DNA of 64,000 nucleotides from Angiostrongylus vasorum (Eukaryota; Nematoda; Chromadorea; Rhabditida; Metastrongylidae): assembly GCA_018806985.1 (NCBI GenBank), contig JADANN010000458.1, positions 1,426,001 through 1,490,000 of the forward strand. The letters run 5' to 3'. The notes under the pieces were generated by a model that saw only the letters and a list, made by a program, of their open reading frames with translations, was not told where the DNA came from and searched no databases. Positions 1 to 64,000 of the stretch are shown here, piece after piece. Made by a program: the position numbers and the translations under genes. Position 1 is the first letter of the stretch; every line of letters starts with the position of its first letter.

Positions 1-214
1 GTCTATTTAACAGGTCAAAGCATTCGTCCATCTGTTTTTGTGTGAAGCAGACGATGAAGCGGTCATCCATGTTTTGACGGTTGAGTAAGGGTCGGTGATC
101 GAGACCTGAGCTTTCATCTTAGACGCGAAAGCGATGGCAAGTCGCCAGAACTGGCTTCCATTCTTAAATATCTAAATAAAGCTTTCAGAAAGTGGCTACA
201 TAACCAAGTTTTAT

Positions 215-1010
215 CGAAAACGAAGTAATGAAAATATATTAGTGCACTACCTCTCCTCTCATCCTTCGAACATGAAGAAAGCATTCTTCCAAAATATGTA
301 GCGAACGACTAAGATAGGTGGAGAGTAGAAGAGGAAAAGAATGAATCGCTAATCTTAATTAGCATGAAAAATTACCACTTCCAATGGCTACGAAACAGGA
401 GCGACTCGAGTAAAACCAAAAGGTAAAGTTACTCCCCAAAAATAGTGTTTCAAACATATGTGAGATCCCTTTGAAGCTACCCTTCATATCAAAGGAAATA
501 ATATAAGTTGCGCCATTAATAGGTGCCCAGGAAAACCTGGTCTTGAAAATTATGTAGCGATTATTGACCTCCTATACAATAAACTGTACCGTAAATTAGT
601 TCGTTTGTGCAACTCAGACAATTGTGTGATCTGTCCCTAACGGGAGAGACGAGGACTGCATGAGTTATACCTTATACCCCTACCCTTTGCAAAGAACATC
701 TGGTTGGAAAAAGTAAAAAAGTCGACAAAGCGCTCCTCCAGGTACACATTGGGCACAAAAAGTACAATGGTGATGATTTTGAAGTGACTGTCCGGATCCT
801 AGCGCAGGAATCCAAAACATCAGCGCACAAGGCTCTCGAGGCGCTTTGAATAAATTTCGAATGTCCAATGATGAACCGGAAATACGAATGCCTTTCTAAC
901 ACACGTGACTTGGCGCCTCATTTCAAATTGGTTTTCTGACCTGGGTGGGTCTCACTCGTTATCCCATGTGAGCAACACATAGGGGGTCCCACTCGCAACA
1001 ATGCGGTGAC
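215..1010 (+). mobile_element. Degenerate PLE 3' half (GIY-YIG remnant)
   Basis: Collinear with the better copy at 15.9-16.7 kb. Shared landmarks are the ACCTCTCCTCTCA stretch near 250, AATGGCTACGAAAC near 380, the Cys-rich CVICP/GRDEDCM region near 625-660 and the ILAQES region near 800. Stops and frameshifts interrupt every frame. The central YIGETGRP block is missing or scrambled around 670-700. Confidence 0.75.
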
Positions 1011-1064
1011 TAGTTTTTTTTTAAACAAAATGACATTTATTTTTACACCAGATTTTCATTAATA

Positions 1065-1065
<1 letters not shown>

Positions 1066-1128
<63 letters not shown>
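1066..1128. repeat. (AT)n microsatellite
   Basis: About 31 uninterrupted AT units, followed to about 1151 by interrupted GT/AT units. Confidence 0.95.
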
Positions 1129-1132
<4 letters not shown>

Positions 1133-1214
1133 GTATATATATGTATATATGACGGCCATTTATGGTGGGGTTTATAAACAATCGGTCTTTTAAGTTAAAA
1201 ATGTTGTACATTGT

Positions 1215-1567
1215 AGAGGGCGGATAGCACAGTAGTAGTGATGCCCGTCATCACGAGCATAGTGTTAGTTCGGTTCCGCTCCGGGCTAGCTATGCCTGTC
1301 TTCCCTACGGGGTCGGAAAATTGGATCAGATTTGTCCGGGAAAAAAATCGCTCTTTGCAATCCAATTGGAACGCTCCAGGCCGGCTATCTCAAGACTCCA
1401 GGGAAAATTGCTCGACCAGCATTCTGCCACATTCAAAATTAAATTAAAATCCTCAAGCAGCAAACGAAGCCACAAGTAAAGGTGGGAGATCTTCGTGGGC
1501 AATGGATACGAGGAAACGACTTGAATGTGGGAAGTGCTGGAATCCACACAGTAGACGTGAAGACAAA
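1215..1567 (+). repeat. tRNA-derived SINE, family C copy 1
   Basis: The head holds pol III boxes (TAGCACAGTAGTAG as A box, AGTTCGGTTCCGC as B box). A conserved body follows and ends in CACAGTAGACGTGAAGAC. It matches full copies at 22.2 and 31.8 kb. Confidence 0.8.
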
Positions 1568-1639
1568 AAAACGAACGGATCAAAGACAATAAAAAAAATA
1601 CATTGTAGTTGCGACTGCATCCCCAGCTCAACTGATTGC

Positions 1640-1860
1640 CTTCAGCTTCAGTAATTTGTGCTCCCTAAATCATTTTCGTTGATGGTTATTGTTAATGACA
1701 CCGGTATAGTGAAGAAAAAAAACTGGCTGAAAGAAAGGCAAAGCAACGGCTTAAGCGATGTAACACGTGAGCCTAAGGAAAGGGTAATCACAGGTTTGAA
1801 TTTGGCCTGGGGTCGAAGTTTTGCAAATATCTTAGCATCATTGTGGTTGTAGACACGGTA
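1640..1860 (+). repeat. SINE-like family D copy, diverged subtype
   Basis: Shares the stretch from the CCCTAAATCATTTTC region to the tail TTTTGCAAATATCTTAGCATC with the copy near 48.30-48.59 kb. The AACACGTGAGCC and GGTTTGAATTTGG parts correspond to A- and B-box regions. Confidence 0.6.
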
Positions 1861-1913
1861 GTTCGAGTTGGTTTTATAGATACCATTATCGCTGTAGTGT
1901 GATTGCGTATTTA

Positions 1914-2297
1914 CTTACATGAATACTTGAACGGCCCGTCCTTACTGGCTGTGCGAGCCTCAGCGTATTCTCCATTTCTTGGAGTTTTGCTGGTTTAGCG
2001 GTTTAGCCACTGTGTTTCCCGTGGAGTTCCGAGGTCATCTTGGCCAAAGTCTGCTCCAGGTCTTCATCACAACAGGCAGTTGCCGCCTTTGTGGATCAGA
2101 GAGAGATTTGGCACCATACCAGGACAGCGGTGGGTTCTGGTGTTGGTTTACTCTTAGCTAGGCTTCTTGATGGGAACGCCGGACTCATTCTCAGCTTAAG
2201 AGATCTTTGGGGGAGGATGAATCCTCCCGCTGTACATCGCAACCCCACACCCAGGATCACCTCCTAGCCACGATGAAGGGGCAAACAATTGGGAGGA
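1914..2297 (-). mobile_element. Family A short element, copy 1
   Basis: Begins (- strand) at CCTCCCAA and ends in a TAAGTAA-type tail, here seen reversed as TTACTTA. Flanks carry a 12-bp target-site duplication, ATTGCGTATTTA (1902-1913) and ATTGCATATTTA (2298-2309), with one mismatch. It matches copies at 21.5, 39.4 and 50.7 kb. Confidence 0.8.
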
Positions 2298-2550
2298 ATT
2301 GCATATTTAATATGACTAATAATGTACGTCTTTAGCTTCCTTATTATTAAAAGAAATGTATTATTGACTGGCGACACTTCTATGAACATCTGTGTGACAA
2401 TTCACCAAATTAAACCAAAAAAATGTTTTCTGGTTTTGATTCAGATGAACCAAATCGTTCTGGTGTTGAGTTTATTAAAATTCTGAATTGTTCCCATTAT
2501 TCCTTATATATTGTGCGTGTAAGGTGTAGTCACCCTCTAAATAAACTCAA

Positions 2551-2790
2551 AAGTTAGCGCAGTGGTTAGAGTTTTCTTACATGTGGTCATTGGTTCAATC
2601 TCATACGTATGAAACCCAGTGCTAACCTAATCGCTCCTCCCTTAGGGTCAACAAAATGGTAGCCGACTTGTATGGTAAGGCTTGAAAAATTCCTGTAGAA
2701 ATTTGTATTGGCCAATTATGATCCAATCACAACTACGACGTTTAAAGACAGACTAACGCCTAGCGCTTTATCCCTTTTAATCCTGTGCAT
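2551..2790 (+). repeat. SINE family B, degenerate copy
   Basis: The head TTAGCGCAGTGGTTAGAG plus TTGGTTCAATCTC has tRNA-like boxes. The 3' end ACGCCTAGCGCTTTATCCC matches the family B terminus. The middle is strongly diverged. Confidence 0.5.
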
Positions 2791-3134
2791 GAGCAGTAGT
2801 GCAAATTCGTGAAAATGTCGAAATTCCGTCCAAAATGATCGGAAGCATGAAAATCTTGTAAAGCTTGCAAATCTTTGGTGGAGAAGAACATTTTCCTATC
2901 TCCCGCCAACGTTTAAAAATTCACGATAACCTTACGACCACCATATTCCTTACGATTACGGATGAAGTATTATACTGCTCCTTCCTTTGTTGGAAATCAT
3001 GAACGTCACTCTAGTAGTAAACCTCGACCGACTTAGTCAGTAATATCTTAAACGACGCATAGTCTTTTTTGTGTTGAAGTCTTGATAATGGGTTGATATT
3101 TTTCAATTTTATTCTATACGAACCCTCTTTCAGA

Positions 3135-3484
3135 TCTACTGTACCGGTCCCATCACTTCTCTCATTTGATACGTTTCCTTAAAGCAATCATCCACGAAGG
3201 TCTTCGAACTTTTCGTGTATGAGCTCGCTTGCTGGTTGAGGATTGTGGTCTTATTTATGAATGCATTTGAATGCTGGTCCAGTCGATTATCCCTGGAACC
3301 CTGAGATAGCCAGACGAAAGAGTTCCCACTTGGATTGCAGAGAGCGAATTTTTTCCCAGATAAGTCCAGTGCCAATTTCCCAAATTCTGAGGGGGATTAT
3401 AGGCTTAATGAGCCCGGAACGGCATCGAATCAGCAGCGTGCTCATGAAGGCAAGCATCATTACCACTGTGCTATCCAGACCCCT
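3135..3484 (-). repeat. SINE family C copy 2
   Basis: Reverse-strand copy of the 1.2-kb family C element, from its 3' end (AGATCTACTGT) to its head (GTGCTATCCAG). Near full length but diverged, with a gap in the middle. Confidence 0.75.
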
Positions 3485-4045
3485 AGGTTGTTATAACACT
3501 TTTTTTACTGTCAATGTTTCGGCACCTTTTCTTTTTTCATAGCCGGTATGATTCGAGTCAAGACTCTATAGCAGTACTTTCCCTGTGAAGTGAATCCTCA
3601 TTGTCGCACCGAGTTGAATCCACTGGAGTGGAAAACTGCACAGAAAAAACCTCATCACCTGCCGATGCGATTGTTAGCCTTTGCTTCGAATGTCTAGAAA
3701 AGCATAAAATGATTGTCAGTGTCACTGCTGTCATCACAATAAGTTTAATGATGCAATATGATTGTGCGGCTGACACAGCTGAACTATGATTTCTACAGTG
3801 TCCAAGTAGAGTATGACAAAGCTAACGCACTTCCGCTTTATAATAAAGTAAATGAGGGTGTATAATAATGTTATTGAAGTCTAGGTGGGAGAAAAAACTG
3901 GCCGGTTTATACTTCTCTTGTTGCATTCAATTATCATTATCACATTATATTATCCATTAGGTTTCAGTCATGGACAGAACTATTCGATATTGTGATACTA
4001 CGATTAAAATTATTGCTATCTAAACGGTGTTCGAAAAAGCGTAAA

Positions 4046-4316
4046 AAAAGCTCTTGGCGTTGATCAATCCCCTGAGGGATGCGCTAGCATTCAACTTCGT
4101 TAAGGATCGTTAGAGATGGTTTAATGCATATCTGACCTATAAAATGACTCGCGGTTGCCTACCGATGTGTCGAGTCGGTGTGCTATCCTACGAGACAAGT
4201 TCGGTGCCAATTTTCCGACCCTGAAGAGATGAAAGGCTTGGTGAGCCTGGGGTGCGAAGATAGATCCCATGTGTATTGCACGAGAACGCCTCTGACCAAT
4301 GCGCTACACTCATCCC
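4046..4316 (-). repeat. SINE family B copy
   Basis: Begins with the family terminus CTCTTGGCGTTGATCAATCC and ends at the tRNA-like head (CTCTGACCAATGCGCTACAC read on the + strand). Full length, several mismatches. Confidence 0.8.
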
Positions 4317-5345
4317 TAGAAGAAATATATTATGAGGAATTCTACGTTTTAAGTGTGATGTCGGAAAAGTTTTTGAAATAAATGCAATCTTTATTTGATA
4401 ATCAAAAACTAAGTTGATAAGATAAGCGTTGAAATACGTGTTAAAATTGCAGGAATTCATTACTACTACTATTGAAAAATTTATGGAAGTATAACCATAG
4501 TATTAAAGTTAGCAAAGCTTTTTATTGTTATAAAAATCGAAATATTAAAATGTCACTTTATTTATCATTTAATTATGTTATATATTACATTTATTGATTA
4601 TTTCAGATAGTTCTTGTCGACGGGTGATTGTTGGTAGCACTGATAGAATAGAAACATTGCTGAGAGAAAGGTAAATGAGGGACCCTCGGAGTTGGTGCGG
4701 TGGATAGCAGTTTGCGATGATCACAACCATTGGATAAAGCAAACTTTACTTCATACATTGCAGAACTTTTGCTGCTCCTAAACTTACTGCATTCAGAGCT
4801 GAAGACGAAAGACGTTCCATGAAGTTGCTTTCTCCTTGTTACGCTGTCATCCTTCTTCCCTACTGCAGTTTGCTGCAGGTTGTTTGATTACCAATACCAC
4901 TTATGATTACAGCCATTTGTTATCTAAGAATTTTTACCGTTACATCCACTGAAATGTTGTTATCGAGATGTTAGTTTAACGGTAGGTGGGGAAAGCGCTT
5001 GCTGGTGACATCACCACAGAAGGCGGAGCCACTCACCGGCGCTGTTCTATAGCAATTTCTGGCCAGTTCTTGTGGAGTGACGACGTCTTCGGAGCTTCGT
5101 TCTCAATAGCAATAAGAAACCAACGAACGAACGAGGTAATTTTATTTCTAAATACCAGTGATTCTCAACTTTTCCATGTTCATTACCAAATGCTTTTGCA
5201 AAAACCGACAGCTAGACGTAGGGCTGCCACCGTAGTCTCACATCTCTCTAGCTCTCCCTATGACTACTGGGCGGCAAGCGGTGACGTTCTGAAGTCTAGC
5301 TGCTTTATGCTGATGCTGCTCATCAGCAATTCCATCCAATCAATT

Positions 5346-5348
5346 CAG
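5346..5348 (+). promoter_or_regulatory. Candidate trans-splice acceptor before AKH paralog 1
   Basis: AATTCAG abuts the ATG with no spacer. Nematode spliced-leader addition often occurs directly at the start codon, so this is read as an SL acceptor. A cis intron with a further 5' untranslated exon is the alternative. Confidence 0.5.
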
Positions 5349-5470
5349 ATGCAGGCGGTAATCATCGTTCTGTGTGCGCTGTGTGTGCTGGGTCTGTCTC
5401 AAATGACTTTCACTGATCGCTGGAATAAGAGGGATGCACCGTCGTACGAGCTGTTCACCTCTCCAAAAGC
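5349..5470 (+). CDS. nlp-47: AKH/GnRH-like paralog 1, exon 1
   Basis: Encodes the signal peptide, mature peptide, KR site and the first part of the spacer (40 codons plus 2 bases). The donor is GC|GTAAGC at 5471, leaving phase 2. The frame is open upstream to 4986 without a stop, but an extension would bury the signal peptide, so the ATG at 5349 is preferred. Confidence 0.9.
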
Positions 5471-8335
5471 GTAAGCTTTCTCGTAACCGTATTACTCTTT
5501 TGTATTTGAATTGTTTACTTGAATAGATAGCTACAGTTGATCGTTATGACAATGGCCTTTAAAATCAGTGCGACGTCTGAAAATTTAAAAAGAATTATCT
5601 CCGATTTTATCTACCGTCTCTTTTGGCGCGAATTTCTGGAGTTGCTCAGGTTATCCACACTGGAATGCAATTTTAGAGGTTTTGGATTTTTTTGAAGTTC
5701 TGTTTTTACCATTCGAAAACCAGAGTCTTTCTGATGTCTCTGACCAGTCTGAGCAGTAATTTTCTTTAGATTCTGGCTTTAAGTTGAGATATTCATTTAT
5801 ATGATCTTTTAAACTGATCTTGTTGAGCTGGTGCTAGGTTGGTATAAGTTTTCGTTATCGTTGTTGTAGTTGTCGTCGTCGTTGTCGTTGTTGTTAACAT
5901 TGTTGGTCGAGGCTGACGTTTCGGCGATTTCGCCTTCCTCAGACCCGTGCTGTTACGAGTGGAACCCCTAACTCTAAGCCTCAGTTCAGCACAGGCACAA
6001 ACATAAGTAAACGATTGAAGTGTTTTATAAGTAAGAAATTCGTTTTGGATGTCGCGTATTCAGATTGGCAAAAAATTCAGAAACACGTTGGTGATGAGAA
6101 AAAACTCTCTATAACACAGTAACCTTTTATAGTTTCATCTTTGTGTAAATGACTTGATAGGAAAAAAGAGACAGAGAGAAAGAAAAAAGAGAGAAAGAGC
6201 CTCAAATTCGATGATCACGCGTTAGCAAAGGAACTACAGAGGAAAAGCCTGTTGAGGTGCATGAAATCTTAATTTTTAAGTAACCAAATATTTGGTCTCA
6301 TCGAAAATTTCCCTGTGCATCAGTTGTGGTCTAACTGAAAAGTACGAGAATTCTTTAGCATCGACAACTGTTTCGTCTAGAGGTTGCTTCCTTTCTTGGC
6401 TTTCACTGTATTCGCTGAATTCAGTAATGTTTGTTGCTAATAACATATGGTGGGATATGAAGTCGAACAATGGGATTTAGCGCTTAAGTTTATCCATAGA
6501 ATTTAGTTGTGTTTCTAAGCTGTGTCTAATCTTCATTCTTCTTGTTCCTGCATAACTTTAAAAATATTCAACTTACGCTTCTGAAAAGTTACTCATCAGA
6601 ACAGCTAACTAAGGGCATTCAGACGGAAGAAGAACGACAGCGATGACGTTATTCTGATTTAAATCACATCATTCATATGAATTTTCCATGTTGTTATAGT
6701 GCTGGACATATGTGAAGAAAATGACGGTGGTGCGAGGCTTAGAAGAGAATGTCAATTCGGCGATTGAAATCACAAGTTGTTGGTTTGAACAACCATGGAG
6801 ACCTGATGATTGGCCTACAAAAAAGGGTTCGAAATGTACGACGTACTTCTCAAGCTACCAATGGTAAAACAGTAACGATTCTTCTGCATTCTTGTCAAAT
6901 CGTTCTTCGTCATCAACTGCGCTTACGATGTTCAGCAGTCAAATATTCCTCAATTAGTCAAAATGCGGATAGAGCTTCGTGCTCTTGAAGTAAGGTGACG
7001 ATATGGTGAAGTGAGGTGAGGCATTTTTAGCAGATAGTCATGGTTATGCTTCGGATTATTACAAATGATGCTTCCATATTCTAGTGAGGGATTCATCGAA
7101 GGCTGTCTCGTAGTATTATGACTTGCTAGCCCTCCATGAAAGGACAAAATTTCGTATCCAAATAGATTTGCTCATAAGAAGCAGTCACTGGGAAATGAAA
7201 AGGGCTCTTCTACTCTTTTATTGAATAAATTATGTGTTGAAGTAAAGTTATCTAGCAACGAACGAGCGTTTGAAAATTTGGTTACAAGTCGCCACGCTTC
7301 TTCTTCAAGACGTAAATTTCGCAAAAGCTATTCTTAAAAAAGTTTTGAGAGGTTATTCCTAGTGCCTCATTTCTCCTTGGTAGAAGTATTTCCCAACGAT
7401 GTAGATCTCTTACGTATCCTCTCCTAGCACTGGACTGCTCCGTGACGTCTTTGTAATGATGGAAAATAAGTGACAGATTTTCATAGAAGGTATGGATTGG
7501 AGAGATTTCTGATAACTACTTGTTTCGTCACATAAATTGGAATGGCAAATCAAAAAGTAAGACTGAACAAAGAACGTGATCTCGTTAGAATAACTGGGAT
7601 GGCGAAGGTTTGCGCTCACTACAAAACTAGTTTCATCGACATTTCATAGTGAATTGTTGTTTCCAATGACACAAATCTCACAGCTCATTTTGGGGATGAT
7701 TCATGGTTTTCCTGTAAAGCACCACGATCTCCAGTATCTTCTTGCTTAGAGTGATGAGGTAGATTTATTAGCATGGGCTTCGTCGGACTACTTGGGTACT
7801 TGGAAACACCTGCAGGGCAAATTGAAATGAATGGAGAGCAACCGTATGACTACAAAGTCGTCCACAAGTGATGATTTTCTCTTAGCTTGTCCTTCAATGC
7901 TGTGAACCAGTCGATTTCTAGTCAAATCCAACAGAATTGCCTAAATTGTGGCCTGATTCCAACAGATTTTTCATTCGTTCTAAACACATCCCAGCTTGCG
8001 CTATGACGTGATTTCCCACTTTCGACAACGCGTTTTCGCATTGCCGAGGAAAAAAATCTTATTAAAAACAAAATGAAAGAAATGTGTGAGAATGACTGCT
8101 AGCGTGAAAAATTTTGACGTTTCACTTCATCAGCTAGTAAAGCTTTCAGTTATCTTTTTTTGCTGTTATTTCCTTTATTTTTTGCGATTAACGTCATTTT
8201 AGTTCCGGGCAACCGTCGAAATGTAGTCATCGCTCAGTCGAAGAACTCTTCTTTCACCTCTATCAAATTCAAGCCGCTGAGAAGGAGATCCTCAGTGAAA
8301 TAGGCGTTTGCACTTTACAAAAATCTCTACGTTGA
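5349..8335 (+). CDS. nlp-47: AKH/GnRH-like neuropeptide precursor, paralog 1 (2 exons)
   Basis: Predicted secreted neuropeptide precursor of 84 residues from exons 5349-5470 and 8203-8335, joined by a 2.7-kb phase-2 intron. Residues 1-17 form a hydrophobic signal peptide ending LGLS. The mature nonapeptide QMTFTDRWN follows directly (residues 18-26) and is closed by a KR dibasic site. The N-terminal Gln would become pyroglutamate, as in the AKH family. No Gly precedes KR, so amidation is not predicted. The C-terminal part has cysteines 28 residues apart. The C. elegans AKH-GnRH peptide (NLP-47), recalled as pQMTFTDQWT, differs at two positions; in C. elegans it acts through the GnRH-receptor-like GPCR GNRR-1 in egg laying. 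Start choice: the only ATG that puts the signal peptide at the N-terminus, with a CAG acceptor directly before it. Identity is strong; function is inferred from the family. Confidence 0.9.
5815..5990 (-). mobile_element. PLE 3' terminal fragment
   Basis: On the - strand it contains CTGAGGAAGGCGAAATCGCC followed by GAAACGTCAGCC, the 3' motif of the PLE at 15.9 kb, then a CAACAACGACAACGACGA-type triplet tract. The same arrangement recurs at 30.34-30.48 kb. It lies inside the intron of AKH paralog 1. Confidence 0.65.
5858..5896. repeat. GTT/GTC triplet repeat tract
   Basis: An imperfect run of GTT and GTC triplets within the PLE fragment. The homologous fragment at 30.38 kb has a shorter version. 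Confidence 0.7.
5991..8202 (+). other. Rest of the intron of AKH paralog 1
   Basis: AT-rich intron sequence after the PLE fragment. Short ORFs occur on both strands, none protein-like. Nothing else recognised. Confidence 0.6.
8203..8335 (+). CDS. nlp-47: AKH/GnRH-like paralog 1, exon 2
   Basis: The acceptor ATTTTAG ends at 8202. The first base completes the Ala codon begun in exon 1, and the frame runs to TGA at 8333-8335. It encodes a short spacer, then Cys, 28 residues of mostly helical character (VEELFFHLYQIQ and following), a second Cys and a basic tail. This exon is too short to stand out as an ORF. It was recognised by matching the frame, cysteine spacing and hydrophobic pattern of exon 2 in paralog 2. 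Confidence 0.85.
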
Positions 8336-11084
8336 CACAAAATGAAATGCTTTAAGTTTGTTCATGTTCGCAGTGTTTATTGTTTTAATCCTGGAGAGTG
8401 TAAAGCTCATAGATATATGTTAAGAACAAAACACAGTGGTTAACCCCTTCCCCAACCTTCGTCTGTAAGCTTCCGTCTTCATATCGTTCGACGAACATGT
8501 AACACACAACAAGACAATCGTATAGATCGTTGCAAAAAAAAGCATTAAAGATGTCTGGCTTGTTGTTGAGTAGCAAAGGTGACCATGCATGTCCTAAAGG
8601 GAATACGAACTGACGTCTTGTTTTATTTCATGGTGTCTGCTCTTCTTCTGACTGGACAAACTCTATGCAAATGGAAGGAATCGATCCCCTGGAGGAGATC
8701 GATCTCGAATGTGGCATTTTGATCTGTACATCAATTGATGATGTGTTTTTGTGGAATTTTTAAACGCATTTGAGCCTAGGTTTCGCAGGCAATGTAGTGA
8801 TGAAGGATCAGTTGAAGTCACGAAGAACCGTGGAAACATCAGTATGAATTCCGATCACTTATTAAGTCTTTATATGTGCTGCTGAACAAGAACTGTCTAG
8901 TGAATTCTATTCAGTTGAGAAGCACTAAGAACATCAACGTCATTTCGAGTAATCCCTTTCGCTTCTACTGTTTGCGGGAGTGAGCTCAGAGGGACCTAGG
9001 GTTATTCGTTGGAGAGGATGGATGCTTTGGCACGCGTATAACTCTCACTCCCACTATGGCAGGGCAACCTCGCTGTAGAGCGACTCGTGATCGCTCCCAT
9101 AAAGGATATCATTCACTTAATTTGCGCTAAATTTTAAAGGTAAAAATGTTGGATAAAACTCTGCTTTTAGCAGGGTTGTTAGTTTTAGTTTTTGGTACAA
9201 GTGCAGCGAAAGACAAAGTAATCTAGTTATATAGCAAATTCCTAATTTTTTGAACCACATGAGAGAAATTCCGAGTTTCCCTGGGTGAATCAGACACAAG
9301 TGATCGGTTTTTAGGACTGTTTGCAAGCTTGCTGTGCAGACTGTTTGCAAGGTTGCTGCCTATGTTTCTGAGGGCGACAGATGCTTAAAGAGAGAATATT
9401 ACGGAGCTCTATCTAGGTACAGTATAGAAAACTGAATTCGAGCTCAAAATCAGGCAAGCCATCAGCTTGAATTTTTAACTCATCTGGGATATTTTAAGTG
9501 TACACTGAATAAACATGATGGAGCCAAATGAAATCAAAGGAGAATGAGACGACAATATGACTGTCGTCGTACGCTTTGTTGAAACAGCACGAGAGCTCCT
9601 TCTTATGAAAATCGACACCAGGGAAGACATGGAGTGTGAATTTTTTGACCATATATAGGAGAAGGATTTATATGACTTCCTTCCCAGTCAAACAACTAGT
9701 TTAACCTTTTTTCGTTCGTTCTATTGACGACGAGGACAAATTTCATGTTAAATAGAGATATCAAGACCATCCAAAGGCAGCGTTTGCGCACTTCAGGATT
9801 CGCATTTGCAGAAAAATCGGGTAGGCAGGCGAAATGATTTTCGCAGGACTCGAAGGCTCCCTTTTTAGTAGCGAAATTCACATAACACACTTTTTTTCCC
9901 GGAGTCGAGCGGACAAAAGGCTTCATCAAATGTCTCGAATATTGCGCTTTGATGTTTCGATGTATATTCCACATAATGATTGGACAATAGTTGCAAGAAT
10001 TTCTCAATCACCTTTCTCTAGTGTTGAATGAAGTTCTCTGCTGACTGTACTTTTTGCTGATTTTGAATATTTGGCCTCATATGAGTTGTAAGAGCTAGGT
10101 GTGATTAGTGGCTTGCTGCTCAAACGAAGGAGTTCCCAGACGTTTTAATGCTGAGTCATTTTATTTGCTCTAACAAAAGGACACTTCTAATTGTTAGAAT
10201 TTAGCAAATGATAGCACAGGGTTAATAACCGCCCTTGAACTAATATAATACAATCTGTTGCTTGAAGTATCAACTGAACTATCACATTCGTAAGGTGCGT
10301 CGCTCCACTCACTGGATTCGACTCGATGCGACTACAAAGGCTTACAACAAGCACAAAAAATGAACTGCTCTGGAGGAACATCTCGAATCAGTCCGGTTGT
10401 GGAGAATGCGATGACGCTTGAAAGTAGATATTGAACTACTATGCTTTTGGTTCTGATTCCAGCTTCATATTATTCGTGCCGACATAATCTCTCTACAGAA
10501 CTAATTAACACAGTGATTAAGCATATAACCATCGCAAAATGATAGAAAAAAAGTGTTAAATCGGTGCTAAACGACTGGCCTGGGCGCAATTTAAGCGAAA
10601 TGTCGATGTTTATTGCGGTTGCAGAAATGTCTGAAATCATTGGCGCTTTATTGCCTTTTCGAAAATGCTTAAAATCACCACCGCTTTCATGGAAATCGTA
10701 GGAAGCCTGCAGTAGATGCGGGCTTGAACCCACATGGACAACCGTATTCATTCTGTAACAACACTAATAAAAGAATTCACGCTACAACTAAAAGAATATC
10801 GTTATCTACGATGACAAATGGTTGCGTGCAAGGTTTTGTTTCGTCATAGGCGCTAGTCGTCCTCATGAAACGCAGCTTGCTTTTAACGAGAGGATTAAAA
10901 AGTAGGTGCAGGCTTCTTCTCAATTTCTGCGAAGTTCAGTGTTTTTCAATAAGTTTTCCTTCAGAATGATCCTTCAATGTTTCTTCCTCCATTTCAACTT
11001 TTCCGCTTAGCTTATTGTCGAGACGGTATTGATATTAAGCCCTCCTAATACATTGATTACAGAAAAGGCAACAGTCCTCAAGCA
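8336..11084. other. No gene recognised
   Basis: AT-rich, with scattered short ORFs that do not read as proteins. A 24-bp near-duplicate (ACTGTTTGCAAGCTTGCTG) lies at 9315-9360. Confidence 0.5.
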
Positions 11085-11203
11085 GCGATCGAATTCACAC
11101 ACGAAAAGGCCCGAGATCTACGTGAATGGTGGGTCCGAGGGAGAGAACGAATCGAATTTGAAGAGGTGTTGGGATTCGCACAGTAGATGTGAAGACGGGT
11201 GGT
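11085..11203 (+). repeat. SINE family C, 3' fragment
   Basis: Matches only the last third of family C, from CCTCAAGCAGC to CACAGTAGATGTGAAGACGG. No tRNA-like head. Confidence 0.65.
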
Positions 11204-11349
11204 GTAAGATAAGAAAACAAAAAATTATGTTCCTCACTTTTAGTCCTTAAAATACAACAAAATCAAATTCTTTTGAATGGGCAACTAGGCTCCTCCAATT
11301 TTTACGCGTTGCTCACCGAAGCATCCTCAAAAATTGAGGATCCTGAGAT

Positions 11350-11440
11350 GTTTTTTAAAACTCACACTAGGGCAGATTCGAACACCCGATTACCCTTTCC
11401 GCGTGCTAGCGTGTGTTATGCACTGCATCACCGAGGCCTT
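11350..11440 (-). repeat. SINE-like family D fragment
   Basis: On the - strand the B-box GTTCGAATCTG and A-box region precede TTTAAAA-type tail sequence. It forms an inverted pair with the copy at 11.52-11.66 kb. Confidence 0.5.
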
Positions 11441-11519
11441 AGTTCTGCCTTTCTCACGGAAGTGCTTACCTTGTCCTCTTTTTAAAGTAAAAGACTAGCT
11501 GAGGAAAAGGTAGAACGAA

Positions 11520-11660
11520 AGCTACAGTGGTACAGTGGATAGCACGTGAGCCCCAGGAAAAGATAATAGTGGGTTCGAATCTGACCTGAGGTGTGAGTTT
11601 TGCAAATATCAGCAATTGTAATTGTATTACACATAATACCCTGTCAAGAAAAGGATAATG
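11520..11660 (+). repeat. SINE-like family D copy, diverged subtype
   Basis: The A-box-like TGGTACAGTGGATAGCACG and B-box GGGTTCGAATCTG lead into TTTTGCAAATATCAGCA and a TACCCTGTCAAGAAAAGG tail, the family D 3' signature. Confidence 0.65.
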
Positions 11661-11669
11661 GGTAGCCAA

Positions 11670-13824
11670 TAAGAGAGTTACACGCCCAGGATTCTACTTT
11701 GTTTTGAGGCAACAGATTTTTCGAAGAGTACTGAAGTGTTTAAAATTTACTCAAATTCCCGTCTGACTAAGTAATACTTGTAAATTACGAATCAGAGGCA
11801 ACCATCGTTCGGTAAACACTTCAGCCCTTGAGTGACGTAATGAGTGAATGTCGATAAGTAGGAGCGTTCCACTATCGGTGATGAAGTTCGACAAAAATCT
11901 TCTTTGCTTACGGAGAATTGGTTTTCTTTAGTGTCAAAGTAGTCAATAAACCTTTACAAAATCGAAGGTCCATTACAGGTGTGTTTTATAATCAAATGCA
12001 AGGCTACGATTTTGTCTATGATGTCGAGTGAGAAATACGTGTCCCAGATTTATGAGAATAAAGTGGCTTAGAACATAGTTTTAGGTGTATTTTCATTACA
12101 CCAGCCCCTACTTGGTGAAAAAATGTTGTGTAAGTGGGAGTTGTTTAAAACAGTAAGACCACGACTTTTCCACTTCAATCAGGTAAAGAAATTGGTAAAG
12201 CCCTTTTCTCATCAGTATTTATCTGGATGATGTAAAGAAATAGTTCAGTTATGGAACTACGCTTCTGCTCTCAATTGTTCAGCCTTTTTAGTTTTCTTCT
12301 TTTGCAAAAAATTTGCGCAATTCTGCAAGTGGACCGCGTCCACGCTCTTTGGAAAGGGTGGTGATGATCAAGAAGCACTAAGCACCTTTGCTTTACTCAA
12401 CAGGAATTCGAATACACTGGCATGCAATGGGTAACATGAACTAGTACTTCAATCACTTCATGAATTTTACGCACCAGAACGTGAACGATGTCTCCTAAAC
12501 CATAACCAGCACGGAAACGTTAAGCCGGACTTCTTAATTCGAAGCCTAAAAAACTCAGAGAATGTTGCGTTGGACTTCCCAGTTTGGAGCTCAGAAAACA
12601 ATCGTGTATTAGATATTTAGGGGAATGAGAGATATCGAATGAAAGACAGATGGCTCGATTAATTTATGAAAAAAAAGTTTAGGGCAGACGAAGTAGAAGA
12701 ATGGACGAATGGATACTGCGAGGATGCAAGTGTCTTACAGGATAACCTGCAGTGCGGGCTAACTTTTACTCGCCTTAACCAGCTATACCCACAGATGATA
12801 GCGGCCTATTATAGCAAAATAATAGCACATTCAAAAGTCATCATCCTCGATGAGGAACACCATGATGGATGATGTTGGTTTGACAAGAGTGACAACCGCT
12901 GAAAAGTGTTTCGGGTGCGTACAACTCATTAACACCGACAATCTAAGTATGCAGAAAGTTGGTCACGGATTTTCTTGGATTTGTTGCTGTCGTTTGATGG
13001 TTTGGAGCTTTCGTCTACGGAATTGGTTTTTGTTGTCTCTTCTTCCTACCAAGATGAAGTTCTGATCTTGTAGAGTGCATGAAACCTACCTTCTTCCTTT
13101 TTTTTAACTAAAGTAAGTGTTTACGCTTGCATCTGCTCCGATTCATCCCATTCAAAGTCGCAACATAAAGTGAAACCTAAATATCAACTCTGAAAGCTAA
13201 AATTATCACAAGAACTGGAAATTAGCACTGGATACTTGGCATGTGAAAAGATGGCTGGAGTAAAAAAAATTGTCTACGATTTAGTTTTAGGACTGTTTTC
13301 CAAAGCTCTTGTCAAGAGTACAATTAGTCATCCAATCTTCAGCTGAGGTTCTCCAAATCTCATTTCTAGCGACTTTCCAAACGATTGCCTGCGCAGACCT
13401 TATAATTTCCAAATAATTTTCATTGAAGAGCCTCACACTCGTTGCGAAATCGAGTAAAAATAGCCTCAGTTTTGTGAAAGCAAAAAGCCGTTCACTTCGT
13501 GCTTTTATTCCGTTTACTTGTTCTGCATTTAACTCAACATTGAAGCCTCCAGTTGTCTACAATTATCTCTTTCTCATGTTGATTCGCCTAGCCTTGGACG
13601 ATAAACTCTCCAACGCTGTGATTATTGGCAATTATTCGTTTGTGGAAAGCACTGAGATCTCGAGCGGAAATGAGAATTCTAGTTTATTTTTTTCCATTGT
13701 GGGATTCTCACTTGCAAAATTCTGGAATATCGCGTCAGTTCAAAAGTCCAAATCCAGTGCACTTAAAAATGGACTTAAACTACTTCCAAAAAGCGTGCGT
13801 ACTTTTTGTGTTTTGTATTTTTGC
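11670..13824. other. No gene recognised
   Basis: The longest open frame (13423-13836, +) is low in protein character. The opposite strand shows a short helical-looking stretch, but nothing identifiable. Confidence 0.5.
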
Positions 13825-13838
13825 AATGTTAATTGATA

Positions 13839-14131
13839 AATAAAAGGATAAAGCTCTCGGCGTTGATCTATCCCTGAGGGATGCGCCATGCATTCGACTT
13901 CATTAAGCATCGTTTGGAGGTGATTGAATGCCTATATGGCCTTTACAATGACTCGCAGTGGCGTAGCGATGTATCGAGCCAGTGCTGCTATCCTCCCAGA
14001 CGAGTCTGGTATCAATTTGTTGACCCCAGAGAGGTAGAAGACTTGGTGAGCCACGGGCGCAGGATCAATCCCATGAGTGCGTAGCCGGGCGTCTCCGACC
14101 ACTGCGCCACATGCGCCTTTGTGAAGTTGTT
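13839..14131 (-). repeat. SINE family B copy with target-site duplication
   Basis: A full element flanked by AATGTTAATTGATA (13825-13838) and AATGTTAATCGATA (14132-14145), a 14-bp duplication with one mismatch. The tRNA-like head is at the right end (- strand). Confidence 0.85.
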
Positions 14132-14145
14132 AATGTTAATCGATA

Positions 14146-15749
14146 CTACCGGCAAATAGCCTCTATCGCATTAGGTCATTAATTCAGCAGAAACTGCTAG
14201 CTCATTGTTCATATTTCTTCAGATTTCCTTATGAAGTGGCTTTTCTCTGCAAAGGTAGGTATATTATTTATAGAGAAACAAACATATTATTAGTTCAGCT
14301 CTCCAGTGATGAATAAAGTGGCACGAGAAGAACTATTCAATGGACAATGTGGAAATTCATTGCTTTGTTTTTCTCTTAAAATAATTCTGCCTCACTGAAT
14401 GCATCTTCATATGGTTCTATGAATTTTCTTAATAAATAACTAAAGTGCTGATTTTATTTCAAAGAGATTTCATGTACAACATATGGAAGAAAATGAGTGG
14501 AATTCATTCCGACTTCACCGACGACGTCGTTGGCAAAGCCTTGCAGCCAGTTCGCTCGTTTTCTGAGCTCTGAGTTTCTTGTTGGCAACTATAGGTCTAA
14601 TCACTCACTCCAGCCTCTGACTATTCCTGTAATGGATTTTCCCCTTTATTAGTGCTACCACTTTGGAACGGATATTATGAACAGTTGTCATGGGCTAATA
14701 TTCCACTACCTAGCCCATTCCCTACGGATTTGTGGTGAGAGCACATAAATTTTCCAGACTGAACGGAGTGAAAGGAAAAGTTCACTAAACATGTTGGGCG
14801 AGTTCATTTTTTTTCATGAAAACCGTAATATGAGACCAAACACTAAACTCTTTGACTCTTCGGACACGTTTCAGAACCTTGGTTTCTAAACTCTGAAAGT
14901 TCAGTAATTGATGATGTATACTCTCGAAGAGTACGAAAACTTTCCATTACACAGCACCTATAAAAGAAGTCTTCTTTCGCGTCGGGTCCGCAAAGCACAA
15001 CTAATCAACGCCACAAGGCAAATTTCCCACGGTCGTTTGTCGTATCCACCTATTCCTTGATTGCCATGTGAATATCCAAGCTAATCGGAATGAAATGGAC
15101 TCTGCTGCCCCCATAATAACTGGGCAAATATGCGAGATCAAAAGAAGTTCTTGCGGTTTTTCCAAACTGCCTTGTCCTTTTATTTGGTCATTTGATGATT
15201 TGTCGTTCCCTCATATAAGGCTAAGGCGCAAATGGCGATATAAAACCATTGCGAGAACAAAAAGAAAAAGCAAATTCTAGAACTTCATTCTGGAAAGGCT
15301 AAGACATCATTCTACGAATTTCTCCCTATGAGTAATAGCTAAAAAAAATTTCTTCAAATCTTTTCCCTTTTTACCATGTCGTCGCAAATTCCAGATATTT
15401 CGAATTGCTCATTTCTTGATGACCCTCCAGAAAGCTTTTCAAGCTGCTGGTGCTTAGGATTTCGATAAAAGTCAACGCTTTTGTTCTGAAATGAGTCCCC
15501 TTGCCAGTACATTCGTCTTCTTACATTGTCCACCGTCAATCGGTCAGGTGATAGCTTCTACCACAAGAACCACCTTTGTTCTGAAAAAAGGCAAAAGGCA
15601 TCAAACTACCTTCCAGTCTACACGGGCTAGCGAAATCTTTTATCGTGGTAGCATCTTGTATTATAGTGGTAACACTGTGACGATTCCAGAGAAAATCACG
15701 CTTGACCATCATTCGGCAAGTGACTGAGGAGATAAAGCAGGAGATCCTG
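14146..15749. other. No gene recognised
   Basis: Short ORFs on both strands around 15.07-15.75 kb. None matches a family I know, and no splice-consistent pair was found. Confidence 0.45.
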
Positions 15750-15903
15750 AAGTAGAGCACTCACACGAACTTGTCATCACAATCACCTACGCCGAGAAAT
15801 AAACACACTACTTTAACCTCATTAACAAGCTCGTATCTGAAGGCGCAGCGTTGTGGAAAGGTGAAACTCCCTCCATGGTGGTTAGTCAAGTAATAAAAAC
15901 ATC

Positions 15904-16650
15904 TTGGTTCATTTTCATTACCTCTCCTCTCACCCCTCTCACACGAAAAGGACGCTTGTAAGAAACATGTTTCGAACAGCAACCAATGTGTGCACGGGAA
16001 GAGAGCAGAGAGAGGAGTCCCGGAACTTGGCGCGGCAAATAGCCATTTCTAATGGCTACGAAACTGTTGCTCGGGACAGGTGTAGAGGAAATCCTGGGCC
16101 TCCAAACGATAACTCTAGCGATAAAATGATCCCGTTAATCCTACCCTTCATCTCAAATGATGTAAGTGCAGCTATAAAACGCTGCTTAAGAAGGGAGGGT
16201 CTAGAGGATTCGATAAACGTAGTTGAAGTGCCACCGAGTAATCTTAGTCGCCAGCTAGTTCGAAACCGCCTATATGACCGTCTGTGCGCAACGCAAAATT
16301 GCATAGTTTGCCCTAATGGTAGAGACGGTGATTGCATGAGCTCGGGTATAGTTTATCTGATCTCCTGTAAGGCGTGCGGAGACGAATACATTGGCGAAAC
16401 GGGCAGACCCCTCTGTGTCCGCATAAAAGAACACCTAGTTGGCAAACGTAAACCAAATACCCTACTAGGCACGCATAGGACCCAAAGACATAGCATGGAG
16501 GACTTTGAAGTACGTGTCACGATCCTCGCACAGGAATCGAGAACACAAGCGCGCAAAACTCTCGAGGCGTTCTGGATTAATTCCAGAAATCCGAAAATAA
16601 ACCGCAGGAAGAATGCCTCATTATCACGCGTGATATTGGGCAGTATATAA
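15904..16650 (+). pseudogene. GIY-YIG endonuclease domain of a Penelope-like retroelement
   Basis: Open for 248 codons without an ATG start at its beginning, so it is the C-terminal part of a truncated polyprotein. Features in order: the linker HPSHTKRTLVRNMF; the cysteine motif around QNCIVCPNGRDGDCMSSG; GIVYLISCKACGDEYIGETG, which is the GIY (here GIV) and YIG core; RPLCVRIKEH with the conserved Arg and the His; then a Lys/Arg-rich tail. In PLEs this domain nicks target DNA for target-primed reverse transcription. The core looks intact, but without the reverse transcriptase the copy cannot be autonomous. Confidence 0.85.
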
Positions 16651-16855
16651 GGCTGTTATTTTGATGGAAGGGGCATATTACGCTTCCATGTGAATTCTGT
16701 GCGGTCGGTCTCCACGCGACATACTCGTGGAAACTTCATAGAAAGCGGTGAGTGTGCAAAGCGGTGTTCAATGTGGTAGAAATCTTGGTTCAGCGTTTTC
16801 TCTGTTTAGTTATGGAGGTGTTTGGCAGAATAGATTGCTGTCAACTTAACCTTTC

Positions 16856-16896
16856 CAGGCTCTGAGGAAGGCGAAATCCGCCGAAACGTCAGCTTG
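16856..16896 (+). ncRNA. Hammerhead-ribozyme-like motif in PLE 3' region
   Basis: The parts run in hammerhead order. Stem I 5' strand CAGGCT; core CTGAGGA (fits C-U-G-A-N-G-A); stem II GGCG with CGCC closing the loop AAATC; GAAA; CG; the cleavage context TC; then AGCTTG, which pairs with CAGGCT over 6 bp with one G-U. One extra A lies between the core and stem II. Stem III is only AC/GT, so a dimeric fold through the self-complementary ACGT would be needed. PLEs are known to carry hammerhead motifs; activity here is inference. Confidence 0.5.
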
Positions 16897-17317
16897 TTCG
16901 TGAATTAAGAATAAAAGTAACACCTCGTGTTTGCTCAACAAGAATACGAAGAATCACTACAAAAACACCAACGCCAGAACTCTCGGATTCTGAAAGAAAT
17001 GCTTTTCTCAGATCTCCAAAGCGAAACCCCAGTGTGAAGCTCTGGTGTGTCGTGAGAAATAAAAGAGAGTTCGTAGACGTCTTCTTGGGCTAAATGACCG
17101 CGAATATCTAGAGGTCTGATGACACATATGATTCTGTTATATTAATCTTCAAGCATGCATGTTAGTGGTTTTCGACAATTTGATCGAGGCTTTCTTCATA
17201 TGGTCACAGAAACAGTTACAGAATAAGTGCACTTATAGGCTGAAAAAAATTATGTATTACTTGTGTATTTAAGGTCGATCTTCAAAAAATATTAAATACG
17301 TCGTAGATCGGCGATTT

Positions 17318-17490
17318 TTAGGCTTCTCCGTGAACATCGTTTAATCGCAGCCGATGTAGCCGGGAGGCAGCTTCTCGGACAAGTATAGTTCCAATTCTCC
17401 CACTACGGAGGGATGACGGCCCCCTTAAGCTTGTTGTGAGATCAAACCGGGCCCTGATGCACATGGAGCGGCGCCGCAACCAGGGCTCAC
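17318..17490 (-). repeat. tRNA-like SINE, related to families B/C
   Basis: On the - strand a B-box-like GGTTTGATCTC is followed by TCATCCCTCCGTAGTGGGAG and an ACTTGTCCGAGA stretch, a diverged version of the body shared by families B and C. Confidence 0.45.
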
Positions 17491-20400
17491 CGCCGTAACC
17501 TAAGGATACGAATTGCACTAGCACTGTTGTTCCAGGATTCCAGTGAGAAGCGACTCCACCAGCGTTCAAGGGCAATCATAAACAGACTAAAACTCCTGAA
17601 GGAGCGTCCAAATTCCAAAGTAAATTCGATTAATTTTTCAGACGAAGGATACAGAAAAAAAAATGTAATTAGTGAACGGAAGAAGTGCTGAGATTTCCAC
17701 AATATGTGATATCAGATCGTGTAATATGAATAAAAATACACCTGAGAGACATTCTTAGAAAAGCCGTCTTCCTTTGACGTCCCGTAGTCTATGGAACACG
17801 GGGCGGCTGAGTAGTCTTTTTCACATATCAATCATAGCCTTTATCTACCTATACAAGTGATTAGTTACTTCACTAGAGCGTACTTTTTTAATGAACTAGA
17901 AAATCTCATCGTTATGCGTCATCCTAATAAAAAAAAGCCTCCAATTCTTGCTATTAGATGTTATGGATCACTTTTTAAAGGGCACTTTTTAAATGAATGA
18001 GGTGAAGGAATAACCGATCTCGAAGTTAGTGCGAAACTATTTCCCCAAGGAATGTTGTCCAGACCATTTGTTTCGTCTTTCCCGCCACTGGCTCCCACGA
18101 AATTTCAAGAGTACACGTGGAAGACCATCGACCCGATAATCAGATATCTTCATAAAGATTCTTTAGATAAATACGATGTTCTCCGTGTTTCATGGACCAG
18201 GAGAAAGGACCGGACAAGTGTGGAATGAAGAAAGAACGAACTGAAATTACTAGCGCCCAAAGGGTAGCTTTTAATGGGTGCAGCAGATGACACGTGAATG
18301 TGCCAGATGTCCAGCACTTCATCGCCTTAATCCCAAAATTCCTTCAGTCTATTTCTAAAAGTTTTGAAAAAAATTTGTTAAGTTGATATCATCTTTAAAA
18401 TTCTTTTTACGTTTTCTTTTTTACGTTCTGTACGCCTACGCAAACATTGTCAATCCACAACAGATTGACTGCAATCGACATTCCAGTGATCGTAAGGGAA
18501 GCACATTGTTAGATCGCTCACCGCTGACTTCATCATCAACAACTTCGTTCACTTGCCGCGATCCACTTTTTTTCGATGAGAAGCAGGGAGGGTTCCACAT
18601 CGTTCTCCACCTCTGCAGTTTTTTTAGATGAAAGTTTCTTCTGTTAAGTTAAAAAATTGTGCTACATTGCATTATTCTGACCCCCCCCGAAGTTTTCTTT
18701 TGTTTGCAAAAAGTCGTTACAACCGTTTTACCCAGTTTCGCTCGTTGTTGGTTATTTTGAGCAATGGTTGCTCGTAATTATTTGCCTTGACAAAAAATGT
18801 CCAGTTGAGCAATTTGCTGGATTAAATCCTTGTTGGAAACGACCTATATTAGATCGTCTTATAAAAGATTGCCGGGAAGTCTCACTAGTCGGAATGGCTG
18901 GGGATCCGGTCAAAGGGAATCAGTGCTCCTAACGAGGTAGATCTCAGTTTAATGAGAACTACAAAGCATTAGCTTTCATGTCGCCATTAAGCCGGTTGAT
19001 TATCCTGAGGGTCCTGAAGCGCAGAAATTGTAAAACGGAGGAAAACACTAATCATACTCATTTGATTGTTGAGAGGTTTTAAGAAACCCTTTTCTAGTAC
19101 ACTCACGACAGACTTCATATTTAACCTGTACAATAATGTGCAGGCCTGCCTCCATTTGCTAGCAGCGGAGAAACGCTCGGTTTACTGCCAGATTGAACCA
19201 CAGGGATATCGTTGAAATACTTAAAGATTCATTGATGCAAAAGAGGCTGAAGACGTGAAAAAGATGGTCATAGATGGTTACCATTACGACGATGCAATCT
19301 GTGTACGGGAATCCTCACAAAAAGTTGGCGATTTCCATCAACAGCGATAATATTGTGTATAAAGTTGTTCCGTGTAAGAGATCATTTTTGAGTCCTCTAT
19401 TGTCTTGTTTAGAATTCTGGGCTATTCTGACATAATTATAAGGAAACTTTGATAGTTTTGAAGTAAACACTCTCTTTCAATACTCCATTAAAGTAGATAT
19501 TCAGAGGAGATGAGACACGTCGAACAATTGCAAACGCTAACCCCAGTTGCCCGGCCGAAATTTCCTTCTTCAACAGTGCTATGAAAACAATTAAGTGGAG
19601 CCATGAAACAAGGGTAAAGTAGTTATTCACTCACCAAGTACGTACACAGAAACAGCGAACTTAAATAACTAAATAAATTGCCAAAATCGTAGACAAGCTA
19701 GTTGATAGTTGTGACCCTCTCTGATGGTGACATTTGTTACTTTGAGAATAAGTAAGAGGGTGGATAGAGTGTTAGTGAGCAAAAGCAGTAATATAATAGC
19801 ACCCACTAAAAGATACTTATGTTCTCACTTAGATTTTGGAGAACTCGTCTTGACATCCCATGAGGGTCTTCTCTTATTCGTTTCTGTTGCTTTGTAACCG
19901 CTACCCATCAAGATCGTCAGCTCTCATGTAACTGCAGTTAAAATTTTACGTTCAGCTATCTCTCACGATTAGTACTCGTCGAGTGTTTTTTTTTCTGAAA
20001 ACTCTAACTGGACTTGTGCGTTCTCATATCATTACCACAAACAGTTGCGGGCTTCTGTGGGAAACTCGCACACCACGGATTAAACATGCCTTCTATCACT
20101 CTAGAGTCGACTAATTGTTAGCAAACTAGCCTGGGAGGACACTAGGACTGAAATGATACATCAGTAGACCACTGCAAGTCACTGTATAGGCAAAATATGC
20201 ATTCAATTGCCTCTACGATCCTTGCTAAAGTCAAATGCTTAGGAGATCTCACAGAGATTGATCACATCTGGGAGCCTCATTCTTTATTCTTAAATAAAAG
20301 TGTCTCATCTCGACGTAAAAAGCAACCATTTGCCGAGCCATTCGTATGAGGACTTTCATAAATTTTCTGATTTTCTTGGGTTTGTTTGGTTTTGCAGATA

Positions 20401-21419
20401 GGACTAGATTACATATAAGGACACTGTGTTTAAAGCTAAAAAACTTTTCCGAGGCTCCATTATCGATCGATACCTATCAAAAGCATCGCTATATCCTAGA
20501 CTTAGCAGTGATCCTTTTTAAAGGATTTTCCACCATGGCTTTTTTTCGGTCTTTTCTCTGAAAAAGAGAAGGCTGAAATGGTTTGTCTCACACGCTGGTT
20601 ACTTTCACGAGAACATTGAATGTTTTTTTTAACGATAATCCTTGTGCTGCATGGGAACGGTCCTAATAAGCTCACCAACTTCGTTTCCTACGTGGGAAAC
20701 CTACTCTATGAATCAAGACCTCATCGAAGAAAACAGCACTACTTACGAAATTTCTACAAACATCCTTGTCCTTTGTTCTCAGGTAGTCATCATTTTTCGC
20801 TAAATTGTTTCAGCTTGCTTTCTACTAGTCAAGCTTTTTACAGAACATTTCTTAACATCATTCCTTCGTACATTTTTTGCTCAGAATATGTTTGTTTATC
20901 CAATTTGTTTCTCATGATGCACCATACTAGTCTAAGAGCTCCTCTGATATGTTCACTCTCCAGTATGCATCGAAATTCCTTAAAGTAAAGTGTGAAAGCA
21001 TAAAGCTTCTGTACAATCATTTGCAGTGCCTGCCGTTTTCGACGATTTCTGAGTGTTTCAAAATGCTTTCATCAAGCTCTTCTGTCATCCGTCGTTGTTG
21101 TCATCAGTTTGACCAATCCTTCCATGTGATCACTGAACTCAGGATTCAGTAGCGAGCTTTCTTCTCAAGCACAGCTTTCAGCTGAGAACGTTGCCTGAAT
21201 ATTAAGTCTGACGCAGTGAAATCATCGGTAGTTATGGTTATAAGTTACGAATTACTATTTCAAAGAGCTGTATAAGCCAAAGAAGGCTTGTTTTCCAATT
21301 CCTACTTTTCCGATTTTATTACTGATGTTGGCAATGAAACACAATCACGGATTGAAATAAACGAATCTTAACAATTATTCAACCGCTCAGAGTCGCATAT
21401 AATTGTCAACCAAGTACGA
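17491..21419. other. No gene recognised, long AT-rich stretch
   Basis: About 3.9 kb without recognisable repeats or coding sequence. ORFs near 20.35-21.15 kb are rich in Phe, Leu and Ser in the manner of AT-rich non-coding DNA. Confidence 0.5.
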
Positions 21420-22010
21420 CTCTGAGCGGCTGTTCTTCCGCGGAGGGCTCTAAAGAAGGCGATTCTGCCGAAACGTCAGCTACGGTTGTGTTGTATGTGT
21501 GTTACTTACTTACTTGATACTTGAACGGCCCGTTCTCACTAGTTGTGCGGACCACAACATAAACACCATTTTTCGGGGATTTGCTGGTTAAGCCATTGTG
21601 GTTCCCTGGAATCCCCCAGGACAGCCTGGCCAGAGTCTGCCCCAGGTCGTCACCACCACGCGCTGTCGCAGCCCTTGTGGATCAGAGGGAGATTTGCCAC
21701 CATGCGACTTTGATGCCAGGACGGTGGTGGATCCTGGTATTGGTTTACTCTTAGCGAGGCTTCCTGATGGAAACGCCGGACTCCCTCAGCTTGGGAGACC
21801 CTGCCGGGGGGACAAATCCCACCGCTCTACATCGCAGACCGACATCCAGGAACACCTTCCAGCCACGATGAGGTGATAAACCGTTGGGAGGTGTATGTGT
21901 GTTATTGTATGGAAGCAAACGTATGCTATTTAACAACCTCGCGATTACTGAGAAAGAAAACGACGAATTTATAATCCAATACCGCGGTTAATAGAAAGTC
22001 GATCCTTGGA
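21420..22010 (+). mobile_element. PLE 3' end, interrupted by a family A element
   Basis: The left part has the 3' motif (GGCTCTAAAGAAGGCGATTC, then GCCGAAACGTCAGC). The right part from 21905 (GTATGGAAGCAAACGTATGC and following) is collinear with 46735-46850. The 387-bp family A element at 21505-21891 splits them. Confidence 0.8.
21505..21891 (-). mobile_element. Family A short element, copy 2 (nested)
   Basis: Flanked by a perfect 13-bp duplication TGTATGTGTGTTA (21492-21504 and 21892-21904). Reversed, it starts at CCTCCCAACGG and ends in a (TAAG)-type tail. The related PLE at 46.7 kb lacks it, giving an empty-site comparison. Confidence 0.9.
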
Positions 22011-22186
22011 ATTATTCAACCAATGGAGTTTACTCCTAACTTAAAGTTCATCCATTTTTTCTTTTTTTGCTCTTTTGGATTTCTGTGTCCTTGAAGAACG
22101 TGAATATTTTTTTCAATAGTGAAAATTACGACAAAAGCCCGGAAATTAGAATCTTTGATTTTCTATCCATTAGTAGCAATTAAGGG

Positions 22187-22548
22187 GGCGGATAGTACAT
22201 TGGTAGTGATGTCCGTCATCACGAGCATGGTGCTGGTGCTAGTTCGATTCCGCTCAGGGCCAGCCAAACCTCTCATCCCTCCGGGGTCGGGAAACTGCTA
22301 CCGGACTTGTCTGAAAAAAAATCACTCGCTGCAATCCAATTGGGAACGTCCAGCCTGGCTATCTCAGGAACCCAGGAAGAATTGTTCGACCAGTATTCTA
22401 CGACATTCAAGGTGAAATGAAAATCCTCAAGCAGCAACCAAAGCCACACTTTAAAGTTGGAGGACCTTGGTGGACAATGGATGCGAAGAAACGAATCGAA
22501 TGTGAGAAGTGCCGAGATCCGCACAGTAGACGTGAAGACGGGTCATAC
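22187..22548 (+). repeat. SINE family C copy 3
   Basis: A full copy: head GGGGCGGATAGTACATTGG, B box AGTTCGATTCCGC, body with CCTCCGGGGTCGGGAAACTG, end CACAGTAGACGTGAAGAC. The box sequences are the best preserved of the family. Confidence 0.85.
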
Positions 22549-22844
22549 AAAAATATGAAATAAAAAAATAGCAACAAATCCTGAAGGAGAAAAAATCTTG
22601 AGACAGCGGTCAAAATCAAGTAACCCATAAATCTATAATAAAAAAAATTGCAAAAGAAGGTCTTTTGTGCAACGATTTCCTTCACAAAGCAACAAGTTTC
22701 TTCGTCCTGATCCTTCTGATGCTTCTTCCATTTTTTTTTCTGTGGATGAGAGTGAACAATTCCCAAGGCTGACTCTTTATTAATCTCGCCATTGATCAGT
22801 AATTCAGCATTTTCTTGATGAGCAGACCGGAGGCTCCCAGTATA

Positions 22845-23335
22845 CCATTTATTTACAAAAGCTGACGTTCCGGTGATTTCGCTTTGTTGGGAGCATGGAG
22901 AGCTCAAATCGGCACGCAATCTACTCAGCCAAACACTTTCATAACCTAGGAAGAAAAAACTCAATACATAGATTTCTTTTGTTATTAGCAAGTCTTCCAC
23001 TTATTTGGTGGAGACCAGGCACACAGAGCAGTCCCTACATGAGCAAGGAATGTGGCCTGCCCAGGTCAAAAAAATTCGCCTGAGCTATGGCGTGAGGTCA
23101 TGCTTGTTCACAATGCACTTCTCCTTGCGGTTCACTTCTAGATTTTTGAATTTATCCAAAGTGCTGCAAGAGTCCCATGCGCTGATGGTTTGGAATTTGC
23201 GCTAATATAGCGACTTTTGCTTCAAAATCATCGCAGTTATGTCTTTGCGCCTAACGCGTGCCTAGCGTGGCTTTTTTGTTTCACTTTAAGTTTCCTATCT
23301 AAATGCTCTTTTAAATGGGCAGGGAGTTGTTTGGT
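22845..23335 (-). mobile_element. PLE 3' half, degenerate
   Basis: On the - strand it is collinear with 16.43-16.90 kb: the ILAQES/ALEAF coding part, the 3' untranslated part with TTATGAAAGTGTTTGGCTGA, and the 3' motif at 22868-22895. Stops are frequent. Confidence 0.7.
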
Positions 23336-23610
23336 CTTCTAACGTGAAACAGGTACACTATGCGGCCATATAAACTCTGTGGTTGGTGTCGTTCAACGAT
23401 TAGAATACTCATAGAAAAGGGTGAATGCTTAAAATAAAGCAGTTTGTCACGGGTTTGAAAATTAGGTGTTGAGTTTTCCCCACTGAGGTTATGGAAGTGT
23501 TCGGCTGACTAGATTATAATCAAGTTCACCCTTCGAGGCTCTGAAAGGAGCGGAATCACCAAAACTGTCATATTTTGTGAATAAATAGTGTTGTTACAAT
23601 CCTTTGTTTG
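23336..23610 (+). mobile_element. PLE 3' untranslated fragment
   Basis: Collinear with the non-coding tail after 16650, including TTATGGAAGTGTTCGGCTGA and a decayed 3' motif near 23540 (GAGGCTCTGAAAGGAGCGG). It abuts the previous copy head to head. Confidence 0.65.
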
Positions 23611-24099
23611 CTCGTCATGAAAGCAGTGAACTTAAGAGGATAAAACTTTGGAATTGAAACCATCTCAAATTCTCACCGTCAATAGAATGTTCTAGAATTT
23701 CCGGCTACATAGCTTTCAAAGCTGTAGATTTTAATTTTCGAGACCAGACGTTTTCCGACTATCTGGGTGATTGCTGCTTTCACCTGTCATCAACTTCCTT
23801 CTGCTTTGCTTCATTCCATCATCGTAACCAATCTGTTCGTACGAATATCCGATTGCGGAAACAAATGATGTGCATATATGATAACTTCCGCACATCATCG
23901 ACTAAAGCACGCTCATTCTCCATCGCTCATCGTACATTTCGGGCTCGTTCTCCTGCTCAACGCAACCGTGAACTCCCTCACTGATCTCTCACAGCACCCA
24001 GAACATATTCATAGGAGGAACTCTTCTTAAGAATCGTTGCTCAACAGTGATACTGCAGTGGCCATCTTGGTGTTCGTGATAACTAATGCTCCATTCTCA

Positions 24100-24198
24100 G
24101 AGCCAACTTCCTCTGGGCTGATTGATAATTCACTGTTTTCCTCGATAATCTGTAATATCAACCTCCTGCCTGCTTATCGAAGAAAAACAGTGAATCAT
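24100..24198. repeat. Hairpin-bearing insert flanked by direct repeats
   Basis: Direct repeats TAATGCTCCATTCTCA (24084-24099) and TAATGCTCCATACTCA (24199-24214) flank a 99-bp segment. Inside are inverted arms of about 25 bp (24124-24148 and 24174-24200) sharing ATTCACTGTTTT. It may be a small insertion with its target duplication. Confidence 0.5.
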
Positions 24199-24490
24199 TA
24201 ATGCTCCATACTCATGAATCCATTTCGCATTCTGTTAGTTGTGCAGGAATAGAACAGAAGAGTCAGTTATCCACTTTTAACGGAAACACAAAATCAAAGT
24301 AAGGTATGAAGTGAAAAGTTTGGTTTTTTGATAGGTTTTTCTTCTTAAAGCCTTTGAACGCCATGACTGTCATGACCAAGGTGTGCAACATTTAAAACTT
24401 TCGCTGTTGGAAAAGAGTTATTTTCATTCGGAAATTATTACCACCACCACCTTTATTACTTTTTTATGTTCCTTTTTCATATGAAGATCT

Positions 24491-24759
24491 AAGGGCGCAT
24501 GCGGTGCAGTGGTCGGAGGTGCCCTGAAACACATGTGATATCGATCCCCGCGGCCGTAGCTTACCAAGCCTTCAATCCCTCCGGCGTCAGCAATTTGGTA
24601 CCAAACTTGTCTGGGAGGCTAGCAGCACTGGTTCAATACATCGGTAGGCCACAGCGAGTCATTGTAAAGGCAGATATGCATTCAATCACCTCCAAACGGT
24701 GCTTAATGAACTCGAATGCGTGGCGCATCCCTGAGGGATTGAGCAATGCAGTGAGCTTT
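24491..24759 (+). repeat. SINE family B copy with target-site duplication
   Basis: Head GGCGCATGCGGTGCAGTGG with a B-box-like GATATCGATCCC. Flanked by ATATGAAGATCT (24479-24490) and ATATGAAGATTT (24760-24771), one mismatch. Confidence 0.8.
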
Positions 24760-25307
24760 ATATGAAGATTTGAATAAAGTATGCAATACACACAAGTCTG
24801 TGATTCGTCACAAATCTCCAGTTCAATAAACTGAATATTTTAAACAGGTTGTTTTTACTACAAAGCAGAGAATCAAGAACTGGAAGATTGATTGCACGAA
24901 TAATCAGAGAAGTACCATGGGTAGAACGATATATTGGTACCTCTCTAGTTTGTTGACAGCATCAGCTAAATGCTTGACGATAATATTTGCCTTATTACTT
25001 TATCGCTGAGCTGTTGGTCTACTGATAGCAGCATTAGTTTCAACACATGAATCACCGTCGTTCTGGAGGAAAAGTTGTCACAAAGAGTTAATACTTCTTT
25101 CTCATTAACACAAGTCTGCACGTACTTGCGGTGAAAACATGGGGTGGTGCCCTAGTATTGCTATCTCAGGATTCTAGGAGAAATCACGCTCGTTCTTTAA
25201 TATTCGTTCAACATTTCTTCAAAACGTCAAAGAGCGAGAGAACCAATAGATTCCCAAACAGTCGGCAAACCCAAACGCAAGTCTGAACAACTTCATGGAT
25301 GAGAGTT

Positions 25308-25591
25308 TGAAAAAAAAATAAAGCTATCGGCGTTGATCAATCCCCTGAGGGATGCGTCATGCATTCAACTTCATTAAGCATCGTTTGGAGGTGACTAAAT
25401 GCATATCTGGCCTTTACAATGACTCGTGGTGTCCTACCGATGTATCGAGCTGGTGCTGCTATCCTCCCAGACAAGTCTGGTACCAATTTGCCGATATCGG
25501 AGAGATGAAAGGCTTGGTAGGCCATGGGCGCTATGATCGACTCCCGCGTGTGTTGCAGGGCGCCTCCGACCACTGCGCCACACGAGCCCGA
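25308..25591 (-). repeat. SINE family B copy with short target-site duplication
   Basis: A full reverse copy bounded by ATGAGAGTT at 25299-25307 and 25592-25600. Confidence 0.8.
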
Positions 25592-25649
25592 ATGAGAGTT
25601 AAGAGGAAACAATTAGAATGGAAAAAGTGCTAACACTGAAACTAGATGT

Positions 25650-26200
25650 GATTCCGGTTCCATTCGGCATCTGAGTTTTGGGCAATGCCTAATCAGATGA
25701 TTCAATTCAAGCCATTTTAAAGCAAAATCTGCGAAGATCGTCTGCAGTCCAAATTTCGTGCTTTCATTAGTTGGGTAGTTAAAGGCACATAGATGACCCA
25801 TTTCTCGAATAGTACTGGTGGCAAGCATCATCCACCATTCGCATCTTGCTTGTGTAATTGTCACCTGTATTGGTGGTCTACTTCGAACATGGTGAAGACC
25901 ATGAGGCGTACTGTGTGATCCGTGAATTGTTGCCGTTTCGTCGATTTGAGCTACCGTCCCCCCGTCGCTTCGTTGATTGTCTGAGAGGACTCTAGCATCC
26001 TCTTCGTGTTCATTCCTCAGTTTTATTTGCACATCTGTCATCTGCTCTTCTTCCTACATCACCAACCCAGCTATGCCTCGTGATTGATGTACATTCTTCA
26101 GGATCTCAAAGATGGGACCAGTTTCCAATGTACCAACCGTGGATTCCGGTTGATAGAAGGAAATTCCTGAAAATCCTCCCACTAATTAGAGCGAATTTCC
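25650..26200 (-). pseudogene. Unidentified degenerate ORF, possibly transposase-derived
   Basis: The - strand keeps a frame of about 140 codons with VAQIDETATIHG, which faintly recalls the first catalytic Asp/Glu region of ISXO2/Merlin-type transposases. Stops lie upstream and no terminal repeats were found. Identity is a guess. Confidence 0.2.
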
Positions 26201-28044
26201 TGACAATGCATGATGAGGTGTGGTGTCGTGCTTCTGATGGACATTAATTCCTCCGACATGAAATCCTATGTTAATGAGTGGGTGAAACACAAAGACCGTC
26301 CACCATCAAATGATGACATCAAAACGCAAATATAATGAGAAAACAAAGTATAGTGGTCAAATGGTGGTCTCCAACCATTTAAGAATGCTTGCCTCCCAAC
26401 ATTAACTGTTGTAGAGACCTGCAAGTATAAAAATTGACATCAAAAAAGCGTGCAAGCTATTAGGTCCACAGAAAACGGTGACCTATCATCCACGTCCAAT
26501 GAATGCCTTTGTTTGTTAGGACAACTGCACTGATATCACTTCTAGGCTAAATTTACAGTTGTATCTAGATTTGTAAATAAACCCCTCACTTTGTTTGAAA
26601 TCATAAAAAAAATTGGACTATGGGGAGTTTGTTACGATAAAATCAGATTCTCGACGCATTTGATCCTTTTGAATTGCTCCACTCGTCAGAGAAGATTGTG
26701 GAATCTCTTTTTTTTCTTTTTGCTTCCTTGAGGCCAGAGCCTTCAAAGCTATCGCTACCACTCTACGAGGGGACTTTTCTTGTGTCCTTTTTTATATTTG
26801 AGTAAAAGATTGCATGCATTCCAATAGTTTTCTTCAACTTTTAATTCTTAGCCTTAGTTAGTTGTACTCTGCTATTTGGTTCTAATTTGGCATTTCCTAG
26901 ACTAATTTCACTTAGTTCAATTAGTTTTTAGTTTATTCTTTGTTTTCACATCATATTTTTCAGTACACTTTGTTTGTTTTTTTATTGCATCACTTGTCTT
27001 CCAGTTTTTGGTCCTGCTGCTTTTTTTGCCTTGTTCTGCTATGAACAACAACTTCAATGACTTTTTTCGTGCCTCGATGGTACCATGATATTACAGTCAT
27101 GATTCGGTGGATCTATAATGTGAAGTAAAATAGAACTGAAGCAAATATTTTTAACTAAGGTAATTCGAAGGTAATAAAGCGTTGGGGCGTAGATCCCTAT
27201 GGATTGACTCATGCATTCAATTTCATTCGTAGCAACGGTAGAGGTGGTCTAATGCACATTTATCATAGAAAATGTCTTGCAAAGGCCTATTGATGTGTCG
27301 AATCACTGCTACGATGCTTTGCGGAAAGTCTTGCACAAATTTGTCATTCCCTATTCTGAAGGATGGAGGGCTCAGTTAACCTAGGGTCCAAGATCGAACC
27401 AAAAATTATTGCTGTTTGGTAGGGACATATTGCCGCAGCGATACACGTGACTCAAGCTGAATAGAAACGAGAAGAAAATGAGCTCACGATAACGAAGCGG
27501 CTTCACATCAGTGGAATTCTCCATCACCCTCGATTTGCTTTCTTCAAGCGGTGGCTTGAGGACTGCCCCCATCTTCTATGTTCTCTATTGCAATCCCATT
27601 TGGCGTAATTGAACTCGCTTTTTTCTTCCTTTATTCACGCTACTAAATTTTCGGCTCTTGTATTTTTTTGGCCTTATTCAGGTTTGGTCTTTTTCATTGT
27701 TGTATGTAATTTTCTCCTTATATGATCCTATCTGCGATTTTATGAATAACCAAATAGCCACATAAATAATGAAATATTCGTAGCAAAAAAGAAGAATTTC
27801 AAAGAAATAAGACTATAGCGGATGAAAACGAAGTTGCTATAAGGGGTCGCTGTCGGTTTGAGGCTTTAGTTTTGAAATAAAAGGGCTAGTCAGATTAAAG
27901 ATGATCCCAACAGCCAGTAGGCGGAAAGTCACACTGGTGTGCTTCGATGGAGCAATAATCTCAGAATTTCAACTTATTATTTACTGCCTATTCTTTTCAA
28001 TGGCAGAATATATATATAAGTTCGATAAAACTAGCTGAAAAAAA
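26201..28044. other. No gene recognised apart from one SINE relic
   Basis: The part 26.7-27.1 kb is strongly pyrimidine-rich on the + strand. A family B relic lies at 27.18-27.40 kb. Confidence 0.5.
27177..27400 (-). repeat. SINE family B, degenerate copy
   Basis: Matches the family at TAATAAAGCGTTGGGGCGTA, the GATGTGTCGA block and the CTATTCTGAAGGATGG block, with heavy divergence. Confidence 0.5.
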
Positions 28045-28266
28045 CCTACTAAAAGGTCTAAAATTCAAGTTATCAGAGACAGGCGAAACGAAGGACCCGC
28101 ATGGTGTGGTGGTGAACGCGTTACTCCTCGGAAAGGACAATAGCGCGTTCGTTCTCCACCGCAGACACCTGTGGTCCAGAGTTTTGCAAATATCTCAGCA
28201 TCATTGAAATAATCCCATGGTTTGCTAAATATATCTGATAACTTGAATTTTAGACCTTTTAGTAGG
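28045..28266. repeat. Perfect 33-bp inverted repeats around a SINE
   Basis: Arms at 28045-28077 and 28234-28266 are exact reverse complements over 33 bp, starting CCTACTAAAAGG. They flank a family D element. Confidence 0.9.
28078..28225 (+). repeat. SINE family D copy
   Basis: Starts GAGACAGGCGAAACGAAGGA, has the A-box region TGGTGTGGTGGTGAACGCG and the TTCGTTCTCC B-box region, and continues with TTTTGCAAATATCTCAGCA. The 33-bp left arm interrupts the family's usual CTAGCTGAGAGACAGG leader. Confidence 0.8.
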
Positions 28267-31200
28267 CCCACTGCCATTTCACTTAAGTTACTTCGACATT
28301 CTGGAGTGAATGGCTGAAGTTTTCAGTGTCCACCACCTAGCATCGGAAATTGTATAACACTAAATGCCTATTTCGAAGCAGTGTCCTAGGGAAATCAACG
28401 ACTTCATTGGATTGTTTTCCTTCTGAGTCTAATCATTTCCTAGTCCTCACTGTTCTCATGGATGAAGGCACACGAATAATTTTCTGGATAACTACATTTA
28501 AAACTCTTAAGATTCAGGACCATTTTTCCATACTTCAAATTTTGTTAGGTATTTTGTGGTGGTTACTCTAGATCCCGCCTAGATTACGGTAGCTACGCAT
28601 GATGTGGACTGAAAAAATTCCTTAAAAGGGCTTTCAGGATCCTTAAAAACGTTGGTTTTATATAAGCTACCAGTTGAATACAACACGGAAGAAATGAACT
28701 TTTCTGCCAAAATAAAAGAGTTGGAAAGAATATGAGTTGCATCGAATGCGTGAGGTCCACTCGATCACCTCAAATGGGCGTTCATATCAATGGAGATGGT
28801 TGCTAATGTGTTAAACTGATCATATATAGTGGATATAAAAGAGCACATGGAATTGTTGAATGATCAGTCATAGTCAAGTCCCACTTACGACTTCAATTTT
28901 TGAATATTCAAGTCTCACTGACATTAACAAAACAGTAATTCTCTAGCTTCTGCTAGCGAATATTTATAAATATATCTGAGCCCTAGTTTTTTTGCTTACA
29001 ATTTGCACGTGAAAAAAGCACATGTGGCAAATAGAATGTCCCAAATGGCTGCTAATATACGTGTAGGAAGAAAAACGATGAAGGAATCGCTTTCAGATTG
29101 ATGGAGCAAATAACTTTGAGGAGTAAGTCGCAAAAAGTAAGAAGAACACTTAAAAAAGGAATCATTGAAGCTTCAGTGAGATCCTACTTAGTCTTTTGCT
29201 TTATTTCCAATAAAATAAACACTTATAGAAGTTTAGCTGCCGCTGATCTTAACTAGTTCGTAGTCACGACTACATGTATTCGGGAGCGCTCTCTCAGCTT
29301 CTCTGTTGGGCATGTGATGATCCTTATACTTGCTAGGCAATTTAATGGATTCCACGGTATCTACACATAATAAAAAACACCTAGATAAGAGCGTTGTACT
29401 CTGTAGCCCTTCATAAAGTAACACAGGATAGAGAAGCCTAATACCTAAAGCTGCTTTTGAGGTTTTAGAAGCAGTCACAACGTTCTGCTTGCAACTCACA
29501 TGATTTCAGTGTGGGTGATATTCCTTGCCAATCAAAGAGATGTGATCGTTGATTTTACTGGCGATCTCTTCTTCGTTCATTGTGACCACATGAACCATCT
29601 GCGCACTGAAATGCTAGTTATATCCGAGAAAATATTAAAAAAAGTACACGACGACACTCACACAGCAGAGCAAGTTCTCTACGAATCTCTGCTTTTTCCT
29701 TCAATGTAATTATTAAGAGGCATTCATCAGCGAAAATCACTAATTTGATGCTTTCATTGCTTTAGAAAAAACAATTGCATTTGACGAATCACACCTCTTG
29801 TATCTGTAGCCGGCTTCATTCATCTCCAAGCGACAATAGCACTTCATCAATGATTCCGACGGCTACCCGACATTCTTCTCGTAGCACCAAAACTTCCGCC
29901 TATGGCAGTTTCCTTATATTTCTTTAAAAAACTGCAGTATATGCGAGGTTCGTAATTACTGTGTTGTTCAACCAGTCATTCCGTCCGCCTTTTCACCGCG
30001 TTCCTTTTTTTGTCTTGTTTTTTCCGTTCCATTAGAGAAGCTGTGATTCTCATCTAGCAAACTTCTTCTCCTACAGCATTATGGCTGAATACAAGTTTGG
30101 ATTAAGCAGGCACGACAAATTAAAACTACAAATATATTGCAGAAATATGACGGATTACTTTGAATGAAGCGCATTAATTATGATTGTGGGAAAGGAACTA
30201 AAGGAGAACAGATCATCGACGTGCGGAAAGTATACTAGCATGTTCTTCTCTCACGTCTTCAACGATTTTCGTAATTTAAAAGACCGACTTTCTACGAACC
30301 GCGGTATAAATAATTGATATGTCTATTTATATGGTCTTACAAATTGTTTTTTTTGAGCCGAAGCGAGGTTGGTGTAGGTCTTCGTTGTCGTTGTTGGTGT
30401 TGTTGGTCGATGGGTGACGTTTCGGCGATTTCGCCTTCCGCAGAGTCGTGCTGTTACGGGTGGGCCTATTTTCACTCCTTCACCAAAAGAAAACTCTACG
30501 AGCTCAAAAGTTTTTGATAAAAAACTGGGTTCCTTTCTTGCGCATAGAATTAGGGAGGTGTAAAATATTCCGGTAGCTCAAATATGATATTTTGAGTAGC
30601 GCAAAACTTTAACCGACCACAAGCGTTGACTATGTGTCGGAAGGGTTTTCTTCACTATTCATTTAAATCATTGGCCTTGGTATATTGTGAGGATCCAGCA
30701 CTTTTTTTCACTTTGTTCGTTCCGATCCCATGCATTTATCCATGTACAGCGAGCTTCTGATTTACGTGTGGTTTTTTAAAGCATATTTGAAGAGATTGTT
30801 CACTTCATGAAGATTATCGAATTCTGTCGATTTGATTCTCCCTGAAGTCTTAGGTAACTCTACTCGAACGTTCCTAAGTCACTTCTCGATCTGTGTGGAT
30901 CGGAGGAAGCTTTTTATAGAACGGTTTGGTAGAAATTAGCTGACAAAGGCTAGGAGGCACGGTTGGTCCTGTTTAAGGCCGCATAAACAGTAGAGAAGGG
31001 TAAACATGTCTGCCTCACGAAGAAGGCAGAAAATATATTTTATGAGTAAGGTATGTAATAGGACCCTTTTTGATGCTGGAATCCTTAGCTGTTAGAAGAT
31101 CGGAGTGCGCTTCCAATGCACCGGATATCCAAACACGTAGCGGCTTTCTGCTGTTGAGAACCGCCTTTCAGATAGAGCACGTACGAAATCTTCGGATTGC

Positions 31201-31794
31201 CCTACTTCGGTGGTCCTGAGTTTTCCACATGGCTTCCTCTCGTTCATATCAAATCATCGAATGTAAAAACGCCGATACTCGCTAGTCTCAGCTGAGTGAC
31301 TCGACCATGAAGTTTACGATTACTCCGTCAACTAACGCTTTTTTCTCCTTTTCGAAGTTTTTCGAAGAAAAAAAATATTTGGTGCACAAATTTTAAGGTT
31401 AAAATGGCAAACTTTTTGAAACTTGCTAACATGGTATTCAGTTTATTCAGATCGCAACTTAATTTTCATTCTGTGAACACGAGGTTACTTTGATCCTCAT
31501 ATTCGTGACAATGTCTAACTTTCCATTGGATTACGCACAGTTGTCGCCGGTTACGGTACGAATTTAACTCAATGCAAACGCTACCTAGAACAAATACATT
31601 CTAGTAATCTCGTCAGCGACAGTCTCTGTGGCGTTCTGTCTAACGATAAGCAAAGGATCGGAGTTATAGAGGTGAACAAAATTATCTTAAGAGCGGTTTC
31701 TTTTCTCGCAAATTGTAATCTACGAAAAATAGCTTTCTCCATACTTTTTTAAAATAAAAAATTTGTATTGGAGAGCCTATTATCTAACATGAGC
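28267..31794. other. No gene recognised
   Basis: Contains the PLE fragment at 30.34-30.48 kb. Otherwise AT-rich with short ORFs only. Confidence 0.5.
30335..30480 (-). mobile_element. PLE 3' terminal fragment
   Basis: The same subfamily as the fragment at 5.8-6.0 kb. The motif here reads CTGCGGAAGGCGAAATCGCC then GAAACGTCACCC, with the core A changed to C. Confidence 0.65.
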
Positions 31795-32120
31795 GGGGCC
31801 AAAATCATAGTGGTAGTGATGTCCGTCATCACGAGCATTGTGCTATTCAACTCCGCTCCGGGCCAACCAAGCCTCTCATCCCTCCGGAATCGGGAAATTT
31901 TTACCGGACTTGTCTGGGAAAAGGTCACTCTCTGCAATCCAGTTGGGAACACTCCAGCTAAACTATCTCAAGACTCCGTGGAGTTCAAAATTAAATGAAA
32001 ATCATCAAGCAGCAACCGAAGCCACACGTAAAGTTGGAAGATCTTCGTGGATAATAAATGCGAGGAAACGAATTGAATGTGAGGGAGTGCTGGGATCCGC
32101 ACAGTAGACGCGAAGACGGG
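31795..32120 (+). repeat. SINE family C copy 4
   Basis: Recognisable from AGTGATGTCCGTCATCACGA through CCTCCGGAATCGGGAAAT to CACAGTAGACGCGAAGACGG. The head before 31800 is altered (GAGCGGGGCCAAAATCATAG). Confidence 0.8.
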
Positions 32121-33159
32121 TCATACAAAAAAAAGAATTACGTAATATAAACGTTGAATATTAAGTTAACTATAGGTCTTCGTAAAGATTTGAAGTTAGG
32201 TGCTTTTTTGAGATCACAAAAAGTATAAGAATAGTAAGTGTTGTCAGTCGATCGTTCACAAAAACTCGCATTGTTTTACCAGCCACCGCTAAATAAAAAC
32301 GAATTTTAGAATTTTAGAAAAATACTATGAGCCGTGTGGTCAATATTATGAAGAAGGTCACTTCGAAAACCTTTTTAGAAATGTCGAGAAAGATTTATGA
32401 CCTTTTTCATTAATTTTACTGCAGCTCCGGCTTGTAGATAGCTTGATTGTCGATCCTGGCCAGAAACCTGCAAAGGTTTCCTGTTGTTTTAAAGCTTAAT
32501 CTGAACCTACAGACCACAGTCGGCGTGACACACCCATGGTTATGTGGTTACAGTATGCCTTTGTAAATTAGTAATAATGGAATAGGAATTTCTTGCATTA
32601 GCAATTTGAAGTTAGTCTCCACAAAAGGAATCACACGGGCATTAAAAGAAAATTGAAAGAAATGACAGGTAAGAGCTGCGTTTGCAAAAAGCCCACTGGA
32701 TGGCGATGCTAACTCTTAACTCTAACTCTTCTCCTCTTTACCGATAATCCTATCCCACTCGCTGCAATCAACAGGAAAGCGATAACCATCTGGTACGAAA
32801 GGTTTCCCTAATAAGATGGAAAAGTCTTCAAAACAGATGTGTCGTAGGGAAAGTGTTGCTTGTTGGTCTCGAGCTGGAACATGTTACTATTAGCTGGAGT
32901 GTTACTGGATAATGATAATCACTTTCTACAAAGAAACCAAGAACAAGTGCAGGAAAACAGCAACACTCAGAGAAGACAATGACGCTTCCTATCAACTGTA
33001 ATCGTTGTGTGTTTTTTTCAGCCCCAATTTTTCCTTCTCCGTTTTTTTCTTAATTGTATTCCAAAAACCATTGAGGAGCTTCTTCGAAAGGTACCACTTG
33101 CTAATGTGAGCGAATTTAACCTTTAGAGTGAGAAATAAGAAGGATCTGCTATTGGACAG

Positions 33160-33310
33160 CTCGATGCTTTACCAACTGCACCTAGTCTCCCATCCGAAGG
33201 TGGGAGAGGGCGGTCGTAGTGAGCCTTCAGGGGCGGTGTCGAACTTGCAGCCTGTGTATTCGCTAGTGGAAACTCAGCGCACTGTCCCTCAGCCGCTCTC
33301 TTAACTTATC
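33160..33310 (-). repeat. tRNA-like element, single copy in this window
   Basis: The - strand has GCTGAGGGACAGTGCGCTGA as A-box-like and GCAAGTTCGACAC as B-box-like sequence. There is no acceptor-stem pairing, so it is not a tRNA gene. Confidence 0.35.
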
Positions 33311-33579
33311 CACGTAAAAACATTGAAAACGACACATCCAAGGAGGGTACTTCGAATTTCACGACCCAGTTAAGTACCGATTTTCTTATTTATTCTTATT
33401 TGTCACATTCTCTTATTCGAGAAGGCTTCAGATGGAATGCATCAAGTACCACTCTAATTTACTTTTCAAGCAACAAAGAAACAAATTTTTTTGCGATGCC
33501 TAAGTCTTTGTCTAAAAACGGGCCTTTTTTTGGAAACTACAGGTTCTCTTACTCGTTTTATTTTATTTTATTTGATCCG

Positions 33580-33855
33580 CCTTCACATCTACTGTGCAGA
33601 TCCCTACACTTCTCACATTTGATTCGTTTCCTCGCATCCATTGTCCACGAAGATCTTCCAACTTTTACGTGTCGTTTCGGTTGCTGCTTGAGGATTTTCA
33701 TTTCATCTTGAATGTTGTAGAATGCTGGTCAAGTCAATTCCCACGGTGTCCTGAGATAGCCAGGCTGAAGCGTTCCCAATTGGATTGCAGCGAGTGATTT
33801 TTTTTCAGACAAGTCCGGTACCAGTTTCCCGACCCCGGAGGGATGAGAGGCTTGG
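33580..33855 (-). repeat. SINE family C, 5'-truncated
   Basis: Contains the body and 3' end (CACATCTACTGTGCAGATCC on the + strand) but stops at the GGGATGAGAGGCTTGGC block, so the tRNA-like head is missing. Confidence 0.75.
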
Positions 33856-34499
33856 CTGTAATGAAAGACTAAAGGCCTTAATATCTCGCTCATCATTTGC
33901 CGTCATCACTTTCCGTTTTTCATGCACGCATTTTTCCATGGCGTAAGTTCCAACTACAAATAAAAAAAATTGTAAAAAAAAATGTACAAATGTTCCCGAG
34001 CGCATTGACACTTTGTACCAGAAAATCCATATTCCTAGCAGAAAGCTAACACCATGCTATCGCCGATTACTGAATGACTTCATTTAGGACAAATCCTCAA
34101 TTAGTTAAGCTGTACATATATCTCACTAAATAGCAGTTCATAATATCGTTGCATGGACACAGAAAGTGTTCTAACCGTTCAAAACATAGCGACTGAACCA
34201 TTAACCTACAAATGAGCAACATCGGAGTTTTCCTTTGCTCGACCGTATAACACTGCATTGAGTAAAAGCCACAGCATTTGGAAACGCCACCGACAATGTT
34301 GAGTAGTTCTGAAAACTGCTAAAGCTCGTTCCTTCTTCAGAAATCGCAAGAAAATACTCGAATAAATGGACAGGCTATCTTCACGGCAAGATGGGCACTG
34401 TCGAATTTTACATTCATATTATTCGCTTGTGGGCGTTGTCTACAGTTTTTAGTATTTTCTGAAGTTGGAATTGTACTCGCTAACTAGATGTTGTCTGCG

Positions 34500-35200
34500 C
34501 CGACAATATCTTAGAAAACATGGTTCAAGCGCTATTTCGGGGGTGTCGATGATTTTCGACGAGGTAGAACTATCAAGCTGCGTCTCTCCTGCATAACAAA
34601 ATGGGGAAAAAAAAGTTGTTGAAAGAATGAAAGAATAAGTGAGTGCGGAATTTTCGCTCTGCTAATTGGTCAGCAATTCTCTGAGAAGCTTGAACGAGAC
34701 ACATGCTGCTCAATTTTTAGTGTATAATCTTTGCTTTATGTTCTAATTGGTTGATACCTTATGCACAACGTGGTCTCTGTGAGCATTGAAGAGATCGGTG
34801 GTAAGCGTTGAGTGGAGCATTGATTTCTCAAAGTGGGTTAATTGCTCAATCCATGTCTCATACCACACAGGAGATAGTTGGGGGGATTGACGAGTGAAAT
34901 AGATGAATGAACACGCTTGGGTTCATCAGATTTTCGGCGGTCTCTCCAATAAGTTCTACGCGATTCCTCCTCATCTAAATAAATGGCCCTCCATTTATGT
35001 CATATTCATGTTCGCTTAACGCCCTAAAGCACATGTGATGTCGTCGCCATAATCAAAAAACTTTCCATTTGGATTTATTATCCATCATGATAGTGGATTT
35101 CAATGAACTGGGCTTTCTCTGATTTATGCCCACGTCTATCCTTTTCATGTCGCATTAAACAGCTTGAACATGATCAATGCTTCAGTGGTCTTTTTTAAAA
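34500..35200 (-). mobile_element. RTE-type LINE fragment (C-terminal RT part)
   Basis: On the - strand, broken frames give FKLLRELLTN followed by ALTYSF and FCYAGETQLD. These match the YASETW-type C-terminal region of nematode RTE polyproteins and the copy at 61.2-61.4 kb. Many stops; dead. Confidence 0.6.
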
Positions 35201-35764
35201 ATATGGCATCAAAAAATAATGTAGTTCTGGTTTAACAGTTTTTCATATCTCCGTTATATTAAAACTAGTCATGATTGACTAAGATTCGTGTGACGACAAC
35301 GTTGTCAGCAAAAACAAGGTTTGTTAGGGTTTTCCGCCAACGCGTATGCCTTTTTCATCGCAATCAAGTGACTTCATCATCAACTGGATATGGCACTATC
35401 GGTCACGTTTTTTCTATAGGGATGACAAGGAAGCAATCGCGAAGTTCTACTACGGCGATGCTGTTTCGATATCAGTCGACTAGAGTTCTTATTCACCATT
35501 GGACTCGTTGTTGGACGAGCAGTAGCACTGTTGCGCCACCTTTCACATCGTTGAACACTTTTTGTAATTGCAGAAAGCTACGACAAGGAGCATAAAGCCT
35601 GCCCCCTAACTAATTATAGCAGTGGTTACAGCTTATGTGTGGTAATATAATAAATCCCTTCTCAAATCCTGCTTCATCAATTGAGTAAATCTTATCCAAC
35701 TTTCTTGATATGAACGACATGAGGCGTGAGGCGTTTGTAGAATACACTAGAGAAACAAATCAAA

Positions 35765-36115
35765 TAATATTTTTTTAGGTGAATAAGCTAATACCAGGTT
35801 GTTGTAAAACATTTGTTCGTCTAACGTTCCGGTGCCTTCGCCTTCCTCAGAGACAAAAATGATCTGAGCCGATGGTCCACAGTCGTTCGTCACTCGGCAT
35901 GGGTCTTCGTAGTCTAATCGAGTCGGATTTTCTTGAGCACAGCACCACTTGAATGAAGGATCTTTTAACAACCCGGCCCTTTTATCCAGAACAGTTGTTG
36001 ATCTTTTACCACCAACGTAGTCTGTTGATCCGCCTTTTTTTTATTTTGAAGAAGGGAAAAGCATCAAAACCTTAGCCGAACAAATGTTCTTTGACAACCT
36101 CGTCTTAGCTTATCA
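35765..36115. mobile_element. PLE-related fold-back element
   Basis: The left arm from 35772 (TAAGCTAATACCAGGTTGTT, then CATTTGTTCGTCTAACG) and the right arm ending near 36115 (AACATTTGTTCGGCTAAGG when reversed) are inverted copies. Each carries a decayed PLE 3' motif. The left arm continues further than the right. Confidence 0.6.
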
Positions 36116-38439
36116 TTTCAAAATGTTGACTATTCATGCTGAGGTTAAAAAAATGTTGCTTTTAGAAACGTGATAATATTTTTAAAATCAGCACATAGTC
36201 GCCTATCTGGGAATGACCGCACATTAGACCGTCCACTTCACTCCTACTGAAGGCATAGCGCGGCGCTAGAGCCGGATGTAATTCGTGATACGAGAGATGA
36301 ACATATTCCGTGGATTCCAGCTTGAAATAAGTCGGCAGTAGTGTTTTTTTTTGGTGTTGTGTCTTTCTTCATGTTTCGATTGATTTCGGATTTCATAGAG
36401 AATCATGGTGAGTTTTTCACCAGTGGACTTAACAAAGAAAGTGATGCAAATCATAGGTTTCATTTTGAATAAAGCAAAGTGTTGATTGAGGTTACACCCA
36501 TCTTCAGCAACACACTGGTTCGGTTTTTCACATGTAGAATGTCCAGAAAATAGAAAGCAGACAAAGTCAAGAAAGGAGATATTCAAAGCAACAACAGGCA
36601 TCGCATAATGTGTCCGATGTCTTTCTCTAGAAGCATCCCGTACTCATCAGGGTAGATAGAACGTTGGACGAAGAGCAGCAGTGTGGGAAAGCTGGATTTT
36701 GAAAAGTGTTCAGCTTGAAGTGTTATATCTATTCAAACGGAGAAATAATTAAAAGGTCGGGAGAGTATAGTATGCCCTGTTATCTGGGGTTCATCGACTA
36801 AAGGGAGGTAATCAATTCTCTTGGAATGGAAACGACCTCCTAGAAACTCAGTCTCCTCTTTCTGCTCAGAGCGCAAAGCTCCATTATAAACTACTCAGCA
36901 ACTGTTAACCAGAAAGGGAGAGATTTTCAATAAAGCGATATCATCTCAACTTCATTTTAGATCCTATTCTTGAAAATGTGATGAGAACCGGAATACGATA
37001 GTATATGAGTGAAAGAGGATGCCCGATAGCTTCATTATCCTCTCTTCGCTGATGACATACGCTTATCACATCGATCACAGGCGTCACGAACGCTTTGCCA
37101 TTTCGACAACGCCTGTGTAGAGTTCGTGTTTTTTGTCGCGCTAAAAAAAGTGATGTTAATGGGAAACTAATTTGTTCCTGCGCCATTTGTGCATAACGAT
37201 GTAAATAACTCACATGGGTTCTGCTAGGAATGAGAAGTCAGTAGCATGAATTTATGCGCCGTATACTTGACCTAGAGCAAAAGAAAGATGTGAGAAGCGT
37301 ATTATGATAACGGGGACAGTAAGGAACAAGAAGAACACCTGTAGCAAAGCCATCCTCTTTCATTTAACAATCATTCTAACGTTCGAATAGGTTTCTGACT
37401 CTTGAATGCTATGCAAAGACAAGATTGTGGTCAGCGGTTTCTAGCGTTATTGAAAAAGTGATGCTACCTAACATCCTGGTTCACATAAGTGCAAGAGGAG
37501 ATAATACCAACGTCAGCCATCAAACGTCTGAGGTTCGCTGCATCAGCCAAGATGTTGGAAATCGTTTAAGTTCGCCGTGTATTAGGATTCATCCCCAACA
37601 GCTGTACCAGTGCCATCGGCAACGGGGTTCCACGGCATTTCATATATGCAACTGAAAGACTAATGTATGGAAGGCGATGATCACAATTCTTCCGTGAGCA
37701 AACAAGCTGAGTAACCATAGAATACACGCTGAACAGAAAACACTTCATTAACACAACCACAATGGCGCTGAGATATGAACGAAATTCGCAACCTCAGTTG
37801 CGCTTCGAACCCGCGATTACGATTTGCGAGCGCTCACATGTCATCAACAGCACGAGCTAGGCCCTTCTTCGTGTTTCTCTCAACCAAGTTTTGACTCCAA
37901 CGCCCTTATCAGCAATCACTCACCAACGGGAATACCATAACACCCTGAAAGCAACGAAGAACATACTTTTCCAGTTTGTCGAAGAGTTTCTAGTTGACTT
38001 TGCTCTTGGCGTAAAATTTCTTGCGAGCGCACACCGCGAAGGCTTCCCCAGATTGGAATTAAATATGTTGGACCAAGTGAACTATTCAATTTGTCGTTAG
38101 AAAAGGATTTTCTATGGTGAATATAAAGTATATTAGAGCAACTGAATTATTTAATTTGTTGTTAAATAACAACGTCCTTTCCAACTTTCATTTTCCAACG
38201 AGTTTCCAGAAAATAAGTGGTCATTCTCAATTTCTGCTTGAACATACTTTGATCCCTCAAATAGTTTTTCTAAACAGAATTTTTTTCAGATCATTAAAGG
38301 CAATTCTTTCCCAATTTGCTATGACCAGACGTGCCACTAAGTGACATTTGGCGAAAGCAACTGGAAAAGAACCGTTTACTACTTAAAAGAACATAAAGGA
38401 GCCTATGGGATAAATTGTTCGACGTCGACTAATTGATTA
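36116..38439. other. No gene recognised
   Basis: A 111-codon frame on the - strand (36266-36601) contains several spaced cysteines but no start, signal or splice context that would support a gene. Confidence 0.45.
37745..37850 (-). repeat. SINE-like family D fragment
   Basis: The + strand shows GGCGCTGAGATATGAACG and CGCTTCGAACCCGCGATTAC, the reverse of the family tail and B-box region. Confidence 0.45.
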
Positions 38440-38680
38440 GCGATCCGCCATGCATTCGACTTCATTTTTAGTATCGTTTAGGTGAACTAATGCACAATTG
38501 ACCAATAAAATGAGCTTCGGACGCTGTGTTTTTATCATCTCAAAGCTTTTATCCTCCCAAACAAGTCGCTTCTGATATTTGTTTCTGACCCTGAATGAAT
38601 GAGAGACACGGAATTGAACTAATTACTAAGTGTGTATTGCAGGGTACCTCTAACCACTAAGCAACACTTGCTATTTAGTG
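38440..38680 (-). repeat. SINE family B, degenerate copy
   Basis: Matches at CCATGCATTCGACTTCATT, the TCCTCCCAAACAAGTCG block and the CTAACCACTAAGCAACAC head. The body is gapped. Confidence 0.6.
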
Positions 38681-38821
38681 AATTGAGGAAGCGTTGCCGT
38701 TGATCAAACTTGCCAGTACTCGACATATCTGGACGTTGATATGTGGCCTACAAGGAAAAGTGATTTTAAACAAATATAATTCTCGCAGTGTACCAGAATT
38801 ATAGGTGCTATAGGTAGTGGT

Positions 38822-39105
38822 AGGGGCGCGTGTGGCGTAGTGGCTGGAGGCGCCACTGCGACACACGTAGAATCGATCTCCACTCCCATGGCACACCAAG
38901 CCTTCCATCCCTACGGGGTTGGCAAATTGGCACCAGACTTGACTGGGAGGATAGCAGCATTGGCTCGATACATCGGCAGATCACCGCGTTCATTGTAAAG
39001 GCCAGATATGCATTCAATCACCTCCAACGGTACTTAATAAAGTCGAATTCATGGAGCATTCCTTAGGGATTGATCAACGTCGAAAGCTTTGTCGTTTTTA
39101 TCCTT
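38822..39105 (+). repeat. SINE family B copy with perfect target-site duplication
   Basis: The reference copy of the family. Head GGGGCGCGTGTGGCGTAGTG with A box TGGCGTAGTGG, B-box-like GAATCGATCTCC, end CGTCGAAAGC. It is bounded by an exact 13-bp duplication TATAGGTAGTGGT at 38809-38821 and 39106-39118. Confidence 0.9.
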
Positions 39106-39366
39106 TATAGGTAGTGGTTAATGATCTCTTTTCTGCTCGACCTGACAACTCGGTTATTACCTCAGTCTTTTTTTTGTTGAGTCGCTAATGTGCTAATACG
39201 ATTCGGTAGTCACACCAAGTGAATGGTGTTACATCTTATATTTTCTTCCTACTTTTTTTTGGCAAGTTGGCAAAACACTAATTCTATGAAGGAAGTACAG
39301 CCAAAGAAATTTTTTTGCTTTTCCACGTTTCTGAGATATTTCCTCTTTAAGCACTTCACAGTTCAA

Positions 39367-39751
39367 CCTCCTAATGGTTTACCGCCTCATCGTGCTGGGA
39401 GGTGTTCCTGGATGTCGGACTGCGATGTACAGTGGGGGATTCAACCCCTGGCAGGGTCTCACAAGCTGAGAAGGAGCCCAGCGCTTCTGTCAGGAAGCCC
39501 AGCTAAGAGTAAATCAATACCAAGATCCACCACCGTCCTGGTATCAAAGTCGCATGGCGGAAAATCTCCCTCTGATCCACAAGGGCTGCCACTGCCTCTG
39601 GTGATGAAGACCTGGGCGAGACTTTGGACAGGCCGACCTCGGAATTCCACTGAACCACAATGCTTTCACCAGTAAGTCACCGAAGGATGGAGATTATATG
39701 CTTGGGCCCGCGCAATAGTGAGGACGGGCCATTCAATTATCAAGTAAGTAA
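39367..39751 (+). mobile_element. Family A short element, copy 3
   Basis: Runs from CCTCCTAATGG to the tail CAAGTAAGTAA. Flanked by ACAGTTCAA at 39358-39366 and 39752-39760. It lies about 320 bp before the start codon of AKH paralog 2. Confidence 0.85.
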
Positions 39752-39760
39752 ACAGTTCAA

Positions 39761-40063
39761 AAGTCGACCTAGATTAACAAAACCTTGATTCCGTTCACTA
39801 CCCAACAACAAAATCGACCAATGTGTTCAGTGTGTTAATTCTACCACTATTTTACTTTTGTCAACGTATTTATTGTTTGGTAAGCATTTTTTTAGATGAT
39901 CTAAAAGAGTAGAATTAGGAATGACAGTTAAGAATCTTTTTTTTTAAAAAAGTTAAGAATCTGTTCCACGTCTTCAATCCCTTCTGCATTGCATGTTTTG
40001 TTCTCTCGACGCCTTCGCTCATGAGCCGGTACCGTGCAGAATTTCTGATCGACAGTAATGTTT
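39761..40063 (+). other. Probable promoter region of AKH paralog 2
   Basis: A 300-bp gap between a family A insertion and the candidate trans-splice site. AT-rich; no specific element identified. Confidence 0.35.
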
Positions 40064-40066
40064 CAG
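40064..40066 (+). promoter_or_regulatory. Candidate trans-splice acceptor before AKH paralog 2
   Basis: ATGTTTCAG lies six bases before the ATG, matching the consensus TTTCAG. It is read as the spliced-leader acceptor, by inference. Confidence 0.5.
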
Positions 40067-40072
40067 AGCACA

Positions 40073-40197
40073 ATGCGTTTCGTACTGATCGCCGTCCTCG
40101 TCGCTCTTCTCTGCACTTGCGCTCTCACACAGATGACGTTCACTGAGCAGTGGAGTAAGAGGAACACACCGTTCTCGCGGTACAGCTCTTCAGCGAA
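40073..40197 (+). CDS. nlp-47: AKH/GnRH-like paralog 2, exon 1
   Basis: 41 codons plus 2 bases. The donor is AA|GTACTT at 40198, a weaker match to the nematode consensus than in paralog 1. Reading through the donor would give only eight more residues before TAA at 40220-40222, so an unspliced form would still contain the mature peptide but lose the two-cysteine domain. Confidence 0.88.
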
Positions 40198-41707
40198 GTA
40201 CTTAGATAATTCGCCACCATAAACTACCCTCTGTTAGCCAGTCATTACAACTTCAGTTGATTCTTAAAGCGCAGCACTTTGTGTGCAATAAAGGGGATGC
40301 AACTCGCCCCAGATAGTTCAGGACAAGTGCTTCATTTTGCGAGTTACCATATTAAGCAATGGTTTGTTTATCTATATTACCCGACTCCAGTTATTGCGCT
40401 GATACCAGCATTTCTTTCACCCGGTTCGTTGTAACGTATTAGTCATCCACGAGAGTCCTTAGATTTGCGCGTGGGTTTGCATGCCGATTAAGAACATCGT
40501 CTTCCTTATGTCTTTCAGTGTTGCTTGAGTCAATTCTTTTGTATTCTTAGAACAACTGTACTACAGCGTCCCCATTTAGTCATACAAGTTCGCCAGCACT
40601 TATAGACCAGAAGAATGTTTTCCCATTTCTTTCAACTACTATTTCCAGTGCCCCAACGAATGGGGGAAGAGGGTTTGGTCGATCTGGAAAAGGGTCCTAT
40701 CAGGAACGATGCGTGTGTGTAGTGGGCAACTTCAATTCGTTTTCCACTCCCTTACTAATGCTTTGGACTGGGATTTATTCCGAACAAGGGGATATATCTG
40801 TCAAACAACTGTGTGACTTCTCTATTACTTGGACGATTCTGAAGCTTTAATCGATTAGAGATAACCTCGTTCTTGTTATTTTCAACTAAGTTATTTTTTT
40901 TAGTTCCAACTTCCTATCACGTCTATACAAATTGAATATGTTTGTAGCGAAACACGTAGTCTGCACTGACTGGGATACCGCCCCCTTTTTTTCGAAAATT
41001 TCTAAAAGTTCCCAGTTATAGGGATTAACAAAAGGGGAATTGATCATCAGAATAATGACAACGGGCAACGGGTTTACGGTAAACGCTTCGTTCCCAAAAA
41101 AGCGTTCAGGAATTTGTATTTCCACTCGTTGAGAAATCAGATATTCCAGAACGTATTTGGCAGAAAAACGGCGAAGCATAAGAAATGGATGACGTCATTA
41201 ATTTAATGTGAACTGAGGTAAAAAGTATGATAGGTAGCAATTAGCAGTAGAGGCAAGCGAGAACCGAGAAAGCCGGAAGTATCGGTTCGATTCTCGTTAA
41301 GAGCCATTCAAGAATGTTCTATTTTCTTCGCCCATGGTTTCCAGTATTTTAATCACCAAAATTGCCTTGAAGCGCATTACATCATTGTCAAATCCACTGA
41401 ACGGATCAAGATCTTCATAGTGCAAGTGCGAATCTCTTCGTAGAACCCGCTTGTTGCACGAGTTTTCTCCAGCGTGAAAAAAGTGAAAGTGTTCTTGATG
41501 CTTTCAGTGGCAATGCCAGATGTTGAAAATCATCGAGAACGGGTAGCGGTCCAGTGGTGACGAACGATTCTATGTTTCAGAGATTCCGAGCAAGCACAGT
41601 GTGAAGCCGGGAAGGTGGCGGAAGTGCTGACGCATCTCGTTCGACTCAACGACATCCAAACCTCGTTGGCCGGCTATCTGAACGCCTGCTATCAGCGTCG
41701 ACTGTGA
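40073..41707 (+). CDS. nlp-47: AKH/GnRH-like neuropeptide precursor, paralog 2 (2 exons)
   Basis: Second precursor of 83 residues from exons 40073-40197 and 41581-41707, with a 1.4-kb phase-2 intron. Residues 1-19 are a signal peptide (MRFVLIAVLVALLCTCALT). The nonapeptide QMTFTEQWS (residues 20-28) follows immediately, then KR. There is no amidation Gly. After a Ser-rich spacer the second exon supplies Cys-x28-Cys and a basic C-terminus (YQRRL). Architecture, intron phase and cysteine spacing are the same as in the gene at 5349-8335, while the sequences are clearly diverged, so this is an old duplication and not a recent or assembly copy. Residue for residue this peptide keeps Gln7 of the recalled C. 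elegans form, whereas paralog 1 keeps Asp6. It is probably processed in neurons and secreted; receptor and role are inferred. Confidence 0.9.
40198..41580 (+). other. Intron of AKH paralog 2
   Basis: Bounded by GTACTT and TTTCAG. A tRNA-like relic may lie near 41230-41310 (GGTTCGATTCTCG). No other feature. Confidence 0.7.
41581..41707 (+). CDS. nlp-47: AKH/GnRH-like paralog 2, exon 2
   Basis: The acceptor ATGTTTCAG ends at 41580, a strong nematode-type 3' splice site. The first base completes a Lys codon, and the frame runs to TGA at 41705-41707. It encodes the Cys-x28-Cys domain (AEVLTHLVRLNDIQTSLAGY lies between the cysteines). Confidence 0.9.
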
Positions 41708-41780
41708 ATGACGATCATCATAGTGTTGTTTTTGAACCGATGAACGTTTTGTAAATCTCCACTATTCTTACAAGCTCGTC

Positions 41781-41786
41781 AATAAA
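41781..41786 (+). terminator. Poly(A) signal AATAAA of AKH/GnRH-like paralog 2
   Basis: A canonical AATAAA lies 74 bases after the stop codon, a normal distance for a nematode 3' UTR. No equally clear signal was found after paralog 1. Confidence 0.6.
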
Positions 41787-42159
41787 CAGAATAGTTGTTC
41801 AAACAAAGGTCAAATGAAAATTAGCATTTAAAAACCAATAAACACTGTTCACTCATCTCATCAAATTTGGTAATTGGACTGTGTAAAGTCGTAGATGGCA
41901 GACGTTGCTCAAGAATGGAAGTAACAATTACATATGAATGAGAGATGATGAGTAGGCTTCAGCATTTTCTTTTTTCTCTTGGATTTCCTTACAAGAGTGC
42001 TAATAATATGTCTCTTAGACCCATAATTTAAAACAAGACTTAAATAAAATGACGATTTTTTTCTCAGAACTATAAGTACAGGCATCATTTGAAAAGTGGG
42101 AAATTCTGTTATCAAAGAATTTTTATATCTAGAAAAAACAAAAAGATGTAGGATAAAAT

Positions 42160-42420
42160 CCTGCGTTGACAATCCCAGAGGGATGCGGCGTGCACCCAAT
42201 ACCATTTGTAGTATCGTAGGCGGTGATTGGATAGATGTTTAGCGCACTCAATATCTTGTGATAGTCTACCGATTTAAGTGTTCTTATCCTTGAAGACTAG
42301 TCTAGAACCAATTTGTCTAACCAGCTGGGATGGTGACCTTGGTTTGCCCAATGTGCAACATCTAACAAATGGCCATATGTTTACTGCAAGTTACCTCTAA
42401 TCACTGCGCTACAGGCGATA
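42160..42420 (-). repeat. SINE family B, degenerate copy
   Basis: Begins AAAATCCTGCGTTGACAATC and ends at the tRNA-like head (CTAATCACTGCGCTACAGGC on the + strand). Confidence 0.6.
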
Positions 42421-44767
42421 TTTTAGAAAAAGTGCGTAGCTTAACTAAATATCTGCTCTATTTTAGTGAGGACATTTGGCGACACTGCATATCATATCAG
42501 CTCTAGCTTCTCTTCCGGTCAATTTCCCAATTGCGTAGCTACAAAGTCAGCGATCCATGAACATTATTGCAGTTGCCTTTGCAAGAAAATCGTCCGTTCT
42601 AGAGTGCCAAGATCACAAACCACCCAAAGTTGGAGTCATAGGAAGTATTGAGAACGAATTCTATTTGAAAACATGTCTGTTTAAGAAGAGATGAAATTAT
42701 TCAATGCAGATCAGCCTTGTAGAAGCGTTTAAGCTCTTGTCCAGTAGAAGGTTTTCTTCATGTTAGTGCTAGATCTCTGCGAAGTGAATGACTTCGAAAT
42801 TAGAGCTCGTAGTGTGGAAAACGCTATAATGCTCGCCTTGTGAACTAGAAAGCTGTTTAAAGTAATCTAATAAGGAAACAACGAAGAAGCACAACCACTT
42901 ATTAATATGAAACTCGTTTTTCGACAATACCGATAATTCGCCCACTAGTAAGAGTGGTGAATGAGTTGGTAACTTCATAAAGATTTCAGCAGAGACTTTG
43001 CCCCCATCGGTTTAAAGACATATAAAATTTTTATGAAATGTTCCTTAAATTTTAAATTTGTTTTGAATCAAAATTAGCGAAAAATAGACAAGGAAATTTA
43101 ATTTCCTGAAAACTCGAAGGCAAATGCTGTGGCAGTGAACAACAATAGTAGATTGCCAACCATCGTGTCTTGCTGGGCGAAATCCCGCCTGTTCAGTTGC
43201 TTTCAGATTCGAAATATGAGTCAGACGAGAAGAAAGGCGAAAAAATACGTAGTTCAAAGATCCAAGAAATCCAGAAAATTCAATCTTGGTCGAATAGGAG
43301 GATTTGGCATTGTAAGCAATCACCTGTCGATTTCAATTCTTTTAATTGAATTGTTGAAATTCAACATGAGCTGAGATAAGATTGTTTGTAATCGGAGGAG
43401 GCCATTACTTTCGCACTGAATGCATTGGTTTCAATGCACTTCAGGCACTGTGTTAGTCATTCTATCAGACATAAGCTACACGTACTGAGCATTGATCAAT
43501 CTCCTAGAATACCTGTGTCTCCAATTCTACTTCTAACTGTGAACCCATTGAGGTTGTCCGTGTAGCAGATGCCTCGACCCAGCGTTACTTGGAATACGGA
43601 CCGGTTGAATAGTAGTTCACAAAATCCGACTTCGTAGAGGAACCAAATATATAACGAGAGCTATATTAGGCATCGTTGCATGCCTAGTTTGACCCCCCAT
43701 CTCATCCAACCCGTTGCATGGTAGAACGGTCCTAAAAGAAAATATGCCTTTCGAATATTCAACTCCTTAATCATCGAGGAGCACGTACAATGCAGTGACG
43801 ACCTCGATCCCGTGGCACAATTCACCAAGCCTTCTAACCTTAAGCGCTAAGAGGCAAAACTTGGTACCAGACTTATTTGAGAGAATAAGAATATATGATT
43901 TAGCAATGGAAGCTAAGCCAAAAAAGCTATTGTGTAAGACAAATATGGATTCAACCACCTCTACGGAGCACAACTGAGTTAGCAGCATGGCTCACTTCTA
44001 AGGAATTGATCAAGGGCGAACGTTTCATATTAATGTTCATCTTCAATTATCGAATAACATATTCGTGATATCAGGAAAGAAAACTCTTGACATATCGAAT
44101 TGGCCAGCGTTATGCGGTCAGAACAATCTGGAGAGCGGCAGCTTGTCAGGCTTCCACTGCTGTCCGGCCTGACGACTGACAAGCAGAAGTAGGTGCCACT
44201 TGACACTTTCCGGATTACTAGAAAGAGTACAAAATCGATTCGGTTAAAAAATTTGTAACCTTGGTTATATCAATGATTTTCGACTACTATGTAGGGGCTG
44301 AAGTAGCGGAAAAACATATAATATCCGAAAGCTTCACTGCTGGAGAGATGGCTGAAGTAACTTGGATGCCAAGCGCTAATCCCCACTTTGCTATTACATA
44401 GACCGTAATGAGTCCACCAATATTGTGGAAAGAACACAGGATATGTACTTAGCCTTCCGCACATTTCCTGTTTGTGACGGGAGTTCGAAAAAAACATTAG
44501 TAGACATCAGGTTGTAAAGATTATTTTTAGAGAACAGAGAGATAGTAGGTTACATTTATTAACATTATTTGAAAACCGTCAGGCAAACTAAAGAAAATGG
44601 ATAGAATGACGAAGAAGAAGCCTCCGAAAAGAAAGTTGTTATGAGTATCTAGTAGTAGATATCTAGTAACGATTGCTACTGTTGACTTTATAAAACGAAG
44701 TTCACTACTACGTTCAAGTGAAATAGTGAGGAATAATAAAGCACAGAGTGCTTGAATGATTAACTTC
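42421..44767. other. No gene recognised outside a family B relic
   Basis: On the - strand near 43.15-43.25 kb the words EQAGFRP recall LINE reverse transcriptases, but the context does not support this. An inverted pair near 44.13-44.18 kb (CTTGTCAGGC and its partner) could form a hairpin. Confidence 0.4.
43768..44030 (+). repeat. SINE family B, degenerate copy
   Basis: Shows the CTCGATCCCGTGGCAC block, TTGGTACCAGACTTATTTGA, and an end resembling GGAATTGATCAAGGGCGA. Confidence 0.6.
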
Positions 44768-44878
44768 TTATCCAGTAGCTCCTCCGTGGAATGTGTGGCT
44801 TTCAGTACCGCCGTGACCGTAGCCTTTCGGACCAAAAAGAGCACCGTAACATCGATTGCAATACGGCTTCCCTTCATG
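44768..44878 (-). CDS. valv-1: CRIP/valv-1, exon 3
   Basis: Starts after the acceptor TTTTGTAG with HEGKPYC, includes [15 protein letters not shown] and the tail, and ends at TAA (44770-44768). It lies inside a longer open frame in another phase that looks like a membrane protein but is a shadow. Confidence 0.93.
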
Positions 44879-47800
44879 CTACAAAACAAATCATCATAGA
44901 TGACGGCAATTGAGCATTGTTCCTGCTCAAGACATAAAATAAACATGACTGAATTTATTATTAACATCACAGCCATAGAGAAATGGCACTTTGTGTAGCA
45001 ATTACCAGGAACAACTTTCTCCTAACCTCGGCATGGATTTATTTAAAAAAAAGGATAGAGCTCTCGGCGTTGATCAATCCCTCAGGGATGCGTCATGCAT
45101 TCGACTTCATTAAGCATCCTTTGGAGGTGATTGAATGCATATCTGGCCTTTACAATGACTAGCGGTGGCCTACCGATGTATCGAACCAGTGCTGCTATCC
45201 TCCCAGAAAAGTCTGGTACTATTTTGCCGACTCCGAAGCGATGGAGGTATTGGTGGGCAAAGGGCGCGGAGATCGATTCCACGTATGTGTTGCAGGGCTC
45301 TTTCGATCACTGCGCCACACATGCCCATTTATTATAGATTATAGATATGGATTGATATATAGCGAAATGATCTGAAGTGTCCCGCGTTGCACATGATCGC
45401 CAGTTTAATACCGCGTGCTGAACTAACGTTCTTTTTCCATTCGATTAAGGTTTGGATCTATACTGTGCTAGGACATTTTGTGTTGCACTGCCTTTTTTAC
45501 TATGTACATTCCAAACAGCTAACTTGCAGATTTTTTCTCAATCTTTTTTTCAAGTTCACACAAGATATCCTTTTCTCTCGGCTACTTCTTACGACAAGAA
45601 GAAAACACGGATCATATTTAAATAAGAACGGCTAGTTTGAAGACTTCTCTCAATCCCTATTGAAAACGAACTTCGCATCAGATATTCTTCTCTCTTAGCT
45701 GTTTTTTATGACATGCGAAAAGATACATGGATCATTTTTAATCAAGTGGTGAAGTATAACTTCAACGGCAAAAAGATCGATAGAACTAGCTGAGAGACAG
45801 GCGAAACGAAGGACCCGCATGGTGTGGTGGTGAACGCGTTACTCCCCGGAAAGGACAATAGCGCGTTCGTTCCCCACCATAGGCACCTGCGGTCCAGAGT
45901 TTTGCAAATATCTCAGCTTCGTTGAAGTTATATTTCGCAATATACCCTGCCATCAAGAAGAGTAGGCAGTAAGTAAAAAGGTTAAAATAAGTGGTGAAGC
46001 TCGACGAAAGTCCAAGTACTCAGGAGCAAGCTAGATTTTGCAGTGTAAGCGAACCTTTGGACGACGCCATAGTGAATCACAAAGAAACGTTCTCCAAAGG
46101 GAAACGTGCTGTGAAACCATAGGAAAGAAAAAGGCGTATAGGCTTAGAAGGGGAGCCAAATCGTTGGAGATTTAACAGTGAGAAACAGTGCGAAAAATTG
46201 CAATGTGTTCGACAACGATATGAATCAACAGTCATCGTATCCGGCGATTTCTTCCGCGTGGAATTTTTGTCGTCATTGTCACATACGAAGCCAAAAATAT
46301 CTTATTCTCGCCAGGTTCGAGTAAGAAACTGAGGTGCCGTTTTTCTTTGTCAGCAATCCTCGCACAGATCCCAAACACAAACACGCAAAGTCCTCGAGGC
46401 TTATTGGAGAAATGCCGGGAATCCTACAATGAGTGGCAGGGAGGAATGTCCAGAGATCACGCATGATCTAGCGCTGTATCTTAGAATGGACTTTTGATGT
46501 AAGATGGTGCACTCATGGTCCATGTGGGACTCTAATCAGCGGTTCTTCCTTAGTGGAAGGCACACAAAAAACGGTGGGTTTTTCGAAAAGCTATTGATCG
46601 TGTGATTACCATATAAATTTTCATCTTTCTGTTTTTTATAGAAGGGTTTGACCCAGTAAATTACGTATCAGTGTACCCTCCCAGTCTCTGAAGAAGGCGA
46701 TACTGCAGAAACGTCAGCTACTGGTGTACTGTTTGTTTTTTGTACGGAAGTAAACGCATGCTATATAACAACCTCGCGATTGCTGAGAAGGAAAACAACG
46801 TATTTATAATTCAATTCCGAGGTTAACAGGAAGTGGATCCTGGAAACGGCAGTGTATCCGAAATCTTTAAACAAGCGAAAAACGGTGACTACTTTTATTA
46901 ACACTATTTCCGCAACCATTGTCACTCAATGACAGCCGAGGGAGTAAGCAAAAGCCAAAATGAAACAGATTTCGACGCTTCTATCCTCAAAGTAACCTAA
47001 AAATAAACTCATGTTAGGGCACTACTGAGCTACTCGTAGCTATCTTATCGTGAAAAACATTGGAAACAAAGAGCTTCGACAAAACGACTGGTGCTCGTCG
47101 CATCCTTTTAAAAAGTACAGCCCAGAAGAACCAGTATGAGAGTTTTACTTTTGCAGGCTTGCAAGACGATAAACGTGATTCTAAGTGATACATGTGGCTA
47201 CTACTATTAATATTATTGCGCCCCCTCACTACCACCATTATCGTCAGTACCGTCTTTGAATGATAAGCTAACACGAGGTTGCTACCAAAGATTTATTCGG
47301 TTAACGTTTCGACGTCTTCGTCCTCCTCAAAGTTGATGATCCGAGTCGACCTCCACAGTCCTTCGTACTCTCGATGTGGTGTCTTCGCCGTCGCATCGAG
47401 TCGAATCTTCTTCAGTGGAGCGGTTTACGATAGTATTACTTCGCTACATTCAAGCTTATATAAAACAGACTCTGCAGGATGGATTGTCCTTTGAAAAGCA
47501 AACTATTATCAACGGACATTCACTATCAACAGAAAACGTCCTGGATAAAACAGCAGCACTGGATAAGGTTGCCTCATTAGAGCGGTGCTCAACTGAAGAA
47601 GATCCGACTCGTTACGATGGCGAAAACACCACATTTAGAGGATGAACGACTAAGGACTATCGACTTGGATCATCTGTGAGGGCTGTGAGGAAGACGAAGA
47701 CGTCGAGACGTTAGCCAAAAAAACTTTTTTCATTAACTTTGTGTTAGCTTGATAATCCAGGAAGCGACAGTCAATATTTTCGGATTGATAATGAAGACCA

Positions 47801-50800
47801 CCCACGACTTCTTTTCCAATCTCTCTCTGAAAAGATGTCCTCCCACAAATGTTCACCTTAAAGAGAATGGGTAGATGTATTGTTGCGATGGATGCCCATC
47901 TGATGTCCAACATGTTCGCTCATCAATTAGTACCGCACGTATATTCTTGACAGGATCGGAACTGAACTTCAAAAAAAGCTTACAGTCACTCCACATCAAC
48001 ATGATTATCCAGGTTTAACATAATAACTACCGAGAATGACGCGATACCATTTATTATTTTTCATTTTTACACCACCAGTCATCACATCTACTGTGTAGAT
48101 CGCAGCACTTCTTGCATTCGATTCGTCTTCCTTGCAGACGCGATATTGCTTCATGGAAAATCAACATGACTACTACCACCATAAAGATACTGAGATATGA
48201 GCAAAACTTTGAACCTCATATGAGCTGCTAATAGCAATCACCCATTACATTACCGCACCCTGCCATGAAAAAAGAATAGGCAGTAAATAAAAGCTACACT
48301 GCGATTTCAACTGCTGCTTCAGCCTTTACAGGGTTCAATACCGACTTGTGCCCCCCAAATCATTCTCATTGACGGATGATTCCTGATGGCACCGTTAGGT
48401 TTAAAAAGAAAAGGTAGCTTAAGGAAAGGCAAATCAAAGGTTTTAGTGGTGGCTGCGGGTAACACGTGAGTCCCTGGAAAGGGTAATCGCCAGTTCGAAT
48501 CTGGCCTGTGGTCTAAGGTTTGCAAATATCTCAATATCATAGTGGTTGTATTCTTGTATTCCACTTAATACCATGCAGTAATAAAACGTTGTAAGAGAGG
48601 TCGTTTCTAAACGAGAACGAAACTCATTAAAGTGGCGAAACAACAAACCGCTTTGCCTTGTTTTCGCTAAGGTTCTATTGGGTTATATAACAGTTTCGTA
48701 ATTCGAATTTTACCGTTCCACAACAGTATTGTTATTGGTATCAAGATAGGAGCCTAACATTGAGATAGTATCTCACCTAAAACTATGCAACTCACTCTCG
48801 AAAAGCGGTCATTCAAGAACTTGTGTGGGAATAGAACTATGTAGACCTAGGGTCTTTGTTTCGTTATGACGTAGATTTTACAGCACCAGCTATTAGTGAG
48901 GTGAACAAAAAGCTCGCCGATTTCGATAAGACGTGTAGAAACATCGGACTATGGTCGGAATCGAAAAAAATGGTGCTCGCAAAAAGGTATTATTTCTTGA
49001 AACCACATTAATGAATCGCGGAACAATGGACGATTTAAAGCATGCGGTGATCGTGTGCGTACAAAGTAATCGAAGATGTGGTGAATTAAAACAGCATCCT
49101 GTTTCACGACCACTTCTGACACTCCATGTTTCTTTTTGTCTTAAATTACTAGTTGTCATTTGTATTTTCTCTAATCTCATAAGTCACTGACTAACTCTCA
49201 CAACGATCAGCAATGCCCTCGTCCGAAAGTAGTCCCAAGGCTTAATATTAACTCCTTCAGGATAGATATATGTCGAACTTATAATTTGCTTGAGAAATCT
49301 CGCTTAGGATGAACCCCGTTGTACATCACAACTATATTGTAGAACAACTCAAAACCATGATGAGGCAATCATAGGAATACCGCTGACGTAGAGCTCAGAA
49401 TTGTAGACACTATGCACGCATGAGACTTTAGCGATTTCAGAGGTGCTAAGAACAAAATGATGTAATTATATTACTGAGGTTCTCACTATTAAAAACTGAT
49501 AGAGGAGCAGAACGTACCTCAGCGTGGCCACCTGAAGTCAGCGTCTTCTTGCAGGAATCGTTGCAACAGCGAAGGCATGGTCGATGCCAGTCCTTTCCGA
49601 GTGACGAAACTCGTTCGCCTAAAAGAGATCTCGGTGTTGTTTCATCGCTATTGTTGTACTTTTATATAAAACAGGTGTGAATCCACTGAATAGTAGAAAC
49701 TGATCGTACGAAGTGTAGAAAGATGTGAATTAGTCGAAATAAAGGATGACGGATAAAGTCTTTGGCGTTTATTAATCCCTAAAGGATGCACCATGCTTCA
49801 GATTACATCAAGCTTCCTAAGAGTTGACTGAATGCATATCTCGCCTATATAATTATTCGCATTGGGCATTGGCCTACTAATGTATCGAGTCAGTGCTGCT
49901 ATCTTCTTAGACCTGTTTGGTACATGAATTTACCGACCCTGCAGGAAAGGGAGGCTTCGTTGGCTCGCCCAGGTAGCGGCATTGAATCGAAGACCGAGTG
50001 TCTATTCCAGGGCACCTCTAAGAAGTGCGCTACTGACGCGTTGCAGTGGATACAATAATGAATGTAAAATAACGAATTTCGGTGATTAAGCACGTCAAGG
50101 TCAAGGGAATGGCCAGCATGGAAAGATAACGAATGCAATTATATTTTTGCACTCGTCACACAGTTGAAATAGTCAAGCCAGGAAAATAAATACTTCAGCC
50201 CATTCACGACGAGTAAAAAGAATTCCAGAGGAAATACGAGCGTCGATGAAAAGAAGAAGTTTGAAAAGAAATGATCCGTTAATTTATCGGTTTCCTGAAA
50301 TTGTCAATATTTGGGCGGTTCTCGCGCTAGGGTTCAATTCTCTAATTTCATTACTATTCCTTAGATCTTGCTTTTAAAAAATGTAAATAGAAGCAAATTA
50401 AAACCGCAATCACAGAAATAGAAGGACTTTCTTTTACAGGTTTATAAAGTTCTCAATTCCTCAAATATTGTAATCAACATTGCAGGAAACGGGGCGAATA
50501 ATACTTTTTTTCAAATCATCGCTTTGTAAGATTATTAGGCCTTACTAGTACTGACAACGTATTACTACTTAGTAACAAACAGTGAATAGGCGTTTCGTTT
50601 AAGTAAAAGTTAGGGTCGTTTCCTTTCTATATTTTTCACTGAATTTGATATCTACTCCCAACGGTTTACCACTCATCGTGGCCGGGAGGGAGTTCCTGGG
50701 TGTCGGACTGCGATGTACAGCGGGAGAATACATCTCCTAAGCAGGGTCTCCCAAAATGAGGAGTCCGGCGTTTCCAACAGGAAGCCTAGCTAAGAGTAAG

Positions 50801-51624
50801 CCAATACAAGGACTGATCACCGCCCTCGTATCAAACTAGTCGTGGCAAATCTCCCTTTGATCCACAAGGGCGGCGACTACCTGTGGTGTTGACGATCTGG
50901 CAGGGGTGACCCCGGGACTCCAGGGAACCGCAATGGCTAAACCAGCAAAACTCCGAAAAAATGGAGATTGTGCTGGAGCCCGCACAACCAGTCAGGATGG
51001 GCTGTCCAAGTATCCAGGTAAGTTGACATCTACATATCGAATTCAAAGCAGAACAGCAAAGCAAAAACAAGAACGTGTGATAGAAGAAAGCAATGAAAAG
51101 AAGATAACAGAGGATACAACCACAATACTGCAGAGATATTTGCAAAACTCCGACCGCAGGTGTCTGCGGTGGGGAACGAAAGTGCTATTGTCCTTTGCGG
51201 GGAGTAACGGGTTCACCACCACACCATGCGAGTCCTTCGTTTCGCCTGTCTCTCAGCTAGTTCTATCGATTTTTTGCCATCAGCAATCACCCGTCAACGG
51301 GATTGATCTGGGGAGCCCAAATCGGCATTGAACCCAGTTAAGCTGAGGCATTAGTTACTCCCCGCAAAGGACAATAGCGCGTTCGTTCCCCAACTGCGGT
51401 CCGGAGTTTTGCAAATAATCGTTCAGCATCGTTGAAGTTATACTTCGCAATATACCCTGCCGTTAAAAAAGAATAGGCAGTAAATAAATAAGTTAAAATT
51501 CTGGTTGTATTTCGCTTAATACCCTGCCATAAAAATTATAGAAGGCAGGAAATAAAAAAGTAAATAACAGAGGATAGTTCGTACCGAAATAGACGGGCTT
51601 CTGGCAGGCAGGACAGTTCGGCAT
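44768..51624 (-). CDS. valv-1: CRIP-type single LIM domain protein (3 exons)
   Basis: An 83-residue cysteine-rich intestinal protein homologue from three exons joined in frame (phase 1, then phase 0). It opens [13 protein letters not shown], continues with the LIM core ([14 protein letters not shown], later HAEHEGKPYC) and ends in the CRIP hallmark [10 protein letters not shown] plus a Gly/His-rich tail. Zinc ligands are C4, C7, H25, C28, then C31, C36, C54 and C57. The step from C31 to C36 has four intervening residues where the usual LIM spacing is two (an extra Cys is at 32). CRIP proteins are small zinc-binding LIM adaptors; the C. elegans member is, from memory, valv-1. Length fits the family (about 77-85 residues). 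Introns of 2.0 and 4.6 kb hold families A, B and D and PLE copies. Identity is very secure; the orthologue name is less so. Confidence 0.93.
45045..45327 (-). repeat. SINE family B copy
   Basis: A full, well preserved reverse copy in intron 2 of the CRIP gene, from GAGCTCTCGGCGTTGATC to the head at GCGCCACACATGCCC. Only a 7-bp candidate duplication (ATTTATT) was seen. Confidence 0.8.
45776..45983 (+). repeat. SINE family D copy (reference)
   Basis: Leader ATCGATAGAACTAGCTGAGA, tRNA-like head GGTGTGGTGGTGAACGCG, B-box region GCGTTCGTTCCCC, body TTTTGCAAATATCTCAGC, and tail TACCCTGCCATCAAGAAGAG with an A-rich end. Confidence 0.8.
46330..46850 (+). mobile_element. PLE 3' fragment (empty site for the nested insert)
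   Basis: The coding end reads [20 protein letters not shown], matching the GIY-YIG copy at 15.9 kb. The 3' motif lies near 46685 (TCTGAAGAAGGCGATACTGC). The following sequence is collinear with 21.905-22.01 kb without the family A insert. Confidence 0.7.
47258..47755. mobile_element. PLE-related fold-back element, two long arms
   Basis: The left arm 47262-47440 and right arm 47565-47750 are inverted copies. They share GATAAGCTAACACGAGG (reversed on the right), AACGTTTCGACGTCTTCG, and the TCTTCTTCAGTGGAGCGG region. The spacer is about 125 bp. This suggests paired inverted PLE terminal repeats that lost the interior. Confidence 0.7.
48068..48150 (-). repeat. SINE family C, 3' fragment
   Basis: Only the terminal part: CACATCTACTGTGTAGATCG and CATTCGATTCGTCTTCC on the + strand. 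Confidence 0.55.
48300..48590 (+). repeat. SINE-like family D copy, diverged subtype
   Basis: Matches 1640-1860 along its length. The B box GCCAGTTCGAATCTGGC forms a perfect T-arm-like hairpin. Tail TTTGCAAATATCTCAATATC. Confidence 0.6.
49518..49618 (-). CDS. valv-1: CRIP/valv-1, exon 2
   Basis: Starts after the acceptor TTTTAG; its first two bases complete a Gly codon. It encodes 33 residues including the DWHRPC motif and ends at GAG|GTACGT in phase 0. It holds the unusual C-x4-C spacing (CCNDSC). Confidence 0.92.
49757..50040 (-). repeat. SINE family B copy
   Basis: A diverged full-length copy in intron 1 of the CRIP gene, from AGTCTTTGGCGTTTATTAAT to GAAGTGCGCTACTGACGCG. Confidence 0.7.
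50656..51022 (+). mobile_element. Family A short element, copy 4
   Basis: Runs from CCCAACGGTTTACC to the tail CCAGGTAAG. Flanked by TTGATATCTAC (50645-50655) and TTGACATCTAC (51023-51033), one mismatch. Confidence 0.8.
51125..51276 (-). repeat. SINE family D copy
   Basis: A clean reverse copy from GAGATATTTGCAAAACTCCG to CTAGTTCTATCGAT. It pairs in inverted orientation with the partial copy at 51.35-51.49 kb. Confidence 0.8.
51354..51565 (+). repeat. SINE family D, 5'-truncated, with doubled tail
   Basis: Begins inside the head at GTTACTCCCCGCAAAGGAC. The tail unit (TACCCTGCC, then TAGGCAGTAAATAAA) occurs near 51465 and again near 51525. The end lies just beyond exon 1 of the CRIP gene. 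Confidence 0.7.
51585..51624 (-). CDS. valv-1: CRIP/valv-1, exon 1
   Basis: Thirteen codons plus one base, carrying the first two zinc-binding cysteines (C4 and C7). The donor G|GTACGA follows. CTGCAG directly precedes the ATG, a candidate spliced-leader acceptor. Confidence 0.9.
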
Positions 51625-51626
51625 CT

Positions 51627-52610
51627 GCAGGAGGTGCGAGTGGCTCTGCAACGGGCGCACGAAAGAATTAGCTTTGGAGGAATCAAACACGACGTCGAAC
51701 AAGGCTGATTCGAACTTCGCGAATTTTTACATCTTGGAACATTTTCCATACCATGTGTTTACATATTTCTTGGTGCTTAATCACACATTGTTGTCCTATG
51801 TGTAGACTTTTATGAGATTTACATACATATGCATACATAGAAATCTACATTTGCATAGAACAGAAGTCAACTGTGTTTTAACATATTTTCATACTATTGA
51901 AGAAAAAACAGCACAACTTTCCATATCTCGCCTTTTAACGTAAATAAATTTGCAAGCAGAAAATGTGGATCGAATATTGACCTGATCGATTGAAAAAAAA
52001 GACAACAGTTAAGAATAAGGGAAATAGGGAGGAACTGAGAAGCAGAGAAGGAGAAGAATCAGCATTATTGCAGCCTACACCTCTGCTAGCATTTTATGAT
52101 TCGTTTATGGAAATTGAATGAATTCCAATGAAAGATATCCGAATATTTTTCCGTATAACATCTAAAATACCGATATCTTCTGCGATCTCGGCTATAAGTT
52201 TAGAGTTTTGACACGAAAAGTAAGAAATCGTTCTTTCCAACAAATGAAAATTTATCACTTAAGGAAGTGGATGCAGGTGCACCAAGTAATATGAAAGGAT
52301 GAAGCCATTTCGAGAAGTTTCTGGAACGGATACACTGGCCCAGAAAGTGAAATGATGGCGATTTCGGTGGATTTCGGTGATTTTCGGCTGGTGGAACGTA
52401 GGTATCCAAGGAAGCCTGACATCGTCGAACTCACTTAGCACAGAAGTGGACCCAAGCAAACAGTTTTGATGGGAAGCGGGAGACAGGCTCAAGGTGTTCG
52501 TTATGCAGACGATCTGCCTAATTAGAGAAGGAAAGGAGAACTTCTTGGTCTCATCCTAGTAATAGAAACCGACCATATTACTTGATTGGTGATAACTGTA
52601 TTACCAAAAC
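51627..52610 (-). other. Upstream region of the CRIP gene
   Basis: AT-rich, with repeated ACATATG/ATACAT words near 51.76-51.86 kb. Promoter elements could not be assigned. Confidence 0.35.
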
Positions 52611-52866
52611 GATGCTGAGATATTTGCAAAACCCCGCACAGCAGGTGTCAGCGGTGGGGATCAAACTCGCTATTACCCTTTCCGCCAGCTGACGCGTTCA
52701 CCACCACACCATGTGGGTCCCTCACTTCGTCCTTATCTCAGCCCACACCCGATAGCCGAAGGACCTTCATGTTGTGAAGGCGTTATCCCTCAGAAAGGGT
52801 AATAGCGAGTTCGATCCCCACCGCTGACACCTGCTGTGCGGGGTTTTGCAAATGTCTCAGCATCGT
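52611..52866. repeat. Palindromic pair of family D SINEs
   Basis: Two head-to-head copies form a long inverted repeat. Outer arms at 52611-52683 and 52797-52866 match closely (GCACAGCAGGTGTCAGCGG against its reverse). The right copy extends to about 52925 with the usual tail. Confidence 0.8.
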
Positions 52867-52925
52867 TATGGTTATATCTCAGATCTTACCCTGCCATGAA
52901 AAAGGAGTAGGCAGCAAATAAAATT

Positions 52926-53899
52926 GACTGCATTGATAATTGTATGTTATCACAGCTAAATTCATAACCCGCAAAGAGAGAACTGTTATGAAGAACTGGT
53001 GGTTCTTCATGGATTTCTACACTTCAGTCTTGTTTCCCCTTCTTCATCTCGGTTAGCAGTAATTCAAGTTTGTTTGAAGAACGAACAGTCATTACTACGT
53101 TTAGTGAATTACAACACCACAAGTGTGAGGAATAAAGGACACAGAAATGCGAAGCACCGTTGAAGGCTTACCACCATACAGTTATGGAATTGCAACTTTC
53201 CTTCCATCCGGAACGGCTGAGGACGGTTATTGGAAAAACGTGCCGAACATCATGGCATAGATAAGGTACAACAAAGGTGAAAGTGTATGCATTCAGCCAA
53301 GTACCATCCACGTGGAGAATGGGTTGAGACCTTCATGACTACTGAAGACCTACAAACTATGCATCTAAGTTAGTACTAAGAGTGATTTCAAATGACAGAA
53401 AACATGACCGACATTTAGCACTAGCCCGAAGCACTTAGATGACACCAATTAAATAAAATTAATACTGGTCGATTAAATAAGGCATCTCACACGCAATTCA
53501 ACAACAGAAATATGTCACCATCAAATTTAAATGAAATGAAGATGAGAAATAGGACCGGTCGAAGAGATGGTTGGAGAAGGTTCTGCGAAGACAGTGTTGA
53601 AGAAAGATTTCGTCTCAAAAATTGTTTAGCTTAGGTCAATTCGAGAGCTCAAAATTTTGCTTTGTACTACAACAGATACCCAGACCATTGCAAGCAGATG
53701 GAACGAATCAAAAACAGGGTCATTTCACGATGGCTAATAGGTCGGCCATGTGGAAGCCCGTGTGAAAACAGCCCAACGTCCCACCTACAGCTGGCCCACT
53801 GGAGCCTGAGAAAAACCGAAAGCCGCAGCCGCAGTGCGCCTGCCAGTCGTAGCTAAGATCAGAAGTTCAGCGAAAGTCCGATGCTAAAAAATCCATTGC
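52926..53899. other. No gene recognised
   Basis: Short ORFs only. A GC-richer patch at 53.73-53.86 kb is open on the + strand but has no recognisable product. Confidence 0.45.
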
Positions 53900-54115
53900 C
53901 ACGATATTTGCCAGCGAATAATATTGACTGCATAGATTGGCCTACTAATACTGATGTATCTTCTCAGTGCTGTTACCCTCGCAGGCAAGTCCGATGCGAT
54001 TTTGCCGACTCCGGAGGGATAGAAAGCTTGATGAGCCCGAGGCGCAAGGTTGAACCGTAGACCACTTGCGTGTTCCAGGACACCTGTAACCATTAGGCTA
54101 CGCACGCCCTTAGGA
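53900..54115 (-). repeat. SINE family B, truncated copy
   Basis: Keeps the head and the ATTTTGCCGACTCCGGAGGG block on the + strand but lacks the last third. Confidence 0.6.
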
Positions 54116-54614
54116 TTTTATAGATGACAAAGAATACAGCTTTGAATATATCTTAGTGGTAGTGTATAATCATCGAATACCATCTACCAGTTTACCCGAT
54201 TGCCTCATTAAGCACTGACATAACCGTAAAGGCGTCTAATAGTTCAAGAAATGAATTCTTTCGAAATCCTCAGAGTAGGGCTCTAAGACATCGAACAACT
54301 TTCTATGTGAATTCTTGTCAGCAGCACTCTGTGTGCCATCGATTGACCTCTTCAATGAGTTCCTTGGCTCTGAATTTCCGGAATTTGTTTTTTTTTATCC
54401 CGACTTCTTTTTTTCGAAAATTTTCGAGTTTACGGTTTACAACACCTTCCCCACATACACGGTTGCACAACTGTTGCATGTATTTGTTTAGCAAGCAGAA
54501 AGAAGCCGAAGTATCCATTTCACTTGTTATTTCTTTCATAACATTTAAAAGTAATATCATTTCTAGTCAGTGCTAACTTGGACACTTTAATGACCCGAGT
54601 TCACAAATCTCGAG

Positions 54615-54900
54615 GAGTCGCGCGAGCCTCAGCACAACTTTCGTTCTACCGGAACTGCTGGTTGGGTGAGATTTTATTTCTCTAGATTCTCGAAAGTTGT
54701 GCTAAGCTTTCCGCAGTAGTTGCCGCTTGTCAACATGTGGCTTTCTTGTTGCGAAAAGGCAGTGATTTCTGATAATGGTTTAGTCTTAACGAGGAACGTC
54801 GAATTCCTTTCCAGTTTGCCGTCCTCTGCGGCAAGGGTATGAATCTTCCCGCTGTATTGCACAGTTCAACACTTCAGAAGAACACTGCCAGCTACGGTGT
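54615..54900 (-). mobile_element. Family A element, degenerate copy
   Basis: Reads through GCGAGCCTCAGCACAA, GGTTTAGTCTTAACGAGGAA and CTCTGCGGCAAGGGTATGAA, in the order of family A reversed, with many gaps. Confidence 0.45.
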
Positions 54901-55009
54901 TTATAATGGAAGCTATATTTGAATGAAAAGCCATAAATTTGTTTTTCCAGCACACTTTTCGAAGTGATAAAGAATGCATTTATTTCGGGAAAACCGTGTT
55001 TTTTTACAA

Positions 55010-55162
55010 CCATAACGTTGCTGAGATTTTTGCAAAACTCTGGACCACAGGTGTCTAAGGTGGGGAACGAACGCGCTATTGGCCTTTCCGGGGAGTAACG
55101 CGTTCACCACCACACCGTGCGGGTCCTTCTGTTTCGCCTGTCTCTCAGGCTGTCTAAAAAAC
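55010..55162 (-). repeat. SINE family D copy
   Basis: A reverse copy with good similarity to the copy at 45.8 kb, from AACGTTGCTGAGATTTTTGC to TTTCGCCTGTCTCTCAG. Confidence 0.8.
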
Positions 55163-55261
55163 ATGTTTTTTTTTAGCCATAAATGGGCAATCGGCTTCGA
55201 TCAAGCAGGAAAATGAGAAAGTCACGAAGTCTCAGAGATGACATAAGTTGAATAACTTAAC

Positions 55262-56103
55262 GAAGCATAAAGGGAAGGCATAGGTCTTTGTAGATGACGA
55301 GGGTCTCGTCTTGATGATGGAATACTTCGGCATGTTCGATATTTTCGACAAAAGAGATTTGGAGAAAAACTGAGTGGTACTGGGAACCCCATCTTTTGCG
55401 GATTTCCTTGTTTTGCGTAGAGAAAAGTTCCACGAGACAAGATCGATAGGAACAAGAATACTTAGCAATGTCTTGAAATTTCCGTTGAAAGCAAAAATTG
55501 ACAAGATGTGAACGTTGGCGTCTTAAAAATGCTTAAGAAGGCATTAGAGTGGCTTCTACTAGAATGCTCGTCGTCGTAAATGAGCGGCTTCAGTACGAAT
55601 TCAGGCCTTCAGGTACTGAAGGGAATTTCAGCAAAACAGAAGGGCTTGTTTAAGATATCAGAAACGGCGTTATTGCGAAATCAAAACGGTGAGCAACGGT
55701 GACAGATCGATGGGAATCAGTGCGTATGAGACGTGACTGGACGGATAGAGGTCTTTTCCGAAGCAGAGGGATTGCAGATTTTGGAAATGTCAACGACCCG
55801 TTTGGCACGAGATCGTTGAACTTCAGTGTAATCGCAAAACAATTCAAATGGGAAGAGATCGCTGACGCATCTGGTGTGAGGGATGACAACATGAATGCGA
55901 ACCGAGTCATAGGTGGAAGGGCGGAGCAGACGACATTCAAGAAAGCAGCACAATACTGCGACAGTTTAGGCGTGTTTGTGATTGGAAAGTGCAGAATAAC
56001 GGAAGAAAAAATGAAGTACCCATGGGACATTGAGGGGGGAAACAGCAGAACGGCAGCACTGAAATACACCAGGAATGATGATCATGGCATTCGCCCATAC
56101 TGA
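55262..56103 (+). pseudogene. Decayed intronless coding region, unidentified
   Basis: Continuous protein-like coding runs along about 840 bp of the + strand, but in shifting frames. From 55262 it is broken by TAG near 55281 and TGA near 55371, then by a frameshift near 55505, a TAA near 55579, and another frameshift near 55700. From there 134 codons are open to TGA at 56101-56103. Short recognisable stretches are GLVLMMEYFGMFDIFDKRD and KQFKWEEIADASGVRDDN. There are no splice sites, and an A-rich stretch follows the stop. It could be a processed pseudogene, part of a transposon, or an old integrated viral gene; I do not recognise the family. The opposite strand is also open over much of it, which I take as a shadow. 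Confidence 0.5.
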
Positions 56104-56382
56104 ATTATACAAAAAAATCCAACAAAAATAGTTGTAAAGTGTAACAAGGCAAAGTAGTATATGCATGTTTCAGTAATCTTGATGGTTTGCCGCCATAACA
56201 GAGATATTAAGCAGAGCTTTACATACCATCAGCATTTCAAACGATGCTCATTAAAAACGTCACCGTATTTCGAATTCAGCCTTATTCTTTTAACAGGTAG
56301 GATTTCTCCACTGGACAGGACAAGTAACGGAATAAGCCGGAGACTGTGTGAAGTATAATCGAATTTGGCACGGAGCTTAAGC

Positions 56383-56572
56383 ATGCTTGGATACTTAGAT
56401 GCTTGGATGGCACGTCTTCACTGGCTGTGCAGGCCTCAGCATAATTTCCTTTTTTTTCGGAGTTTTACTGGTCTAGCCATTTTGGTTCCCTGGAGTCCCG
56501 AGGTCAGCCTGGCCAAAGTGTGCTCCAGGTCTCCTCCACCAGAAGCAGTCCCCGGTGGATCAGACGGGAGGA
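56383..56572 (-). mobile_element. Family A element, truncated
   Basis: Contains the tail end (TTGGATACTTAGATGCTTGG on the + strand) and the first half, stopping near GGTGGATCAGACGGGAGG. Confidence 0.65.
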
Positions 56573-56650
56573 TTAAGCAAGCTACCAAAAAACTACTAGC
56601 TTAACGTTGGTTAGATTGAAGGGCGTTTTCGGCGCTGTTACTTACACGAA

Positions 56651-56760
56651 GTCAGGAACGGAATCAATGAAATTCACATTTTCGTAGACAGTAGTGCAAG
56701 TATCAGTCAGGAACGGAATTAATGAAATTCACATTTTCGTAGACAGTAGTGCAAGTATCA
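56651..56760. repeat. 55-bp tandem duplication
   Basis: Two units, 56651-56705 and 56706-56760, each starting GTCAGGAACGGAAT, differ at one base (C or T at unit position 15). Confidence 0.95.
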
Positions 56761-56936
56761 GTCATTCACAGGCAAACTAACTGACGAAATTTAAGTCTGA
56801 CCAAGCAGAAGGTGAAAATTGGCTCTAATCGTATAGTGAACATGGTAATCGACGATAGAAAGACGTGATAGAGGAAACTGATAAGTTTCTGTTGTGTTTG
56901 CTTTCAGTTTTCCGTCAGAGTCCAGATAAAATGTTT

Positions 56937-57018
56937 ACGAGAAGTCGGCCATACGACCGCGAAAATTATGCAGAAATACGAGAAGTCGGCCATACGACCG
57001 CGAAAATTATGCAGAAAC
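56937..57018. repeat. 41-bp tandem duplication
   Basis: Two units, 56937-56977 and 56978-57018, each starting ACGAGAAGTCGGCC and essentially identical. Confidence 0.95.
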
Positions 57019-57159
57019 TCAAAAACACCATATGAAGCAAGCTTTTTTTGATTTCACTTATGCATTCTGCATCTGTCTGTAAATCGAAATGGTCCGCTCG
57101 AGTTGATTGTATGGAAAAAATGAAGACTCCCGTATGGCAGAAAATAACTGCTGTAGACG

Positions 57160-57245
57160 TTTGGTTCGAATCATTTCGGCATAGAAGGTGATCGCACTGA
57201 AACGTTAGTGACGACAAAGATATTTCATGTAAAGCTTAATTTGCA
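57160..57245 (+). mobile_element. Possible single arm of a PLE fold-back
   Basis: GAAGGTGATCGCACTGAAAC followed by GTTAGTGACG resembles the right arm of the 47.3-47.7 kb element, weakly. Confidence 0.3.
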
Positions 57246-57429
57246 ACAATGTGACCGAACTTTGATCGTTCAGTCATTGCAGTAGCGCCGCTAGGGTAAC
57301 CCCAGTATCTGTGTGGCTAAAATGATTGAAAGAAACTGTATGAAAAATTCCTGAAGACAGATGCAGCGTGCATTGCCCCCATCAAGACAGATCAAAATGA
57401 ATGGCAATTCATCAACAACTACTATGATA

Positions 57430-57530
57430 CTGAGATAAAGACAAAGAAAGACCCTAGACCAGATTCGAACCCACGATTACTCCATTCCACGGATGATTGT
57501 TATTCAACGGAGACATTGTGATAGGTGTCG
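57430..57530 (-). repeat. SINE-like family D fragment
   Basis: The + strand shows CCAGATTCGAACCCACGATT and ATACTGAGATAAAGAC, the reverse of B box and tail. Confidence 0.45.
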
Positions 57531-58089
57531 TGAATGGCTATGGGAGGGTGTTTGCTTAATAACTTCTCACCAGTTTCTAACCCTTCGGGGAGGGAGTACT
57601 GCTGATGAGGAGAGTGCGCGGCCTAGAGACTGTGGCCAGTGAGGAGGAGCAGAGATGCCTTTGCATCGAAGAACTGGCGACGCATGCAGTGAGCAGCACT
57701 ATTTCTGATAAGCATTGTTTGGAATAAATGAAGGAATGAGACGATTTGGAAACTAAAAGGTAAACGTCGTAATATTCCTTGCATATGGAAAGACATGGAT
57801 CATAAGTAGGGTAAGAGAAGCGCCGAAATCCTTTCAAACGCGGAGGAAAACCTCCTATGTAAGAAAAATCGGGAGCAGCTTAAAAATTAGGGGACACCGT
57901 GGCCGGTGTGACTTCCATAGGGGTCGTAGGGCTCTGGTGAGAAAATAAGGTGTCGTCCCATAGGCGAGTCATAAGAAATCAGACATCGTCGCGAACATGT
58001 TAAAGCGGACTCCACTCAAAAACATTTCACTCAGTGCAACTACAAAGACCAACAACGCCAGAACGAACTGCTGTGGACCATCGACTGGA

Positions 58090-58165
58090 ATCATCGTGGC
58101 TCTGAAGATTTCGAAACCACTTGCCTAAGAAAGTATTTGTAACAACTTCGTGTTAGCTTAATAAC
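58090..58165 (+). mobile_element. Possible PLE terminal arm
   Basis: GGCTCTGAAGATTTCGAAAC and AACTTCGTGTTAGCTTAATA match the motif and terminus of the fold-back arms. Confidence 0.35.
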
Positions 58166-58767
58166 CTAAGAACGTATTAAAAACATTTTTTTTGAAAGAG
58201 AGGGGCTTTCATCTTTTAACTTCGAATTCTTTGAACGTTGTGCGGCTACTTTCTTGTTTACAGATTCAGCTTTTGTTTAGTTAATTATTTATGTATGTAT
58301 ATACTTCCTTCAGGCCGATCACGTTACACTGAATTAGGAGAAGCGATGAATAAGACTGCCCTGCCCCTAGCTAGTGTTGATCGATTAGTGAAGAATTCAA
58401 AGCATTTGTCGGGAAGCAACCAGCCCAACCAAGATTGGGAGAGATTACTGCTGTCGGGATATTTTGTCTCCTACTTGACAGGTTTTAGTTGTACGGCTCA
58501 AAAGCATCTCGTTAGTCACAATACTGTCTAATGTTTTGGATGAAGCGCCGAGAGCACCGTACTACCCCCAACTAGGAGGACTTCGAAGAGTCTAATGGAT
58601 CAGTCGCTATAGTGTTTATGAGGCCCGCACAATATGTGAACACGGGAGTCTAAGTGTTTAAGTCAATAACACATAACATACTGGAACATTGATTGAGTGG
58701 ACGTTTAACATTTTGAGGGGCTGAATTTCAAACAACACCTCATTTTTTTCAACGACAAAGAAGTTTA

Positions 58768-59587
58768 CCTATTCCAGTTGCACAAATTCTGGAGTTTTGG
58801 GAGCGATGAATTCGTTGAAGGCATTTTTTTCGTCATCGTTGCTGGTGAAGCATCTCTCGCGCAGGAACTTGTCAAGGTGCTTAAAGAAGTGACAGTTGGC
58901 ATACGAGAGGTCTGATGAATATGGCGGATGAGGCACAGCTTCTTCTGCAGCGCTGGTTCCGCAACGTGAGGTCGGGCGCGTGGAGAAGTACTGATACTTT
59001 TTTGACTAATGCCGGTCGTTGTTGTTGGAGTTTACGGTGCATTTCGTCGATTTGTTGGCAATACTGCTCTGCCGTAATCGTTTCGCCCGGATTAAAAAAG
59101 CTGTATGAATCAGCCCGGCTGCAGACCGCCATTAGTACCATAACCTTTTTTTTGGTGCAATTTTGGCTTTGCGAAGTGCTGTGTAGATTGTTGGCAATGC
59201 AATCATGATGTCGCCAGTTGTCGTGCAGAATCCACTTCTTGTTGCACGTCACAATTCGATCAAGAAAAGGGTCGTCTTTGTTGCGCAGGACAAGAGCGGA
59301 CGACACTTCAAAACGGCGATCTTTTGATTATCGTTTAATTGGTGCGGCACCCACTTGTTGAGCTCTTTTTTTGTCTTTACGATGCGATTCAAGTGAGCGG
59401 AAATTGTTCTTGTGCTTACGCCAAGCTGTTTTGCAAGCTCTCGAACAGTTGCTCGCGCGTTTGCTATTAATGCTTCGAGCCGTCTCTGCTGCACTACGAT
59501 CGAGTTTGAACCCACAAAAGAAAATTTGACGAGAATTCGTCTTTGACGTCCAGAATTGCAAAGCTCAAAAACGTTAAAAAAGCTCAA
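58768..59587 (-). mobile_element. Broken mariner-family transposase
   Basis: Reading the - strand from about 59587: an N-terminal helix-turn-helix part (AKQLGVSTRTISAHLNRI) and the linker NKWVPHQLND. After a frameshift near 59250-59300 comes KKWILHDNWRH, like the mariner KWILYDN block. After further frameshifts come HFFKHLDKFL and the C-terminal PKTPEFVQLE. Mariner transposases cut and paste with a D,D34D triad. The last catalytic motif (YSPDL in family members) is damaged here. No terminal inverted repeats were found. The element recalls the hookworm mariner bandit; the exact lineage is not established. Confidence 0.75.
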
Positions 59588-60609
59588 CTTTTGTCAGCTT
59601 TCTAATGATGTGTAATATTGCAAGGTAGAAAGAATATTTTATTGGTAAAAAATACACTAAGACAATAACTATTTTAAGAGGTTCATTTATTTCTGAGCAA
59701 CCTAATAGTAAATGTTTAGTACATCAGCGCTGATACATTTTTAGGGATGCAGAAATCCTATGCCTACGAAGCGTTTCGTTTGTGCGACAACGATTGGCGA
59801 ACGTCTTAGAGGAACGGAAAAGGAAATAGTCTTTAGAAATCAGTCAAGATATGCAACCATGGATCTTCTAAAAAACAGTTCTAGTTTGCTATTACCTTAA
59901 AAAAGCAATATTCTATCACGAAAAAATGTGCGGAATTTAACCTTCCTGAGGAAAATGAAGCGCCCAAATGGTTGTCATCAGCGAATGATTCAGACCACTG
60001 ATTCAGGCAATATCAGGTGTTGCCGAAAGTTTGCTGATGTTCGTCGATACAAGACGGTTTGCGTGAAAAAGGGCAACAAAGACTCATGAGAATGTTGTGT
60101 ACACTCGTCTTTAGTCATTGTCAGCGCTATACCTGGCTGTTCGATGTTGGCGAAGGAACTGCACGGACTTCTTCAACAAGGAACGCGGAACAGTCCGAAA
60201 GTTCCGAATGCTTTAGTTTCTGAGAAAGGCACATCGATTTCGCATTTCAATACCACTCGTGCAAGTTATGAGATCTTTGAGCGAAGTGTAAAAAAAGGCG
60301 AAACAAGTGAAAAATAGCAATGTTGGTATCCAGCGAGAGGTTGTTCATGCTCAGCGATCTATGTTTATTTCAAAATCAATACAGACGCTTTTGTACCTGC
60401 ACGCTTTCATCCCTTGTTGTCGTGAAATGCATCGGCGCCACCGTAGTTTTCATTTGACTGGTATGTTGCTGAGTGATGAAGTTCCAGAAGAGTCTAAGAT
60501 GGCACGCCGCTGCATTCCTGTTGAGCTGGTGCAGGACTGCTAATGAGTGTTTTGGTTAACGTAACCACATCCTTCATAGAATCTGGTTAACCTCCTGGTA
60601 TACTCATTT
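59588..60609. other. No gene recognised
   Basis: Sequence 3' of the mariner remnant. No terminal repeat of the element and no coding region identified. Confidence 0.45.
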
Positions 60610-60700
60610 ACTTAAGAAGTAGACCGTATAAAAAACAGCTCTGAAAAAGGCGAAATGCGCCTAACGTTTGGCGTTGTGAAATAAATGTTATCTGAACGGG
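60610..60700 (+). mobile_element. PLE 3' motif fragment
   Basis: AGCTCTGAAAAAGGCGAAAT followed by GCGCCTAACGTTTGGC, the 3' motif with a changed GAAA box. Confidence 0.45.
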
Positions 60701-60804
60701 TTCGAGTCTGGTCATCAAAAGCAGCTACAGAAAAGTACAGTAAAACGAGAATTAAACATAATTTTGAAGATTTCATGCAAAACCGTGGACACTTGAATGT
60801 TTAT

Positions 60805-60900
60805 ACTTAGTTATACATAGTTGGATACTTGGATGGCCCATCTTCACTGATAGTGCACAACCCAACACAAATTCCACCCGTTTCTCTTTCGCGCAAACGT
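60805..60900 (-). mobile_element. Family A element, tail fragment
   Basis: TTGGATACTTGGATGGCCCA and TGATAGTGCACAACCCAACA match the last 90 bp of family A, reversed. Confidence 0.55.
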
Positions 60901-61139
60901 GGTGGCCCGCTTTGAATATGGTGACGTCTGTGAGGCCCATTCCGAGTTCCTAAAAGCGTTTCCATTTGCGAATACACACACATGTTTGGAGTTAGCCACG
61001 AATACGTACACCCATTGTTTCGATGGTCTTTCAAGAGGAAGCTGGCATTCTCTTCCATCTATCTATTCTTCTTATTATGTGACTGGAACACAGGTGTTCC
61101 CTATCGATGTAAATTATTTTGGATCCCAAAGGTGACATA

Positions 61140-62667
61140 GTTTCCCCACGTCTGAGATGTGCGTACCGGCTAGACATTCTCAGTGCCGGCTAAATTTCAG
61201 AAATGGTCGTTCAAGCGCCCTATGGGTTGTACGCGGTTTTTCGAGTGGTTGAAGTACCAACACACGTCTCTGCTGCATAACAGAGTGCTGAAAGTTGAAT
61301 TGAAAAGGTGAGCGCGGAGTTTTTGGTTCGTTAGTTGGTCGGTGGATTCTCTGAGTGGCCGTAATGCGACCCATGCTGCTTCTATGCGATTCCTCCTTCA
61401 TATTGTTTTACATGCCCATTGAACGTCCATGCTACACGTAAAACTTGGTCTCAGTAATCGGAAAACCATACACTTCGATTTGTTCACCTTCGCACCATGT
61501 GCTCCTCATTAACTGAGTCTTCGTCCCATATGCGCCTTTCTAATTTTTTTCCCGGCTTTTTGAGTTCATTCAGTGTCGTCTCTGCTTCACTAGTAAACGA
61601 AGATAGTAGGTAGGTAGAAGATTAATAGGAATTTCCCATCAATATGCCGCTTCAGGTCCTTTAACAAGCAACTTTTAGTCTAGTCTGTGGTGGGGCCTTC
61701 CTTTATCTGTCACTTATATAATGGGATAGTTTTATTGAGAATGTCCTCATCGCACACGATTTGTCTTGTTTTTTCTTGAACAGTGAAATGCTGTTTTCTC
61801 TCTTATGGCTGAATCAAATCATTTCACGGAGGTGGTGCTGATCAGAACCAGTACAAAATCCAGGTACCATTAAGGTGTTAAATGGGCACCATCTTAGCTC
61901 GTGGAAATATTGTCGAACTCCACACGAGTTGTGCCATTAGGAAACTTTAATGTCCATCACCTATTTTCCATCTTCTAGAGAATTTAGTTCTCATGAAAGG
62001 AAATTGCTGTGGATAGGAGTCTTACAGGAGAATTTTCACTCCTATTTCGATCTCTTATTCCGATTTTTTCCTGCCTTGATCTCATTTTCGTTGGGCTTTC
62101 CTAATCTCGCATTGAAGACTCCAACAACGAATTTATGGAGGAACTTCTCGTTGCTGGTTACTTCTTTCATCTGGATGTAGAACGTGTACAGATTGCTTCC
62201 ATCAGTTGCATAAGTTGGTGGCTACTTTAATCGTACTGCCATTCTTATCACGTGGAGGTTGGAGACAAAGGTGCTAAGCCTGGTGATAGGATTTTGTATG
62301 AGGTGATTTGATGGGAAATAGATGGGTGTACGAAAAAGCCAACGTCTCCAACATTTTGTAACGGAAATTTCCTTGCACGAATCAATGGCAAGGGTTCCGT
62401 CATCTAATTGCGTATGTCCGCTTTCCTGCCTTTTCCTGTTGTAAGCGATCACATTAAATTTTATGCGGCCAGCTACCTCAAGAAGATCGTAGAGATCGGC
62501 CTTTGAAGAGACCATTCTGGTGTTATAGGTATTGAGGAAGAAGCGGACTCCAAGTCGTGTCGTGGGCGTGCTCGTTTTGTACCGTTTCTAATTACGTCCC
62601 TATGCAACCAGAGATTTGATCGTCTCTCACCTCTTGTCTCACCACGCGAAGTCGTAAACGGAAGCAT
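61140..62667 (-). mobile_element. RTE-type LINE, degenerate but collinear
   Basis: On the - strand from about 62540 an APE-type endonuclease begins (NTYNTRMVSSKADLYDLL, then GRIKFNVIAY and LDDGTLAID). KFVVGVFNARLG follows near 62100, where the catalytic GDFNA Asp is changed to Val. The RT C-terminal part follows near 61.38-61.18 kb (LRESTDQLTNQKLRAHLF). The Glu of the usual QETK motif is also lost and frames shift repeatedly. RTE elements insert by target-primed reverse transcription; this copy is dead and lacks most of the RT core. Confidence 0.75.
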
Positions 62668-62674
62668 CCAATGT

Positions 62675-62990
62675 GCTGGCTACTGCAACTGGCTTTTTTG
62701 TGGTTGAGCCATTGCGGTTTCTTGGAGTTCCAAGATCAGCGTAGCAGTTTTTCTCAGGTCGTCACCAACTGTTTTAACGACTTGCTCGTGAGTAAATTGA
62801 TTTTTTAAAAGATTCGCCTTTACGAAAAAACTTGCGAGCCGCAGTACAATTTTCTTCTGAGTGTCAATTCCCTAATCAAACAAGATTCTTCTTCTCTAGC
62901 ATCTTGAAAGTCTTAGGGTTTTCTTAGGTCGTCAGCATAGCAGTCGTCCCTTGCGGGTCGGTGGAACGTTGGGTACTTTGGAATAAGTTG
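62675..62990 (-). mobile_element. Family A-like sequence at the head of the RTE LINE
   Basis: The block 62675-62790 (GGTTGAGCCATTGCGGTTTC, TCAGGTCGTCACCAACTG) and a more diverged block at 62830-62990 (GCGAGCCGCAGTACAATTTT, TTAGGTCGTCAGCATAGCAG) both resemble family A in the same orientation. The nearer one sits directly upstream of the LINE coding remains. Confidence 0.55.
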
Positions 62991-63059
62991 ACAAGCAGGG
63001 CGGCGCTCTCATCTTATGAGTGTACACACACTATATAAATAAACGATCAACTTCCTACT

Positions 63060-63600
63060 TCATTGATAAGCCAGCCCCAGTTTGTTACGAAATTCACCAT
63101 TTTTTCTCGATGAGCAAACACGAGTTTGTTATAACAGCATTTATTTAATGTCGTCTTCTTAAGAGCCTGGAAAGCTCAAATTGACATGCATTCCACTCAT
63201 GCAACACTTTCATAGCATTAGAAGACTAAACGTCATAAATAAATTTTTCACTTGCATACTAAACAGCGTCCTTTAAAAGCTCTTTGTTTTGTTTCTTGTA
63301 TGCCTTTTATTTATTTGGCGCAGAACAACTGAGTGTGCTTGGCTCAGGTCAAAAAATCAGCCTAAGGTATGACGCAGAGTCATGCGTGATCACAAGACAC
63401 TCTTCCTTACGGTTCATTTCTGGATTTTTGGAATTAATCCAGAAAGCTTCAAGAATTTTACGCGCTGATGTTTTGGATTGATGTGCGAGTATAGTGACTT
63501 TTCATCAAAATCTTCTCCGTTATGTTTCTGTGTCTTACGCTCGCCTAATTTACCTACTAGGTGTTCTTTTTACATGGACGCACAGTGGTTATTGAACCGT
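63060..63600 (-). mobile_element. PLE 3' half, degenerate
   Basis: Collinear on the - strand with 22.85-23.33 kb and with 16.43-16.9 kb. The coding part is shown by AAAACATCAGCGCGTAAAAT and the ATTCCAGAAATGAACC region, followed by the 3' untranslated part. Confidence 0.65.
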
Positions 63601-63674
63601 ACCCGAACTCATGCAATCACCGTATCTATCGTAAAGACATATTACGCAAACGCAATTTTGCTTTGTACGGTTGA

Positions 63675-63940
63675 TGGACGCGCGTAGCACAGTCGTGGGA
63701 GGTGCCATTCAATACATTTGGATCGATCCCAGCACCCCAGGCTCACCAAGCCTTCCATGTCGGCAAATTGGTACCAGACTTGTCTGGGAGGAAAAGCAAA
63801 CTGACTAGATACATGAATAGCCCACCGTAAGTTATTGTAAAGGCCAGATATGCATTCATTCACCTTCAACGATGCATAATGAAGCCGAATTCATGACGCA
63901 TCCCTCCGGGATTGATCAACGCCGAGATCTTTATTCTTTA
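63675..63940 (+). repeat. SINE family B copy
   Basis: Head GGACGCGCGTAGCACAGTCG, B-box-like GGATCGATCCCAG, body TTGGTACCAGACTTGTCTGG, end CAACGCCGAGATCTTTATTC. Nearly full length. Confidence 0.8.
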
Positions 63941-64000
63941 CCCTTTTTATATAGAAGGTTATACAAAGGGTTAAGAATTAGCCGACGTCGGAATGTGTTC

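What the first reader, a model, noticed from the sequence alone, without database searches (positions are those of the whole stretch)
5349..41707. Two diverged AKH/GnRH-type neuropeptide genes in one locus
C. elegans is known for one AKH-GnRH gene (nlp-47). Here two complete precursors lie on the same strand 32 kb apart. Their nonapeptides QMTFTDRWN and QMTFTEQWS differ at positions 6, 7 and 9. Both genes look functional: signal peptide, cleavage before Gln, KR site, matching splice phases, intact C-terminal domain. A duplicated and diverged AKH/GnRH system in a parasitic nematode would be worth knowing for reproduction and energy use.
Basis: partly seen in the sequence, partly recalled or inferred. 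Interest (0 to 1): 0.92.

Follow-up and report, generated by a model that had tools for sequence, protein, structure and literature searches.

The report
Twin lungworm AKH/GnRH-type hormone genes
A nematode genome, likely that of a lungworm, carries two neighbouring and strongly diverged genes predicted to make slightly different AKH/GnRH-type (NLP-47) hormone peptides, where C. elegans is known for one; this is probably a new pair of a known kind of gene, of some use for studying how parasites control reproduction.

Summary
The window encodes two complete two-exon precursors on the + strand (5349-5470 + 8203-8335, 84 aa; 40073-40197 + 41581-41707, 83 aa). Each has a hydrophobic leader, then QMTFTDRWN or QMTFTEQWS, KR, a phase-2 intron and a tail with C-X28-C. 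A six-frame search of the 280-Mb assembly finds these two and no third. Gene 1 has a full-length annotated relative in Parelaphostrongylus tenuis (83% identity, spanning the predicted splice) and an exon-1 match in Angiostrongylus costaricensis, so the worm is probably a metastrongyloid lungworm, not a hookworm. A Nippostrongylus brasiliensis precursor (QMTFTDQWS, same C-X28-C) resembles gene 1 in its tail and gene 2 in its peptide. No orthologue of gene 2 was found and no transcript data were available, so its activity is inferred. They are nlp-47 paralogues; both peptides lack the amidation glycine, as nematode NLP-47 does. The kind is not new: a 2022 survey already lists nlp-47 duplications in specific parasitic nematodes. 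I found one intact-looking GNRR-1-type receptor locus and no close second one. Most likely, two NLP-47 peptides with partly different sequence act on one receptor. Ordinary in kind, moderately interesting in detail.

The parts
5344..5348 (+). TTCAG just before the gene-1 start codon; possible spliced-leader (trans-splice) acceptor
   Evidence: read from sequence; function inferred
5349..5470 (+). gene 1 (nlp-47-like copy A), coding exon 1: signal peptide, mature peptide, KR
   Evidence: exon-1 matches in P0001 and P0002
5349..5399 (+). gene 1 predicted signal peptide MQAVIIVLCALCVLGLS
   Evidence: hydropathy peak 3.62; cleavage site inferred
5400..5426 (+). gene 1 predicted mature peptide pQMTFTDRWN (no amidation Gly)
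   Evidence: identical peptide in P0001 and P0002
5427..5432 (+). gene 1 KR dibasic cleavage site
5471..8202 (+). gene 1 intron, GT..AG, phase 2 (2732 nt)
   Evidence: P0001 protein continues across it
8203..8335 (+). gene 1 coding exon 2 with C-X28-C tail and stop codon
40061..40066 (+). TTTCAG six bases before the gene-2 start codon; possible spliced-leader acceptor
   Evidence: read from sequence; function inferred
40073..40197 (+). gene 2 (nlp-47-like copy B), coding exon 1
40073..40129 (+). gene 2 predicted signal peptide MRFVLIAVLVALLCTCALT
   Evidence: hydropathy peak 3.52; cleavage site inferred
40130..40156 (+). gene 2 predicted mature peptide pQMTFTEQWS (no amidation Gly)
40157..40162 (+). 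gene 2 KR dibasic cleavage site
40198..41580 (+). gene 2 intron, GT..AG, phase 2 (1383 nt)
41581..41707 (+). gene 2 coding exon 2 with C-X28-C tail and stop codon
41781..41786 (+). AATAAA, a possible poly(A) signal, 73 bases after the gene-2 stop codon
   Evidence: function inferred

Best explanation
The window holds two tandem, strongly diverged paralogues of the nematode AKH/GnRH-like gene nlp-47, each predicted to be spliced from two exons and processed to one non-amidated, pyroglutamyl nonapeptide (pQMTFTDRWN and pQMTFTEQWS). Shown by sequence: two open two-exon frames, leaders, QMTFT..W cores, KR sites, phase-2 introns, tails with C-X28-C, only two such loci in the assembly, and one intact-looking GNRR-1-type receptor locus elsewhere in the genome. 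Inferred: after signal-peptide removal the precursor is cut at KR, the basic residues are trimmed, and the N-terminal Gln is cyclised. The two peptides would then act, mainly through the single GNRR-1-type receptor, as neurohormones of reproductive muscle and egg output, with division of labour by cell type or stage, or by potency (Arg instead of Gln at position 7 in copy A adds charge). Compared with N. brasiliensis, copy A has the more similar tail and copy B the more similar peptide.
For: Intact spliced frames. Paralogy E = 7e-14; tails alone beat all 2000 shuffles, z 5.4. Identity is concentrated in peptide plus KR (8 of 11) against 15 of 70 elsewhere, Fisher p = 0.0014, while third codon positions differ in 47 of 81 codons, which fits long selection rather than a recent copy or a decaying one. 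Full-length relative of gene 1 in P. tenuis, 83%. Same peptide core, KR and C-X28-C in N. brasiliensis. Only two loci in the assembly. Nematode NLP-47 peptides have pGlu and [FW]-[ST]-X2-W and lack the amidation Gly (PMC7303124 passages). NLP-47 activates GNRR-1a with EC50 150 nM and its knock-down delays egg-laying (PMC3527849 passages). A. suum NLP-47 is excitatory on the ovijector (PMC8764417 passages). GnRH-receptor-type TM3 exon at C18:1405980 (best three solved-structure matches are GnRH receptor chains), no close second copy.
Against: No transcript or peptide evidence for either gene in this worm. No orthologue of gene 2 in the protein collection (none of 2 candidates at E <= 1; 3 of 118 candidates at E <= 10, none closer to gene 2 than to gene 1), so its constraint is judged from one sequence. 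Both genes have upstream in-frame ATGs (three for gene 1, one at 40058 for gene 2), and gene 1 has only a weak ATTAAA at 8544 as poly(A) signal. Neither precursor reaches a Pfam cut-off; gene 2 has a sub-threshold LEAP-2 match, E 0.073. The receptor count rests on three exons. The TM6-7 exon alone does not match GnRH receptors among solved structures; the TM3 exon scores 29.2 bits against Pfam 7tm_1, just under the 30.5 cut-off, and the C18 locus is not among the 98 places listed by the genome-wide 7tm_1 search. Related pieces exist at C398, C352 (with a stop), C369, C460 and C468. No dating was possible: with three lineages and no outgroup the tree is unrooted.
Confidence: 0.8

Rival explanations
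1. Copy B is a dying or silent duplicate: the frame is still open by chance or recent loss, and only copy A makes hormone.
For: No orthologue of copy B found; its tail is the most diverged of the complete ones compared (10 of 53 identical to gene 1, 13 of 52 to N. brasiliensis).
Against: Leader, QMTFT..W core, KR, splice sites and phase, both Cys at the same spacing and an AATAAA are all present despite heavy divergence (47 of 81 third codon positions differ); the peptide differs from the N. brasiliensis one by a single D/E change.
Confidence: 0.12
2. [quoted passage not shown] This concerns age and can be true together with the best explanation.
For: The survey calls its parasite nlp paralogues recent (PMC8764417 section 3.6.3); only one precursor was found for N. 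brasiliensis although it comes from a 50-Mb contig.
Against: Gene 1 and gene 2 are less alike (24 of 81) than either is to N. brasiliensis (34 of 81 and 31 of 80), and the compared flanks share no extended non-repeat homology. nlp-47 can be unannotated in public gene sets (PMC8764417 appendix passages on T. muris and H. contortus), so a missing protein record is weak evidence.
Confidence: 0.4
3. Only a resemblance: short secreted proteins that share a motif by convergence, not NLP-47 homologues.
For: No Pfam family reaches its cut-off for either; overall paralogue identity is only about 29%.
Against: Alignment statistics, shared splice phase, tail homology, and C-X28-C spacing in 4 of 4 complete precursors.
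Confidence: 0.02

Closest known systems
C. elegans nlp-47 (Ce-AKH-GnRH, pQMTFTDQWT) acting on GNRR-1
   Same: QMTFT..W core, predicted pGlu start, nine residues, no amidation Gly (peptide from PMC5592718 and PMC3527849 passages)
   Different: One gene reported in C. elegans, two here; the last four residues are DRWN and EQWS instead of DQWT.
nlp-47 paralogues of parasitic nematodes (McKay et al. 2022, PMC8764417)
   Same: nlp-47 is on that paper's list of nlp genes duplicated in specific parasites, named nlp-X.1, nlp-X.2
   Different: Species and sequences are in supplements I could not open; lungworms were not among its nine species (list in the appendix legend).
Nippostrongylus brasiliensis Q1695_004963 (P0003, 'hypothetical protein')
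   Same: 81 aa, QMTFTDQWS-KR, C-X28-C tail
   Different: Single record found; tail closer to gene 1 (20 of 53), peptide closer to gene 2.
Insect adipokinetic hormones with precursor-related peptide (APRP)
   Same: Order leader - peptide - associated C-terminal peptide (PMC7221030 passages); pGlu, Phe4, Thr/Ser5, Trp8
   Different: Insect AKHs are C-terminally amidated (PMC5592718 and PMC7221030 passages); these are predicted not to be.

Membership tests
Nematode NLP-47 (AKH/GnRH-like) | N-terminal Gln directly after a signal peptide (pGlu peptide) | tested here: met
   Both genes: hydrophobic leader then Q; cleavage and cyclisation themselves are predictions
Nematode NLP-47 (AKH/GnRH-like) | [FW]-[ST]-X2-W motif (PMC7303124) | tested here: met
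   F-T-D-R-W and F-T-E-Q-W
Nematode NLP-47 (AKH/GnRH-like) | No C-terminal amidation Gly (PMC7303124) | tested here: met
   Peptides end N-KR and S-KR
Nematode NLP-47 (AKH/GnRH-like) | Precursor homology beyond the peptide | tested here: met
   Tail scores exceed all 2000 shuffles for g1-g2, g1-N. brasiliensis and g2-N. brasiliensis; 1 of 2000 reaches it for g2-P. tenuis. Not tested against C. elegans itself
Nematode NLP-47 (AKH/GnRH-like) | Activation of a GNRR-1-type receptor | not testable with these tools
   Receptor locus found in the same genome; binding needs an assay
[quoted passage not shown]
   Trp8 is followed by Asn or Ser, and no Gly precedes KR in either gene; definition from PMC5592718 passages
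RPamides (NLP-2/22/23/46) | C-terminal FRPG, no pGlu (PMC7303124) | tested here: not met
   No FRPG in either peptide, and both begin with Gln

The most novel reading that the evidence does not exclude
An old strongylid two-hormone system on one receptor: the pair predates the split of lungworms from Nippostrongylus. Copy A has taken over a new peptide (pQMTFTDRWN) that is shared by three lungworm genomes. The two precursors keep the same Cys-flanked helical tail (C-X28-C, same heptad register), so that they can form homo- and heterodimers before processing, as I recall for locust AKH precursors, setting the ratio of two ligands for a single GNRR-1-type receptor.
Probability: 0.15. Interest if true: 0.65.

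Novelty: new member of a known kind. Interest (0 to 1): 0.36.

Why it matters
nlp-47 is one of five C. elegans nlp genes found in all nine parasites of a 2022 survey (PMC8764417 section 3.3), and its peptide is active on the Ascaris ovijector. A lungworm with two unequal ligands and apparently one close receptor is a small natural experiment on how a GnRH-family hormone diverges without its receptor, and it warns that assays using only the C. elegans-like peptide may miss half the ligands. It also gives gene models for a locus whose relatives public annotation calls hypothetical.

Tried and rejected
Third copy in the genome: rejected (weak C443 and C364 matches looked at). Recent segmental duplication: blastn of 1-12000 against 36000-46000 gives dispersed-repeat pieces, the peptide-coding stretch and short chance matches, no extended homology. 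Receptor by the motif CWTPYY: one match, in a short stretch without receptor-like neighbours. Receptor by PF00001: 98 matches at E <= 0.001, 30 fetched as loci, 68 not read. One search printed one + strand frame per locus, not always the hit frame, and the hit frames of the 13 minus-strand loci; no GnRH-type exon was recognised by eye among the 30, and the C18 locus is not in the list. My regular-expression filter looked at + frames only and printed nothing. The VQWxAG pattern was one base short of the intended codon spacing, so it tested nothing. Receptor by tblastn of human GnRHR: 7 matches at E <= 1, best C18. Rfam: no match at gathering scores in the window. Pfam on 30 ORF references, chosen from the 148 ORFs: only a GIY-YIG domain and the two mariner-like pieces reach a curated cut-off. 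Structure: P0003 with a 2-row alignment, mean pLDDT 65.1, so its helix 48-76 is a hint only; the window's own precursors were not folded. Heptad test: each sequence alone is weak (687, 1417 and 1487 of 20000 shuffles reach it for gene 2, gene 1 and N. brasiliensis); independent shuffles of the three together 0 of 20000, of gene 1 and 2 together 14 of 20000, but these ignore relatedness; joint column permutation 237 of 20000. Locust AKH precursor dimers: two literature searches and passages of two listed reviews gave no statement on it, so that point is recalled. Sister nematode genomes are not held by these tools, so gene-2 orthology could not be tested in DNA.
Full report
What is there. Both genes were read directly and rebuilt. 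Gene 1: exon 1 5349-5470, GT..AG intron, exon 2 8203-8335, 84 aa. Gene 2: exon 1 40073-40197, GT..AG intron, exon 2 41581-41707, 83 aa. Both introns are phase 2 and fall after corresponding residues. The order in each is leader, QMTFTxxWx, KR, linker, tail with two Cys separated by 28 residues. A TTCAG or TTTCAG ends 0 and 6 bases before the two start codons, which would suit trans-splicing and supports the chosen ATGs. For gene 1 the A. costaricensis record starts at the same Met; the P. tenuis record carries 45 extra N-terminal residues. There are upstream in-frame ATGs at 5190, 5307 and 5313 for gene 1 and at 40058 for gene 2, so the starts are likely, not certain.

Not chance. The 17-base degenerate pattern for QMTFT(D/E) occurs 7 times in the 280-Mb assembly (3 times for the reversed control). 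Only the 2 in this window carry the rest of the precursor; one of the other 5 (C390) reads QMTFTETW but then stops and has no leader. tblastn of each precursor against the whole assembly at E <= 10 gave 3 and 5 matches: the four exons of these two genes, one cross-match each way, and two weak places (C443 E 0.076, C364 E 4.1) in which no precursor was visible. The two proteins align with E = 7e-14. Their tails alone score above 2000 of 2000 shuffles (z 5.4).

Relatives. In the protein collection gene 1 had 2 matches among 2 candidates: P. tenuis KIN20_037275, full length, 70 of 84 identical from the shared Met, which runs straight across our predicted intron; and an A. costaricensis protein that shares exon 1 and then differs, probably an unspliced model. 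Gene 2 had 2 candidates and no match at E <= 1. A profile of gene 1, P. tenuis, gene 2 and the C. elegans nonapeptide had 118 candidates and listed 3 at E <= 10: the same two and N. brasiliensis Q1695_004963. P. tenuis and A. costaricensis are Metastrongylidae, N. brasiliensis Heligmosomidae, in NCBI taxonomy. The window is therefore probably from a metastrongyloid lungworm; the species was not determined.

Mosaic. Whole-precursor identities: gene 1-gene 2 24 of 81, gene 1-N. brasiliensis 34 of 81, gene 2-N. brasiliensis 31 of 80. Tails: gene 1-N. brasiliensis 20 of 53, gene 2-N. brasiliensis 13 of 52, gene 1-gene 2 10 of 53. The tail of the A. costaricensis model does not fit (267 of 2000 shuffles reach its score with N. 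brasiliensis, 19 of 2000 with gene 2), as expected if it is unspliced. Peptides: N. brasiliensis QMTFTDQWS, gene 2 QMTFTEQWS, gene 1 and both metastrongylid records QMTFTDRWN. Compared with N. brasiliensis, copy A has thus the closer tail and copy B the closer peptide. Between the paralogues identity is 8 of 11 in peptide plus KR and 15 of 70 elsewhere (Fisher p 0.0014); codon positions 1, 2 and 3 differ in 42, 36 and 47 of 81 codons. That is a heavily diverged pair with the hormone part conserved. The compared stretches, introns included, show no extended similarity beyond a dispersed repeat. The pair looks old, but three lineages without an outgroup cannot root it, and fast divergence after a lungworm-lineage duplication is a serious rival.

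How it likely works. Shown: sequence anatomy. Inferred: signal cleavage before Gln, cutting at KR, trimming, pyroglutamate formation; no amidation, because no Gly precedes KR. This is what the literature says of nematode NLP-47 (PMC7303124 passages; PMC5592718 passages). C. elegans NLP-47 activates GNRR-1a and its knock-down delays egg-laying, without a significant fat change (PMC3527849 passages); A. suum NLP-47 gives a transient lengthening and faster contraction of the ovijector (PMC8764417 passages). Reproductive muscle and egg output are thus the likeliest targets; an energy role rests on insects.

Receptor. tblastn of human GnRHR over the assembly gave 7 matches at E <= 1, best at C18:1405980 (46% over TM3, E 1.7e-4). 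That exon's three best solved-structure matches are GnRH receptor chains (2.9e-7, 8.4e-7, 1.3e-4), then angiotensin receptors (2.4e-4); against Pfam 7tm_1 it scores 29.2 bits, just under the 30.5 cut-off. Pieces that look like TM2, TM4, TM5 and TM6-7 lie in order around it over about 12 kb (TM2, TM4 and TM5 judged by eye, TM6-7 by a tblastn match of E 0.18 and 20.0 bits to 7tm_1). Whole-assembly searches with the TM3, TM6-7 and TM2 exons gave 4, 1 and 3 matches at E <= 10, in each case only the C18 locus at high identity. The others are 37-54% identical and include a stop-containing piece at C352 and what looks like a separate receptor at C398. Against: the TM6-7 exon by itself matches chemerin and somatostatin receptors best, at E 0.065 or worse, and no GnRH receptor; and the C18 locus is not among the 98 places of the 7tm_1 search. 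So the ligand is doubled but the close GNRR-1-type receptor apparently is not.

Tail. AlphaFold2 on the N. brasiliensis protein with a two-row alignment gives one helix, residues 48-76, in the tail between Cys46 and Cys75 (mean pLDDT 65.1, block means 80 and 83 over residues 51-70). Genes 1 and 2 and N. brasiliensis share the same hydrophobic heptad register (6 of 8 a/d positions each; joint column permutation 237 of 20000). A straight helix would hold the two Cys too far apart for one internal bond, so disulfide-linked dimers are a guess; dimeric locust AKH precursors are recalled, not read here.

Known or new. PMC8764417 (abstract, passages, section 3.6.3 and part 1 of 2 of section 3 seen) finds nlp-47 in all nine parasites and lists nlp-47 among genes with recent duplications in specific parasites, named nlp-X.1, nlp-X.2. 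Which species is in a supplement I could not open. A full-text search for MTFTDRW and MTFTEQW found no paper with either string (two papers, both with MTFTDQW only). In the listings of searches (20 of 106 shown), 54 and 55 I saw no title on nlp-47 in Angiostrongylus or Parelaphostrongylus; the library lacks most subscription journals. The finding is therefore a new instance of a known kind, with two points of interest: divergence of the ligand pair and an apparently single receptor.

Noticed in passing
window 25352-25633 and similar pieces near 4049-4280, 13881-14084, 38675-39066, 45059-45294, 63642-63869: A dispersed repeat of about 240 bp; the whole-assembly search had 7796 first-look candidates, 40 scored, the 39 others 87-90% identical. 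The other window copies were recognised by eye from ORF translations and one blastn match.
   Followed up: partly
window 15904-16650, + strand: ORF with a GIY-YIG endonuclease domain (E 4.2e-6), probably a Penelope-like element remnant (element type recalled).
   Followed up: partly
window 58881-59587, - strand: Broken mariner-like transposase in separate pieces (Transposase_1 E 3.2e-8 and a helix-turn-helix piece; 'mariner' is recalled). Searched apart, not mended.
   Followed up: partly
window 55650-56103, both strands: Overlapping long ORFs (134 aa on +, 139 aa on -); the + one has no Pfam match, the - one was not searched. Unexplained.
   Followed up: no
L065 (G000:C398, around 54351-54434): TM2- and TM3-like pieces of what looks like another GnRH-family receptor, 54% identical to the C18 TM2 exon over 28 residues.
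   Followed up: partly
L066 (G000:C352, around 136881) and L058 (G000:C369, around 2494240): Pieces resembling the TM2 exon (with a stop codon) and TM3 exon of the C18 receptor; possibly decayed receptor copies.
   Followed up: partly
P0002 (A. costaricensis) and P0001 (P. tenuis): Public models of gene 1 look partly wrong: one appears to run on past exon 1, the other carries 45 extra N-terminal residues.
   Followed up: no
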